Source of the DNA: Galaxea fascicularis
Taxonomy: Eukaryota > Cnidaria > Anthozoa > Scleractinia > Euphylliidae
DNA length: 64,000 bases
Assembly (NCBI GenBank): GCA_948470475.1
Contig: OX419344.1
Span: forward strand, 23,892,225-23,956,224
Reading direction: 5' to 3'
Shown here: in pieces, positions 1 to 64,000 of the stretch
Layout of the letters: each line of letters begins with the position of its first letter
Numbering within the stretch: position 1 is the stretch's first letter
The notes under the pieces: generated by a model
What the model was told of the DNA's origin: nothing
What the model saw: the letters and a program-made list of their open reading frames with translations, nothing else
Databases searched by the model: none
Program-made: the position numbers and the translations under genes

Positions 1-2036
1 GAAGATCCAGGTTTTGACAATAATTTTCCGGTAAACGTTATCTAAAAAGAGATAAGTGTTCAGGAAAGCTAAAAAAAAAACAACGCTGGTCAATTTTACT
101 CCATAAGTTATTCATTACACTTGAAAATTATAAAATTATTGCCATTCATTTAAATGTGGAAAACAAGTTTAAAATTTACGAACCTTTACAGCAAGGTACG
201 ATTGCCCTCTGTTGAATTGCTGAAGGTTTTTCAAACCTGCAATCGGCCAAAATAGTGGATTGAGAGTGATGCCTGTCTGATCCCATTCAATGAACTTTGT
301 TCAGCTTCAATTGAATCAACGGAACTGTCTACTCACCCATAAGCATAGATGCCTCGAAGTAACGACTCTTTCAAGTTCATGTTATCAAAACTATCGACAA
401 CTTCCTCCCAGTTTGTCTGTTGTAAAAAAAAAAAAAGAACATGCCATGTAACTGAAAAACAAGGTTAACCAATGTGGTTCATTTAGGTGGAATACACGCG
501 AAAGGAAATTTCAGCCTTGTGTTTGAACGAACCTCGATATCCCCCTCAGTGTCCATTCCTGGTGGGCCATTTTTCTCGTCAAGACTCCGTTCGGAGTCAG
601 GTTTTCTATGGAAAAATATCACAGATAAATTCAAACCGGGTACAACGCTTTAAACTTGGAAATGCTCAATAGCCGAAACAAACACGTGGTTCAAGATGGC
701 GGACACGAGAGACATATCCCTCTTGAAGGGACAATTTTCTCTCTCCATAGTAAGTCCCAGACCCATTTTGAAGGCTTAGAATAAGAGTTTCTGTATAGCA
801 CAATCAAAGAACTATATAAAGGAGGCATTTCAGAGGCAAAATGCGGCAAAGAAAGCATTATACCGACCTTGAATCACTATGAGAATCGTAAGACATGTCG
901 CATGAACTAAGCAGCGGGAAAAGGAAGAAAATCTGCCAAGAGCCGGCATATAGGGGGGTCAATAAATTGCTTTTATAGTAACCCCCCATACGTCATCTTA
1001 CTTCCGGAACTTTTTTATTTTATTTTATTTTTCTTTATTTTATTGTTTTGGGAGTAAATTTTGGAACGCCTTCCCTGCAAAATCAGGGCCTGTGATTTCC
1101 TGAAGGATAATGGTTCATTCGGAAATTTTGTTTCATTTAAATTCTTGACAAATTTTATTTAGATAAATTCACGGCCGAAACGAACTCACCCTTCAGAACG
1201 ATTTGGAAGTGCCTATATATACTACACCATCTGTTTCAAATGCTTCAGTCGTATTTGCGCTGGAAGAAAAATTGTATTTTATTTTTAATGTAGCTATATA
1301 AGTATTCGATGAGCACCCTCCAGAAGACATCAACAAGAGTAATACATTCGAATGAGAAACGCCACAGTCGGCGCCAAGTATGTAATACTTGAAAATTTTC
1401 ATACTATATCACACAATCATATTCCCTCTCAAGTAAATTAATTAATCGTGTTTTGCCTATCACAACATTAACACACCATCCCATAGTTAAAAGTTATTAC
1501 AGTGTAATATCATTCGCTATTTGAATTTGATTTCGATTGGTTATTTTCTCCGACGAAATCGCCATTTTTAAGGATTTTCTAACCCAATCAAAAACCGCGC
1601 AACAGCTGATACACGGTGGATAGAATATCAGCGTTTACAGGACCCCTTAGTCTGGTGTCCAGTAAGGAGAGTTGAGACCTTACATGGGATTGTAATTCAC
1701 TTAATTTTAGTTTTTCTGATCACACGCCGGATCAGCGGCACGTAAAAACAATTAAGCAAAGTATTAAATAAAGACCAAATTTGGCTGAGATTAATTCAAT
1801 CCGGATATCAAATGACGTTGATACCGTGACCGGAAGCAGTAGAAGGTGGATACCGGGTACATCACACCCGGCTAACTTTGACCTCATTTGGATCGAATTT
1901 GAACGACTTTGTTTGTATTTTGAAAGTATAAATAAGAGAGACTCCATTGTGTCGCTAGTGTTTAAACAAAGTAGCAACGTCTTGTTTTGGAGAAAGATTA
2001 ACTTATTCGCGACGGCGACAACAGACGGAATCCCAA
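1..2036. other. Intergenic, no gene seen
   Basis: AT-rich flank with no convincing coding exon. It holds an A-run near 424-436 and a T/A-rich low-complexity stretch at 1010-1045. Around 1530-1600 there is a pair of CCAAT-type boxes in opposite orientation, perhaps a degraded relative of the CCAAT-rich transposons found further along. The 3' part presumably contains the promoter of the gene starting at 2037. Confidence 0.5.
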
Positions 2037-4026
2037 ATGAAAACTGGAAATCGAGACATCTTCAGCACCACTTCAAAAGTGATAGGTGAACAGGCAAATT
2101 GGAAACGAAGAGCAAGCAAAGGAAACGAATTAACGAAGAGGATTCTCAGTGTAGGAGGAGTGAAAACTCAAAGGCAATGGCAAGAAACATTAACGACAGT
2201 AGCCAGCAGTTACATGCCAACGGTAAGTTTCTATTTCGTCTAAACTAGCACATCAACTATTTACACTAAAGACTCCTTTCAGGTCTTAACTTTTTTTAAC
2301 CCAGTCACAGAGTAATAGTTGTCGTACAAAGTTAACCGGCGTTCTGTCGTCTATCCTCCAAACAGAGAAGTTTGTTGATTCATTGGTCCCTTCATTATCC
2401 CCTCCCCAGGTTAAACACTTCAGACTATCTTATTTGTCAGACAAGTTGTACACAAAAAACGGTATTCGGGGTTGTAATTTGGCCAAGAACCTTTTTCTCA
2501 TCGAGACGGTCTCGAGATACCCTGCGAGCAGAGGTCCTTAGATCTTCCTAGAACTTTTCTAGGGAGATCGAAGGACCTCTGTTCACAGGGTAGTCTCGAG
2601 AAATTCTGGCTTCAAAAATTATTCATTTCCACGTCAGACGAAATCCACAGTGAAATGGCCTAGTCACGTGGTAGTCAAAAATTATAAATAGATGTGATTA
2701 AAAGGATTCTGGGTAGGGGTTGCAATCCTCCTTGCGCTCAACTTTCTGAATGTCTATTCAAGATTTTGAAACCTTTTGAAGCCTCTTACCAAGATTTGTA
2801 CAATCGACTGAAAAGGGATTCGGCAACTAACAAAGTAATTTATTGCCACTTTCGAGAACGACCCTTGGCCTAATATTAGTTTACAAAAATTTGCGCAAAA
2901 AGTTATGTTATTTTTGCTGGCTGGTATAAAAATAGAGTACGTAGCACGTGGACGTTTCTTTTTTAAAATAATACAAAGCATAACCAACGTTCAGCTGGTT
3001 TAGCAAGAAATTTCTGAGAAAAACTGAGTAAATTTGTACAGAAAAATAAAGTACGAAGGAACTATATTTTGTTGAGAAATTTAAGGTTTTAAGCTATGAC
3101 TCCTACACCACTGCCTAGTTTTTTTCCGCGCTGTCTTAGTCCAAGCAAGTGACCGTGAGTTCACCAAAATGGATGTACGGGTCGAGAAATGAAGTCATAG
3201 TATGACACAACGGATTTAATATTTTAGGAAAATAGGAAATCGAGGCGTTACATTACTGAAACAAGTCTTTTAATTTCAAAAGGGAGAGGAAAAAGTTGCC
3301 ATTCGTGCTACATTAAGGAACATAGAGGAAGGACTACAAAAGATCAAGGACACGCCCCTCTGCAGCTTTGAAGCAAAACTAATGTTTAAGAATTATTCAA
3401 TCGCTGTCAAAAAGATGTGTGAAGGCAAGGAACTGGTGAGATTCTCCTTCACATTAGACACTGAAAGAGGAAAAATTAAGATGAAAGTCCACAAAAGTCG
3501 AATTGTCGGTGCAATTTGTGCGTTCGTGCCTCCGCAAGTGAAGACAGGGACAAAGTTCATACTAACTGCTATGGAGCATATTTCTATAGGGAAACAGGCA
3601 AATATGATCAAGGTATTCACTACTATCCTCGAAGTACTGACAAGTACTGAGATGAAGACCGGATATGACGACATGCAAGAGAATGACGTCATGTATGACG
3701 AAATTTCGCTTGATGAAGCAGTCAAGTTGACCCCGACTCATAAATGCAAAGAGCTTTTCTCTGCTCTCTCCGCGTTGGATCTTAAAATCAGATTCAGTTC
3801 GAAGAATATTGGCGTGGAGATCAGGAGAAGGGAATTTTTGGCTGGTATAACGAGGAAGACAGTAGTCCTAGACGCGGATAAAGGCCTGCAATTTGAAGAG
3901 CCCCATCCTATTTTTAAACGAGCTGAAGTTCAGTCAGCAGTGTTAGCTCTTGAAGTTTGGGTCCAAGCCTCTTGCAAAGATTTCAGTATTGAAAGACTTT
4001 TTCCTGAAGTCATGAAATACTGTTAG
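2037..4026 (+). CDS. Uncharacterised two-exon protein, about 309 residues
   Basis: I do not recognise the family. Exon 1 (2037-2222) begins at an ATG and ends at a strong donor (gtaagt) in phase 0. Exon 2 (3283-4026) follows an AG acceptor in the same phase and closes with TAG. The first 62 residues are basic and Ser/Thr-rich; no signal peptide or membrane segment is seen. The main part (residues 63-309) has two similar stretches, each starting with a KEL motif and running into a short alternating basic/hydrophobic strand, near residues 110-150 and 210-250, so it may be internally duplicated. The phrase around the Met-Cys-Glu-Gly-Lys-Glu-Leu stretch resembles the second domain of the gene at 13605-16509, so the two could be distant paralogues (inference). 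A possible poly(A) signal lies at 4875-4880. The start is uncertain because an upstream 5' exon cannot be excluded. Confidence 0.6.
2511..2600. repeat. Foldback palindrome in intron
   Basis: Two arms of about 40 bases (2511-2550 and 2560-2600) are inverted copies with few mismatches, separated by roughly ten bases. The arms share CGAG, ACCCTG and GAGGTCCTT blocks. It lies in the intron of the gene at 2037-4026. The structure fits a tiny non-autonomous foldback transposon. Confidence 0.7.
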
Positions 4027-4191
4027 AAACTTTCCGAGGAAAACACTAAAAAGCATAAAGGGAGTAATGTGCATGTTATTTAAAAGCGCAAACGAATTGC
4101 ATGGGTTTCTTGGGCCGAGGTTTCCCTTTCAGATCCAAAATTAGAAGTGTGAATTTCCTCATACCAATCATAGTGTCAGAGATAAAGGGGG

Positions 4192-4227
<36 letters not shown>

Positions 4228-4330
4228 GGAGTTGTGTCAGAAAGAGAATGACAATCGTGCAGACCTTATCAATTATTCCTCAAGGAACGGATTCCAGAGG
4301 CACGACCGTAGATAAGTCCGTATACGTATA

Positions 4331-4600
4331 GAGTAGTTTTCAACTGAGTGTCGAAAAAACAAAGCCAAGGCCATTACTTAGACCAAACACAAGAGATGAA
4401 AACAGCTTACTGAACCAATCAAAAACTGAAGTAACTACACGCAGCCGGCGCCAAGCGCGGGAAAATGCGCGTGTGCAACTTGCGATTGGTTTTGGTTTCG
4501 CTTCTCATTGGCTGAGAAAGAGCCGCGAGTTTTGTCAACCAATCACAGAGCAAAGTAAGCAAACGCGAATCTGCTTTCGACACTTTAATGAAAACTGATC
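4331..4600. mobile_element. CCAAT-rich MITE (family A), copy 1
   Basis: A short inverted-repeat transposon. The left end reads TTTTCAACTGAGTGTCG and the right end is its imperfect inverse (CGACACTTTAATGAAAAC). The interior contains four CCAAT/ATTGG boxes (near 4412, 4479, 4505 and 4538) and a GCGCCAAGCGCGGGAAAA stretch that resembles an E2F site. Related copies sit at 32023-32276 and 35648-35917, with fragments near 6050-6466 and 32468-32590. Confidence 0.75.
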
Positions 4601-4605
4601 TAGAA

Positions 4606-5150
4606 GTTTAGCCAAAGTTATAAATTAGTCAGTTATAGGCAGGCAAAGCAGAGAACTTATTTAAGTCTGTGGGTATGTAAGTCTTATGTATAAAACATAC
4701 GTTTAACCAATTTCATGTCTTTTTTGCCAAGTAGGGTTCAAATTACTTACATGTATAACTTGTACATTTTTTCCAGTCTAGTTTCATTGAGAAATTATGT
4801 AATTTACGTTGTATTTAGCAGTTGGTGATTGTAAAACGATTCAAAAGGATCCGTTTTTCAAACAGTTGTATGCAAATAAAACTGGAAATGAAGATTTATG
4901 CTTAACCTTAGCAGTCATTGCCCGAGTCTGTGAGACTGCTCCTTTAACGGCTTGTCAGTACAAATAAGTGGTATGCGTTGGCTTTGGTTCCTTGGGTTTA
5001 GGGAGGAGGGGTAGGGAGGGGGGAGGAGGGAAGAAGTGAACCTGGAGTCCGTAAGAAGGTTGTACCACCTTCTCTCATTCCCAGGACTTTCTCGTCACCA
5101 CGTCACGCAAGAAGTCTCATCGCGCAAGGAACCTTCATGAGTTTGCGGCG
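4606..5150. other. Intergenic, low-complexity
   Basis: No coding signal. It contains a purine-rich G/A run (about 4998-5035) and a possible poly(A) signal (4875-4880) for the upstream gene. From about 5040 the sequence runs into the repeat unit that carries the minisatellite beginning near 5160. Confidence 0.45.
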
Positions 5151-5159
5151 AGTGGGATA

Positions 5160-5545
5160 GTACGTGGTGTAAGCCTGCACAAAACATTGTTACCTTGTGT
5201 AACCTTGTTACTTACGTTACCTTTTTACCTGTGTAGCCTTGTTACCGAACAGTCCTTCTCAGGACTTCACTCACCCGGACGATCGTACTCCACTTAATTA
5301 TGATATGACTCCTGGGTTCAAACCATTTACGATTTTCTTGTTACGTTTGTTAGCTTGTTACTTGTGTAACCTTGTTACCTCTGTTACCTTGTTACTTCTG
5401 TTACTTTGTTACTCCTGTTTACCTTGTTACCTTGTTACCCCTGTTTACCTTGTTACTTGTGACACCTTGTTACCTCTGTTACCTTGTTACCCGTTTCCTT
5501 GTTAGCCCAGTTACCTTGTTACGTCTGTTACCTTTGTGTAAAAAA
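5160..5545. repeat. TTACCTTGTTAC minisatellite array
   Basis: Many degenerate copies of a 12-17 base unit built on TTACCTTGTTAC with CTG or TGTG spacers. The array is preceded by a non-repeated flank containing AGCCTGCACAAAAC (about 5172). The same flank and array recur inverted at about 6770-6900. The long open frames through this array are low-complexity Leu/Thr/Tyr/Cys-rich translations and are not genes. Confidence 0.85.
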
Positions 5546-6049
5546 ATTCATTTGACTTCCTATCTGTGGCTAAACGCCTGCATCCCATGTTCTTTCTACG
5601 GTTTTTGCGTTTGTCTTTTTTTATAGAAGATTGCTTATAATACAGTGGGTGTTGCCTGTTAATGACCCAGAAAACTCATTGTTCTAACTTTCAACTCACG
5701 CAAAATGGGGTTGGAAGGCCTACACGACTCCTGTTCGAATGTTTGCCGCTTCTATCTCGATTCTATTGACCGATTTAGTTTCTTGTTTGTTTTCGGCGGG
5801 GCAACACGATGGTTTAGAGGATTGCATATGATGATGATTGAAACAGCCATGTGCTTAACTGTCGCATGCTATGTATTTTGATACCAAAGGTTATTTCTGG
5901 GTTTAAATTCTACATTTATCGCCTGTTTGCTTTGACCCTTGTTGTTTCTGTTTAGCGACTGTGGTCCTTTATATGCCCTCTGAAGCATTTTTTTTAGCTT
6001 TGGTTTGGCTCGTTTCAGTGCGTTCGGTGACAGTACAGTGTTTGTATTA

Positions 6050-6466
6050 CCGGTCCCGGCTATTACTGTGAACAATCAAAACATACACAAATTACCCAAT
6101 ACACCAATCAGAATTCGAGGAAAATATACATGTTGCTAACGCCAAGAGCGCAAAAACTGTGATAGGCTGAAAAGTGATGCCAGTCTCTCATACCAATCAC
6201 AAAGCGCAGTAAAGCAAAACAAACGCAAATAGACATTATTCAGTTGTATGTTTTGTTTCCCTAATTTAAATCGTGCGACGGTACTCAAGGGAGTATACGA
6301 TATTTTCTTTCCAAATAAGACATACTCATGCTCGCGTACATCCTATATTTCCAACAATACAAAGCTTAAATCTCCTGAGAGCATCACATTATCTACATTA
6401 GGGTAACAAAAGATACAAGCGAATAAGATCTGCATTACTTTCGACACTCAATTGAAAATCGCTCTC
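6050..6466. mobile_element. Degraded family A MITE fragments
   Basis: The right end (about 6438-6455) matches the family A terminus, reading CGACACTCAATTGAAAA. Upstream, 6085-6240 keeps several CCAAT boxes and a GCCAAGAGCGC block in the family order, but the left terminus is not recognisable. It is probably one or two overlapping decayed copies. Confidence 0.5.
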
Positions 6467-6769
6467 TACACTTATGGTATTTATGCTTGTAATTACAATA
6501 ATTAAAGGTGGGTTTAGGTATCCCACCATGCTATAAGTTCAGTTATCCAATAGGATGTTCAAGTTACAAATAAATAGAAACCAACCTTACCGTGTCGTAC
6601 TTGCGATAAGCGCCGAATACAGTGTTTGCATGTGTTATTCTGGCAACAATTGACCAATCACAGCGCGCGTACTAACTGAGAGATATATTGACATGTTTTA
6701 TTGCACCACCAAAGGACATCGAATGAAGGAAGTTGCGTGAAACTCTCCTGAATACTCCTGGAAACAGAG

Positions 6770-6905
6770 GTAGCAAGGTAACGAGGTAACGAGGTAGTAG
6801 AGATAACAAGGGAACAGAGGTGACAAGGTAACAAGGTACATCAGCTCATCGCTCGGGAACGTTTTGTGCAGGCTTGCGTGACGCACTACCCCAAGCGATC
6901 GACTT
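6770..6905. repeat. Inverted copy of the minisatellite-bearing repeat
   Basis: GGTAACAAGG-type units run over 6770-6845. They are followed by GTTTTGTGCAGGCT and a gtgacgcactacc flank. On the minus strand this reads in the same order as the flank and array at 5150-5250, so the two form a large inverted pair about 1.6 kb apart. Confidence 0.7.
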
Positions 6906-6909
6906 CCGG

Positions 6910-7588
6910 CGTTTCGTTTTCTACGAAATCGAGTGTCAATAGCCAAATAAAGCCACGCTCTATCGGCTTGAATGCTTTATTCGTAACAATCCACTGGTAG
7001 GTCCAAAGACATGAGTGTCAGGAACAACATTTGGTGCTGCTGCAAACCAGCTGTAAGTAAAGCCCGGTCCCTACTTGCGACGCAAGCAAACACAAGCATA
7101 GGACGCTTATGCTTATGCTCATACCAACCATGTCCTTACTGGCCTTAGTGCCCAATGAGTGGCTTTCAGCTTACCTAGACACATTAGTTTTTGTTCTGCT
7201 CGCTTATCATCCTGTTAATTTTTCAGTACAAATCGTCTTGAGTTACTGACAGTGCCTCCGTAGATATCAGCTCAATCAATTTATCTTGCAAAAAGTTGGT
7301 GAAATGCGCGATCTTACGTTCGTCAAGTTCGGCACGTAGACTAAAATCGAGGGTCACTTGTCTGATATCAGATTACGTTTATATCACTAAATTGTTTAAA
7401 CTGTTCAGTAAGTCTTCGGAAGCTGTAGTGCCAAGACTGTGCGAGAACAAAAGACCCCGTACACAGTCATAGCAGAGTTTGGGGATGACAGCGTCGATCG
7501 GTAACCAATAAAATTTCTTATGCGACTCCAGTTATTTAGACCTAGTCATAATCAGTGCTTCCTTGTTCGTAATAACGGTTTCGCTTCA
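6910..7588. other. Intergenic, no gene seen
   Basis: No coding exon recognised. Around 7070-7130 lies a piece built from CTTGCGACGCAAGCAAACAC followed by short ACGCTTATGCTTATG repeats, which looks like the end of another short transposon. The 3' end borders the mobile unit starting at 7596. Confidence 0.4.
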
Positions 7589-7771
7589 CTAGTAGAGGGT
7601 GCTAATAGGGTTAACAGTTAACTGACAATTGGCCCAAAAAATAGTAGTTAACTGATATTTGGCCCAAAAATTGGTAGTTGACTGATAAATGAAAAGTTAA
7701 CAGTTAAGTGACATTCTATTATTACACTGAATACGATTGTTATTCAGTGTTATTCAGCGATTGTTATTCAG

Positions 7772-8067
7772 ATTGGCCCGATTTATACTAGAGACGGATC
7801 ATCCGTCTGGGACGAACTTGGGCAAAGAACGATAGTTCGTCTGATAATTCGTCTGCGTATAAATACGGGCAAACAGACGGATTATCCGTCCAGACGAACT
7901 ATCTGGATAATTCGTCGATGAACACGAATTATCCAAATAGTTCGTCTGGACGGATAATCCGTCTGTTTGCCCGTATTTATACGCAGACGAATTATCAGAC
8001 GAACTATCGTTCTTTGCCCAAGTTCGTCCCAGACGGATGATCTGTCTCTAGTATAAATCGGGCCATT
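7772..8067. mobile_element. Near-perfect foldback transposon (about 290 bp)
   Basis: The two halves, 7775-7908 and about 7925-8064, are nearly exact inverted copies ending GGCCCGATTTATAC and GTATAAATCGGGCC. Each arm is built from alternating ATTATCCGTC, CGTCTG and AGTTCGTC blocks. ATT flanks both ends as a possible 3-bp duplication. Tattcagtgtt repeats lie on both sides. A 3-bp duplication would suit a Harbinger-type MITE, but this is only a suggestion. Confidence 0.8.
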
Positions 8068-8164
8068 GGTATTCAGTGTTATTCAGTGATTGAAAAACTG
8101 TATTGTTGTTGAAAATAAAAGTAACAAAGTTTTTTTTCCCAGCCGCGAAGCTATTTCGTGACAT

Positions 8165-8230
8165 TTACCTGTCCCGCTGCGTGACCCAGTGAATTAGGCG
8201 AATTACCTGTCCCGCTGCGTGACCTAGTGA
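8165..8230. repeat. Short tandem duplication (28 bp, 38-bp period)
   Basis: Two copies of a unit starting TTACCTGTCCCGCTGCGTGA are present at 8165 and 8203, differing at one base, just upstream of the open frame ending at 8617. Confidence 0.8.
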
Positions 8231-8371
8231 CATCGTACCAGGCACAAGGGAGCGTTAACGTTGATCTCCGCGATCGCGTCGAGTGGCGAGGTCAAAGTTA
8301 TTCTGAGTTTTTATCGAGATTATGACCAAGGATCGGCATTCGAACGACACAGAGGTGGCGCACCATTTAAC

Positions 8372-8617
8372 ATGGATAAGCACAATACAATGGAGAAGGC
8401 TTGCAGACATTTAATCGACTTAATTGGAATTAAAGAGCAAGTGGAAAAGTTCGGACTCGGCGCGTTTGATTTAAAGCTGTTCAGAGTAGAAAAGATCGAA
8501 GGCAAGGCTGAAAATGTTGTAATTGTAACAAAGGTTCAGCTGGAAATGGAGCTGCCCTTTTTGCTGGGAAGTGCAACAAGTGAGCTAAATGGTATTTTGT
8601 TTCGTCCTTTTGTCTAG
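8372..8617 (+). CDS. Weak open frame, 81 residues from first ATG
   Basis: A frame is open from about 8261 to a TAG at 8615-8617. The first in-frame ATG is at 8372, so the reading before it has no start. The peptide is mixed hydrophobic/charged without low complexity and includes a Cys-Arg-His-Leu-Ile-Asp stretch and a Lys-Val-Gln-Leu-Glu-Met-Glu-Leu strand. I do not recognise it. It lies inside a mobile unit between two different short tandem duplications, so it may be a remnant of a captured or element-encoded gene. Confidence 0.25.
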   Translation: MDKHNTMEKACRHLIDLIGIKEQVEKFGLGAFDLKLFRVEKIEGKAENVVIVTKVQLEMELPFLLGSATSELNGILFRPFV

Positions 8618-8619
8618 AA

Positions 8620-8693
8620 TCTTTTCAAGCAAGCGAGCGCGGGTTGACCACACGAGTCTTTTCGAGCAAGCGAGCGCGGGTTGACCACACGAG
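8620..8693. repeat. 37-bp tandem duplication
   Basis: Two adjacent copies of a 37-base unit containing AAGCGAGCGCGGGTTGACCA differ at one position (TTTTCAAG versus TTTTCGAG). They directly follow the stop of the 8372-8617 frame. Confidence 0.85.
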
Positions 8694-9185
8694 CACTTTT
8701 AGATTAAATGAGTAAGATTTCTGATTACAGTTAAAACTGTATTTAACAGGACACAAGCATCAATAGGTTTGGATTTCTCCCTTCTCATATTCTCTGTGTA
8801 CGAACCTGTATCAAGTGGACATTTCAATGATTCAAATGATTTTTATCACGCTGTATGAAGCCATGGAGTGTTTGTATGATAATCTAAGCAGGAACGGACC
8901 ATTAGAAATAACCGGAGGGAGGGGTGGTAACTTGACTGCAGGAATTTTTTTCTTCCGTTGCATGAATTTTTAAGGCATAACCGTTTGTATGATTTATTTA
9001 GATAAGTTTATCTTGCAGGAACATTTCTGGAGACCCCTCCTAGGTGAGACTATCAAATTTTGTCAGAAGATTCCTTTACCTTGTAACTTATTGTTTTTAA
9101 ATGGACTTTTTCCAAAAGTTAATCGACGTTTGATTCTCATGCAAGACCATACAAACGCCGTAATTTCTCACGTGGTTGCCTACAT

Positions 9186-9248
9186 TACTAGTTTTTCTTC
9201 TTCTTTTTCTTCTTCTTCTTCTTCTTATTATTATTATTAATGATAATG

Positions 9249-9290
<42 letters not shown>

Positions 9291-9292
9291 TT
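9186..9292. repeat. Compound microsatellite
   Basis: Runs of TTC, then TTA, then ATA/AAT triplets, with a short GATAAT transition near 9241-9255. It sits immediately upstream of the truncated retroelement reading frame. Confidence 0.95.
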
Positions 9293-9303
9293 GCCCAGTT
9301 GAG

Positions 9304-11486
9304 GAGGTGCATGAGTCAGCTTTTAATGAGATAACCGGTGACATGATTAGAGAAATAGCACTAAGAACAAAAGGCGCTGGAGGTCCCTAGAATGTGGACG
9401 CAAATGGCTTTCAAAGGATCCTTGCTAACAAATCATTCAAGAAGTCTGCCTCTAATTTGTGCGATGCTCTTGCAACTCTGACCCGCCGGTTGTGCACAGA
9501 GTACATCGATCCCGCGACTATCGAGCCGATTCTAGCGTGTCGTCTTATCCCGTTGGATGAGGGTAACGGTGAAGTCAGGCCAATAAGTGTGGGGGAAGTA
9601 ATCAGAAGAATTATTGGAAAGTACGTGACAGCGGTGATGAAACAAGATATATTAGAGTCGAATGGCTCGCTTCAGGTTTGCGCTGGACACAAATCCGGGA
9701 GTGAGGCGGCAGTGCACGCAATGAACAGCTTATTCCAGTGCGAGGAAACCGATGCAATACACTAAATCGAGCCGCCGCCCTTCACAACATCAGTTGAAAT
9801 CAATACCTACCGAGCATCAGCACGACTATTTGTAACGGGGGGTAAAGAACTCGTTTCTGCGGAGGGAACTACGCAAGGCGATCCCTTAGCTATGTGCTTG
9901 TATGTCCTGAGTCTACAGCCGCTTATCTCTCGTTTGCAGGCAGTTAGTCAAACCAAACAGTGCTGGTTTGCAAATGATGCGACAGGGTGTGGATCGTTAC
10001 AGAACATCAAGGCGTGGTGGGATGAGTTGACAGTGGCCGGACCGGATTTAGGATATTTTCCTAGTGCTGGAAAATGTTGGCTTGTTACAAAGCCTGATAA
10101 GGAGGAGACCGCCAAGAACATCTTTGAAGAAACGGTAATGAACATCACCACAGAAGGTCGGAAGCACCTCGGTGCGGCGCAGGGCTCCAGGTCCTATTTT
10201 GAACAGTACGTCAACGGTAAAGTCGAGGGATGGGTGGGACAGGTGACAAAATTGGTCGATTTTGCTCTGTCACAGCCTCAGGCCTGCTACGCGGCATCCA
10301 CTTTTGCATTAAAACACCGCTGGACGTACTTTCTCAGAACTCTGCCTGATTTAGAAGACCTACTCGCACCTTTGGTGATGTCCTCAATAGCTGATGTCCT
10401 CATACCGTCCATTACAGGGCACTATTGTACACAAGCTGAAAGGGAGCTGCTGGCGCTGCCGGTGAGCATGGGAGGCATGGGCATAACAAATCCGTGTCAA
10501 GTAACAGCCTCATAGTATGTAGCATCAGCTAATATCTCTGGTCCATTGGCCCAACAAATAAAATCACAGGTGCATGAGCCACCAGACGAAAATGAAATAC
10601 ACACTACGTAACGAGAGGTGTGCCAAGTGAAGAATCAGTATCTGAAGGAAAAACTTGATCAGGAGAAGGGCTTGGTTTCTGGAAAAACTCTGAGAGCTGT
10701 GGACCTTGCCACCCAGAAAGGTGCCTCTAGTTGGCTTACTGTTTTGCCAATTAGAGATATGAACTTTGACTTAAACAAGAGTGAATTTTGAGATGCTTTC
10801 AAACTCAGGTACGACTGGGAAGTTCCTGGTACGCCCTCTGTTTGTGTTTGCGGGGTCCACTTCAATGTGGATCACGCTATGATATGCAAAAGGAGCGGTT
10901 TTGTCATCCAACGCCATAATGAACTGAGGGATCTGGAGGCCGAAATGCTTCGCATAGTGTGCAGTGGCGTTGAAATTGAGCCAGTTTTGCAAGACATCAC
11001 AGGAGAAGAGTTGAATAGGGGAGCCAACACTGCCCCTGATGCGCGGCGGATATAGTGGCTAGAGGGTTCTGGGAGAAGCATAGGTCGGCCTTCTTAGATG
11101 TGAGAATTTGCCACCCAAATGCAGACTCCTACAGAGATATGGATCCCGACCAGATTTTCAGGCAACACGAAGCAGAGAAGAAGCGACAGTACGCTAGCCG
11201 AGTTCTAGAAGTTGAGCAAGCTACATTCACTCCATTAGTTTTTTGCACGACAGGTGGAATGGCGGTGGAATATAAGCGATACCATGGTAGGCTTGCTGAG
11301 TTCGTTGCCACAAAGAAGGGTGGAAGGTATGCGACTACTATGTCATGGATCAGGGCAAGAGTGTCCTTTGCGTTGCTGAGATCAGCATTACTATGCTTGA
11401 GAGGTTCGCGCGCTACGAGAAGGGTCCATCTAGAACTGTCGGACATTGACTTTGACATCGAGAAGGGACATGCACATATTCGTTAA
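9304..11486 (+). pseudogene. Decayed non-LTR retroelement RT with R2-type C-terminus
   Basis: A degraded retrotransposon polyprotein. The first part (9304-9765) reads into a reverse transcriptase core with an arginine-rich R-P-I-S-V-G-E finger motif and the later C-A-G-H-K-S-G-S segment. Stops occur at 9388-9390 and 9766-9768. After the second stop the frame resumes (about 9800-10515), and a segment that should carry the first catalytic aspartate seems deleted. The Q-G-D-P-L motif is present. The usual Y-A-D-D-A catalytic box reads F-A-N-D-A. Farther on, in other frames (10780-11486), come a C-x-C...H...C knuckle, an R-H-N motif and a P-D...D spacing typical of the restriction-like endonuclease of R2-type elements. 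Several frameshifts and stops make it inactive. The 5' end is truncated at a microsatellite. Confidence 0.8.
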
Positions 11487-12115
11487 AGCTTTTTGAGAAC
11501 GATATTTTTACTTCTTATTTATTTTTTTCATTTTCTTGGTAGACTTCCATATTTGAAGTCAAAAGGAAAGGTTTTTTTAATTAAAATATTTGAAATTTTT
11601 ATTGCTTGTAAAATTAGGAGCAACCAATACTTTATATTTTAATTTCGCGTCTCGTTTTTTTAATCAATTTAATTTTTCTGACCAAAATCAAGTCCTCTTC
11701 TTTTTAAATCGAAAGAATTTGTAAATGAATAGTTTTCTTTTTACTTATTGTATATAGGATTTTAATGTTTGTGTTAGTTATCATGTTAATGATGATGATG
11801 ATGATGATGATTATTATTATTATAACATGCATGACCAGGTTGGGAAGAGCATAACTCGCACTTGGGGCGAAGGTTATATAAATTCATACAATTTGTTCCT
11901 TGTTTTAGTAAAGCCCGACCCCCAAAACTGATTGGCGTGCTGAAGTAAAGAAAATTCGGGTTATGATGCAATATTTTTCGCTTTAAGAAAATGAAAGTTA
12001 ATAGTTAACTAAAATTAGTAGTTAGTGACAATTGGCCAAAAAAATAGTAGTTAACTGACAATTGATCGAAAAATTAGTCGTGAACTGATAACTAGGTACC
12101 CCCATTAGCACCCGT
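11487..12115. other. AT-rich 3' part of the mobile unit
   Basis: No coding potential. T-rich spacer to 11790, a GAT/TTA microsatellite at 11787-11823, and from about 11995 the subterminal GTTAACTGACAATT repeats leading into the right terminus of the unit at 12101-12115. Confidence 0.5.
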
Positions 12116-12287
12116 CTAGTAGCCTAAATAAAAATAGAATACCTTGGTAAAGACTTAAGTCCCCCTCCCCACTTCCCCTCTTCGCAGAGTTATGTGTTAT
12201 GTATACCTCAGAGGTTTATTACATGGATACAAATTCCGGACTTTTCCTTTTTGACTCTTTGGTACAACTCAGGGCCGGTTTGTGGTA

Positions 12288-12724
12288 AGGGGCCGTTGAC
12301 ATATTCGCCACTTCTTCTCCGCTTAACGTCAGCTGGACGTTTAGGAGGGGGGGGGGAGGGAAGGGGGGAAGCGAATCAAATTTTGACCAAAATGCGGGGC
12401 ATTTTTGACCAAAAGTAGACTGAGCCATTTTATGATACAGTTGACGTCATGCTGAGAACGGCACATGTGAAATTATTAAAGAACAGGCAGGAGAAAGCAT
12501 CATTTCATTTATAACAGTTTTCTCTGCGCTTTAAAAGTAGTAAACTGTGTCGATTTTGTTGACATCTTCACATAATGCATGTCACCAACGTACTAAAATT
12601 TAGCGACTGAAATGCAGTGACCTTTGGGGCAGCAAAATTTCCAGTGACGTTAAGGGGGCGGGGGTCTGACCAAAACGTCCAGTTGATGTTAAGCGGGGAA
12701 AAAGTGACTATTGCGACGCCCCTA
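12288..12724. mobile_element. Non-autonomous inverted-repeat element, about 440 bp
   Basis: The left arm (from about 12288) reads AGGGGCCGTTGACA, then CTCCGCTTAACGTCAGCTGG. The minus strand from 12724 reads AGGGGCGTCGCAATAG, then CCCCGCTTAACATCAACTGG. So 50-60 base subterminal inverted repeats flank a G-rich centre (12344-12368). No coding sequence inside. Confidence 0.6.
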
Positions 12725-13120
12725 AATAGGAAGAATTGAAAGAGGAGATATTTCGCCATTGCCCCGGCCGCAAAGTAAGCTTTCCTCTTTTTTCGGTCTT
12801 TTCAGTCGTTACCAAACCGCGGAGGGACTGTGATCAAGGTTTAGTCACAATACAAGAATCGCAGAATTTTCAGTAACTGATATAGGCGCGTGATGACTCA
12901 AACTTCGGATTCACCCTTCGCCAATATGATTTACGAAAGGAATAATTTTCTCGAAGGCAAATGAAAAACTTTCAACTTCGATCGAAGAGCTACTCTTGCC
13001 AAAGGAAACTATCTGTAAACGGTTTTGTTCTTTAATATCCCAGACTAGTGGAATAAAGTCGACCAGACATTTTCAAATTCTTCCTTTGTGTCGTTCGAGA
13101 CGCGTAACACGTATCAAACG
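12725..13120. other. Intergenic, no gene seen
   Basis: No recognised coding exon, RNA gene or clear repeat. Mixed-composition DNA leading into the truncated SINE at 13121. Confidence 0.4.
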
Positions 13121-13425
13121 TAGTTTCACCCTGGACGTCGTGGGTTCAAGCCCCGTCCACCCCAACACTCTGGGTCTTTAAATATCTGAGGAGGAAGAGC
13201 ATCCTTTGCAAAGACAGACATCCGCAAATGGTTAGACTTTCTAGTCTTCTCGGATAAGAACGATAAACCGGAGGTCCCGTATCACAACTCTTCACAATTG
13301 ATTCTGTGGGACGTTAAAGAACTACCAGGGACGTCACGAACCCTGGCTGTGACCTCCCCTAGTGTTGCTGGTCTTCGGCACATTTGCATTTAAACGAGCC
13401 CTAGCTCATATGCGATATGTGGATA
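13121..13425 (+). mobile_element. tRNA-derived SINE, copy 1 (5' truncated)
   Basis: Carries a tRNA B-box-like GTGGGTTCAAGCCC at 13140-13153. It is followed by the same core as the copies at 19018-19394 and 46688-47046: CACTCTGGGTCTTTAAATA, the segment with AAATGGTTAGACTTTCTAG, and TTCTGTGGGACGTTAAAGAA. The A-box head is missing. The tail differs from the other two copies and ends in a (TTAC)n run. Confidence 0.85.
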
Positions 13426-13428
13426 AAT

Positions 13429-13432
13429 AACA

Positions 13433-13481
<49 letters not shown>

Positions 13482-13482
13482 G
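13429..13482. repeat. (TTAC)n microsatellite
   Basis: About a dozen perfect TTAC units form the 3' tail of the adjacent SINE. Such tails commonly seed microsatellites. Confidence 0.95.
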
Positions 13483-13604
13483 AGCGTTTCAGATTCTCTA
13501 AATCTGTCGAAATGTGGTGGTGTGTCAGTAATAGATGTCAAAATTACATTGTATTGGATGAGAAGCAAGTCAATCATGTTTCTCACTTCTTTTAGACTTC
13601 ACAG

Positions 13605-16509
13605 GGAGGGGAACCCGACGAGAAGGATCCACTACTTAAGAAAAATGAAAACAAGGTAAACAATGCTGTGTTAACTTTGTTACTACCGCCATCCAAAAAG
13701 AACCGAACATTCCCACCAATGTTTCCCAACCTCGTTCCCAGGACCTTTTCCTTCGCTTTGGGGGTGGGAATTATCCTGGGAACGAGGTTGATGTTCACTG
13801 AATAACCCAAGGCAAACATCATCGAGTCTGACTTAGTGAATCGAGACGAACACGGAAACTCGACCTCCTCAAATGCTGCGGCGCACAACTTTTGTTCTGG
13901 TTTCTATTCAGGGAAGGGTGGTAAGGCTTTTGTTCTGGGTTTTGTCCAGGGAGGAGTGGACTTTTGTTCTGGGTTGAGAGACTGGTGGTGGGTCTTTCAT
14001 CTCTTACTCTGACGTGGTCGTTTATGTTTTTCATCGAGAAAGCTCGATGTTTCCATAACTGAGTGAAAAGATTTCCAAGTGAAAATTATTTACGACTTAT
14101 GAAGTGCTCCTGATACTTTGAAAACGGAAAAAGAAATATCCTCAGGATTATCCTGAAAATTTTAACAAAATATCAGTTACCTGATAACCTCCTAAGGGGG
14201 GTCATTTTCAAAGTAGAGAATAATCTTGGCGACCAAAAGTAATTGACAGGTGCTCCTCCTTCTCCTATTGGTTAGGAGTAGTGTTAGGGCGGATGTATTT
14301 CTCCTACTTCCAGAGTTGTAGTTGTTGCTCGCAGATGTATTAGCTAAGCATTTGTTATCGCCTATGTTTTCAGAGGCCGTTGTTAAATCCACTGCGACGA
14401 GATCAAAGAGAATCTCCAGATGGGTCTGATTCGTATGAAAATGAATCTGATACTGCTCAGAATGAAGCATCCCAACAGGAGAATGTACCCGAAGTGAAGA
14501 TACAACCCTCACCGGAAACGAAGAAAGAGAAAACTGCTGCAAAACGTTCAAAAGAAGAATCTGTTTCAAAGTCATCGGAAGAGCCAGAGGGAGGAGAAGG
14601 TACCAACCAGGAGAAAAGCAAGGAGCTTGAGTTTAAAAAGTTTGATATTTCCGAGCTGGACTCTATCTTTGCCGATTTCAAAACAACCTTCGACCCGTTT
14701 GTTCAAAATCGCCAAGAATTGGAGAAGAGCGAAGACTCTTTCAAGAAAGCCGTACGGTCCTTGGGAGCAATCCATCCTCACGCCAGCTTTAAGGAATACA
14801 TAGTAGCTCTGAAGACGAGGTTGAAGGATGAAGGAATCACAGTCAAGATAAAAGAAGGTGCAATGACTATCTACAAGGAAGGTGGGGCGATGGTGAAGGG
14901 GATTTCAGATGCGGTTTCTGCCATCAATGCCATGCTCAAACTGGAAAAAGATTTGAAAGAAATGCCGCTGACTATTGAGAAAGGAAGCGCAGACGCTGTC
15001 GATCGAGCAGATAGACTGGATGTCCAGGAAATTCTGAAAAGAGAGTTCCACAGCATGTTGGATTTCGGGAAAATCCCCAAGTTAAAGAAAGCATTCAGCA
15101 ACAATGTGAAGCAAATCAGAGGAGCTCCTAAGATGGTGCGGGACTTCCACCGCAAAGTGAAAGAGATCATTCTGGAAATCTACCATGCGTTTGCTGACGA
15201 GGAAGATAAAAAGAAGATGAAAGAAGAGATGGCCAAAGATGACGAAGAATCGAACGAGGAGGACAAAGCTCATAATGAAGATGGCGCAAAGAAGAAAAAG
15301 AAGAAAACAACGAAAGAAAAAGGTGCGGATGGGAAAAACAAGTCAAACAAGGAGAAAGAGAAGGACGAATTTCATGAAAAGGTGAAGTTTGAATCAGTGG
15401 GGCTTGTTGATGTCGACAACTTGTTCACCACTGTCGCGATCACGATCAATCCTTTCGTGGAAACGCGCGAGCGCCTTCAAGCCGCACGAGAATCCTTCGA
15501 GAAAGTCGTGAAGACGATCTGTAACTTTGACGGAAAGAAAGAGCTCAAAGATTACATCAAAGAGTTAAAGAAGGATGCGAAGGAAGGAGACATAACAATC
15601 TATATCAATGAAGAGGATGGGCAAATAAAAGTCAAGTCTGTTAAGGGTGTCAAACCTCCCAAGCCTTACCGTGATGCAGTGCAAGCGCTCGAGAACATCC
15701 GGACATCCGGGAAACAGACCATGGAGCTGGAGCCACACGTGCAGCATGGGATTGAAGACTGCGTTGACAGAGTGAAGCAGATTGATCCGCGACGCGACTT
15801 CCACAGCTTACTCAAGAAGAAGACAGATCTGTTGACGCTGCCAGGCAAGATAAAAAAGTTCAACGACAATCGTAAAAAAGTGCAAGAAATTCCAGGTATT
15901 GTGAAGGAGTTCTGCTTGTACGTGGAGCATCTGCTGAAGGATATCTTAGAAGCATTGACCGGGGAAAAGGAAGTGAACCCAGAGGGGAGACAAGGAGAGA
16001 GAGGTGGCAAGGAAGGCTATGGAGAAGACGAGGAAGACGATGAAAAAGACAAAGATGGCGACAAAAAGGGCAAGGAAGGCGGTGTAGAAGACGAAGATGT
16101 TGACGAAAAGGGCGAGGATGGCGACCAAGAAGACGAAGATGTTGACAAAAAGGGCGAGGATGGCGACCAAGAAGACGAAGATGACGACGAAAAGGACAAT
16201 GGCGTTGACATAGAAGTCAAGGATTTAGCCAGAAAGGACGAGGGTTACGATAAGAAAGACGAAGGTGCTGGAAAAAAAGACGAAGGCGGGGTCAAAGAGA
16301 GCGAAGACGGTCATAGAAAAGACGAACGTGGCGAAACAAAAAATGACAAGGCTGACAAAGAAGACGAGTGCGGAGACAAGAAGAACGAGGCTGACGATAC
16401 AGAAGACAAGTACTTCGATACAAAGGAAGTACACGAGGACCAGAGTTCAGAACCGAAAGACGTCGGTAGCAGTGGAGGCAAAGAGGAGAACGAATCTGAG
16501 AAGAACTAA
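13605..16509 (+). CDS. Charged protein with duplicated unknown domain and acidic repeat tail (5' incomplete)
   Basis: Two exons are supported. A 51-base exon at 13605-13655 is flanked by cacag and gtaaac. The large final exon at 14374-16509 follows ttttcag in the same phase and ends TAA. The start codon and earlier exons were not found. The large exon encodes 711 residues. A Ser/Glu/Lys-rich leader is followed by domain A (about residues 90-265, starting L-D-S-I-F-A-D-F) and domain B (about 345-520, starting V-D-N-L-F-T-T-V). These clearly repeat one another: both have D/N-PFV, a SF-K-V segment, a Y-I-x-x-L-K helix, and an I-T-I/V strand. A Lys-rich linker (about 270-335) separates them. The last 175 residues are Asp/Glu/Lys/Gly repeats, including 45-base DNA repeats around 16090-16190. 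No signal peptide or membrane segment is visible in these exons. Function unknown. Confidence 0.75.
13727..13790. repeat. 64-bp foldback in intron
   Basis: CAACCTCGTTCCCAGGA at the left and its exact inverse TCCTGGGAACGAGGTTG at the right enclose about 30 bases. It lies in the intron of the gene at 13605-16509 and fits a minute MITE. Confidence 0.8.
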
Positions 16510-17339
16510 CTTAGCCGTTACCATGCAATGTCGCGTCCTAGTAAGGCAAACGCGACTCAGTTGATCATGAAAAATAAGCAGAGAACCGGAAAACCTTATA
16601 GAGCACTTTGATGAATAAGATAGAACGAGAATACATAGTATCTGGTGACGGGCTAAAAAAAAGTCAAGCTTTAAAGTAGACTCAATAGAAACTGTCGTAA
16701 CTTACAGTTCAACCGAGAGCGAAAGATAAAAAACAATCATTTCATTTTTTTTTAAATTGCAAAATCTACAATCTGGGTAGCCCTGAGTACTAAGCTGAAG
16801 CAGGAGTAGACTATATAGTACTTCAGTTGCAGAGCCCGAAGTAGAAGTAACTAGACGCCTGTGGGCGTTAACGTGGGATGCACTATTTGATCAGTGGACA
16901 GATTAGTTTTGATGATTCACTGTAGTGAGATGTTGCTTCTATTTGTGACTAGTTTGCGTGTCGAGTTTTCCATTTTTTAATCGAAAATAATCTAACGAGT
17001 CTCCTTGTTTGTTTCACTTGCAGCCGTCTCCTTTTCCGGCTTTCACTAGCGATTAAGGACAATACAAAGAATTTGAGTAAATTTGAAATATTTTTAACAA
17101 ACGTGTCGATGATTACGAGACGCCGGGTGATGTATTCCACAACTTACCTTTATGTATTCCCCTAAAAACAAGTGTACACACTCAGTTAGCGGACCTCGGT
17201 AAAATTTCGGATCACACAGTAAAATTTCACAGTAATTTCCCGTTTGTCATGTTACGACGTGACCTTGAATGCGATTGTTCGTCGGACCCAATGAAATCGC
17301 AGAGTATAAATACTTTGAAGCCATGACATAACGCTTTCA
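16510..17339. other. Intergenic, no gene seen
   Basis: 3' flank of the charged-protein gene. No canonical poly(A) signal close to the stop and no coding exon recognised. A T-run lies at 16744-16756. Confidence 0.4.
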
Positions 17340-17600
17340 TTGTTTTGTTGTTTCCGGTTGTCTCTAGCAGCTTGGCCTGTGTAGCAAGCGTTACCGTGGG
17401 GTGCTTGATGAGGCGAGAGCAAAAATAAGAAGCGAGGGCGGAGGGGTGGAGGGACGAACGTAACGCTTGCCCGTTAACCCCACGATTCTGCGGAACGGCG
17501 TTCGCCCACGAACGCGGAGCTCTCGGAACTTTCCCCTGCCGAATTAGCCTACGAACAGGCTCCCCATTCAATCACGCGGTGGGATGGTGGGGAACTACTC
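17340..17600. repeat. Probable dispersed repeat upstream of ATG3
   Basis: GC-richer block with two inverted GTAACGCTTG-type segments (GCAAGCGTTACCGTGGGG near 17382 and GTAACGCTTGCCCGTTAACC near 17459), and a TACGAACAGGCTCCCC segment near 17550. An open frame on the minus strand (17227-17571) lacks features of a gene. I read this as a repeat lying in or near the ATG3 promoter. Confidence 0.45.
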
Positions 17601-17808
17601 AGCGCTTCGCGCCGTTGTACTGCCGAATCGATAAATATAAAAATTGTCGCATTGCGTGACAAGTTAGGGTAAGATCGTACAGCGGATGCACGTAAAAGGA
17701 TATGCACGTAAGTCTGTTTCCGTCAACCGATAACTTGTTGTATCTCTTGCGGAGTGGTCCCCCGTCTTTTACTAGGATTAGTTTTGCTTCTCCATAGAGG
17801 TATTCATC

Positions 17809-20800
17809 ATGGCGATGCAAGATGTCATTAATAAGATGAAAGGAACAGCACTTGGGGTAGCAGAATATCTGACACCTGTTTTGAAGGTAGATCATGTTCA
17901 TTCAAGTTCCGATGTGTGGTATGAAAGTCTTAAAGCTGTCCCAGACGTGAATGGATCCATGCTTTGTTATTTTTCATCCTGTATATTTAGGAATCAAAGT
18001 TTCAGGAAACTGGGGTTATAACACCTGAAGAAGTAAGTTAAAATAAATTGCTTTACAATATATTTTTCTCCTGAACTTTCAAAATGAATTTTCCAAAAAA
18101 TACCTGCTTTGGAGAAATGCATGGTTTGCTTTTCTTTTACTTTCGTGTTCTTGTAGCATTTCTGTGAATACTACAACGAAATGAAACAGCGTTTCAGACG
18201 CCAGGTTTCGATTTAGGTGAATCATCAATTCGCGTGTGTAATTGTATACAAATATATCATGATCAGACCAGAGACAATAAACATTATTGTAATATTGACC
18301 TTATTCTCCTGTTTGTGTTAAATTTTTAGTTTGTGGCAGCAGGGGATCACTTAGTGCATCATTGTCCAACATGGAAGTGGTTTGTATTCATTTGAATTTT
18401 AGGTTGTTTGGCTTTGGTGTGAGGGAACAAACAACAATATTAATTGAATCTGTTAACCACTGATTTGTTTTCAGGGACTCAGGACCTGATGAAACGAGAG
18501 TAAAACCCTATCTACCAAAAGACAAGCAGTTCTTGTACACAAAAAATGGTAAGAGGGATTAAGGGCAAGAAATGTGCAGAGGTTTGGAGACTGTGGTGTG
18601 AGCCTGCTAACAGTAATGTATACAGACAACTTTTACATTTACCCCATTCTCCTCCACTTGAAAGGTTATTAGGAATTCAGTGAGGAAGGGTTTCACAACT
18701 TAATGGAAAGTACAAGACTTGAAGTGCCTATGACCCCAAATATTTTTTTGCTAAAATGAATCTTTGCACCTTTTCGAAATGCATTGCAGCATTTTTTTTC
18801 CTTTTTTCACCAAATCTTGACTTTTTATAAGCTTTAAAACTGAGCATCATTTGTTTCACGACTGAGTTAGAAGGGGCATGCATTAACTCTTTATAAACAT
18901 GCATGCAAAGTAGATTGTGATGTCAAATTAGGAATAGACCCACTCCCCTTCTGACTTGGTTGTGAAACAAACGATGCTTCATTTTTTGTAAGTTTTGAAA
19001 GCTATAAAAAGGCAGGATTTATTTATTTATTTAATTAATTAATTTAACTTCGTCAGCTTGCCAAGCTGGCAGGGACACCGCAACAGCAAACGCCAATTAC
19101 TGCGGGCCCGAGATACAGGTCAGCACCAGGGGTGGTCACAGCCAGGGTTCGTTACGTCCCTAGTGGTTCTTTAACGTCCCACAGAATTAATTGTGGAGAG
19201 TTGTGAGACGGGACCTCCAGCTTATCGTCCTTATCCGAGAAGACTAGAAAGTTTAACCATTTGCAGATGTCATTGCAAAGGAAGCACTTTCTCCTCAGTT
19301 ATTTAAAGACCCCGAGTGTTGGTCCGGCCGGGGTTTGAACCCACGACCTCCCGCACGTTAGTCCGGAACTCTACCAACTGAGCTAACCGGTCGGATTTAT
19401 GTAAAAAAAAAAAAGGTGAAAAGGCCGAAATGTGTTTCGAACAGGTGCAAAGATTTATTTTAGCGAAAAAAAGATTTTGGGATTATAGGCACTTTAAATT
19501 CTTGGGTTTTCGGTAACATTTTGAAGTACAGATTCATAGCTTATACAAGCGGACATCAGACTTCGGCGAAGTTGTTATTTTGTGTGAAATACTGGATGTT
19601 ACTAGCAGACATTACATATCAAACAACTGGACATCCAGCATCCGGCCTCAAACGAAATCCCTGAAATTCATGCATTAGACCATGGAACAAACCCTTGTAA
19701 GAAATTTAAGCCTTTTTTCTTGTCCCTGCCTTGGTGTAAAAACCTGTAAAATTCACATATGACAGAAAATGAACAGAACACATCTCGGCAGGTTTTTACA
19801 CCAAGGTTCACCCATTTTTTCTTGATCTGTTTTATCTAGTCCCATGCTATAAGCGGTGCAAAGAGATGGAACATCAAGAAGAGAATGAAGCTATTGTTGA
19901 GCCAGATGAAGATGGGGGATGGGTGGACACACACCATCATGTTGATGTCAGTGGGGCACAGGTGGTTCCTGGTGGTGATGAGTCATTCTCCGAGATGACA
20001 CTGGAATCTGATAAGGTATGGTGACTCAGCTTCTTCATCGACCTTTAAGCCTTCCTATTAACCTTTGTGTGCTTCTTGCTGTTCTCTATAGGTGATCAAT
20101 TCCTTTATTCTCTAGACCTCTATGATTAAACAGACATTGTTGATTTAAGGAGAAAATAGGCTCTGGTCACTGTTAGGGCTTAACCCTTTAAACCCTAAGA
20201 TAAACATTTTAATTCTCATTTGCTGCCACTACACATTTCCTGTGGAAGTAGTGGGGAGAATATTAAATTAACAAGCAAATTCATCTTGTGTGATCCTGTC
20301 CTAAATTCTCGTGACCACTCTGTTTTATAAAGTGTTGATATTACAAGGAGAAATTTGATGCTGATCACTCTTAGGGTTTAAAGGTTTAAGAAAATTTTGT
20401 TCTGAAAACAAGCATTCCCAATACAACAAACCCCTCTGTGCACGGATTACTTGCCAGGGTCAACAAAAATAAAGAAATATAAAAGTACATGTAATAAGAA
20501 AATACTGATGAAACCTAGGACAAGAGTCTAAACCGTAGAAGAGTGAACAGTCATGAGATATACTGACAAAAGTAAAAAAAGTTTTTGGAGGAAGACATTT
20601 CAGATAAGTTTTCTGTTTATGGTTTGGTGAGGTTTAGAAATTTCAACTTGGGATAAACTAATTCTTTATTCTGTTTTGGATAGACAACAAAGGATGTAAC
20701 ACCTGCAGAAAATTATGATGATGATGATGAAGAGGAGGCTGTGGATATGGAAGGTAAATCTCAGGTCTACTTTGTCCTTACAGTATCACCATTTTAGCTA

Positions 20801-23347
20801 ACACACAGGTTATGAGAATAAAGGAAATGATCATGAAACAGCAGGGCTGTGCTCTAGCGACACCCGGTCGCCCCTGGTGACTCGCTTTTGCCATTGGGTG
20901 ACCAGGAAATATTAGTTTTTGCACCAAACTTTTATGCTGGGCACCCAGTGGATTTCAAGGGTTTAGAGGTTTGGGCGCCCAACTACTTTTCTTAGAGCAC
21001 AGCCTTGGACAGAAATGTCTTGATGTTTTACCAAATTCTCTGAACTAGTACACAGTGGTATAAAAAATATGAGAAGACCATTTAAGAGAATATCCACGAT
21101 GATGTCAGGGCTGAAAATGTTAATTATGGGTTGAAAAACTACAATAGGGCGGGGATTGTTGGACGGAAGGATTATTAATTATTTTGCTCTTGATTTGACC
21201 TAACCTTTGTCTCAAAGATACATGTATCTTAACAAAAATCAACCTTTCTTCTGCAGCTTGGCTGATGTTTGACCATGACAAGCTTTTGCTTCCAGACGTG
21301 TGTATTTCACACTTAAATTAATGCTTTTTTTTTCCTCCAAATTTTTTTAGCTTTCGAAGAAAGTGGCATGCTTGAAAGTGATGAGGTAGGTACTTCAAAT
21401 CTCAACATCATCTAGTATAATTTATACATTTATGCACAAACCAGGTATATATGCATAAAAGTTTGGTGGAACACACAAATACAGGGCCTGGACCCCTAAA
21501 ATTTTGAAGCTGAGGAGCCTAGAATACATTTTTTTTTCTAAAACCTAGTGCAAACATTGCTAAATGCAAAATAATGATAGCTACTGACATGTACACTTCT
21601 TATGTTGTTTATTATGCTAAGATGTGACCATTCAAATGAAAGCTGATACTTAGCTTCATTTCCCTGAAGTAGTATTTATGTTGTGCAAGATTGCTGGTTG
21701 AGTGGAGAAACTTCCACTAAGAAATTTTTAGCATAAGGTTGGACACCATCAATAGCAGTGATGGTGATGAACTAACTTTTGTTTGCAGGCCACCTTATCA
21801 ATAAAGCCTACATCAAAATCTGAGGCAGCAGAGGGCACCATTGACATAGGTACCTCAGGTGGGATCCTGCAAACAAGAACCTATGACATGTACATCACAT
21901 ATGACAAGTATTATCAGACACCAAGATTATGGCTCTTTGGATATAATGAGGTAAAGATTCCTGCATGCAAATGTGTTTAAATAGCATGTTAGTAACATTG
22001 CTAGCAGTCTATTAGCAGTAGCCAAACCCAGTGTTTATTTGCAACACACGATACAGGGTTCACTAGGATTTTAAGTGGATAGATGAATGGGTTGAAGTAG
22101 GTGGCTACAGATTATAATGAGCATGAAGCTCACAAATGCAATTTCATGCATTTTGGGGCAAAAGTAGCCAACACAAAGTGTTTTGACAGATGGTGGCGAT
22201 CTGTTGACTACCACCTCCAAATTACAACCCTGCAGTTTATGTAAGGTATCCTTTTTGGAAATAAAGAAATTAACTGAAGTAGAACATGGATGTAGAGAGA
22301 TGTGCAACTTAGACAGACATCTGCTATACTCCATATGTAGGAAATGTCTGTCATTTCCTTGGGGAGGGCTTAGAATGTTCCTTATCCATGTCCATGGTGG
22401 AAAGTAATAGCAGTGTGAAAAAGATCTCTATGGCTGATTTGCTTTTTCTAGAATCGAGAACCTTTGACCGTAGAAGAAATGTATGAGGATATGAGTCAGG
22501 TAAGAGAGATTCAGAACTTTAAAACTTACAAACAAGAAACAAATTATTATATCAAACCAGAATTGTGCAGCTTTTCATTGGATGCAATGTGGATTGCAAA
22601 TAAATGACAGTTGGCACTATCATTATTTTTTCCATTCAAGGATCATGCTAAGAAGACAGTCACAGTTGAAGCTCATCCGCATTTGCCGATGACAATGGCT
22701 TCTGTACATCCTTGTAGGTGAGTGATTTGCTGGTAGTAGTAAAGTCTGCTTTAAAAACATTGTCTAGTGCGATTTTATTGGTGACAGCAATCAATAAAAG
22801 ATTTCCCTTGTTTCTGACTCTTTGGCAATGAGAAACAACACATGCTCCCAGATATGTGTAGTAAGGAAACGCCATTTTCAAGAGCTAAATAATGCACCTA
22901 GCATTACTCAGAGTGTTCTAGTTCTTCTGACCTGAGTAGATTTCAGAAAATACATCAGCAAAACTTCATAATTTTCCCATTTTCCAAACTTACATTTCTG
23001 TTTTAGTTTACTGATCAGATACATGTACCAGTAGTCATCTGGTTGTCTTCAACTCAACAGGCATGCTGATGTAATGAAGAAGATAATTCAAACAGTAGCT
23101 GATGGTGGTGGAGAACTTGGTGTTCATATGTATCCTGAACCACAGTGACATGTCAATAGTTAAACTCACTTTTCTATAGTTTAGCTTCACTCACATCAGT
23201 TTCAAGCAAATTTAGCATTGTTTATATTTTAGAATAATGCATTTTCCTTGACAGATTGTTTCCAGGTACTTGCTCATCTTCCTCAAATTTGTCCAAGCTG
23301 TTATACCAACGATAGAGTATGACTACACAAGACACTTTATCATGTAA
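17809..23347 (+). CDS. ATG3: Autophagy-related protein 3 (E2-like LC3/GABARAP conjugating enzyme)
   Basis: ATG3 receives ATG8-family proteins from ATG7 and passes them to phosphatidylethanolamine on growing autophagosome membranes. Twelve exons with GT-AG borders and consistent phases were read: 17809-17886, 17991-18032, 18330-18379, 18475-18548, 19840-20015, 20684-20753, 21351-21385, 21789-21950, 22452-22499, 22641-22717, 23061-23129, 23266-23347. They give 320 residues, close to the usual 310-330. Residues 1-26 form the amphipathic membrane-sensing helix. A flexible acidic loop (about 90-165) includes a G-G-W-V-D motif and a run of Asp/Glu. The E2 core has [15 protein letters not shown] near 223-237 and the catalytic H-P-C with Cys270. 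It ends T-R-H-F-I-M. The start is the first ATG and matches the family N-terminus. Introns hold a SINE and three short repeats. Confidence 0.98.
19018..19394 (-). mobile_element. tRNA-derived SINE, copy 2 (full length, in ATG3 intron 4)
   Basis: On the minus strand it starts with a tRNA-like head: GGTTAGCTCAGTTGGTAGAG (A box), then GTGGGTTCAAACCC (B box). The shared SINE core follows, then a tail of TAAA/TTAA repeats at 19018-19045. It is opposite to ATG3. It matches copy 3 closely from head to tail. Confidence 0.92.
20184..20386. mobile_element. MITE family B, copy 1 (ATG3 intron 5)
   Basis: Ends CCCTTTAAACCCTAAGAT and CTTAGGGTTTAAAGG are inverted. The interior contains TTCTCATTTGCTGC, a CTAC-ACATTT segment and AATTCTCGTGACCACTCTG. 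The same interior and ends recur at 37705-37907 and, inverted, at 61280-61475. About 200 bp, non-coding. Confidence 0.85.
20844..21005. mobile_element. MITE family C, copy 1 (ATG3 intron 6)
   Basis: Terminal inverted repeats AGGGCTGTGCTCTAG and CTTAGAGCACAGCCT. The centre includes TTGCCATTGGGTGACCAGG and TTTGGGCGCCCAACTACTTT. A second copy with the same ends and centre is at 41532-41693 in the SBNO gene. Confidence 0.88.
22056..22212. repeat. Dispersed repeat D, copy 1 (ATG3 intron 8)
   Basis: Begins CACTAGGATTTTAAGTGGAT and contains ATGAGCATGAAGCTCACAAA. The same order recurs at 42428-42605 in the SBNO gene with scattered differences. Ends are not well defined; a CAGGGTT-type start hints at a short DNA transposon. 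Confidence 0.75.
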
Positions 23348-23444
23348 ACCCCTAACCCCTATTCAAAATACTGCAATTGATAAAAATGAGTCAATGTCAG
23401 AGTTTCTGTTCGTAAGAGAGCAATAATTTATTATTGCCGATGAT

Positions 23445-23450
23445 AATAAA
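23445..23450 (+). terminator. Poly(A) signal candidate for ATG3
   Basis: AATAAA about 100 bases after the ATG3 stop. Another lies near 23748. Confidence 0.5.
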
Positions 23451-25139
23451 AAACAGAGCAGACCTGAAGCATTTGGATAGGCGCAATACATACTATACAC
23501 CCACATGCAAACTGTAATTGAACAGATATAACACAAGTTTCAATGAAATATTTTGAGCCAAAAAGAAGGGTGCATTTGGTTGAGCTTCCTTACCCCTACC
23601 CCAAGAAGAAGGGAACATCTCTCTATCTAGGCTAACAAATCCTCGTGTTGGAGTCGTAGAAGCCTTTTATCTCAACTATCCTTGAAATTGAAGGTTAACT
23701 TCCAGTTGAAGTAGAATTAACAAATTTAAAAAATAGACACAGATTTTAATAAAAAAATATTTTTAGATCAACGACGTTGTTGTTTACATGTTAATGTTTT
23801 TGGAAATTTAGGATGCAAGTCCTTTGGGAAGGTAATAGCCCCCAAAATACTGGCCTTGTGTGTCAAATATCCTGCCAAGATGAGTGTCAGGGAGAGGTTA
23901 ATGATTAAAGGACTGAGTGCATAACCAATGCATCTCAACTTTTAGGTTAATTTGGTATTTTTAGCATGATGTCACCAAACTATGGGGAAAATGGTAAAAT
24001 GGTGCTGGGCATTGTTGTCATGTATCAGAAAAGATGGCAATCTAGAGGAAACAGGAAAAGACCTTTCACCAAAATGCTTCCACTTTTTCCTTTTCCTAAA
24101 TGGAGTGCCCTTATATCTGGCATATATGGTTTTCAACATAAGATGATCAATGACGTGCTCATCCCTAAAATCACAGCCATGATGATTCCCCAATACAGTG
24201 TGCATTGAGGAAAATTAATCATCCTGCATTTTCTGTTCAATTTGTGAACTTGTATCAATAATTATTATTTTGTGTTATATCCACACTGCAATCAATTCTC
24301 TATGGTAAATTATCCTAGGTTGCTAGCAGTTGTTGCTTTCCATGCGGCTTCACAACTTATAGATTGCACCATTTCTGGATTCTTCAACTGTGCCACTGAG
24401 TATCTATATCCCTTTCTCATCTGATCATGACCAATGCCACATAAAAAAAAAAAAAAGACTTTGCTGGTATTGAAATTTAATGGACCCTAATCAGTTTTAA
24501 AGTGACTGAAAGTTATGAATTTCAAACATTAAAAATTAATTCAAGACAAAATTTAGGCTCAAGAAGTGTCAATTAAGCAGAAAAGGGACTTATCTCTTTA
24601 TAAGAATTCTCTTCTTTCAAGAAAGTGCGAGTGCGTTCAATAAAACACTGGTGACCCACTATTCCAAAGAGTTTGAGGCAAGCTGTATGAATAGGAATTC
24701 ACCAAAAGGTAGTGCGTTCCGTTCATTTAAGTATTACGGTAATACCACCTTAACAATGCACCTAGCTTGGTTTGATCAGTTCAAGTATTAACGTAATTGA
24801 AGCTCATTGAATAGCCCGGTTTCCTTTACAATTAAGTCGCTTGAATTCGCTAAGAAATGTTGTACTTGAAGAGCTTTCGTTTAAAAGAGGAAACTGACAG
24901 TTTTGTAACAAATCATTAGTTCTCACTAGTGATGTAGTTACGTAGAAGAATAAAACCGCCGCGCTTTTCAGTCCAATTTAGGATCCAATAGATAAGGAAC
25001 TCTTTTTCCAGGATAAGGCTCAAACCAAAACAACGCAACTTCCGCGGCAAATGAAATTGAAATGCAGTTTGTGCAGAGTAAACCACAAGCGGCACTACTA
25101 GCAATAAGTTCTTAAGTTTTTGTTTGAAAACGAAATTTT
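23451..25139. other. Intergenic between ATG3 and the CALHM gene
   Basis: The two neighbouring genes point toward each other. No coding exon is recognised. A-runs occur at 24445-24460. The open frames near 23970-24210 on both strands mirror each other and show no domain or splice context. Confidence 0.45.
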
Positions 25140-25145
25140 TTGAAA

Positions 25146-25422
25146 GAGGGTGGTAAAGGGGGGGGGGGGGGGGGTCTATATCACGTTTCACGGAAAATAA
25201 AACGGTCCTTTCACAATTCACGAAAAACAAAGACATAATGAAAATCACGGTTCACGGCGAATTAAACATTTATTTCTCGTTTCACGGAAAATAATTTTGC
25301 AAAATCACGCTTCACGGCTACTATGGAAATCACGATTCACGAGGAAAAAATAAACCATTTCACATTTCACGGGTAAAAGAAAGGGCCGATCACGATTCAC
25401 AAAAATACCCTTTACCACCCTC
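25146..25422. mobile_element. Short element with tandem ATCACGATTCACG interior
   Basis: Termini GAGGGTGGTAAAGGG and CCCTTTACCACCCTC are exact inverted repeats of 15 bases, flanked on both sides by TTGAAA (25140-25145 and 25423-25428). The left end runs into a long G tract. The interior is an array of degenerate units of about 30-40 bases alternating ATCACG-TTCACGG with A-rich spacers. Confidence 0.85.
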
Positions 25423-25573
25423 TTGAAAGAGCGAAAACCCTACACTTCACTTCTCGAATACAAATGACGAGTAACCAGTTGAGGATTAAAGTATTTGTCA
25501 AAAATGAGCCTTCGGCTGCCAGACTGCAGCCGACTTTGGTGAATGATAAGAAATGTTCGACACTTCTCTTTAT

Positions 25574-25708
25574 CACGCATGCTCCTAGGCTCGATTTCCG
25601 CCGCTCACTCGGGTCCGGAGTATTCTCCCCGAGAGGGTACTCTATATGATATGAGCGTAGGCTCATTTCCCGAAGCAGCGGCTGGTAATCGAGCCTAGCA
25701 TGCTCCCG
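25574..25708. repeat. Foldback element, about 135 bp
   Basis: GCATGCTCCTAGGCTCGATT at the left and AATCGAGCCTAGCATGC at the right are inverted, with adjoining CCGCCGCT and AGCGGCTGG blocks. The centre holds a second smaller palindrome around CCGGAGTATTCTCCCCGAGA. Confidence 0.7.
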
Positions 25709-26315
25709 AAACATCCGACGCAGACTGTTTCTGACGCACATAAGGTTGTCTAAACATTTATTATGGAAATCCCTAAAATTAGTAACGTGACTTAGATTGT
25801 AAAAAAGAGAAGTAACAAAACACAAGTTTGTTTCAATTGTCATATTTTGGTTGTTTATACAATAATGAATTCACTTTATGATTACTTTTACCAAAATGCC
25901 ATTTTATGGAATGTTGACGTACTTTCTAAATTTAAAAGAATTTTAAACCTCTCGAAGGCAAACGGTTACTTCGTTGGCCATTGATCCACTCCAGCAGAGT
26001 AGGAAAGGGGCTTGGCCGCCATTCGAACGTTCCGAGGGTGAAAATGATCAGAACGTTGACAAATTGATTACTTTTCGGGTGTGTTACAAGACAATTTAGT
26101 TTTGCGAAAAGGCATAGAGAATCGTCGATAAAAAGTACAGTAGCACAGTTCCTTTAACCTCAAAGCCCGTAATGCAAAATAACAAAACAGCTATGTACTC
26201 TTGTAGATGCAATAGCTGTAGCGTGACTGGCCAACAATCCTCTACGAACTTTGAACAAATCTTACTTCAATAGCTCTTGAAAATACCGTATGACTGGCCA
26301 AGAGCCCTCAATTAA

Positions 26316-26321
26316 TTTATT
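26316..26321 (-). terminator. Poly(A) signal candidate for CALHM-like gene
   Basis: AATAAA on the minus strand about 77 bases beyond the stop at 26398. Confidence 0.45.
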
Positions 26322-26397
26322 CAGGGTTTTATCAACACTCAAAGCCATGACACAGGAGATCAATGCTGGGTGTGAAACTGGTACTCATCGTCTCCAT

Positions 26398-27522
26398 TTA
26401 GATCATTTCCATGTCGCCTACTCTTCCTCGCGAGTGTGGCTCATTGTCCGCTTTACCATTCCCTTCTGTCCGGCTGTCCTTCACATAGGGTTGTGTTCTG
26501 TCGCCTGTTGATCTTGGATATCGCTCTACCATTGCCTCATGCGCGTTATTAACCAATGAGAACACATCCGTCTCCTCGTATTCGTGCCACGTTGTGTCGA
26601 CAAATGTCAGCTCGACTTTCTGCTTGCCTTCTTGTTGAACCTTTTCCTTGAACGCTGTCACGGCCGCTTGCGCTTGGAGTTGCTGGTAATCCTCCAAAGA
26701 CGGAAACGCCTCGTCAAATTTATGCACCGTGACGAGATTTTGATAAGCGTTCTTGAGAATGTCGGACGGATTTTTCTTGTTCATGGTCGCAAAGTACATA
26801 TCTGCTCGTCTTTTTCCTTGGCCTTTCGCTAGTTTCTCCATGTTTTCTTTGAAAGCCTCGACAGCCGCCTCTGACTCGAGCATTTGGTACTGGTAAGGGC
26901 TGGGTAAAGAACCGATTTCTCTCTGATAGCAGCACCTTTGAACAGACACGACAACAAAGGCTAAAACTAATGATCCACCAAGCAACAGAAGCGCAGCCGT
27001 TTGCGAATTTTTTCCAGCATTAGCGTAGTCGGCTTCGATTTGCAATTTCTCTTCGACTGTGGCATTGATAAGCTTCGCTTCCTTTGTGCCCCCCAGCACA
27101 GCGCAAATGAAGTAATCTCGCTGCAACAATGCCCAGAAAATCCAAATAAAGCCAGACACCGAACTCTGAATGATGATCTCCAACAAGGCATAACTGCAAG
27201 GCCATCGTGGAAAGAGACAGCAGCAGTAGCGTTTGACTCCTCGTCTGTACGGTAATTCGTAATAGCAGCAGCCACGAACCAGATCCCAAAATCCAGCGTG
27301 AAGAAAGATTGTCGCCATGAATAAAAACAAGGCAGGAACAAAGAAGAAACAGCTGGCGTAGAACGCAAAGTTGTCAGGCGGACACTGGAAAAAATCCTCG
27401 CTCTTTACGATTTCGTTCAAAGCAAACACTACCAAGGCAACGGTTGTATTTCGTATAGCACCCGAGTGGCTTTGGAAGGCTGATTTGACCGAGGTGACGA
27501 GCGATGTAAGAGTCAGCGCCAT
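26398..27522 (-). CDS. CALHM-family large-pore channel, intronless
   Basis: 374 residues in one exon. CALHM proteins assemble into large-pore plasma-membrane channels passing ions and ATP. Four hydrophobic spans are visible at about 21-39, 53-75, 108-133 and 174-195, the family layout. The first loop carries F-F-Q-C-P-P with Cys47, and the second extracellular segment carries C-A-V with Cys140, consistent with the disulfide-forming loop cysteines of the family. A Cys-rich intracellular loop (C85, C86, C100-C102, C109) lies between spans 2 and 3. The cytosolic tail has two tandem repeats of about 60-70 residues (about 205-264 and 274-332), each with a Tyr-Gln-x-Leu helix, A-A-V-x-A-F-K-E, and a later A/N-x-A-x-x-x-x-V helix. 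The last 40 residues are polar. The start is the first ATG. Paralogue number cannot be assigned. Confidence 0.85.
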   Translation of the reverse strand: MALTLTSLVTSVKSAFQSHSGAIRNTTVALVVFALNEIVKSEDFFQCPPDNFAFYASCFFFVPALFLFMATIFLHAGFWDLVRGCCYYELPYRRGVKRYCCCLFPRWPCSYALLEIIIQSSVSGFIWIFWALLQRDYFICAVLGGTKEAKLINATVEEKLQIEADYANAGKNSQTAALLLLGGSLVLAFVVVSVQRCCYQREIGSLPSPYQYQMLESEAAVEAFKENMEKLAKGQGKRRADMYFATMNKKNPSDILKNAYQNLVTVHKFDEAFPSLEDYQQLQAQAAVTAFKEKVQQEGKQKVELTFVDTTWHEYEETDVFSLVNNAHEAMVERYPRSTGDRTQPYVKDSRTEGNGKADNEPHSRGRVGDMEMI

Positions 27523-28426
27523 TTTGATCCAAGGAGGAACTCGACTTGTTTACGTTGGATATCAAGCGTATCTTAGATTTTTGCATACATTATGACAACA
27601 AAATCGCCCGAGTGAACAAATCATTAATGGTAACGCCACTGACAATAGCTAGGCGATTGGAACGCGTCGTTATACCCGCACAAGTCTATCCGCCGCATCG
27701 TGGTTTGTAAACGTTACTTTGGGATACATTATAGTGAAACCTCTGTAAGCTTTATATGTATTCTGGATTAAATTGTACCTCGTACAAAAACAACGCTTTT
27801 GACGTGACAGTACAACAGTGCGCTACCCACACCCTCAATGGCAATGGGAGACCAAATCCCCTTCCCGCCCTTGTTTCAGTTCGTTTGATGTGGCTCGCGT
27901 CTGGTTCTCCTGTACCTCGTAAGCAGATGATCGGGTAGCTTGAGTATCAGGCTTATCTTTGGCGGGAGAAGGGTCAAGACGCCCATTAAGGTACCGTATG
28001 CTTGATTGCTTTATTCCCGAAGGCATCGGGTTTAGCTTCCGGCATGTGGTACACTGGACTACTAGGTAACGCAAACCAAATACACTTGTCTTTTTTTAAC
28101 TTTTTGTCTTCCTGAGTTCAAATGTACTAGAGAGAGCGCGCTTAAAATTGAATTTGAACTTGGAGATTCGTAGAATGTCGCTCTGCGCTGGCCATGAATG
28201 CTCAGAAGTTTCAAACATGCGAAAGACCAACGCATGAGAGTGATCTCGCAAAGGTTTCTTTGAGTGTAATAAAGGGTCAGCTCACATTTCTGGTTTGGGC
28301 CGGCATGCATGCACTGAATTATTTACTCAAGTCACAAAAGTGATTTACGGCTTTCCTTATGTAAAAACAACTAAATAATAAATAAACAAATAAATGTTCT
28401 CAAATCAAATCAAATGTTGTTTTTGG
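27523..28426. other. Intergenic, no gene seen
   Basis: 5' flank of the CALHM-like gene and 3' flank of the SBNO gene. No coding exon recognised. A short A/T tract (AAATAAATAAACAAATAAAT) lies near 28375-28395. Confidence 0.4.
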
Positions 28427-28565
28427 AGAAAGGACAGGGGCCGGAAAAACTGAAGTGCCCAAAGAAAAACCTCTCGGAATCAGAGTACAGAACCAACAAA
28501 CTCAACCCACTTATGACGGCGAGTCCGGGAATCGAACCCGAGACACTGCCAACCCTACCAACCCT
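28427..28565 (-). mobile_element. Second tRNA-derived SINE family, head-truncated
   Basis: On the minus strand a B box, TCGGGTTCGATTCCCGGACT, is followed by CGCCGTCATAAGTGGGTTGA and a tail containing GGCACTTCAGTTTTTCCGGC. The A-box half is missing or replaced by GGTTGGTAGGGTTGGC. It differs from the SINE at 19018-19394. Confidence 0.65.
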
Positions 28566-28752
28566 TTGAAGAGAGAAGTTGAAATAAAAAACACGAATCA
28601 ACAAACATCATAGAAAGCCATACATTAGTAGTAAAAGCAACGTGTTTTTCAGGGTTTAATTAATTTTGGTAAATCCATATGAAACATTTCAGCTACTGAT
28701 TGTACGCACCATCATATTTGAATTTGAACTAGAAATTATTATTGCAGATGTA

Positions 28753-31700
28753 TTACTCCATCAAACAGCCATCAATGTGTTCGTTGATCTCGACATTCTT
28801 TGCCTCGCTTGCGAATTTCACTCCACAAACAGGGCAGAAAATTTCCTTCTTCTTCACGGCCACAGTCGATTTTTCGGTTCCTTTACCAAACGAACACAGT
28901 ATACTCGACTGCTTCTGTCGTTTGTTAGTCCTCAACAACGTATCAGAACTATTTCGTTTCAAAGAGTTCTTTCCTTTCAAGTTCTCCTTTGACAGGGGTT
29001 CGGAGAGATGGCGCGTAATGCCATTACACCTGACAGGACCTTCAGAGGTTCCCTTTTGCTGTGGGCGCCCATGGTTTTTCGTTTCCTTTGATTTAAAGTA
29101 AACTGATTTCACTTCTTTTACATTTGTGACTGGAACACGTTGTGTCTCGGTCGGGCCTTTACGGCTTGCTAATTCCTCCTTAATGTTATTCAAGCTGCAA
29201 TCTTTCTCAACGCAGTCATTTCCCGCACTCGTTTCTCCCTTATTTGCCAAGGTTGGTTCCTCAACTTCAAGCTTTGGTTCAACGGTTTTCGGTCTAAAGA
29301 AATTCTTAATTGTAACAGGAGGTGTAGTAGCTTTGGTTAACGTTCTGAAATTAATTTGTGTTTCTGGTTCCTCAAAAGCTTGACTAGCTTTTGCCGGCTG
29401 TTTCGAAGGTCCCGTTATACCCAAGGCACCATTTTGTTTTTCCTGTATCAAAGGGATAAACAAAGGCTAAAAATAATGAAATGAACAAAACCGAACTAGC
29501 AAAAAAAACATATTAAGAAACGAGCCTTTAAAAAAGCTAAGCAAAACCAGGAGAGTAAGGGCCTGTTTAGATGGAGGGAAGGTGCCCCGGCAAACCGAGC
29601 TACCTTAGGAGAGCCAACGTTTCATACGTTTGTCTAGAAAACTCGTTGAAGCGTTTACATGATAGATAGCATAACCCTGTCTACTTGCCCGCGGTTCCCT
29701 TGTAGGAGGGCTATCTTTTTGCCAAGTAAACGGTTCGTCCTGGGTTACCCGGCTAGCCGAAGTAAGAAGACCAGCTAAGGCAGCTTTTAACGTTAACTGC
29801 CTCTGGAGACTACGCTTAATATGTAGAGAGCAAAATAATAGCCATAGACACTGAAAAGCGGCCGCTAGTGTAACGAGTGATAATAAATTAAACTTGCCGC
29901 CAAAACGTTCCTTTTGTCCGCCATCTTGTTTGTTGTGCTTAGCGGCAGCTCAAAAGATAGCCTCCTGACTATTCCGCTTAGGTGAGTTGCATGTAAAGGC
30001 GGCCTATGTCTTAACCCCCCCCCCCCCCCCCCAAATCCACATTACCGTATACTTAACGAACAGAGTAAAAACGAATCCAGTTGCGCACTTACTAAAACGG
30101 TGTCGATTACTTTTTGCTCCTTCAGAAACAACGTCACTTCCGGTATGAGTTGCTCTGGGTAACGCAGACCAACCAGTCGCTGACCATTATCCAACTCAAC
30201 GCGGACAACTCTTAGGGAACGACTCTCCTTTCTGCAGCAGTCGAGACAATTGATGGGTTATTGTGGTTAACTTTGGATGAATCTTCCAAAGTTATTTAGT
30301 TCACTACTTCCAAAAATAAAAACACAAACAACACCGTGACAACATCGAAACTCTAAGGAATGGATGTACCGCATTTCCCAAAGTAACAGTCTATTATTTT
30401 TTGTTCGTGCCAAAAAGGGAGGCCTTCTAAGTGTCCTCAATTTGTCCAATTTTCAACGGTAATATCCTCTTTATGGGTCGTACTTCACTACGGTACCATC
30501 CCCCAGATTTACCAATCATGGACATAAAAATTATTTAAGGGTGGTCCGGGACAATTATTCCTGGGAGACAATTTTTTCAAATATTTTCACAAAATGAGGG
30601 GGCGATTAATAGAAGGACGGCTATTATTCGAGAAAATACGGTAACCGTTCAAGCCCCAACAGGGTAGACACAAAAGGGTAGCTTTGTTTATGAGTCAGTA
30701 GAGTTCAGGGTTGTAGCTAAGAAATTACTCAGCTGGTTTAGGTAGCAGTTGAGCCGGCTAAAAAATAGTTCGTCGCCATTACCGTGTGTTCACTGGCCAA
30801 AATCCAGCCGGCGATCGCCTCTTTCTCAGCCGGCGCTTAGCCACAACCCTGAAAGTTTGGTTTGGTATTGTTTCTGGGCTTTTGTTCCTTTTGTTTTAAG
30901 TCATCTGTGTCTTCTACACGAAGAAAATGCCAAAGTTTGGGAAGAGCCATATCTACTGACCCTAAGAATCTTCTGCTTATACGGACTCTGAAAGTTAACT
31001 TGACGGAGCACTGGAAAGATACAGGACAATCACGAGAATATTGGGAAGGATCATTTAAATAAAAAGGTTTTGGTGCCCCCAAGTCACCAAACGTGATGAC
31101 GAGAGTCAGGGTTGTCATTAAGGGCCGTGGGCCGGGAATTTTCCTCTCGTAGTTTGATGTACATCCCCTGCTACTTTGATATTAAAACCAGCATGTTGAC
31201 TTCACTACGGCAACTCGAATCCCCGGTTATTTTTTGTATATCCCCACCTACTTCAAAAATTAGTGACAGTCCCTGTATACACCTTTTTCCAAAATGGCTC
31301 CCATTTTCACATTCTTTTGTTTTTATTCAAATTAGCCCTTGATCCCTCGTTCGTAAGAGTAAAATTCAAAAGAATATTTTACCTTCAACGAGGCATCAAC
31401 GGCTGATTTGAATAAAAACAGAAGAATGGAAAAAGGTGTCCTGTATAAGGACTCTCATACGTTCATATTCATATTCTCAAAGAACAAAGAGGTTGTTTCA
31501 ACTGGTGTGATAACAAATATGACTACAGACATGAGAATGAGTGAGACAAAAACACTAACAACAACAACAACAACAACAACAACAGAGAAATATTAAGTAA
31601 TTATAGCCAAGAAAACTACTCCATAAACTTACGTGAGACCGAGTTTATCTGCGTTTTTAGCCATGGCTAGTTCCAAGGCAGACAGCAGGGGAATAATGCC

Positions 31701-34700
31701 ACCACACAACAGATGGATTTGAGTGATGCGACAACCAGCTACAAGAGAAAAAAAAGTAGACTATTCATTACACCACAGACCTTACAAACGACAAAGCAAA
31801 CTAGCGTTTTTTGTTGATTGAAAACCAACCACACCTCGCGCCCAAAACATGCAATCCCCCATATTCTAACGCACATACCACCACCACAGGCAGCTCAAAC
31901 AACAAGGTAAACTTGCGTCGACTGAATGAAAAGCCACCACAGTTACCCCTAAGACTTGTGTTTTCCAAAGCACATAAAGCCACCACAGGCCAACAACTGA
32001 AGCATTGAAGCAATTCTGTATAGGGCGGTTTTCAGCCTACCGTGTAAAGTAATTCTCGTTTGCTTCGGTTCTGCTCTACTTCAGTTGACCAAACGCGCGC
32101 TATTTTATCAACCAATGAGAAGCCAAATCAAAAACAAAATTTTCCCGCGCTTGGCGCACGCTACATCTAATTGCTTCGAATTCTAATTGGCTCATTGGGC
32201 TGTTTGAGTCTGTGCTGATTGGCTAGAGTTATTGCTTTATTTTGGGTTCCCGACATTCAATCAAAAACCGCTCTATCACAGCGAAATCCAGACAAACTTG
32301 CTTTGGATAAGGTGGTAGTGGAGAGCGCTCCTTTCTGGAGTTACTTGACTTACTATTACACGATGGCCCAGTCTTGCATCCTAAACCGTGAATGCACTGA
32401 TCTCTTGTTCTCTCATACTGTGCTTTCCAACCTGCTTCTGTTGAGGAAAAAAAACAAGAAACATTACGATAGGGCAGTTTTCAATTGCGTGCCGCGATTG
32501 GTTTTGGTTTTCATCCTGATTGGCAATTTCACAAGTTTATCGGTAACAGCAAACGCGCTTAACTTTGGGTTGGTTTCGGTTTGATGTCCGAGAACGTCCT
32601 AGAGATGAATTGATGGTTCACACTTTTCATAACTGGTTAATCAGCCAATGCTAGATCCTGATAGATATTTGGATGTTGGTTCCGTGGCCGGAGGACGAAC
32701 AAGGATTTCAACAAAAATCACACGAAACCATAATTCAAGGTCGATCAAAAATCTCCTAGTTTTGGTTTGAAACAAAGGTCAAATCACTTACTCTGGCGGC
32801 TCATCTGCAGGTACAACTAGAAGGCGGTTCGTTACTTCTTACCTGCATCTTCTAATGATATCTTGTTGTACTTCTGAAGCAGGTCAGTTTTTTCCTCCTC
32901 AAAAGGTGACCGACCCGTGTTTGGTCTGCAAGAAAATCAAACTTATTAGTTAACGTTAAATAAAGAACCGATTAAGGAGATTTATAAATCTGACGGAAGC
33001 ATAAATGTGTTGTTTAGCGTCTTTCTTGAGTCGCGCGCAAAGCAGACAAACAGGCCTATATGCATTTTTAAGCATCATTGAAAAACACACCCAATTTGAA
33101 CAAACATGGAAGAAATCATCTAATTTTCATGCACTACACACAAGCCGATTACACGACGAAATAGCTTAAATTCTACCTCTGGAAATTTAACCTGAAAATG
33201 TGCATAGGCCCTTTCTATTTTTCAGTTATTGATTGGACTTGGTTTGAATTACATGCTTCAACCGCGCTTCCAATTTCAGCTGTTTACCTTGTAATGTTAA
33301 AAAGATGAGTTGATGTCTCCTTCTGTATCGCCAAGAGATAAAGCCGTCTTCCTTTCTGTTCCCGTTTTGAACAATAAAACCCGTCAAACTTTTTAGAACC
33401 GTTCTCTTCAAACAGCTTCACCGCACAGTCCCAGTCTATACCGCGATCCACGCTAACAGTCACGTGTCTGAAACAGAAACAATCACGTGATAACAGGAAT
33501 GGAAGCTGTCCGTTGAAAAACGCACTTAAACCCTGGGTGCTTACTTTGTTTCCATGAGACCCCTTTGAAAGTCGGTAAAAATAGGTTGAGGGGTGCCCAC
33601 CATCGTGATGGAAGATCCAGATACGTCTGTCACGCCTTCGCTGTACCTGTGTAATGTCACACAATAGTAATGGTTAACAATTTCAGAAATTCTTAAACAC
33701 CGCTCAAACTGTCCTGCCTATGGGCACTGTCCCACTGGAGGAGAGACTACATGACGCCTATATTTTCAGCTATCAGGTAGTGATACGTGCAGATAAAAAC
33801 TCACCTTCCTTCGCGCTTTGCAGTTTCGATCGAGGCATTTAAACTCTCGCAGAAGTATGAGAATAGCTGCAAACAAACAAAGAAGAATAAACTGAAGTAA
33901 AGATAACGTGATGAAAAAGCTGTTTGTACCCAAAAGTGACAAGATCAAAAAATCGTTAGTACATAGATTGCACAGAAACCCTGATACAGCTGACTTCCTG
34001 ACCCAACAAATTAAACTTAATTAGGAGACCGGCTTTAAATAAATAAGAAAAGAATAAATAGAAAAGAGCCATATCTGTGACCACTTTTGAAATGTCTCCA
34101 TCCTTGGAATGCCTTCTCTGACAGTTAAATGGCTGGACGTATATGGAAGTGCTTTGCACCTACCAGATTTTGCCTCTCCACACTAAGCCCCAAAATGCGG
34201 TTCAAGAACCTTCCAACATCACTGGCTTCTTTATCTTTTACAGCAAAACTGGTGTCTGCAACTCCCATGGCAAGGAGACATTGCTGCATAAAAAAGTTAA
34301 CAGAATCTATTAAGTGAAGTGAGATTAATAGAGTAACAGGGTAACATCTAGTAATGAAGTAAAATCAGGAATAACTCACCCTGGCGATGGAATTGAATTC
34401 TGTGAATTCATATTTATCGGGAATCTGAGCCGCTGAGAGTACCTTTGATAAAGGGACCCCTGGACAAATGGATTGCTGATGATAAGAAAAAAAAATTAAA
34501 TGGACTTCTTTCACTAACATCTATTTATGAAACCAGTTAGCCAAATTGAACAAACAAGGAAACAAACGGTTCCAAGCCAGGAACTGTGAGAAACTTTTAA
34601 CTGAAGGAAGAATCTAAAGGAAAAAAGCTAAAGAATCGAAAGAAAAAGCTAAAGGAAGAATCTCTCAGTCTTTCAAACACTAGCTTCAAAGGTTCTATTT

Positions 34701-37700
34701 CAAAATAACATTAAGCGTCTAACGTCTTGAATATTTTGTCTATCAAATAAAATCGTAAAATAGGGATTAATCAACAGACGCAAGCGTAAGGATCGCATCA
34801 AGCATGGCCTCCCTTGACTGAGCTACCAATGATGATAACGAGCATTAGGGCCACAGTGTAAGGCATGATAGCACCAAAGGAGTGTAGTAGCAGTCAGTGG
34901 CTTTCACTTGAATGGTCGCACTATCGGATTTCGGCCACAGACTCAAAAGTTAAACACTCTCATTAAAAGTACCACAGCAATCGTCAACACTAGATAGCAG
35001 CTTTCGCTTGAATGCCTACATCCCCATAAATATTTACACATAAGCACATAAGTCATATCTCATGAGTCACAGTCTTACCAAAGTTATGGCTTGGTACATA
35101 TTTCTTAGAGCAGACCGGCCGTAAGGTGTGTCAAAATTGAACTGTGTCAAGTCTGCCCCAGTCGCCGCTCGTCTGTCGCCTTTTGTGAGTGCCCCTGCAT
35201 TAAAAAGTCAGCCAGCAAGGTTCATTGACCACATTCGGATGGCATATTCATTAAACAAGCAAATCACTCAGACCAGTACGAGTCGTGCTTAGATTTATTT
35301 GCTCCTTTGTACTGAATAAAAATCTGAAAATCTGTGAAACGTTCATCACAATAAACTGTAGAACGCTAACAATTTGTTCAGGAGGGTGGGGTGGGTGGGG
35401 GTGGGAGTGGTACGAGGATTGGAAGAGAAATTCGATAGCTGCTTGCTGTTCGCGAAAGGAGAGAGTTTGCACTGTGGATCTAAAGCATTCTCAACTGATA
35501 AGCTAAGCATTAATTGCTCTGACGAAGGGCTAACGCTAGAAACGCCAGCTTTTAGAATCCCTATACGGTGGTCAATTTACATTATCAACTCCGCTGATAA
35601 CACCAAATTTTTGTGTAAGTATTCATCAACTAAACTTAGGTGAGTTTAGAATTTTCAATTGAGTGTCGAAAGTTATTTTCGTTTGCTTTACTTCGCTCTG
35701 TGATTGGTTGACAAAAATCGCGCCAATTTCTCAGCCAATCAGAAGCAAAACTAAAACCAATCGCGAGTTGCACGCGCGAATTTTCTCGCGCTTGGCGCCG
35801 GCTGCGTGAAATAACTTCAATTTCTGATTGGCTCACTAAGTTGTCTTCGTGTCTTGTGATTGGTCAGAGTAATTGCTTTGGTTTTGGTCTTACGACACTC
35901 AATTGAAAACCACTCTTGTCTGAAAATACAATCACAACACTAAAGTGACCGAAATGTGGGTCAACCGAGTAAACACTGATTTAAAATGAAATGAACAGGA
36001 TAATCATATAACAATGTCGTGAATAATAGGTCCAAAATTGCACATAATTCGAACACATTACCCAGTGACTGGAGCCTGCGAGCAACAGCTGCTGCAAACC
36101 TTCTCTCGCCACCCAAGTTTGTTGTTACAAGTTTGTATATAGGTCCACTAAAAATACAAATGAAAAATGTTCAATAACACACATTTCTTACTAAAGAGAA
36201 CTTTATCAACTTTACTTTAACAGCCAGTCACTTGTATTCCATTCTTTACCACTTGCCATGCGTTAAGTAAGAGCAAAAAACAAACTGTCCCTTATCACTA
36301 TTATTTATTGGTTATAGGAGGTAACTTTCATAGTTACCTCCCACAACCACAAAAATGCTTCTTGCTGTCAAAAAACATTGACTCTTAAGCACGACTTAAT
36401 TTGCTCTCAAGCACGTTTAGATATCATAATACTAAGTATTACCGAAATGGTTTGAGGAAACGCACCTTGTTTGGTTTGAACGGTGTGACCGTCCCAGCTG
36501 TTGAACAGCTTTGTCAGCGCTCCATGGCAACTCGATTGTCACGTGAACACGACGACACTGATTGGCTGCTCGAAGGTCAGCATGTAATGAGATACCTATG
36601 TACGAGTTTACCACAATTTTAAGTAATGACGAATTCGATTTCTTTTCAAACAACGGTACTACCTAAGTTCGTCTAAATAACACTAAATACTGCAACACCA
36701 AGCAGTCCTAAGGATTTGAGTGGACAGGAATAGGCCTCTTTCCTCTGCATAGGCCTGTTTTGTGCTCCTCTTTTCTCCATTTAACGGAGTGCAGTGCAGA
36801 CCAGCGAAAAAGAAAATAAGAATGAACGGGAAACACTTCAAAGGAGAAGAGACAAAAGAGGCTTTTCTCTCCCATCCTGTCGTGACCCAAGCACTGTTGT
36901 TCTCCTTCAGTTTTTCTGCTTACAGTCGAACTCATATGAGGCGGCCACCTATCAAACAACCACCTCCTATAGGCGGCCAGTAATCAAAGCCCCTATGAGG
37001 GTAGTTATATTGTTTTTTACCTCTATTAAGCAGTCACTGTCCATTTCCCCAAGGGTGGCCGCTTAATAAGAGTTGAACTGTATTTTCAATTTTCTTTCCA
37101 TTTTTCCAGAGGAGCCCCTGTAGAGGGGATAGGGGATAGGGGATAGGGAATAGGAGACAGGGGATAGGGGATAGTGGATAGGGGACAGGGTACAAACCCA
37201 AAGAACAGAGCGATTTAAATTCGTATATTACTAACCAGTGCTGGCTGCATCTGATATTATAGCAACTTTTTTTGTTCCATTCATGAAGCTGTTCCTCTAA
37301 AACAGAGTAAATGCAAACATAAATACGTAAAATGAATGAAAGAAAGAACGATCATACGAAAGGACAAATGGATGGGTGGGTGGGTTGATGGAAGGAGGGA
37401 TGTAAGGAAGAATAGCGGATAGATGCAGGAATGAATGGTATTCATTCACGTGACCAGTGGCCATATTGGTTTAATGAAACAAATGAAAATATTTGCATAA
37501 AAATAGAGTTCAATTCTCAGAGGGTTAGCTTTGTACACCAATATGGCCGCCGTTCCTTTGTTTTGGTACACCAACATGGCCGCCGTGACGTCATGTGAAT
37601 ACGCTCCAATAAGGAGTTTTTGGATCAATTGTCAAAAGTTATCAGGTTGAATGTATAAAAATTATCCTTTTACCTGTTTATTCAGATCTGTAAGAGAAAT

Positions 37701-40700
37701 TTAATCCTTAAACCCTAAGATCAAAATTTAAATTCTCATTTGTTGCTGCTACACATTTTCTATACAAGTAGTGGAGAGAAATTGTTAAAATATCAAGCAA
37801 ATTTATCTTGTATGACCCTGTCCTTAATTCTCGTGACCACTCTGTCTTATGAAGCATTGATATTACAACGAGAAATTTGATGCTGATCATTGTGAGGGTT
37901 TAAAGGGGTACCAGAACTTACAAGTGCAACGTCTAGACTGAGACTTGCTTCAGGAACTCAGAAAAAACAAAAACTCAATTGTGAACTACTTCAAGAGGTA
38001 ACGTAGTTGTAACAAATAATTCGCTTCCCTTTTCAGCCTTCTGGAGTATTTCGCAAAAATATTTATATTTCACTTCCCTTACCTCTTGGATATTTAAACT
38101 GTCCACACTGCTGCTGTCTGACTCTCGAGCCTCATAATGAGGTTGAAGCTGTTTGTCTGTTTTCACCACCCGACCACGCCTTCCTGTCATTTCTGCTACT
38201 TTCGCTGGTCCACCGAGCTGATTGATGAGGTCATCTAAAGGGCTGGAAATATAATGGTGAGAAACGTTGGAATATTTCATTTCTTTCGAAATATTACTTA
38301 ATAAAGCGAGTACAGCTAAAATGCACTGTTTTTGGTCCTGGTGTCAAAAATCCGGTCAACACTTACCATTTCATTGCGTTACCAGTTGTTTAAATAATGT
38401 TGTTGTTGCTTTTTGTTTCCTGCTTTTCGCCCTTCAGCTTTCCACCGATGCCAATGTAACAAAAAGCCAAGACAAATAACGAGAACAAAACTTAAAGAGT
38501 AAAACCTCCTCCTCTTCTTCAACAAAATTAAAGGAATATGAAATACCGCTGGCAAAACAAACTTCAAAATAAAGGCAGGTTTCATGTTAATTGTTTTCTC
38601 CTTTCATTTTAGCTGAATCTTCTTCTCTTAATTTTTACTGTCTCTCGCTTCGCAGATATCAAACAAGCTCTTATAATCTGGGGCGAGAATAAAGAAGCAA
38701 TTTTTGATGTGCTAACTACCAGTAAGTGTAACTTCTACATTGATTGAGCAGTTCAATAAACAAAGACATGCTGAGATGTAAGGGTAGATACTAACCTGAT
38801 TGGGAGATTAATTTTCTTGACAAAACTAAGCAGGAGACTTTTTGCTTCAACACTCCATTTATCTTGAACTACCTCACCATTCTAGCAAAGGAAATAAACT
38901 GTCACTAGTACCTCTACCAGGAAATGTTAAGCCGTTTTTCAAGACAGGGTCAGAAGAATATTGAAGAGAAACTCTTACCGATTTTATTATCTGGGTTGGA
39001 AAGTACTGTGTGATAAATCTGGTAAGGATTTCTTCTGTGCTAGAAATAAAACCATTCAAAACTCCACCACTCCGACTTATTTCACTTTCCAAGCTTGCCT
39101 GAAAGAAAAAAAAGGAACAAAAGGAATAAATTTAAACAGACAAGCATGTGTAATGCCAGCTTTTGCAAGCTGAGAAAATTTTGGGTTGGAAAAAGTGCCA
39201 GTCAAACCAGTTAGAAAGTTATTTGTCACTGTTGGAACATCCTTTGTTTCTGAGTTGCAAACAACTAAAACCCAGCGACTGTAAGCAACAAAATAAAGGT
39301 TTCAATTGAACAACAAAGAAAAATTTATAACTTGTTAATGATTACAGAGATAAAAGACAGTGTGTTGTTGGGTCACAGCATTATACAGGCCATCTGATAT
39401 TACGCGATGGTGCGATTTCGCACAATTGACCTCAAATCGCATCCGATCGCACAATTCATAAAAAATCGCACAATTCTTAAAAAATAAACCATAAATAAAT
39501 GCCTTTTCTGGAAAAATTCCTCGTCTGTCCTTAGTTTCAAGACGATTTACTTTCGAAAAAGCCCAAGAAACGCTCTGAAACCATCGAATTTCAAAAACAA
39601 TCGAAGTTCCCGGCGTTATTTTCGTTTTTTGGAGGTCCGGGGCCTGGTGCTAATTTTTTCATTTTTAAAGGATTTCCTATTGATGCAACGTAAACAATTC
39701 TTTTCTTTGAGTTAGCTTATCAGAATTGCTGTTGTAAATCCATGACATATGATCCTTCTATACTCACGTGGTAATCGGAAACGAGCAAAATTTTTATCAG
39801 GGAAACGTCGTTCCACAACGAAATGTAAGCTTCTTTCAGTTCTTTCGCGTACATCGGCGGCGTCCTCATGGACAAATTTACAGTGAAAACGCCCGCTGTT
39901 CCTTCGTATTGAACTACTGGGAAAACCAAATCGCACCTTCCTCCAAATTTTACTGCCAAAGACCGAGCAGGAAAATACGCCACCGGTACGTTCCACGTGG
40001 ATGATGGACTGATGTTTTGTTCATCGTGTAACTTCGTAATCGATCATCTAAATACAAAATTGATCATTTTGTTGATCTTTACAAATGAGACTCTGGATCT
40101 AGTTATTTTCCCTCTTGACACTGGATTGTGATTTTTGATTTATCAGCTATTTGTGAACTGAAGATAATGCAATGACGAGCAGGCCGGGATGCAATAGGTC
40201 CCCACCAGGGTGGCCTGGGTTCAAATTGAGGATACTAGAGTTAAGAGAATGTAACATTTTGAGTATTCAAGTTAGTTTTGGAATAAATGGGTGGCATGTC
40301 ACTGGGTTGATGCAAATATGCATATACCCATGCCACTGCAAATTCCCAGTTCTTCCCTTTTTTTAAATTAACAATTCTTTACATTGGGTAAAAATGTAAT
40401 CACTGGCCACTTCTCTGTTTGCAAAATATTTATACTGAGACGAAGATATCCCAGTGAATAGCCACTTTATAGCTGTTGAATGGGAGAACCTGCAATGGAA
40501 AAGCTTTGGTGATGTAAACAGCAAACACTGCAATAGAAATAAGAAAATGTACCAACTTTGAGCCAAGGTGGTGCATCATACCTAAGTTTGGTATATAATT
40601 ATGTGTCATAGTTATATTTTTATCCCAATTCACTCATACTTGCTTTTTTTGTTCCCTTATGAAAAAAAAATCGCTGTTAGAGCAGCACAAAAGTGGTTTT

Positions 40701-43700
40701 CTTTCTCAGAATCCTAGTAAAACAAGCTTAAAATAGTTGAGGAAAAAATCGCACAATCTGCATAATTTACCGCATAATAGTCCTTTCTTATCGCACAATC
40801 TACGCTGAAAATATCGCACAATTTCTGATTTTTCATCGCACCCTATCAGATGGCCTGATTATAATATACACATCACCACACAGTTTTGTAGTATAAATGA
40901 AATGTAGCTGTAAGGAACATAGAGAGGAGCAAAACAGGATGAACCACAGTGAAGTACAAAACATTGATCAAGTATTCCTTTGCAAAGGGAGAAATCAATA
41001 ACTAGGAAAATACCACATTTTCAAGAGGACAGATAAAACAAACCTCCCCAGTAGACTGAAGACCAATAACAACACAGAAACCATCTTGCAATGCTTGCTG
41101 AGCTTCCTTTACTATGGCAGGAACTTTCATACTCATACTGTAAGACAAAGTCAGTTAGATGAGGTTGGTGAGTTTAACTGAAAAGGAACTCCTTTCTATA
41201 ATCACAACTCTCAACTTTACTGACCATAATTGCTTGAAGAAGCGCTGATGACTTGACCAGAATACTGACCACACCCTTGGGGTAGCAGTGGTAGTTCGAC
41301 CGATGGCAAAATCCAGTGACTTCTTCAACTCGCTCCTGAGATCAAAGAGAACAGAGAAACCTGCATTAAAACAGGACTCTATCAATATACAAGCTAATTG
41401 GTAACATAAGCTATTACAGTCAGTGATTCTGAATGGACTGAATGTTTCATTATTTTATCAGTTATGTCCAAAGTTAATTTCCATGAAACATGCTCATCGG
41501 GCAGCAGAACGTGACATAAATAATAATTATCAGGGCTGTGCTCTAGCAGCGCCTGGTCACCCCTGGCGACTTACTTTTGCCATTGGGCGACCAGGAAATA
41601 TTAGTTTTTGCACCAAACTTATATTCTGGGCACCCTGGATTTCAAGGATTTAGAGGTTTGGGCGCCCAACTACTTTTCTTGGAGCACAGCCTTGATTATT
41701 ATCAAATAGTTGGACTTGATGAGGATGATGATGACAAAGACAACGACGATGATGATGATGATGATGATGCCAATGCAGATAATACTGACAACAACAACAT
41801 TGATGATGGTGACAATGATGTTGATGATCAATATAATCCATCCATTATCATACCTACCACACATGAACTGCAGTATCATAAACTTTTATCTGACTGGCTG
41901 TTAAAGGAGCTTCTACATTGACAAACTGGAGAAAATAAGAAGAAAAAAGCTTCAAGAACGAACACATATGGAGCCATGGAGCACAGAAAGACAAGAATGA
42001 TGTGAAAGATAAAAATCAAGTGATAAGTTTACAAGATCAGAAGGCTGATGTTTGAGACAAATGATCCAGGGGTTACATTAAAAGGCAATAACTGACCAGT
42101 TTGTCAGAATTTACCTTCACTGCCTCCAATAGATTTTCACTCAAATGATTAAAAGACTTGATTAGGTCACTGCCTACTTTGGTTAGCTTAGATGGCTATT
42201 TCAAAAATTATAGAAACTGCTGATGATCACTCAACTATTCAACTGTGACCAATTTCATCCACCTTGTACATTTTAAAGTTAAATGTCAATTACCTCGGCC
42301 TGCCTGAAGCTAAGACCTCTGGATACATACATTCCTGAGGCTTTCATCTCCATAGCTAACATTTCAGCAGCACCTGAAAACAAAACAAAACAGATGCAAA
42401 ATTAGCAAAAATGAAGTTCTTATTATCAGGGTTGTCACTAGGATTTTAAGTAGATAGATGAATAGGTTGAAGTAGCTGGCTACAGATTATATATGAGCAT
42501 GAAGCTCACAAAATTATGCAATTTCCAGCAAACTGAGGCAAAAGTAGCTGGCGCAAAGAGGTCTGACAGACAGTAGAAATCCACTGGCTACTGGCTACTA
42601 ATGATGATCCTGTCTTATACATGTTTACTTTTTTCCAAGAGGACACGGTTACGAATCCTGCAATATGATTGGTTCTTAGGGCAGTCCGGAATTTCCTATC
42701 TCTGCCCATGGTCACGGTAACGCTTTCGCTTAGTAAATCCATGGGAAAATCTTGATGTGACATTTTTTACATTGGCACGACAAAAGAGTAAGCTTATGTA
42801 GGTGCGTAGAAAGACTTTGCAAACTCAGTTCTCATTCATCTTCAGGCAAAAAGAGAAACAGAAAAAAATAAAGATGTTGTGGTTTAAATTTGATTTTGGT
42901 TTGAAATGTTTGAACCAGTTTAATTCTTATTTTCCTTTGTTGCAAATTCATCACCATAATCTGAAACAAAGGAAAATAAAAATACACCTGTTTCAAAACA
43001 TTTCAACCAGGAAAACATTTAAATCACAACATATACAAGACAACATTCAGTTCAAGTGGACCAAACCATAAAAAAAAGGGTTTTTTTATGGACCAGGAAT
43101 CAAGCAATTTGGCTGACAGTAAACATGTTTTTGCTTGCTCATTACAGGATCACCAAGGTAATTTTTTGTGATTATAGACATTAAATCCAACATTTTTGCT
43201 GGCTGGGGAAAAGTAATAGCCTTCTTGCCAAAAACCTTAATGAAACTCCTGCCAAAATGGCATGACCAGAGCTATTTCTGTGACTGAAGGCCTTGATGCA
43301 AAAACAATGTAGGTGACAATTTGGCCTTAAAATAGAAAAAAAAAATTAGGCCTGCAGACCAGTTATAATGTTGTAAATGTAGGTCTACAATAATAATATT
43401 TTGTGATCTGAAGACCTGTCAGTTCAGCCTTAATTGGCAAAAGGCATATGCTAATTCATCAAATTCTGGCCAAATCATAAAAATGGACCTAATTTTCCAA
43501 AGCCATAACCAGTGAGTAGGCCAAAGTCAAGTGGATCCAGAGAAACTTAACAGCCAATTTGTCACTTACACCACTTTTGCAGAGCTGTACACCTTACCAA
43601 GTCCTCTCTTGCTGATACTGGTGAGAAAGGATTCAAATGATTTAAAAGCTGTTCCATCTCCCCACAGACCAAGTCTCTCCATAAATGCCTAAATGTCAAA

Positions 43701-46700
43701 ACAAACACAGAACCTCTTTAAAAATGCTCTGATTAAAATCAAAACAGACTTTAACAAGGTTAGAGAGTACATAATAATAGTCTATTTGGTACAAAGCCAC
43801 TCAACAATCATTTTAGAGGAAAAAAGGTTCAGCTTATAATGACTTGGGAGTCACAATTATACATATGTAACCTGTGAGTTTGATCAACTTGCCCAATCTC
43901 TATTTATATGGTCTGTACGTTGCTTGGTAACATGGTTATGACGGTAGCATTCAAAATACAATCCCTGACTGGGTTATCAAGAGTAGGTTTTAGTGGTTTT
44001 TGAAATAAGCTTTGTATGTAGAAACAGGCATGTGAAACCAAAGTTCAAGTCTAAGTGGCTTGCTGGGCCAGAGCCTAATGCAGTTCCCAAAAAATGAAGA
44101 AAATGAATATTACTACTTTCACATCAATGGATAATACCAGCCAGATGCTGGTAATGGTGCAGAGAAAGAGGGCCTACCATATTTTTTACATCTGTTACTC
44201 CAGTTGCACTGCAGTACACAACACGAGCTTTGGGTAGCATCCTACAGGATAAGCAGATACAAAAAAGATGAGGTTTGACAGTTGAATAGTAACAAAAGAA
44301 ATGGTTGTGGCATGTGGTTGTAGGCAGAGTTGAAAAGGAGAGGACTACATGTTATAAAAGATAATTACTCCGTGTGTTGTCTTTAGTCCACAGTCATCTC
44401 AGTCAAACATTTATGTGGTTATTGTGGAGTCATTAAACTTGGTTAGCAATACTTTCAACTAGTTTAATATGTGTACCTCTGTATTGTTGTGACAGCAAGA
44501 GCAACTTTTGTACTGGTTTCCTCTTTGCCCTAAAGCATAGATACACACAAAATATTAGACTAAAAAAGTAGCTGTTTAGTGATTTCAGTCAGAAATGAAA
44601 AACAAATATTTCACTTGTGCTGACTGCTATACCAAAGGCAAATATCAAGAGAGCATTGATTACTTTAAATTTGGTTACTGATCCACCCCTAGAAGGGCTA
44701 TTGAGGGATAATAAAACAAACTGGACCAAAACAAAAAATTTAAATAGGATAATATACATTTAAACTCATTGCCAATAGATGAGCTTGGGGAAGGTGATAA
44801 GGGATAGGTGGAGCCGCGTGTAGGTATCCATGGCAATCCTGAGAGCGGCAACCACCTGGCACCGTCACATTGATAAATCAGTGGAGATACTTACCAACCC
44901 AAATACTTACTGAATAAGAAACCACCAAGGGGGCGGAAGGAGTGAGAACATAAAAGCACAGAGCTTGCCAAAGAGCAAAGCATAAAGGCCCTAACGACGA
45001 GCAAGAATGCAAAACATGGAAGCCCCTGCAAAAAATTCCCCAGATATGTTACCCTGACACACCTGGCCACCTCTAACAGCCAAAGAACACATTGGCTCCA
45101 GTTTAACTTAGCCTAAATTACATCCAGCAGGGGTTTCAATAATAGCCGGGTAGCAAGTAGTTCTACCTGGTTGAAGGAGGCTGACTACCTGCTTGGGGAG
45201 CATGCACCCTGACCCTCTAGGAAGGCAGGCCCTTTGGGCCTTCCGAAAACTTACCTGCCTGATATTGAAAACTACCCACTTTTTCCAAAAATCAATGAAA
45301 CCCCTGCATTCAGCCACATTTAACAGTGCACTTGCTGGATATTCACAAATATAACCAAGACTTGAGCCCAGTACCTTTCGCTTACAAGTCCAAAATCCTA
45401 AACCCTCAGCAATCAAGCTTCTACACAGGGACAGTTACATGGTACAAACCATCACTTACTGGTACAAAATGCTTTGCTTTGTGGCACTCATCAAATATGA
45501 GGCATCCATTAAACTGCTCCCCACCACACCAGTCTATAAGTTGCTGCAGTCTACTTTGCCGATTGGTACCTGATAAAATACATTGACCACACTCAACAAA
45601 CATGGACAGGGTTCGTACACTTTGTGTCCTAGAATTCCATGACTTTTCCAGAACTTTCCAAGACCCATTGTGATAATGTTAAATGTTACAAGAACAACAT
45701 AGAAATACATGTAGACAGGTTGTAATACAGTTTGTCAAGAGTCAGGACAAGAAAATTGGTTTGTTTGTGCAAAGATCTAATTTTCTAGGATTTCCAGACC
45801 TGGATTTTACATTTTGGAAATCCATGACTTTCCAGGATGTCAATGACCCTATGAACCATGATGGAGCCACTTTAGAACCGTAATGTTCCCTGTAGGACTA
45901 CGGTCAGTATTGATTGTCAGTTCTGTGACCAACTTTCACTTTTTTTTTCAAATACAACAATGTGTACTTGTGTTCATTTAAGTAAGTATAATGCTTATTA
46001 TTGGAATGGTTCCAATCTCTTAGAATGTCAAATTTTCTCATGTTATTTGCTACATCTGTTTTTGCTCTTCCTTTATTTTGTGGTAGTGGACACTGAATTT
46101 GATGCTCCTATAACACAAATACACATGTGCATGTACATGAAATTTTTACCTAAAAAAATGGACAGTACATTCATATCTCTTTCTTGAAACATAAACATCT
46201 ACATGGTTCTATGGACCCAGCAAGCAAAGTACATAAAAGTACTATCTGCTAACCTTTTTGAACTGAAGACACCAATGTTGCATAGGTACTAAACACAACA
46301 CCTTCTTTGAAATCAGCAGGCAGTCCAAACACTCTGTTTCACAGGAATATTAAGATATACAATAAATTGGCTGACAGTGTGGATTTAGACCTCAAAGGAG
46401 GTATGTGTACTAGATAACAAATATGGACTTCACTGCCAATAATTGGCAGAAGAATTTGTCAGAAGTACTTTTAACTGAAGAATTTGGCAGATTTTAATGC
46501 TTAGTCAGGGTTTTCATTAAGAACTGAAGTAGTAGGAGGATATTATAAAGTAACAGGACAATCTGGTCACTCAGACAAAAAATTACCTTCAAGGCTGCTA
46601 CATTGAAATTTAGGCGGAGAATTCCACACAGTAGCCAGAGAATTCTCCAATCTCCGATGCCTAATGAACACCCTGCTTAGTGAATCATTTTATTTTATTT

Positions 46701-48878
46701 TATTTAACTTCGCCAAGCTGGCAAGGACACCGCAACAGCGAGCACCAATTTCTGCAGGCCCGAGACACAGGTCAACACCAGGTGTGGTCACAGCCAGGGT
46801 TCGTTACGTCCCTAGTGGTTCTTTAACGTCCCACAGAATTAATTGTGGAGAGTTGTAAGATGGAACCTCCGGTTTATCGTCCTTATCCGTGAAGACTAGA
46901 AACTCTAACCATTTGCAGATGTCATTGCAAAGGAAGCACTTTCTCCTCAGTTATTTAAAGACCCTGAGTGTTGGTCCAGCTGGGGTTGGAACCCACGACC
47001 TCCACGATGTTAGTCCGGAACTCTACCAACTGAGCTAACCGGTCGGAGGTAAAATTATTGTTATTATCATTATTCACTAAGTATTAAAATCAGCCAAATT
47101 CTTCAGTTGATCATTACTGAAGAACTACGGGCATTACAACACACAACATCCTAAACGTCTGCAGTATGCTTCAACATAAAGAAGAAGTACAAAAGACAGG
47201 GATAAAGAAAAAATGCCACTTATTAACTGTATCCTTAAACACAACAATGACATCCTGTGTTTTTCTTCAAGTAAAGTTCTAAGATTTTACAGCTTATTGT
47301 ACACTGTGCTCTAAGGAATGATTGCAACTCCTTCTAGAAGAAGGATTATTTATTTTAAGGTGTTAGTCAGTTGCTGCAGGTCTAGTGGAAAGACTTAAAT
47401 GTAAGGAACTACATGTACATGTATAGCAGTTACAAGAAACTTACTTATGGAGAGGAAGGGGTCAGAACATTAAAATCGGATTAATTTTCATGAAATGATT
47501 ACCTTGTCTCTTTATCAAGCTGTTGACAACCATCAATTACTTTAACATAGCAGCCAATGTCATGAAGATCTCTTAAAAATAAAACAAAACAAACACTGTG
47601 TTAGATAAATGAAACAACATCTCAGTGTGATCATTAGTTTAACTTTCACCTTAGTGATAGTGGGGTGGGGACAGTAGAGAATAGGGGTGAAATAGTAGAA
47701 TGAGGGGTGTGGAGGGGGGGAAGAGAAGTTAACAATTTCTGAAAAACAAAAACAGGGTCATCCAATACTCTTAGGTTACTCCCCTGCACCTCTCACCATT
47801 ACAACATATTTAAGCAAAGGGAATGACTTAACAGTGTTTACAAACCTTTGTGCGTCCAATCTGAGGTCAGCTGAAATACTGAACCACACATGTCTGCACC
47901 TTCCACGAGCAAAATTATCCAATACAATTCCAGAAATCTGAAACAAAAAGACCATGTAGAGTATGCCAAATTCATTCTTTTCATAATAAAACATTTATAT
48001 CCCTTGGAAGGAAAGATGATTGCAAACAAAATCATGTCACAAAACTTTCTTTTAAGTCTAAAGCAACTAACTGCAAATGCATGTTTAAATCAAACTCAAT
48101 ATAACAGATGTTCTTTAAAGTGAAGATCATATTAACCTGTCTCCCTTTGCCAACACCAGCACCATCTCCAATGAAGAACCCTGCCCTCTGTCCACTTGCA
48201 AGCATCACCTGATGTCTCTGACACTGAAAATTAATACATACAACCAAAAGTATGCCAAGGTTACTTTGACTGTTATAAAGACAAAGATCAAGATAAGTGC
48301 TTCATATAAGAAATGCTTTGTATCTACTTACAGCATACAAGACTCCTTCCAGCTGTAAATCACTCAGTTTACCTGAAACAAGGTGTAGTCAGTTAAAGCA
48401 TTTTTTTCACAAAATTAACACTCTAATATTATTAGCACTTGTCCATTCACTATTTACAGATCTGCTGATTTAAAAATTCTGAAAACACTGCCACATTTAC
48501 AACCTGCCTTGTGAATTAAAAATTGTGTAGTAAGGTACAAGAAAAGTAGACCAAAGCATTAACAGCAACCAACACAAAATGTGATTGAAAACCACATCCA
48601 GTATAGCATTTTAAATTTGTCAACAATTAGGTCCTACCACACCTGATTCCACTAATTCCTTTGGAACGGCCTCAAACAGTCCATATTTAGCTGTAGGTAG
48701 TAGTTGTGCCTGGTTGAAAAATTATTTAACAAATTAGACCCATAGCCTGGACAGAAAGGGCAATAATAAAGTTAGCAAATGCAAGTTGAAGAAATATTTA
48801 TTTGGGAATAAAACAAAAGAAAGTGTCATGTTCGATTGCTACTCAAGGACTATTACTAATAGTCCTCTAGTAGCATAA

Positions 48879-48912
<34 letters not shown>

Positions 48913-51576
48913 GTTGAGTGATACTAAATCAAGATATTCAAACTTTGCAATACAATGGATGTTCTATGCAACACAACACTTCTTTACACCCAATCTGCAC
49001 TGCACTATATTTTAACCATAATGCTACAAAAGCAAGCACATTATTGTCTACTCCTTATTTTAAGTGGTAGCATATTGAACTTACTGCTAAGCATCCTGCT
49101 TCCACTATATCTCCCGGATGGGGTTGAATACTCTTGTGGTTTAATGAGCAGCACACGTAAGTGGAGAAGACATCCTCACTGTGAACCAAATCAAACATCA
49201 AAATAAAGCTCATGCCTTCATGTCCATCATAAGGAAAAGTCTGTCCAGTGGTTAGAAGACAGTGAGGTGGAAACATGAGAGAAAAGAGGGTTGACTTGGA
49301 GAGACATCTTAATTCGTTTCCTCCTATATATTCAGTCACATATTTATGCTTAAATGCTGACTGAAAAACACTGCAGCCATCCAGGTGGAAAGCAAGAGCT
49401 TAAGGTTAGTTTCCCATGAGTGAAATCAGTGTTACTTGTACATGTAGACAGAAAATGGGCTTCAAGGAAAACTTTATCATTGGAAGCATAACTGAAATGC
49501 TGTTTCCATTTGCAATAATATTGATATTGACATACTCATGACCAAGGAAGATACACTGTACTTTAACTCTTTCTTGTCAAAGTTTTCTTGAGCCATTTCT
49601 GAAATTTTCTGAGTGTCAGCGATCGAGACGATCTGGCGATTCCTTATTTGGCGTTACCTTGGTGATTTTCGCTGATCTTGAGCACTGAAGGCTCTCTTGT
49701 TTTTGTCACGCTGGTCACGCTAGCTGTTGCTTGTTTTCAAGCGAGCACTCGGCGTGAAATTTGGTAAGTATGCGACTTATAAGTGTTTTTTCGAGTCATT
49801 TTCCACTTCAGAAGCCCCTAGCCTGGCATCATCAAGCTGGTTTGGGGGTAGAGGCAATCCTCTGAAAGAAACCAGAGGTGAAAAACAATTTCACAGCGAT
49901 TTAGCCGCTACGAGTGTGTCGCCGAGTCATGACGGTTGAAGAGTGAGGTTGTCTTTCTGGCCTTTCTGAGGATGGATTCCAGGACCTAGCGTGGCAGTTT
50001 TGGCTTGTTTTGACTTCTAAATAATGCAATCAGTACAATATTTCGCCAGCAGGACTGGGTGGCTCAACACTTATAAAAAACCTATGAAACAGAAATTGGC
50101 GGACTTCCATGTCGCCGTTATCAAGGAATTACCCAGAATTCATTTCGCTCATGACGACGAACCTTTCGGATGAGTGGGGATAGCTCTTCTTCAACAGCTT
50201 TTCCTCGGCGTGCTAAACAAGTGAGCAGAAAAATGTGGCAAAGAATTAAAGTGCTGGAGCTGAACTTTACTGCAAATGTCGTTTTTGGGCACCAGGAGGA
50301 GTTTTTGTATCGGAAACTTAAAGACAAAAATCGTATATTTTGGTGTTGTCTGAGGGCGTTCACTTCGGACAGTTTGGGTTTTGTAGGGAACCAAACAGTC
50401 ATGTTCAATGGAAATCGGCCATGGTAGCGCATTTATGGGGTGTTAAAATTCAAAGCACTAACCATTTCAAAGTATCAATGCCTCATTTCAACTTTCCAAT
50501 TCTTAAAGAGTAACCATGCATCTGTAGAATGTACTGGTCCATATGGACAAGTACATTAAACGGCCTGACAAGAAAGGGTTAAACTTAAGTACTTCCACAA
50601 TCTCCTTCATGGCAGAGTCAAAGGTAATACTGTGGATAAACCACCTCAAACAGGCATGGTTCTAAATTAAAGATAGAGCTCTTTCATGATACTCTATCAC
50701 AGCTATTTCTGTAGTTTGTCAATGGTGGCTATTTACTACAAGAAGTATTTAGAGAAACTCTGAAGGTTTCCATGCTACTGGTTTGCCAGCTTGAGGATCC
50801 ATCACCCACTTCAAGTATTTGAAGAATGAAGAAGCATATTATTCTATATCATATTATTGGCTTGGCAGCTCAAGAGTTGCAAAGAACAAGGAAAGTGTTC
50901 GATGGCTAACAATCTATTTCTGGGAAGTCAAGAGGGTGTGTGAAACAGCTGAAACATGAAACAATGAAGTTGTCAGGGGCTTTCCTTGCTCATCACAGCT
51001 GAATGTCAAGCTACCAAGCCAGTACAATAATTCTGGCAACAGGCCTGGAACAGTGTCACTGTATTCAGGGATTCAATGTTATCGCCTGAGATTTCACTTG
51101 ACAATCCCCTTAAACACCATCTCCTCTATGTTTTGTAACCTTAAAAGGAATATAATATGATCGAAATACTTTTCAAAAATGAAGGTATCTTCTGAAGAAG
51201 GGACTAAGGCCCATTTGAATGATGCATACATGTAAGCTTATGCAAATAACTTGTACATGTAAGCTTAAATTGTTAAGCTTACATGTACAAGTTATTTGCA
51301 TAGAAACGCGCAATAGCGTGCTTTCTCGCTCACTCTACACAAAAGTCTCACGGGAAAAGTAACAGCATGAGTCGCTCCGTCCTTTTGAATACACTGTTTC
51401 TTACAGAAGCGACAGAATTAAGGTTCACCCATCTCCTGTACTAATTACCTTCGGCTCTCTGCCACAACCCCGTGCGCCATTTTGTTGAGTTCTTCATGCT
51501 CCTCGGTCGGGTTTTCAACGCGATTTATTGAGACGCGGCGTTGCAGTACGGGAGATTCTGGACTAGAAAGAGCCAT
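28753..51576 (-). CDS. SBNO-like: Strawberry notch (SBNO) family helicase with C-terminal UBZ4 zinc finger
   Basis: Read as 32 exons whose phases all match, giving 1,221 residues. Exons, 5' to 3': 51576-51449, 49178-49085, 48709-48643, 48372-48332, 48223-48137, 47937-47846, 47571-47503, 46333-46254, 45569-45460, 44529-44477, 44241-44178, 43688-43598, 42373-42294, 41925-41858, 41335-41225, 41137-41044, 39098-38979, 38881-38796, 38242-38083, 37296-37236, 36595-36466, 36147-36062, 35194-35079, 34475-34380, 34283-34164, 33866-33805, 33646-33545, 33467-33288, 32925-32843, 31738-31633, 30231-30093, 29442-28753. Helicase motifs: Walker A G-D-G-A-G-V-G-K (129-136), D-E-C-H (246-249), S-A-T-G (285-288), motif VI Q-x-x-G-R-x-H-R-x-N-Q (617-627). 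SBNO-type sequence continues to about residue 985. The last exon (993-1221) is disordered, has T-I-K-N-F-F (1036-1041) resembling a PCNA box, and ends with C1195, C1198, H1214, C1218 in a UBZ4 pattern. The N-terminus is shorter than in vertebrate SBNO1/2. Nuclear ATP-dependent remodelling is inferred. Confidence 0.93.
29561..30008. mobile_element. Possible MITE in SBNO intron 31
   Basis: The left end GGGCCTGTTTAGATGGAGGG resembles the inverse of the right end GCATGTAAAGGCGGCC. The interior has CCCGGCTAGCCGAAGTAAGA-like segments and is non-coding. A pure C run follows at about 30017-30032. Confidence 0.4.
30705..30852. mobile_element. MITE with CAGGGTTGTAGCTAAG ends (SBNO intron 30)
   Basis: Ends TCAGGGTTGTAGCTAAG and CTTAGCCACAACCCTGA are near-exact inverted repeats. 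The interior carries repeated AGCCGGC blocks. About 148 bp. Confidence 0.8.
32023..32276. mobile_element. CCAAT-rich MITE (family A), copy 2 (SBNO intron 29)
   Basis: Ends AGGGCGGTTTTCAGC and ATTCAATCAAAAACCGCTCT are inverted. The interior has at least four CCAAT/ATTGG boxes and AATTTTCCCGCGCTTGGCGC, an E2F-like site. It is inverted relative to copy 1. Confidence 0.75.
32468..32590. mobile_element. Family A MITE fragment (SBNO intron 29)
   Basis: Starts AGGGCAGTTTTCAATTG like the family A terminus, then GCGATTGGTTTTGGTTTTCA and a second ATTGG. The right part is lost or diverged. Confidence 0.55.
35648..35917. mobile_element. CCAAT-rich MITE (family A), copy 3 (SBNO intron 22)
   Basis: The best-preserved copy. 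Ends AATTTTCAATTGAGTGTCG and CGACACTCAATTGAAAACC. Five CCAAT/ATTGG boxes and a TTTTCTCGCGCTTGGCGCC block lie between them. Confidence 0.88.
36922..37081. mobile_element. MITE with ACAGTCGAACTC ends (SBNO intron 20)
   Basis: Left ACAGTCGAACTCATATGAGG, right CTTAATAAGAGTTGAACTGT, imperfect inverted ends. The interior has several GGCGGCC(A/G) blocks. About 160 bp. Confidence 0.7.
37117..37192. repeat. (GGGGATA)n minisatellite
   Basis: About ten copies of a 7-base GGGGATA unit with single-base variants (GGGAATA, GAGACAG, GTGGATA), in SBNO intron 20. Confidence 0.95.
37439..37602. mobile_element. MITE with GTATTCA-CACGTGAC ends (SBNO intron 19)
   Basis: Left GTATTCATTCACGTGACCAG then GGCCATATTGG; right CCAACATGGCCGCC then GTGACGTCATGTGAATAC. 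The ends are inverted with small gaps. An internal ACCAATATGGCCGCCG repeat is present. Confidence 0.7.
37705..37907. mobile_element. MITE family B, copy 2 (SBNO intron 19)
   Basis: Same order of segments as 20184-20386: CCTTAAACCCTAAGATCAAA at the left, AATTCTCGTGACCACTCTG in the centre and GAGGGTTTAAAGG at the right. Confidence 0.85.
39386..40857. mobile_element. 1.47-kb DNA transposon with captured-exon-like segment (SBNO intron 16)
   Basis: Ends CAGGCCATCTGATA and TATCAGATGGCCTG are exact inverted repeats. ATTATA flanks both sides (39380-39385 and 40858-40863). Subterminal regions repeat TCGCACAAT-type units at both ends. In the middle, on the minus strand (about 39985-39765), is an open frame of about 75 codons ending at a consensus donor (gtgagt). 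It looks like a captured host exon: non-repetitive, with a R-C-D-L-V-F-P-V-V run and a [12 protein letters not shown] segment. No transposase recognised. Confidence 0.8.
41532..41693. mobile_element. MITE family C, copy 2 (SBNO intron 14)
   Basis: Ends CAGGGCTGTGCTCTAG and TTGGAGCACAGCCTTG with the same interior as 20844-21005. Confidence 0.88.
41716..41780. repeat. (GAT)n microsatellite
   Basis: Interrupted GAT/GAC triplet repeats in SBNO intron 14. They generate spurious Asp-, Met- and Ile-rich frames. Confidence 0.9.
42428..42605. repeat. Dispersed repeat D, copy 2 (SBNO intron 12)
   Basis: Starts CAGGGTTGTCACTAGGATTT and shares ATGAGCATGAAGCTCACAAA with 22056-22212. The right part has repeated CTGGCTAC units. 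Confidence 0.75.
45127..45307. mobile_element. MITE with GCAGGGGTTTCAAT ends (SBNO intron 9)
   Basis: GCAGGGGTTTCAATAAT at the left and ATCAATGAAACCCCTGC at the right are inverted with one or two mismatches. About 181 bp, non-coding. Confidence 0.8.
45607..45858. mobile_element. Possible MITE (SBNO intron 8)
   Basis: Left CAGGGTTCGTACACTTTG and right CAATGACCCTATGAACC are partly inverted. Internal CCATGACTTTCCAG blocks appear twice (with CCATGACTTTTCCAG). Confidence 0.5.
46505..46675. mobile_element. MITE with CAGGGTTTTCATTAAG ends (SBNO intron 7)
   Basis: Left CAGGGTTTTCATTAAG and right CTAATGAACACCCTG are inverted, resembling the CAGGGTT-ended group at 30705 and 42428. Confidence 0.65.
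46688..47046 (-). mobile_element. tRNA-derived SINE, copy 3 (SBNO intron 7)
   Basis: The tRNA-like head on the minus strand (GGTTAGCTCAGTTGGTAGAG, with the B box slightly mutated) is followed by the shared core and a TAAAA-repeat tail. Same strand as the host gene. Confidence 0.92.
49567..50578. mobile_element. piggyBac-like non-autonomous element, about 1 kb (SBNO intron 1)
   Basis: Termini CTCTTTCTTGTCA and TGACAAGAAAGGG are inverted with one mismatch, and each is flanked by TTAA (49563-49566 and 50579-50582). TTAA duplication and CCCTTT-type ends are hallmarks of piggyBac elements. Short open frames inside (49727-49939, 50170-50427) show no transposase motif. Part of the interior resembles 63560-63720. 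Confidence 0.75.
51240..51301. repeat. Perfect 28-bp inverted repeat (hairpin)
   Basis: Arms 51240-51267 and 51274-51301 are exact inverses with a six-base loop (AATTGT). They contain ATGCAAAT, an octamer-like motif, on both arms. SBNO intron 1. Confidence 0.9.
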
Positions 51577-51763
51577 AGATACGTTTTGGTCAGAGAAATG
51601 TCGTTAAAAAAGCTCTCATCCTCCAAATATTTTCGATGTTTGAGACGGAAATTGTTCCCGCATTTTTGGTTGTAACCGCTAAGAGCGCGGGCGCACTGAC
51701 CTAACCATAATGCACTGGGGAGAGGCACTGGGGAAAAAATGAAATGGTAATGACAGTGGATAT

Positions 51764-51865
51764 TATTATTACTATTATTATTATTATTATTGTTATTATC
51801 ATTATTATTATTATTTGTTGTTGTTGTTGTTGTTAGTAGTAGTAGTAGTAGTAGTGGTAGTTGTA
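51764..51865. repeat. Compound ATT / GTT / AGT microsatellite
   Basis: Successive triplet runs just upstream of the SBNO start. Open frames here are low-complexity artefacts. Confidence 0.95.
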
Positions 51866-52868
51866 GATTTCTGCACAGCTCGAGTGGTACATAAATTCTG
51901 TTTTACTCGGAAGTTTCCGAAACTGTCGAAATTATCGACCGGATCCCCGCGTCCCCATGTCCCCGAACATGTGTCCCTACGTCCCGGCCCCGCAGTCCCC
52001 GATCCACTATTAGTTAGGCTCACTTTGGGAACAGACAATGTTGCCAAATGCCGTTAGAGGCGCGATCCAGTAAAAACTTTCGGTTAGACTTCCCGAAATT
52101 TTCCTCTATCGAACATGTCGAACTGAACGGCATTTTCAATTTCAATTCAGAAATTCCTATTTCCTTGGGTATTTCATTAGGTCAGACGTCAAATGGAACG
52201 GCAAATTTCCGATCAGGCTGGTCCAGCAATAAAAGGGGGCCTCCTCCAAAGGTATACATTAGTTTCCGAAAAATTTCCAGTTGGACCGAGCCGTTAAATG
52301 CCGAAAATTTTGGTTGAATGGGATGCGCCCCTAAGTGTAAATGCTAGTTTCACAGTTTCGCTTATATTTCGAAGGCAAATGTGCTGTTAGAACAAAGGAA
52401 TCTAAAGATAGAAAATTCAAGGTCCATGACAGCACTTCCGTTGACAAAAACAACGAACCAACTCTATCATTCAGCTGACAGGAAACGGACTGACAACGGA
52501 GGAAGGTTGGAGAACCGCAAAAATGAGACCTACATGGAACCAAAGATTTGAGATTCCTTGTTTCATTCACAAGATATTTTAATGTAAAATCTCAAGAAAG
52601 GTACAAGGTTTCGGTTACATTTTTTTTTAGCTAACAAAGGCCATACCACCCAAATCCTGAAATTCCGCTAAAAGGCTTTTTCTGAAAAGTTGACGTTCTT
52701 CAACCATGACATTCTGTCATCATGATGTGTCCAAACATTCAGGCTCTCAAAAGAAACGACTACAGTGGTGCAGTGATCTCTTGTCACAGCCTGCCTATAT
52801 GACCAAGCCCGGTCTTTGTGCCGACTGATCGAGTGAAGCTATAAATGACTTGATATCACAAAAGAACC
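51866..52868. other. Intergenic, no gene seen
   Basis: Region between the divergent starts at 51576 (-) and 52869 (+). Pyrimidine-rich CCCCG..CCCTACGTCCCGG repeats occur at 51950-52005. No coding exon recognised. It could hold a shared promoter. Confidence 0.4.
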
Positions 52869-53531
52869 ATGGAGAGATCGAGTGTTATTAGAGAAATCAG
52901 GATGTTCTCCGCATACTTACACCAACAGTTTGGCAGCTCCTCGAGTTTTGGCAGGTGTGTTTCCTTTCACCTGGTATTAAAGGATTACAAACCGCACACA
53001 AGCACGCAAACACTTCAACTCCGTCTCTCCGGCCAAGGACAAATGCATTTACAGGATAGTTTGTACAGGGTGGTTTCGCCGCTTTGTCTTTCAAGGTACC
53101 CTGGGAGCAGTACTCCCTGGGATGGAATTGTTCTGTAACGAGTGTGACATTCAAATGAAAGCTAAGAAGCCGTACTTTACTGCTACATCAGTTTATTATG
53201 CCGTACAAAGGTTTTTCTAACTTTTTAGCAAAATCCAACGGCATCCTTGGTATGTTTAGACAAGGACGATCCTGAACACTTGGCACGAATTTTGAAGGTA
53301 ACTGATAGAACGGAGTGACTACAACATTTCATTTCCGGTGCCCATAGCGCTGAAGTTTGAAAACTGTCATCTCAGGAAATATATCTCCATTACTTCCAAA
53401 AGTACATAATTTGTTTCCCGGATTTGGGCATTGAGCCCCTTGACTGGCTGCTAAGTCGACTTATGGGAACGACGGAGTGGCGGGAGGGAGCAAAAGATAT
53501 AAATGAAAACGACTTTGAGAAAGTCTACTGA
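52869..53531 (+). CDS. Uncharacterised small three-exon protein, about 109 residues
   Basis: Not recognised. The model uses exons 52869-52973, 53229-53297 and 53376-53531, all phase 0, with borders ctg|gtatta, ttttag|caa, aag|gtaact and ctcag|gaa. The ATG has a favourable context (aaccATGg). Only the phase-0 reading of the 69-base middle exon is open, which supports the joining. The middle exon has L-D-K-D-D-P-E-H-L-A-R; the last has P-L-D-W-L-L-S-R-L-M-G and T-T-E-W-R-E-G. After the TGA at 53529-53531 the same frame stays open for 40 more Lys/Arg-rich codons to a TAG at 53652, so the TGA could be a mutation, a readthrough site or a wrong exon end. The exon 1 donor is weak; an alternative at 52956 would change phase. 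Confidence 0.4.
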
Positions 53532-53654
53532 GACCCCAAGAAACGAGTAGATAGTTTGAAACGAAGACTGAAAACGGAAACACTTGAGGCCTCTAGGAAA
53601 ACGAATAAGACTGCTGACGGGAAGGGCTTTAGTGCATCAAACCACAGGAACTAG

Positions 53655-55641
53655 ATCCCTTCAGGTTGATTGTTTTTCTGGTTAAACTCTGTTTGATTGA
53701 AACCATCATAGTTTGCCGGGAAAACTAGCCTAGGATAGATTGAAATCACACTTGAACGGTGTTTTAATTGTGAAGCTGGAATACCTCGGGCTAAATGGAG
53801 AAAAACTTGATCAACTACAGAAAGAGCCACTGTTTTGGTTTCATTACATTGATCAACATGGTGATTCATTATACACTGCTACTGACATCAATCATGCACC
53901 TTACGAGAATAGGGGGAATCATCAACAAACATGAAACGTCTTCGCGATTGACAATTTTTGTTACCGCTGTGTTACTGAGTCTCAAGGACTGTTTTTAAAT
54001 GCTGCACGCAGTCAGCTGATTACTGACCTTGTCATCTGTAAGCCCTTTAAACTTGGCACGCTTTAGCTTTATGGGGGTAAACAGGTTCTTATAAGTTAAA
54101 AGCATAAAACGTGTAAGGGTCGATAAATGGTGATAAGCAACAAGTAGTTCATCCTGATCGCACTGTGTTTGTGTTAGCGCTCGTTTTCGAGGGTCAAGCT
54201 TAGCAAGAATACACGCGAGCAGGGGCCCATGCTCCAAGGACAACGCAGGGGTTGGGGTTTCGCCCCCCCCCCCCCCCACACTTTTTTGGCGGATTCTGAA
54301 TCACTATTTCTTTTAACTGAAGTAAACCAGGTCTGTCTTTTACAAAAAAAGTACATTACATTATCTTGTGTCAAATATACGGACCTCTTAGGAAACGCTG
54401 CCTTTTTCTGCTTTGTCCATTTCCATCCAATTTAGTTTTTTTGAGGGTTTTGTCGTGCAAACACGGCTGGATGAGGCAGTTTGTTGTTAGGTTTGTTCCT
54501 GAGGGAACAGACGAGAAATGATCCATTTCAGACTTAAATCTCAAATTTTACAGGGGGGAGGTATGCCCCCGGATCCCCCTAGTTGGCTCACTCTTACGCG
54601 TTCGGATTAGCCCCCCGACTCGAAAATCCGCCCCGCGGTCCCTGTCATCACGAGAGCTGCTCTCCCTTAAAGCGCAGGGACACTCGCGTTTGAAGGCATG
54701 CGCGCCTAACAAATAATTATTTTGATCCGGAGGACTAAATGGTATTGAGTTTTGAAGCTAATGATATAAATTTGATTTTTTAAAATAAATGTCATGCAAA
54801 ATGACCTGTCGCCATTTTCCTTGAAAATGTCAAGAAAAGCTGATCATACTCATTTCACCAATCAAAATTGTGCTTACGTATACGCTGGAAAAATAGTGTC
54901 AGAGATTGAGTCTGACTCGGGTTTCAAATGAGTGGCTGGCTTATGTCAATTGTGATTTAGTTATTTCTCAAGTAATCAGATGTCACGTCTCTCACTGCTG
55001 TTTCACCTCAATACAACTTAGCCAGAGATAAAAGCGTTTATGCAACAAGGGTGAAAAGCGTTTAGCTGGCAGGTCTGAGTCAGTCAATCCACTTTGATAG
55101 CCAAATATTCCCGTTATCTGCTCAAATGGACCGCCATGGTGCGACGCTGGGTTTCACCTCACGTTGCTAGGAAATACAGTACAGTACTGTAGGTGCTTTC
55201 CCGTTTAATTCGCGCGAGGTGATTCTGTGGTAAAATGCCAAATATTGGGATTTGCACGAGATTAGCTTACATAAGAGATTTTGGTTTGCCAGCACTTGAT
55301 TTACTTTTCAGGAAAAGAAAAACTACATTTTCCTATTCTCATTGCTGGTTGTGACTCGGCATAGGGAAATCGAGAAAAGATCCGCATTTTGTGTGGGGAT
55401 ATCTGTTTTCACAAAGCCGCAAATAACCTTGGTATTGATTACCATTGTCTGATTCATTTTTGTTAATTTGTAACAAGGCTGTTATCCTATACAGTCACTC
55501 TTGTCAATGCCAAGAAATCCGAAATTTCTCGGGGGTCATACCTACAGATAAACATTTATATTGAATTTCACGTCTTCGTGCTGCGCGCTTGTTCGTGAAA
55601 ATCAAGTACATGTAAAGACAACGCAGTTACATCATCAAGAG
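53655..55641. other. Intergenic, no gene seen
   Basis: No recognised exon. A C run lies at 54265-54278 and pyrimidine/purine-rich patches near 54545-54660. The 3' part is the 5' flank of the GPCR gene; the reading frame upstream of its ATG is open but lacks another ATG. Confidence 0.4.
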
Positions 55642-56919
55642 ATGAACGGCGACACAACTGCAAGCGTGTCTCAAAATGGATCCACAAATTTTTATTTATC
55701 TGACACGGCAGCGGGGATTCAGTCGACAGCAATAATATTACTTGCGGTGTCTTCTTTGATTTGCAATGCTCTGGTTGGATATGTTCTCATCAAAAAACCA
55801 GAACTTCTATCACATTCTTCAGCAAGCAAGCTTCTCCTCAACTTAACTGCGTCAAGCTTCGTCCTCTCCTTGACTGTTTTACCGTTTGTATTCGCTTCGA
55901 GTCTAAAACAAACTTGGATGTTTGGGAAAGCGTGGTGTCAGACGAGTGGTTTTCTTACTGTTTTACTCTCCGCGACATCTTTGGGTATGGTGATGTTCTT
56001 GAGTATTGATCGCTATCATTGTATAGTCAACCCTCTCAATTACGACTCTAGAATGTCTCCAGCGCGTACCAACTTCTTCATCGCTTGTACGTGGCTTGCA
56101 AGTCTCTTCTTAGCTTTATTGCCCCTTATTGGGTGGGGAAAGTATGGATATCAACCTGCCAAAGTCTCGTGCACTGTCATTTGGAGTGACTCTATAAGCG
56201 AAGGATACACCAAACTTTATGCATTAATTACGCTGTGGGTACCTCTTTTGGTTATGATAGTGGCATACTACTACATATTAAAAGCAGCCCGTCGACAGGC
56301 CAGAGTAGGAATAATCGCCGTAGTGCCTGCATCTATCAATATCAACGGAGCGAATCATTTGCGCACGTCAACTCGAACGCTAAACCGTAACTCTGTGGCG
56401 TCGAACTCGAGTGCGTTTACAGGTTCCAAAGCGCTGCGCACGACTTGTCTCGTACTTGGTACCGTTATATTCTGTTGGGGACCCTATGTAATTTCAATTC
56501 TCTTGGAATCGGAACAAATACCCGTACGCTTTGAATTACAGACCACCTTTGTTATGGTGTCATACTCGAGCGCCTTGCTATATCCTATTATCTACGGGTT
56601 TCACATACGAGTGATCAGACGTAGCATTAAGAGGCTTTTATTTTCTCTCATACTCAGAGGAAACAACACTGTGCGACCCACCAGCGAAACCGCGTTTATC
56701 GTTTCACCCTCCGCTGCACTGTTTCGTACCAGATCAGCGTCTGAGGGCTCGGTGAATTCTTTTGACTTGGGCTGGTCACCACGGAGGGAAAGCGAGAGTT
56801 TGTGGACGCTTCCAGTCATAAGGGAAGAAATGGAAAAAGAAATCAAGCCAAACAGATCTCGAACTACTGAAGTGACCGATCTTGAGGTCGGAAATCTTCC
56901 GGGAAGAGTGGAGTGTTAG
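55642..56919 (+). CDS. Class A (rhodopsin-like) GPCR, intronless orphan
   Basis: 425 residues from the ATG at 55642; the frame is open 27 codons earlier but without an ATG. The N-terminus has Asn-Gly-Ser-Thr and other glycosylation-like sites. Seven hydrophobic spans follow: TM1 about 27-50 with the conserved Asn42, TM2 about 64-86, TM3 about 99-122 followed by D-R-Y at 123-125, TM4 about 144-164, TM5 about 192-213, TM6 with C-W-G-P-Y, and TM7 with Y-P-I-I-Y. Cys99 and Cys177 are placed for the TM3-loop disulfide. The third loop is Asn/Ser/Thr/Arg-rich. The C-tail of about 90 residues is Ser/Arg-rich with possible phosphorylation sites. TM7 lacks the retinal lysine, so it is not an opsin. Oddities: the TM2 aspartate is replaced by Ser (about 72) and the TM7 Asn by Tyr. 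The TM6 region resembles GPR161-type receptors, but the ligand is unknown. Confidence 0.9.
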   Translation: MNGDTTASVSQNGSTNFYLSDTAAGIQSTAIILLAVSSLICNALVGYVLIKKPELLSHSSASKLLLNLTASSFVLSLTVLPFVFASSLKQTWMFGKAWCQTSGFLTVLLSATSLGMVMFLSIDRYHCIVNPLNYDSRMSPARTNFFIACTWLASLFLALLPLIGWGKYGYQPAKVSCTVIWSDSISEGYTKLYALITLWVPLLVMIVAYYYILKAARRQARVGIIAVVPASININGANHLRTSTRTLNRNSVASNSSAFTGSKALRTTCLVLGTVIFCWGPYVISILLESEQIPVRFELQTTFVMVSYSSALLYPIIYGFHIRVIRRSIKRLLFSLILRGNNTVRPTSETAFIVSPSAALFRTRSASEGSVNSFDLGWSPRRESESLWTLPVIREEMEKEIKPNRSRTTEVTDLEVGNLPGRVEC

Positions 56920-58049
56920 CCCGACAAAAAGATGCCCGCAACGAACAAGGGAATTTCTATCGACTGACTGGGCTGACTTTCAGTCTTTTAATCTGTATAC
57001 CAAACTGGATCAACAGAGTTCCATTCACGGATTATTGTCATAATGGACAAGTTCAATTTCTTGGACATCTGAATTATAGATTTAAATTTAATTCCTATTA
57101 CAAAGTATGCCATTTTCCCGTCTATATTTACCTGACAAGCTGTCACTCCTTCATTAATCTCCTTCATAAACCTTTTCACTTCAAAGAGTGTCCAATTTCG
57201 GAGAATTCCTTTCACTAAAATTTTGAGATTTTTAACAGCACTTCAGGAAAGTGCTGTATGGTCACGTAAAAGGCGTTTGAAAACATTTGTTCCGTGTTTA
57301 CAAAATTTAAGTTTGGGAGACTCTGGAGTTTAAGTGTAAAACCGGAGCTACTTTAGGTCTGTTAGTAGGATTTATTTACGTTTTTGCAACAGTTCTTTGG
57401 AAGCAACTTAAAAGCGAGAAATAAAACTGCGTGTCGGCCTTTGTGCTGTGTTTATTACCATTGCATTACTTTAACAGCTGCGTACCGGAACTTGTTTGGG
57501 TGGCCTATTCGCGCCATCTTGGCGGCCGTGGAATGTTTAGATTGGACATATTTCCGATGACGTCACATCTGTTGTTTGTCAATGAAGACCACCCAAGCAA
57601 AGCGTCAAAGTCGTTGCTAAAACGGATCGAGAAGGGCGTGCGCGCGAATTATTTAGCCTTGTTTTCCGGCTTGCGTGTCTTGAAGGTCGTGCTTTAAATA
57701 GAAATATCCAGGTGGCTTCTTATTAGGACTGGCGAGATCTTTTTGTTCTCTTGAGTGGATCTTTCCTCAGTTCTCAGTTCTCATTAGACAAATGCTAAAA
57801 AAAAAAAACACTTCTGAAACTGTGGAGAAAAACCAGGAGATTGAAAACTAACCATCGATAAGAAGCTGGGGCGAGTCTAAGGAAGGCCAAGGCAAAGAGA
57901 GCTTATCGTTTCCCACGTAAAATTGTTTGAAAGCTTACGCTTGTAAGCCATCATAATATTGGGGTAAAACGTGACGATGGCCTGAGATGATTTATGCGGT
58001 TTAGTCAACCTCGTGAGTTCTTGAAATTCCATTTGTTTTCCGTTAGACG
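56920..58049. other. 3' flank of GPCR; possible repeat at 57480-57600
   Basis: A poly(A) signal candidate AATAAA is at 57420-57425. At 57496-57600 TTGGGTGGCC and GACCACCCAA are inverted around a CGCCATCTTGGCGGCC palindrome, suggesting a MITE. An A run is at 57799-57810. No gene recognised. Confidence 0.45.
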
Positions 58050-58272
58050 ATGGCCAACACCTTCCAAACTAGGTAAGATTGACCTTTTCCTTTCACATTG
58101 CATTTCGTTTTGCAGGAAACGATGTGGTTTTTATTGTGTCTTTCAACCTGAATCCGTTTCGTGTTTTATCGCAAAACCTGAAACAGCAGTGACCAGGAAC
58201 CAGGATGATCAGCCCCAGCAAACCATTGTTTCAACGAAAACCGCTGGTCAGCAACCTGGTTCTGGTCAGTAG
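58050..58272 (+). CDS. Uncharacterised small two-exon protein, about 59 residues
   Basis: Exon 1 (58050-58072) starts at ATG shortly after an apparent acceptor (ccgttag), so there is probably a 5' non-coding exon. It ends at gtaaga in phase 2. Exon 2 (58116-58272) follows ttttgcag and ends TAG. The product begins M-A-N-T-F-Q-T, then K-R-C-G-F-Y-C-V-F with three Cys in the first half, and ends in a Gln/Thr-rich hydrophilic tail. The intron is only 43 bases, at the short limit for animals. No family recognised. It could be the 3' part of a longer gene or a chance model. Confidence 0.35.
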
Positions 58273-59769
58273 TAGAGGGGAAACGAGGATAAACGTTTTC
58301 TGCGAGTTCAGACTCCAGCTCTTATTTGGCCTCTTGCGCTCTCCGAGACTCTCCTTTCAGACTCACCCGGACCTCAGCAAGTTCGAAACTGTTCAAATAG
58401 TCTTAAGAATCCATGGGAGTTCCTCTCGTCTGGCGCGACACGCTTGAGAGTTGGGCAGAGCTTTGTGGTAAGCTGTTAACGACTTGTGCGTCAACAGCTG
58501 GTAGACTCTTGCAAACAACAACACCGCCAACTTTCAACCCTAACATTAAAAAAAAACGTAACCTTAAGGGGTACTTCCTTTTTTTTCTCACGCTCGACTG
58601 TGGTTGAGCGTTGAAACAAATTCCAAGCTGAAGTAGCCACAACTCAGTCGTTCAAGTAACGCTCAAGGAGAAAGTCTTTGTTCTTTTGTGAGCTGAACCA
58701 GTCATGGAAACGCTTATCGGCCACAACTCTTTTGTAAACTATGTTAATGTAAATATACAATGTAATACAGTAAGCGGTATGCATGCCTGACCGGCTGTGC
58801 TAAATTAATAATGAAGATGAAAGTGATAATGAAGGAAATATTGAGAAGAGCAAGACATTATACCCAGCCTAGCTGAGTAAGGACAGGTGACTTAGAGTGC
58901 AAAAATTACTGCTTCATTGAGAACATTTAGACCTACTATTTCTTTTGAAATGTAAAGTTTAGATAACAAAGTTGTGCATCTGGCCTGTTCCTGAAAATTA
59001 AGTCTGCTAGGACCTCTCTTTTACGTGACTTCTTTTTCGTACTTATATCTAACATACAGAATGCTCTACCTTTAAATATAAGATCTGAAGTAAATCTATG
59101 ACCCTTGTACCTTCAAGTTGATCTGCCCAGGTATTCTTATAAATTATGTTTATTAGTTTTCCCTAACAGGGGGTGTTTCAGTGGGGTAGGGTACGTATTT
59201 TAAAGGGGTGGGGTAGGTTGGTAATTTACCTCGTAGCGGAACTGGCATGGTGTTCTATTGTAAATAATCTGTCTCTGGCAAACTATTAAATAAATGAATA
59301 AATAAATAATTAAGTAAATTCTATCGATCCTGGTTTTTTTTAGTTTAGAATAAATTGCCAATAGGACATTTGCACGACGACGCCACTTGACTAACTACCA
59401 GAATCCTTCAGGTTCAATTTTGCTTTTCTCGTGCTAATTAGAGCTATTTGAATTATAAAAGACCAAAATTGACTAGCTCTCAACGTCAGTGGCTTCATAG
59501 CTTTAAGCTTCTTTACGCAACTGTAAAAATTGCGATCACAACTGCGACGATCATTCTCCATTTGATTTCATATCCGCAGTTCACGTATGATTTCTTTCAT
59601 ATGCATTATTCACCTGCATTCTGGTAGTTGTAGTCAAATGGCGTCATCGTGCGAATGCCCTATTCTCTGAAAACTGAGTAAGATTGATAACGATGTCAAA
59701 AAATAAAATGCTAATGGTAAACTTGAAATACTTTCGTGCTTCTAAGATAACTGTTACTTCTCTAAGCAC
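58273..59769. other. Intergenic, no gene seen
   Basis: No coding exon recognised. A short G/T-rich repeat lies at 59165-59225 (GGGTAGGG-like), and AAATAAATGAATAAATAAAT at about 59288-59307. Confidence 0.4.
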
Positions 59770-60544
59770 CAGGGGTACCCAACGAGCAAATTAAGAAAAA
59801 CCTTTGAGTGATATTTGACATATTTCTAGACTCCTTGTAATTTTTAAAGACCGTTTAAAGAATTGTTTTAATCAGCTAGAAAATTGATCTGTTCGGATTT
59901 CTTAGCTGAAAATTGAAGTGCCCGAAAATTTTAGGGAATGAAATCTTCATTCCAGAACTTGCTAGCTGAATGTTACCTTCGAAGAACTTCTCTGCGAACT
60001 ATTTGCTTACCCGAAAATGCTAGGCGACCTTTTCAAGAGCCAAAAATTGATCCCTTCCGAGAATCTAAGGAACTATTTTCCCCTGGATTTACCTGGTTGC
60101 GAATCTTTTATGTGATGTTTTAAATAAGGAATCAATAGCTTTTTGGCAATGCATTATCCGAAAGTCTTAGGCCATGTCCACACTGCTGCGTTTTTGTTTG
60201 AAAACGCATCGATATGCTCAATTTGAATTCTTTAATTTTCCGACTTTTATCACCTGGTAACACCTACTTTCTGTATATGAATGCTATTTATCTTTGCAAA
60301 AACCAATTAACTTAATTCCTCAGCATAAATAGACCATGTTCTGTAAGCTTGAGTGAGTTGGTTTTAGAGTTGGTTTAGAGTTGGCTGTAAGCTTAGACAC
60401 TCTCTAGTGAGACTTGTCGCAGTTGTGTTATCACTCTCGACGAAGCCAGTTGCTCAAGAATAAAGCCGTTAACTGCCAAATCCTGCGGTGTGCCTGTTAT
60501 CTAAAATCTGTTCCGTAACAGAAGTTTCTCGTTGGGTGCCCCTG
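59770..60544. mobile_element. 775-bp element with CAGGGGTACCCAACGAG ends
   Basis: Left CAGGGGTACCCAACGAG and right CTCGTTGGGTGCCCCTG are inverted over 17 bases with one mismatch. CAGGG-type ends suit hAT-like elements, but an 8-bp duplication is not clear (flanks share only AAG-AC). The right half (about 60300-60520) has an AATAAA and may be an unrelated insertion. Confidence 0.65.
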
Positions 60545-60708
60545 AAGTACCAAAGCGAAGGCCGTAAGTTAGATAACTCATCGGGTTAATTACGTCACCT
60601 TCGTTAAATAAAGAATATTGTATTGTATTGAAACAAAGGTGACGTTATTTATTTTCCCTCACCAACATACCATTACGCTCCAGCACTTTTTGAAGGCATT
60701 CCATTATC

Positions 60709-62343
60709 ATGGATGCTATTAGCGTTCATCGACCCTGTTTAAGTCACATTTTTGCAGCAAAACTAGCAAAAAAGTTCTACAACTTTAAAACAATTACAGA
60801 GATAAAGGAATTTGGAAGCTACAGCGACCGGAATTTCTACATTCGAGGCAAAAGAACTTCGAGTGAATGCGCTAATCAAGATCAAGCCTCAAAGCTGGAA
60901 GATGGAGAATTTGTGCTCAAAATATTAAACTCCTTTGACAGCAAACACGGAGATTTTGTCGATGCCGAGAATGACACAATGCGATTCCTGAGAAAAAAAC
61001 AGTTCCCTTGCCCTGAGCTGTATCCTGTGGCTGGAAGCTCAGCGCTGAAACTTCTTGTGCAAATTCCACTTGAGTTCATGAGTACAATGGACGAGGCGTA
61101 CAGCTCAACTCGGGAAGACGAAAACAGACATCTTTCATCAACAGAAGAGTGTATCATTCGGCTGATTTCATTTCTGCCGAGCGACACTGCGGCAAGCCTG
61201 CCCCATCTCAGCCATGACAAGTTATTTACCATTGGACAGTTTGTTGGGAGATTGAGCAGATCTTTACAGGTATATTAACTCTTTATGGGTGATCAGCATA
61301 AAATTTCTCCTTGTAATAGCAACGCTTTATACAACAGAGTGATCACGAGAATTAAGGACAGGATCACACAAGATGAATTTGTAGTTTGATATTTTAACAA
61401 TTTCTCTCCACTACTTCTATAGGAAATGTCTAGCAGCAGCAAATGAGAGTGTAAGGTTTGATCTTGTGGTTTAAAAAGTTAACAAGAGATACCCGTAGAC
61501 TATTTCGTCTGGCTTATTACGTCATTCCGTCAGTTATGTAGGCGGCAATTTTCACGGGTTGTGTTGTTCGGTTGAGCCCATGGACAGCATGCTGTCAATG
61601 TTGCAGTTCCTTTTGTTGTAATTTGGTTGTTTTTAATTGGTGTCCATGTCATAAGAAAATACCTCATAAAGGCTGTAGCACTGAGACATGACGACCGTTT
61701 GTCATTATCAGCTTTAATTTCCGTTTTCAATTTACATTTGTAGGAATTGCAGTGTCCTGTGCTAAGGCAAAGGGTGAGTAGGTGGAACTTGGAGAGTTTT
61801 CCTTCTCTCCAGGAATACATAAGCGTCATCGAAGACGAAGAGAGCAAACGTCTTATCCGTGACGTCATGGCAAGGTTTACAACTCACGTGTCTCCCAAAA
61901 TTTCGTTTCTGCGCCGTGGAATTCTCCACAACGACGTCTCTCGAACAAATCTTTTGATCGACGAGAAAGATGGCAATTTTAAAATTTCAGGACTGATTGA
62001 TTTTGGTGACATGTGTTGTTCGTATTTGCTTTTTGAACTAGCGATTGCTGTGGCTTCATTCATGAACGAAAACGACGTTTTAACGGACAGCAGTTACATT
62101 ATTGCCGGTTACCAAGCTGTTTTTCCTCTTCCCGGCATGGAGTTTGAGTTGTTGTGTGACAGTATATCGGCTCGTCTTTCCCAGGTTTATATCATTACGG
62201 CCAAAGAGGAAAGACAAAATGCGCAAAATAAATATCTTACAAAGACGTTGGCGGATTTTGGAGTTAGGATGAAAGGCTGGTTAAAGTATTCTAAGGAAGA
62301 GGTCATGAATTATTGGCGGAGCATTGGGCTAAGTATTAATTAA
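60709..62343 (+). CDS. HYKK: Hydroxylysine kinase-type aminoglycoside phosphotransferase-fold enzyme
   Basis: Two exons, 60709-61269 and 61744-62343, joined in phase 0 (cag|gtatat, tttgtag|gaa), give 386 residues, near the roughly 370 of the family. The HYKK family phosphorylates 5-hydroxy-L-lysine with GTP in lysine/collagen breakdown. The N-lobe (about 30-110) carries a K-I-x-E-F-x-S-Y-S-D-R-N-F glycine-loop-like segment and F-V-L-K-I-L-N with the likely nucleotide-binding Lys. The C-lobe has the catalytic H-N-D (249-251) with N256, equal to the family HxD....N motif, then I-D-F-G-D (272-276) for metal binding. The C-terminal helices (Y-I-I-A-G-Y, near 300) match. The start is the first ATG and precedes the conserved domain directly. 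The intron contains a MITE. The substrate is inferred from family resemblance only. Confidence 0.92.
61280..61475. mobile_element. MITE family B, copy 3 (HYKK intron), inverted
   Basis: Read on the minus strand it shows the family order: TTAAACCACAAGATCAAACC, TCTCATTTGCTGC, AATTCTCGTGATCACTCTG, then TGCTGATCACCCATAAAG. Opposite orientation to the copies at 20184 and 37705. Confidence 0.8.
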
Positions 62344-62378
62344 CTCCCTGCAAATGAGTGTATATGTTGTGGGCAGCT

Positions 62379-62383
62379 ATTCG

Positions 62384-62424
<41 letters not shown>

Positions 62425-62546
62425 AAGCTTTGTTTTACCACGCCAAGCCTTGCAGTCCGGAAACCGTGGAGGCGAGGCTTGGCGTGGTAAAACAAAGCTT
62501 TTTTGGTCTCTCGGGACAATATGGCCGCCGTGTGACAAGGGCGAAT
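62379..62546. mobile_element. Foldback MITE, about 168 bp
   Basis: ATTCGCCCTTGTCACACGGC continuing for about 75 bases is repeated inverted at the right, ending TGTGACAAGGGCGAAT. The arms differ at only a few positions and are separated by about 18 bases. It begins 36 bases after the HYKK stop, so it may lie in its 3' UTR. Confidence 0.85.
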
Positions 62547-63559
62547 GCTCCGGGGGTATGCTTCCTCGGAAAAATTTGAAATTTGGGCCTCTTGGATTGC
62601 ATTTCTTGCATTCTGGAGCAAGAATTTTTCAACAAGAGTACATAAATGCTCTGAATTTTATATTTCCTTCTTGCAATGGTCTTCAATCGCTGATAAAGTT
62701 TTCATTTGCAAACAGTTTGTCTTTATGCTAACAAAAACAGACTTGTTCCGATCATTTATCTGAACCGTATCTGCAACAAACGTACAGTTCAATGACTTGG
62801 TGTAATTTGTTGTCAGTCATGAAATATTGTTTCGAAATTGTAGCCTTGTGTAAACGAAAGTGTGTAGCTTTTGCTTCAATTAGAGACACCAAAATGTAAA
62901 GAGATTAGCAACATGCATGGAAATCTGAGCCTAGAACATAAAGCAAACCAGTCATGGATTACCGTCATCATTTTTTTCACATTCTGGCAGTACAATTTGG
63001 GAATAAACGCATTTGTGCAAACGACATCTTAAGTCAAGACAGTCAAACAAATATTAATTATATGGACCGCTGAATTGTGGGTTTTGTAGCGATCGTTCCT
63101 CCCCCTTTTTTGCCAGCGATCCAGCGACTGCCGGCAACGATCGTGGTGATGGTCTTCGTGAGCTTGCCGATTTTCAACCCTTCAAAAATTAAGATCGGAG
63201 GTTTAAAGGTATAAAAACAGATACAATAACCGTCAGCCCCTTGCGACCTTAATGAGGCAAGACTCGGTAGATGAAATTCAGTGAAAATGGCATCACGCGG
63301 GTTCAGTGAGGAAACAAAAACAAGGTTAGAAAAAAAAAAACAGCTAGTAGCGGTACCTCTTAATACATATATCTTGTAAAAAAAGCAGCTTTTTACAAAT
63401 ATATAGGCGTAAAAATGGTGCGTTTTTACATAAAAAAAAGCTGATTTTTTACAAAAATATCTATTTTAAACGGAATAGCAAAAGAGAAAAAGAGCTCATG
63501 CATTCTTAATACGCAATTTTGGCGTGTTTTCAGTGACTTGTAAGTGATGCGATGGGTGC
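62547..63559. other. Intergenic, no gene seen
   Basis: No coding exon recognised. Short A and T runs at 63330-63480 flank TTTTTACA repeats (TTACAAATATA, TTACATAAAAAA). Confidence 0.4.
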
Positions 63560-63890
63560 AATAGTTTGGCGGTAGGACTGGATGACTCGACAGAAAAAAA
63601 TAGGTGAAATAGGAATTACCGGACGTTATTAAGGAGTTGGACGAGCGGTAATGGCTGTAGTTTTTGCTTGGTGTACTAAAAGCAGTAACGATGCTTCTGT
63701 ACAATATATTGGTGTATTTTGACCCGATATTGGAGTCCTTCTGGAGAAGAGTTAAGAACTACATTGTAAGTAACCGGCCCATGTATGGTTGCGGCAGCCT
63801 CTTGTGTCCTAATAAGCACCGATGTTGTGACAAGAAGTTGGACGTTGATCAATCTGTGGGTTTAACAAGATAAAATGTGAGATGAGCTCT
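63560..63890. mobile_element. Relative of the 1-kb piggyBac-like element (partial)
   Basis: GGACTGGATGACTCGACAG and following GGAATTACCGGACGTTATTA segments parallel 50044-50140 of the element at 49567-50578 in the same order with many differences. Termini are not visible in the window. Short TAACTGTTTGTAATTG tandem units follow at 63915-63985. Confidence 0.4.
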
Positions 63891-64000
63891 ATCGCCAACA
63901 TACAAGTTCGGCTCTAACTGTTTGTTATTGTTTCTGACTGTAATTAATAACTAACTGTAATTGTTTCTAACTGTTTGTAATTGTATTCAACCTGACTGAA

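What the first reader, a model, noticed from the sequence alone, without database searches (positions are those of the whole stretch)
28753..51576. SBNO-family helicase fused to a ubiquitin-binding UBZ4 finger and PCNA-box-like motifs
The last exon (29442-28753) joins in phase to exons that clearly continue the conserved SBNO C-terminus. It encodes a disordered region with T-I-K-N-F-F, a second Q-S-S-I-L-C-S-F stretch, and a terminal C-x2-C-x15-H-x3-C finger with the I-N-E-H-I-D-G-C-L signature typical of UBZ4 domains (as in SPRTN, RAD18). As far as I know vertebrate SBNO1/SBNO2 lack this. UBZ4 plus a PCNA-box is the logic of DNA-damage-tolerance factors, so this may be an SBNO lineage acting at ubiquitinated PCNA or stalled forks. 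Only the domain order is seen; the role is inference.
Basis: partly seen in the sequence, partly recalled or inferred. Interest (0 to 1): 0.82.

Follow-up and report, generated by a model that had tools for sequence, protein, structure and literature searches.

The report
Ancient SBNO motor with ubiquitin-reading tail
This coral-type gene encodes a DNA-motor protein of the strawberry-notch family whose tail carries a ubiquitin-binding-type zinc finger and clamp-binding-like motifs; the same tail recurs in very distant eukaryotes, which suggests an overlooked DNA-damage-tolerance motor that was not seen in the vertebrate sequences compared here.

Summary
The minus-strand gene 51576-28753 resolves into 33 GT-AG exons and 1249 residues without internal stops. 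A relative's 1251-codon sequence on a 3860-base contig, hence intronless, matches every exon, tail included. The tail is old: 113 of 116 non-redundant tails have x-x-[TSN]-[ILMV]-x-x-[FY]-[FY] (shuffled mean 0.9) and 72 of 116 end in the Cys/His finger. The family finger profile finds the UBZ4 fingers of RAD18 (4e-8) and WRNIP1 (5e-7) in the PDB. Many green algae have UBA there instead; oomycetes and brown algae have SUMO-interacting-type ends. A core tree separates 34 tailed rows (animals, choanoflagellates, green algae, stramenopiles and others) from vertebrate SBNO1 plus plant FORGETTER1 (SH-aLRT 100; two alternatives rejected; only 4 canonical rows). So it is an old paralogue, not a recent fusion. 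Best reading: a SWI2/SNF2-like translocase recruited to modified PCNA. The finger is well supported. PCNA binding is inferred: motif 1 lacks the usual Q, and part of its block is predicted to be ordered like the core. None of the papers listed by seven searches describes it.

The parts
28753..51576 (-). whole coding region of the tailed SBNO-family gene, 33 exons, 1249 residues, no internal stop
   Evidence: spliced model fitted to homologue P0001 by tblastn and GT/AG junction search
51449..51576 (-). exon 1, start codon at 51576
   Evidence: 88% identical to the start of P0001
41872..49123 (-). AAA_34 (first motor domain, residues about 62-370; exons 2-14; Walker [15 protein letters not shown] box, SATG)
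   Evidence: Pfam on close homologue P0001, mapped by the alignment; motifs read
33625..38241 (-). Helicase_C_4 (second motor lobe, residues about 513-796; exons 19-27; [10 protein letters not shown])
   Evidence: Pfam on P0001, mapped
31728..33439 (-). SBNO alpha/beta domain (residues about 833-942; exons 28-31)
   Evidence: Pfam PF25373 on P0001, mapped
30093..30231 (-). exon 32, end of the conserved SBNO core ([19 protein letters not shown])
   Evidence: donor TTA|GTAAGT
28753..29442 (-). exon 33, tail exon (residues 1021-1249)
   Evidence: P0001 aligns across the junction
29287..29373 (-). conserved block 1 ([29 protein letters not shown]); family pattern E-P-x-[TS]-P-[VI]-x-x-K-x3-[KR]-A-x3-P-x-T-[ILM]-x-x-[FY]-F
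   Evidence: column counts over 119 tails; last F listed as invariant in an 80-protein alignment
29296..29319 (-). motif 1, PIP-like PVTIKNFF without Q at position 1
28888..28911 (-). motif 2, QSSILCSF, Q-type PIP-like with S at position 7, behind KRQK
   Evidence: (27 of 124 tails)
28765..28836 (-). C-terminal C2HC finger, UBZ4 type

Best explanation
The gene encodes a member of an ancient SBNO lineage distinct from SBNO1 and FORGETTER1: a SWI2/SNF2-like ATP-driven DNA translocase with a flexible C-terminal tail that reads modified chromatin or clamp proteins. The tail holds a conserved block ending in a PIP-like motif, in many animals a second PIP-like motif, and a terminal module that is of ubiquitin-binding type (UBZ4 or UBA) or, in some groups, a SUMO-interacting-type motif in its place. 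Most likely the weak PIP-like motifs and the ubiquitin finger together bring the motor to PCNA ubiquitinated at stalled forks or gaps, where it would translocate on duplex DNA to remodel the fork or clear nucleosomes or other proteins during damage tolerance. Shown here: the gene and its exon joins, the tail's deep conservation, the UBZ4 likeness and the separate lineage. Inferred: binding to ubiquitin, binding to PCNA, and the role at forks.
For: Complete 33-exon model, and a relative's intronless sequence co-linear with it. Finger profile against PDB: RAD18 4.3e-8, WRNIP1 4.8e-7 (single fingers), polymerase kappa 3e-7 (sum of two fingers, 0.011 and 0.046 each), FAAP20 2.9e-5. Pfam UBZ_FAAP20 matched by 30 of 38 members at E up to 1, best 1.8e-8. 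The predicted finger (pLDDT 93-96) is beta-beta-alpha; the best Foldseek matches are UBZ domains of FAAP20 and TAX1BP1 at 0.7-0.8 A over 26-28 columns, though no E-value is under 0.001. The three Cys, the His and the Asp of HxDxC are invariant in 38 fingers; cells with the D37A form of WRNIP1 are treated as UBZ mutants (PMC10942783, passages; that D37 is this Asp is recalled). Motif 1 in 113 of 116 tails. Canonical Q boxes at the motif-1 site in P0100 (QRTLASFF) and octopus (QFNMHSFF), and further down the tail in Bugula (QSSLNTFF) and Aphanomyces (QHSVSAFF). Terminal module: UBZ4 78, UBA 18, neither 28 of 124 tails; SIM patterns in 16 of the 28 'neither' tails (shuffled mean 1.4) but 8 of the 78 UBZ4 tails (shuffled mean 5.5). 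The nearest solved folds of the core are mostly CSB, ISWI, Chd1 and other SNF2 motors; strawberry-notch-like ATPases are placed in the SWI2/SNF2 clade (PMC5512222, passage). Passages of a review describe UBZ together with PIP-type binding in polymerases eta and kappa, SNM1A and FAN1, PIP with SIM in Srs2, and PIP boxes without Q1 (PMC6116012); SLX4 reads ubiquitinated PCNA through PIP boxes and UBZ4 (PMC10987609, passages).
Against: No binding or phenotype data. Motif 1 has P at the Q position in 84 of the 113 tails with the motif. In the full-length sponge model (P0058) the start of block 1 (residues 1011-1020) has mean pLDDT 97, and motif 1 (1030-1037) lies in blocks of 88 and 71 before the disordered stretch, so block 1 may in part be a strap on the core. 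The finger profile also matches ordinary C2H2 fingers (164 sequences at E up to 10; ZBTB20 1.8e-5, ZNF524 2e-5, about as good as FAAP20). UBZ4 fingers also read other ubiquitinated proteins. The fold matches include the strand-separating helicase Brr2 at rank 14. SIM patterns are short, and two of the four used were set after seeing the sequences. Monosiga (P0254) and P0258 lack motif 1.
Confidence: 0.55

Rival explanations
1. The finger reads another ubiquitinated target (histones at breaks, FANCD2/I, K63 chains), and the PIP-like motifs bind some other partner or act weakly; the motor works in break repair, crosslink repair or chromatin rather than at PCNA.
For: UBZ4 of SLX4 is described as working with ubiquitinated FANCI/D2 or K63 chains (PMC10987609, passages). 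Position 1 of motif 1 is rarely Q. The nearest folds are mostly nucleosome remodelers and CSB.
Against: Near-universal [ILMV]-x-x-[FY]-[FY] motif (114 of 116 tails), often followed by K (65 of 119) and P (54 of 119); canonical Q boxes in a few relatives; recurring pairing of the aromatic motif with a ubiquitin- or SUMO-type module.
Confidence: 0.25
2. Block 1, including motif 1, is mainly a structural strap that packs on the protein's own SBNO core; only the finger (and perhaps motif 2) is a docking module. This does not exclude the other readings.
For: AlphaFold2 gives mean pLDDT 97 for residues 1011-1020 and 88 for 1021-1030 of P0058 just before and into motif 1; position -17 is E in 108 of 119 tails; F8 is listed as invariant in an 80-protein alignment, like core residues.
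Against: Confidence falls to 71 across most of motif 1 and below 50 right after it. The block is absent from the 97 scored vertebrate SBNO1. Motif 1 fits the PIP pattern at positions 4, 7 and 8, and Q stands at position 1 in P0037 and P0100.
Confidence: 0.3
3. The last exon belongs to another gene and was joined by mistake.
For: Only genomic DNA of the window itself was seen; no transcript of this species.
Against: In-phase strong splice sites and no usable ATG in the tail exon; intronless co-linear sequence P0001; the same tail in many other predicted proteins.
Confidence: 0.02

Closest known systems
SBNO1/SBNO2, Drosophila Sno, Arabidopsis FORGETTER1
   Same: Same motor family: AAA_34, Helicase_C_4 and SBNO domains
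   Different: Vertebrate SBNO1 and Brassica FORGETTER1 lie on the other side of the core tree (SH-aLRT 100). Scored vertebrate SBNO1 ends 38-39 residues after the core without finger or motif. FORGETTER1 has a PHD finger and acts in transcription memory (PMC5040591, passages). SBNO2 and Sno were not examined.
ZRANB3
   Same: Translocase with PIP and APIM motifs plus a ubiquitin-binding zinc finger that reads ubiquitinated PCNA (PMC6116012, passages); SNF2 class recalled
   Different: Different motor family; APIM and NZF in place of UBZ4; has an HNH nuclease domain (PMC5481773, start of abstract)
RAD18, SLX4, WRNIP1, SPRTN, polymerases eta and kappa (UBZ with or without PIP)
   Same: UBZ-type finger, often paired with PIP boxes
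   Different: Unrelated catalytic parts; the finger loop here is 4 residues longer than in RAD18 and WRNIP1. SPRTN is recalled and was not examined.
Srs2 and PARI
   Same: Srs2: helicase with a non-canonical PIP and a SIM near the C-terminus (PMC6116012, passages), an order like the oomycete relatives. PARI recalled and seen only as a reference title there.
   Different: UvrD-type helicases (recalled); the window protein has UBZ4, not SIM

Membership tests
SBNO (strawberry notch) family | AAA_34, Helicase_C_4 and SBNO alpha/beta domains in order | tested here: met
   Pfam on P0001, co-linear with the window and 92% identical over the core columns of the tree; the window model itself was not scanned
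SBNO (strawberry notch) family | intact motor motifs (Walker A, DECH, QLGRSHR) | tested here: met
   [14 protein letters not shown] and [10 protein letters not shown] in the model
SBNO1/SBNO2/FORGETTER1 subgroup | groups with vertebrate SBNO1 and plant FORGETTER1 | tested here: not met
   Window lies among 34 tailed rows opposite the 4 canonical rows, SH-aLRT 100; animal tailed rows plus vertebrate SBNO1 as one clade rejected, p-AU 0.0008, a grouping I named after seeing the tree. Few canonical rows; Brassica row only 42% filled.
UBZ4 zinc finger | C-x2-C...H-x3-C with [IL]-N-x-H-x-D-x-C-[LI] | tested here: met
   window INEHIDGCL
UBZ4 zinc finger | significant profile match to solved UBZ4 domains | tested here: met
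   RAD18 4.3e-8 and WRNIP1 4.8e-7 by family profile; some ordinary C2H2 fingers also reach about 2e-5. Single-sequence search not significant.
UBZ4 zinc finger | beta-beta-alpha fold | tested here: met
   (pLDDT 93-96 over the finger); best structural matches are UBZ domains though every E-value is above 0.2
UBZ4 zinc finger | binds ubiquitin | not testable with these tools
   the Asp of HxDxC is invariant in 38 fingers; its role in binding is recalled
PIP box | Q at position 1 | tested here: not met
   motif 1 has P1; motif 2 does have Q1
PIP box | aliphatic at 4 and aromatics at 7 and 8 | tested here: inconclusive
   motif 1 has I4, F7, F8; motif 2 has I4, S7, F8
PIP box | binds PCNA | not testable with these tools
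   no complex prediction or binding assay available

The most novel reading that the evidence does not exclude
A distinct SBNO lineage dating to early eukaryotes is a dedicated reader of modified PCNA: its tail keeps a PIP-like block almost everywhere while the modifier-binding end switches between UBZ4, UBA and SIM. It would be a fork- or gap-remodelling motor of DNA damage tolerance kept by corals, molluscs, echinoderms, sponges, algae and oomycetes and apparently lost from vertebrates and land plants, so that model-organism damage-tolerance toolkits lack it.
Probability: 0.5. Interest if true: 0.9.

Novelty: new variant of a known kind. Interest (0 to 1): 0.77.

Why it matters
Lists of replication-stress motors based on vertebrates would miss this protein. 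If it acts at ubiquitinated or SUMOylated PCNA, it adds a motor family to damage tolerance and gives a natural series in which one reader tail exchanged ubiquitin-type for SUMO-type recognition. It also corrects a name: many database entries call these proteins 'FORGETTER 1-like', yet Brassica FORGETTER1 falls with SBNO1 on the other side of the tree.

Tried and rejected
Rejected: the tail as a separate gene (no ATG, co-linear sequence in a relative). Rejected: tailed animal proteins as an animal-only duplicate of SBNO1 (p-AU 0.0008) and green-algal ones as kin of Brassica FORGETTER1 (p-AU 8e-5) (both groupings named after the tree was seen). The weak Pfam GCM hit to the tail (0.007, below its cut-off) is taken as chance. 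A REV1-interacting FF motif was considered and set aside because proline stands at the second residue after FF in 54 of 119 tails, the window included (pattern recalled; residues). Led nowhere: a regex for the end of the core failed for most rows and was replaced by alignment; tails were read by pattern and some rows were missed. The genome search did not complete, so a canonical SBNO in the same genome was not looked for. Canonical sampling is thin: the search with SBNO1 listed only vertebrate SBNO1 or unnamed rows like it among its 120 best of 3097, so no SBNO2, insect or other invertebrate canonical SBNO was compared.

Rows dropped: of 145 rows with candidate tails (window, P0001-P0120, P0241-P0264), 124 had a tail of at least 80 residues after the core end, and 116 remained after redundancy removal on the tails; with core identity under 70%, 76 remained, of which 73 hold motif 1. 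The 28 'neither' tails include P0015, whose record stops inside a finger-like stretch, and P0120, whose end differs from its kin. UBA group: 15 of 18 carry a UBA-type Pfam entry in the listings; 3 were assigned by eye. The tree used 38 chosen rows. The finger alignment used 38 chosen ones of 68 non-redundant fingers. The tail conservation profile used 25 chosen tails.
Full report
What is there. On the minus strand, 51576 to 28753 holds one gene. tblastn with the homologue P0001 and a search for splice junctions gave 33 exons, all with GT donors and AG acceptors, and a protein of 1249 residues without internal stops. Exons (start-end on the minus strand): 51576-51449, 49178-49085, 48709-48643, 48372-48332, 48223-48137, 47937-47846, 47571-47503, 46333-46254, 45569-45460, 44529-44477, 44241-44178, 43688-43598, 42373-42294, 41925-41858, 41335-41225, 41137-41044, 39098-38979, 38881-38796, 38242-38083, 37296-37236, 36595-36466, 36147-36062, 35194-35079, 34475-34380, 34283-34164, 33866-33805, 33646-33545, 33467-33288, 32925-32843, 32437-32354, 31738-31633, 30231-30093, 29442-28753.

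Exon 32 ends in a strong donor, exon 33 starts behind a good acceptor in phase 0, and the tail frame has no methionine before its penultimate residue. P0001 is a 1251-codon sequence on a 3860-base contig, hence without introns, and it aligns with every exon including the tail. It comes from a relative (92% identical over the core columns), not shown to be this species.

The core. Pfam on P0001 gives AAA_34 (4e-123), Helicase_C_4 (8.5e-107) and the SBNO domain (2.5e-23). Motor motifs are intact in the window model. A full-length AlphaFold2 model of the sponge relative P0058 (mean pLDDT 84) finds as its nearest solved structures mostly CSB, ISWI, Chd1, RapA and other SWI2/SNF2 motors, with FANCM at rank 36, at 9-14% identity in the 50 rows shown; the strand-separating helicase Brr2 is at rank 14. 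A paper places strawberry-notch-like ATPases in the SWI2/SNF2 clade (PMC5512222, one passage). I therefore read it as a translocase on duplex DNA; that is inference from fold.

The finger. The 229-residue window tail has no UBZ match in Pfam at E up to 10 and only a weak PDB match to RAD18 (0.17); the window finger alone gives UBZ_FAAP20 at 0.0071, below its cut-off. The family profile of 38 fingers finds RAD18 (4.3e-8), WRNIP1 (4.8e-7), polymerase kappa (3e-7, the sum of two fingers of 0.011 and 0.046) and FAAP20 (2.9e-5). The same search matches 164 sequences at E up to 10, among them ordinary C2H2 fingers (ZBTB20 1.8e-5, ZNF524 2e-5) and the designed finger chain Aart, a sum of weak repeats with no single passing stretch. 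Pfam's UBZ_FAAP20 is matched by 30 of 38 members at E up to 1, best 1.8e-8; RNF220 is also matched by 30, best 0.0011, and an autophagy-receptor zinc finger by 25, best 2.3e-6. The predicted finger has pLDDT 93-96 and a beta-beta-alpha order. Foldseek's best matches are UBZ domains of FAAP20 and TAX1BP1 (0.7-0.8 A over 26-28 columns) and of RAD18 (1.8 A over 30), but no E-value is under 0.2. C, C, N, H, D, C are invariant in the 38 fingers.

The PIP-like motifs. Of 116 non-redundant tails, 114 have x-x-x-[ILMV]-x-x-[FY]-[FY] (shuffled mean 4.1), 113 have it with T, S or N before the aliphatic residue (shuffled mean 0.9), and 6 have a strict Q box (shuffled mean 0.2). The three misses of the second pattern are P0254 and P0258, which lack even the first, and P0080, which has PKKVTDFF. 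Motif 1 sits at the end of a conserved block: counted on 119 tails with the motif as anchor, E at -17 (108), P at -13 (90), V or I at -12 (118), A at -4 (89), T at position 3 (105). Position 1 is P in 84 of the 113. Q boxes occur at the motif-1 site in octopus (QFNMHSFF) and P0100 (QRTLASFF) and further down the tail in Bugula (QSSLNTFF) and Aphanomyces (QHSVSAFF, QRPVSAYF). Motif 2 of the window, [14 protein letters not shown], has counterparts in 27 of 124 tails, 25 of them animal or animal-like and two from Aphanomyces, against a shuffled mean of 0.47. In an alignment of 25 chosen animal-type tails the ten-residue blocks of motif 1 (0.78), motif 2 (0.54 and 0.43) and the finger (0.45, 0.36, 0.68) stand above most of the tail (often under 0.25), with the first block after the core (0.53) and two blocks near motifs (0.38, 0.39) also raised. 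A review says that PIP boxes may lack Q1 or aromatic residues and may still bind PCNA, sometimes in another way (PMC6116012, passages); a rice SNF2-type remodeler with a non-canonical PIP box is reported to bind PCNA (PMC8974069, title and start of abstract).

Exchange of the terminal module. Of 124 tails, 78 end in the UBZ4-type finger, 18 in UBA (the named ones are green algae; 15 by Pfam entry, 3 by eye) and 28 in neither. SIM patterns occur in 16 of the 28, with 13 of the 28 having one within the last 60 residues (shuffled mean for the whole tails 1.4, maximum 6), in 4 of 18 UBA tails (0.5, maximum 3) and in 8 of 78 UBZ4 tails (5.5, maximum 14). Oomycetes end in IDLVSDDD-like and brown algae in VISIDD-like stretches. 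Prasinophyte Micromonas has UBZ4 whereas Trebouxia, Coccomyxa and Symbiochloris have UBA. The pairing of a PIP-like block with ubiquitin- or SUMO-type modules is what known readers of modified PCNA show (PMC6116012 and PMC10987609, passages).

The lineage. A maximum-likelihood tree (quick search, SH-aLRT only) of 38 chosen rows and 903 core columns puts all 34 tailed rows on one side and three vertebrate SBNO1 plus Brassica FORGETTER1 on the other with support 100. Forcing animal tailed rows with vertebrate SBNO1 is rejected (p-AU 0.0008), and green algae with Brassica too (8e-5); I named both groupings after seeing the tree. Limits: four canonical rows only, the Brassica row 42% filled, one long branch (Monosiga, which also lacks motif 1), no outgroup root. 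The oomycete protein's best listed matches outside its own group are tailed animal proteins (894 bits), with the one vertebrate row that I saw in the list at 740. Organism names for eukprot rows such as P0100 ('EG_transcript') are not given; a euglenid origin is my guess from the naming.

Evidence against the PCNA reading. The sponge model gives mean pLDDT 97 and 88 to the residues just before motif 1 and 71 across most of it, then under 50. The start of block 1 may therefore be part of the fold.

Literature. Seven searches bear on whether this is described: strawberry notch with PCNA (7 papers, all listed), FORGETTER1 (64, 15 listed), strawberry notch/SBNO1 with ubiquitin and repair terms (19, 15 listed), strawberry notch with paralogue and phylogeny terms (4), SBNO with fork terms (4,050 papers at two terms, 10 listed, none of those holding an SBNO term), strawberry notch with UBZ (none), and SBNO/FORGETTER with tail terms (193, 15 listed). 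No listed title or abstract start describes a tailed SBNO lineage. The library lacks most subscription journals and all bioRxiv preprints. SBNO1 has been linked to genome safety in neurons through Yeats4 expression (PMC12289961, title and start of abstract).

Verdict. A role at modified PCNA is the most likely reading and remains untested. The rival confidences overlap, because the strap reading of block 1 does not exclude the others.

Noticed in passing
window 26401-27525, minus strand: Open frame with a calcium homeostasis modulator (CALHM) domain, Pfam PF14798 E 1.8e-25, just downstream of the SBNO gene on the same strand.
   Followed up: partly
window 30015-30032: Run of 18 G (minus strand) inside the last intron of the gene, a possible polymorphic or assembly-sensitive site.
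   Followed up: no
window about 41690-41840 and 51740-51880: Low-complexity repeat stretches (long runs of D, H, S or N, T in translated frames) in an intron and upstream of the gene.
   Followed up: no
protein P0003 (Porites lobata): The annotated protein stops before the end of the SBNO core and lacks the tail although it is close in the core; possibly an incomplete gene model.
   Followed up: no
proteins P0241-P0246 and P0249 (oomycetes): All seven have a SIM-like end and, by eye, six of seven have a second aliphatic-x-x-[FY]-F motif between it and motif 1, an order like that of Srs2.
   Followed up: partly
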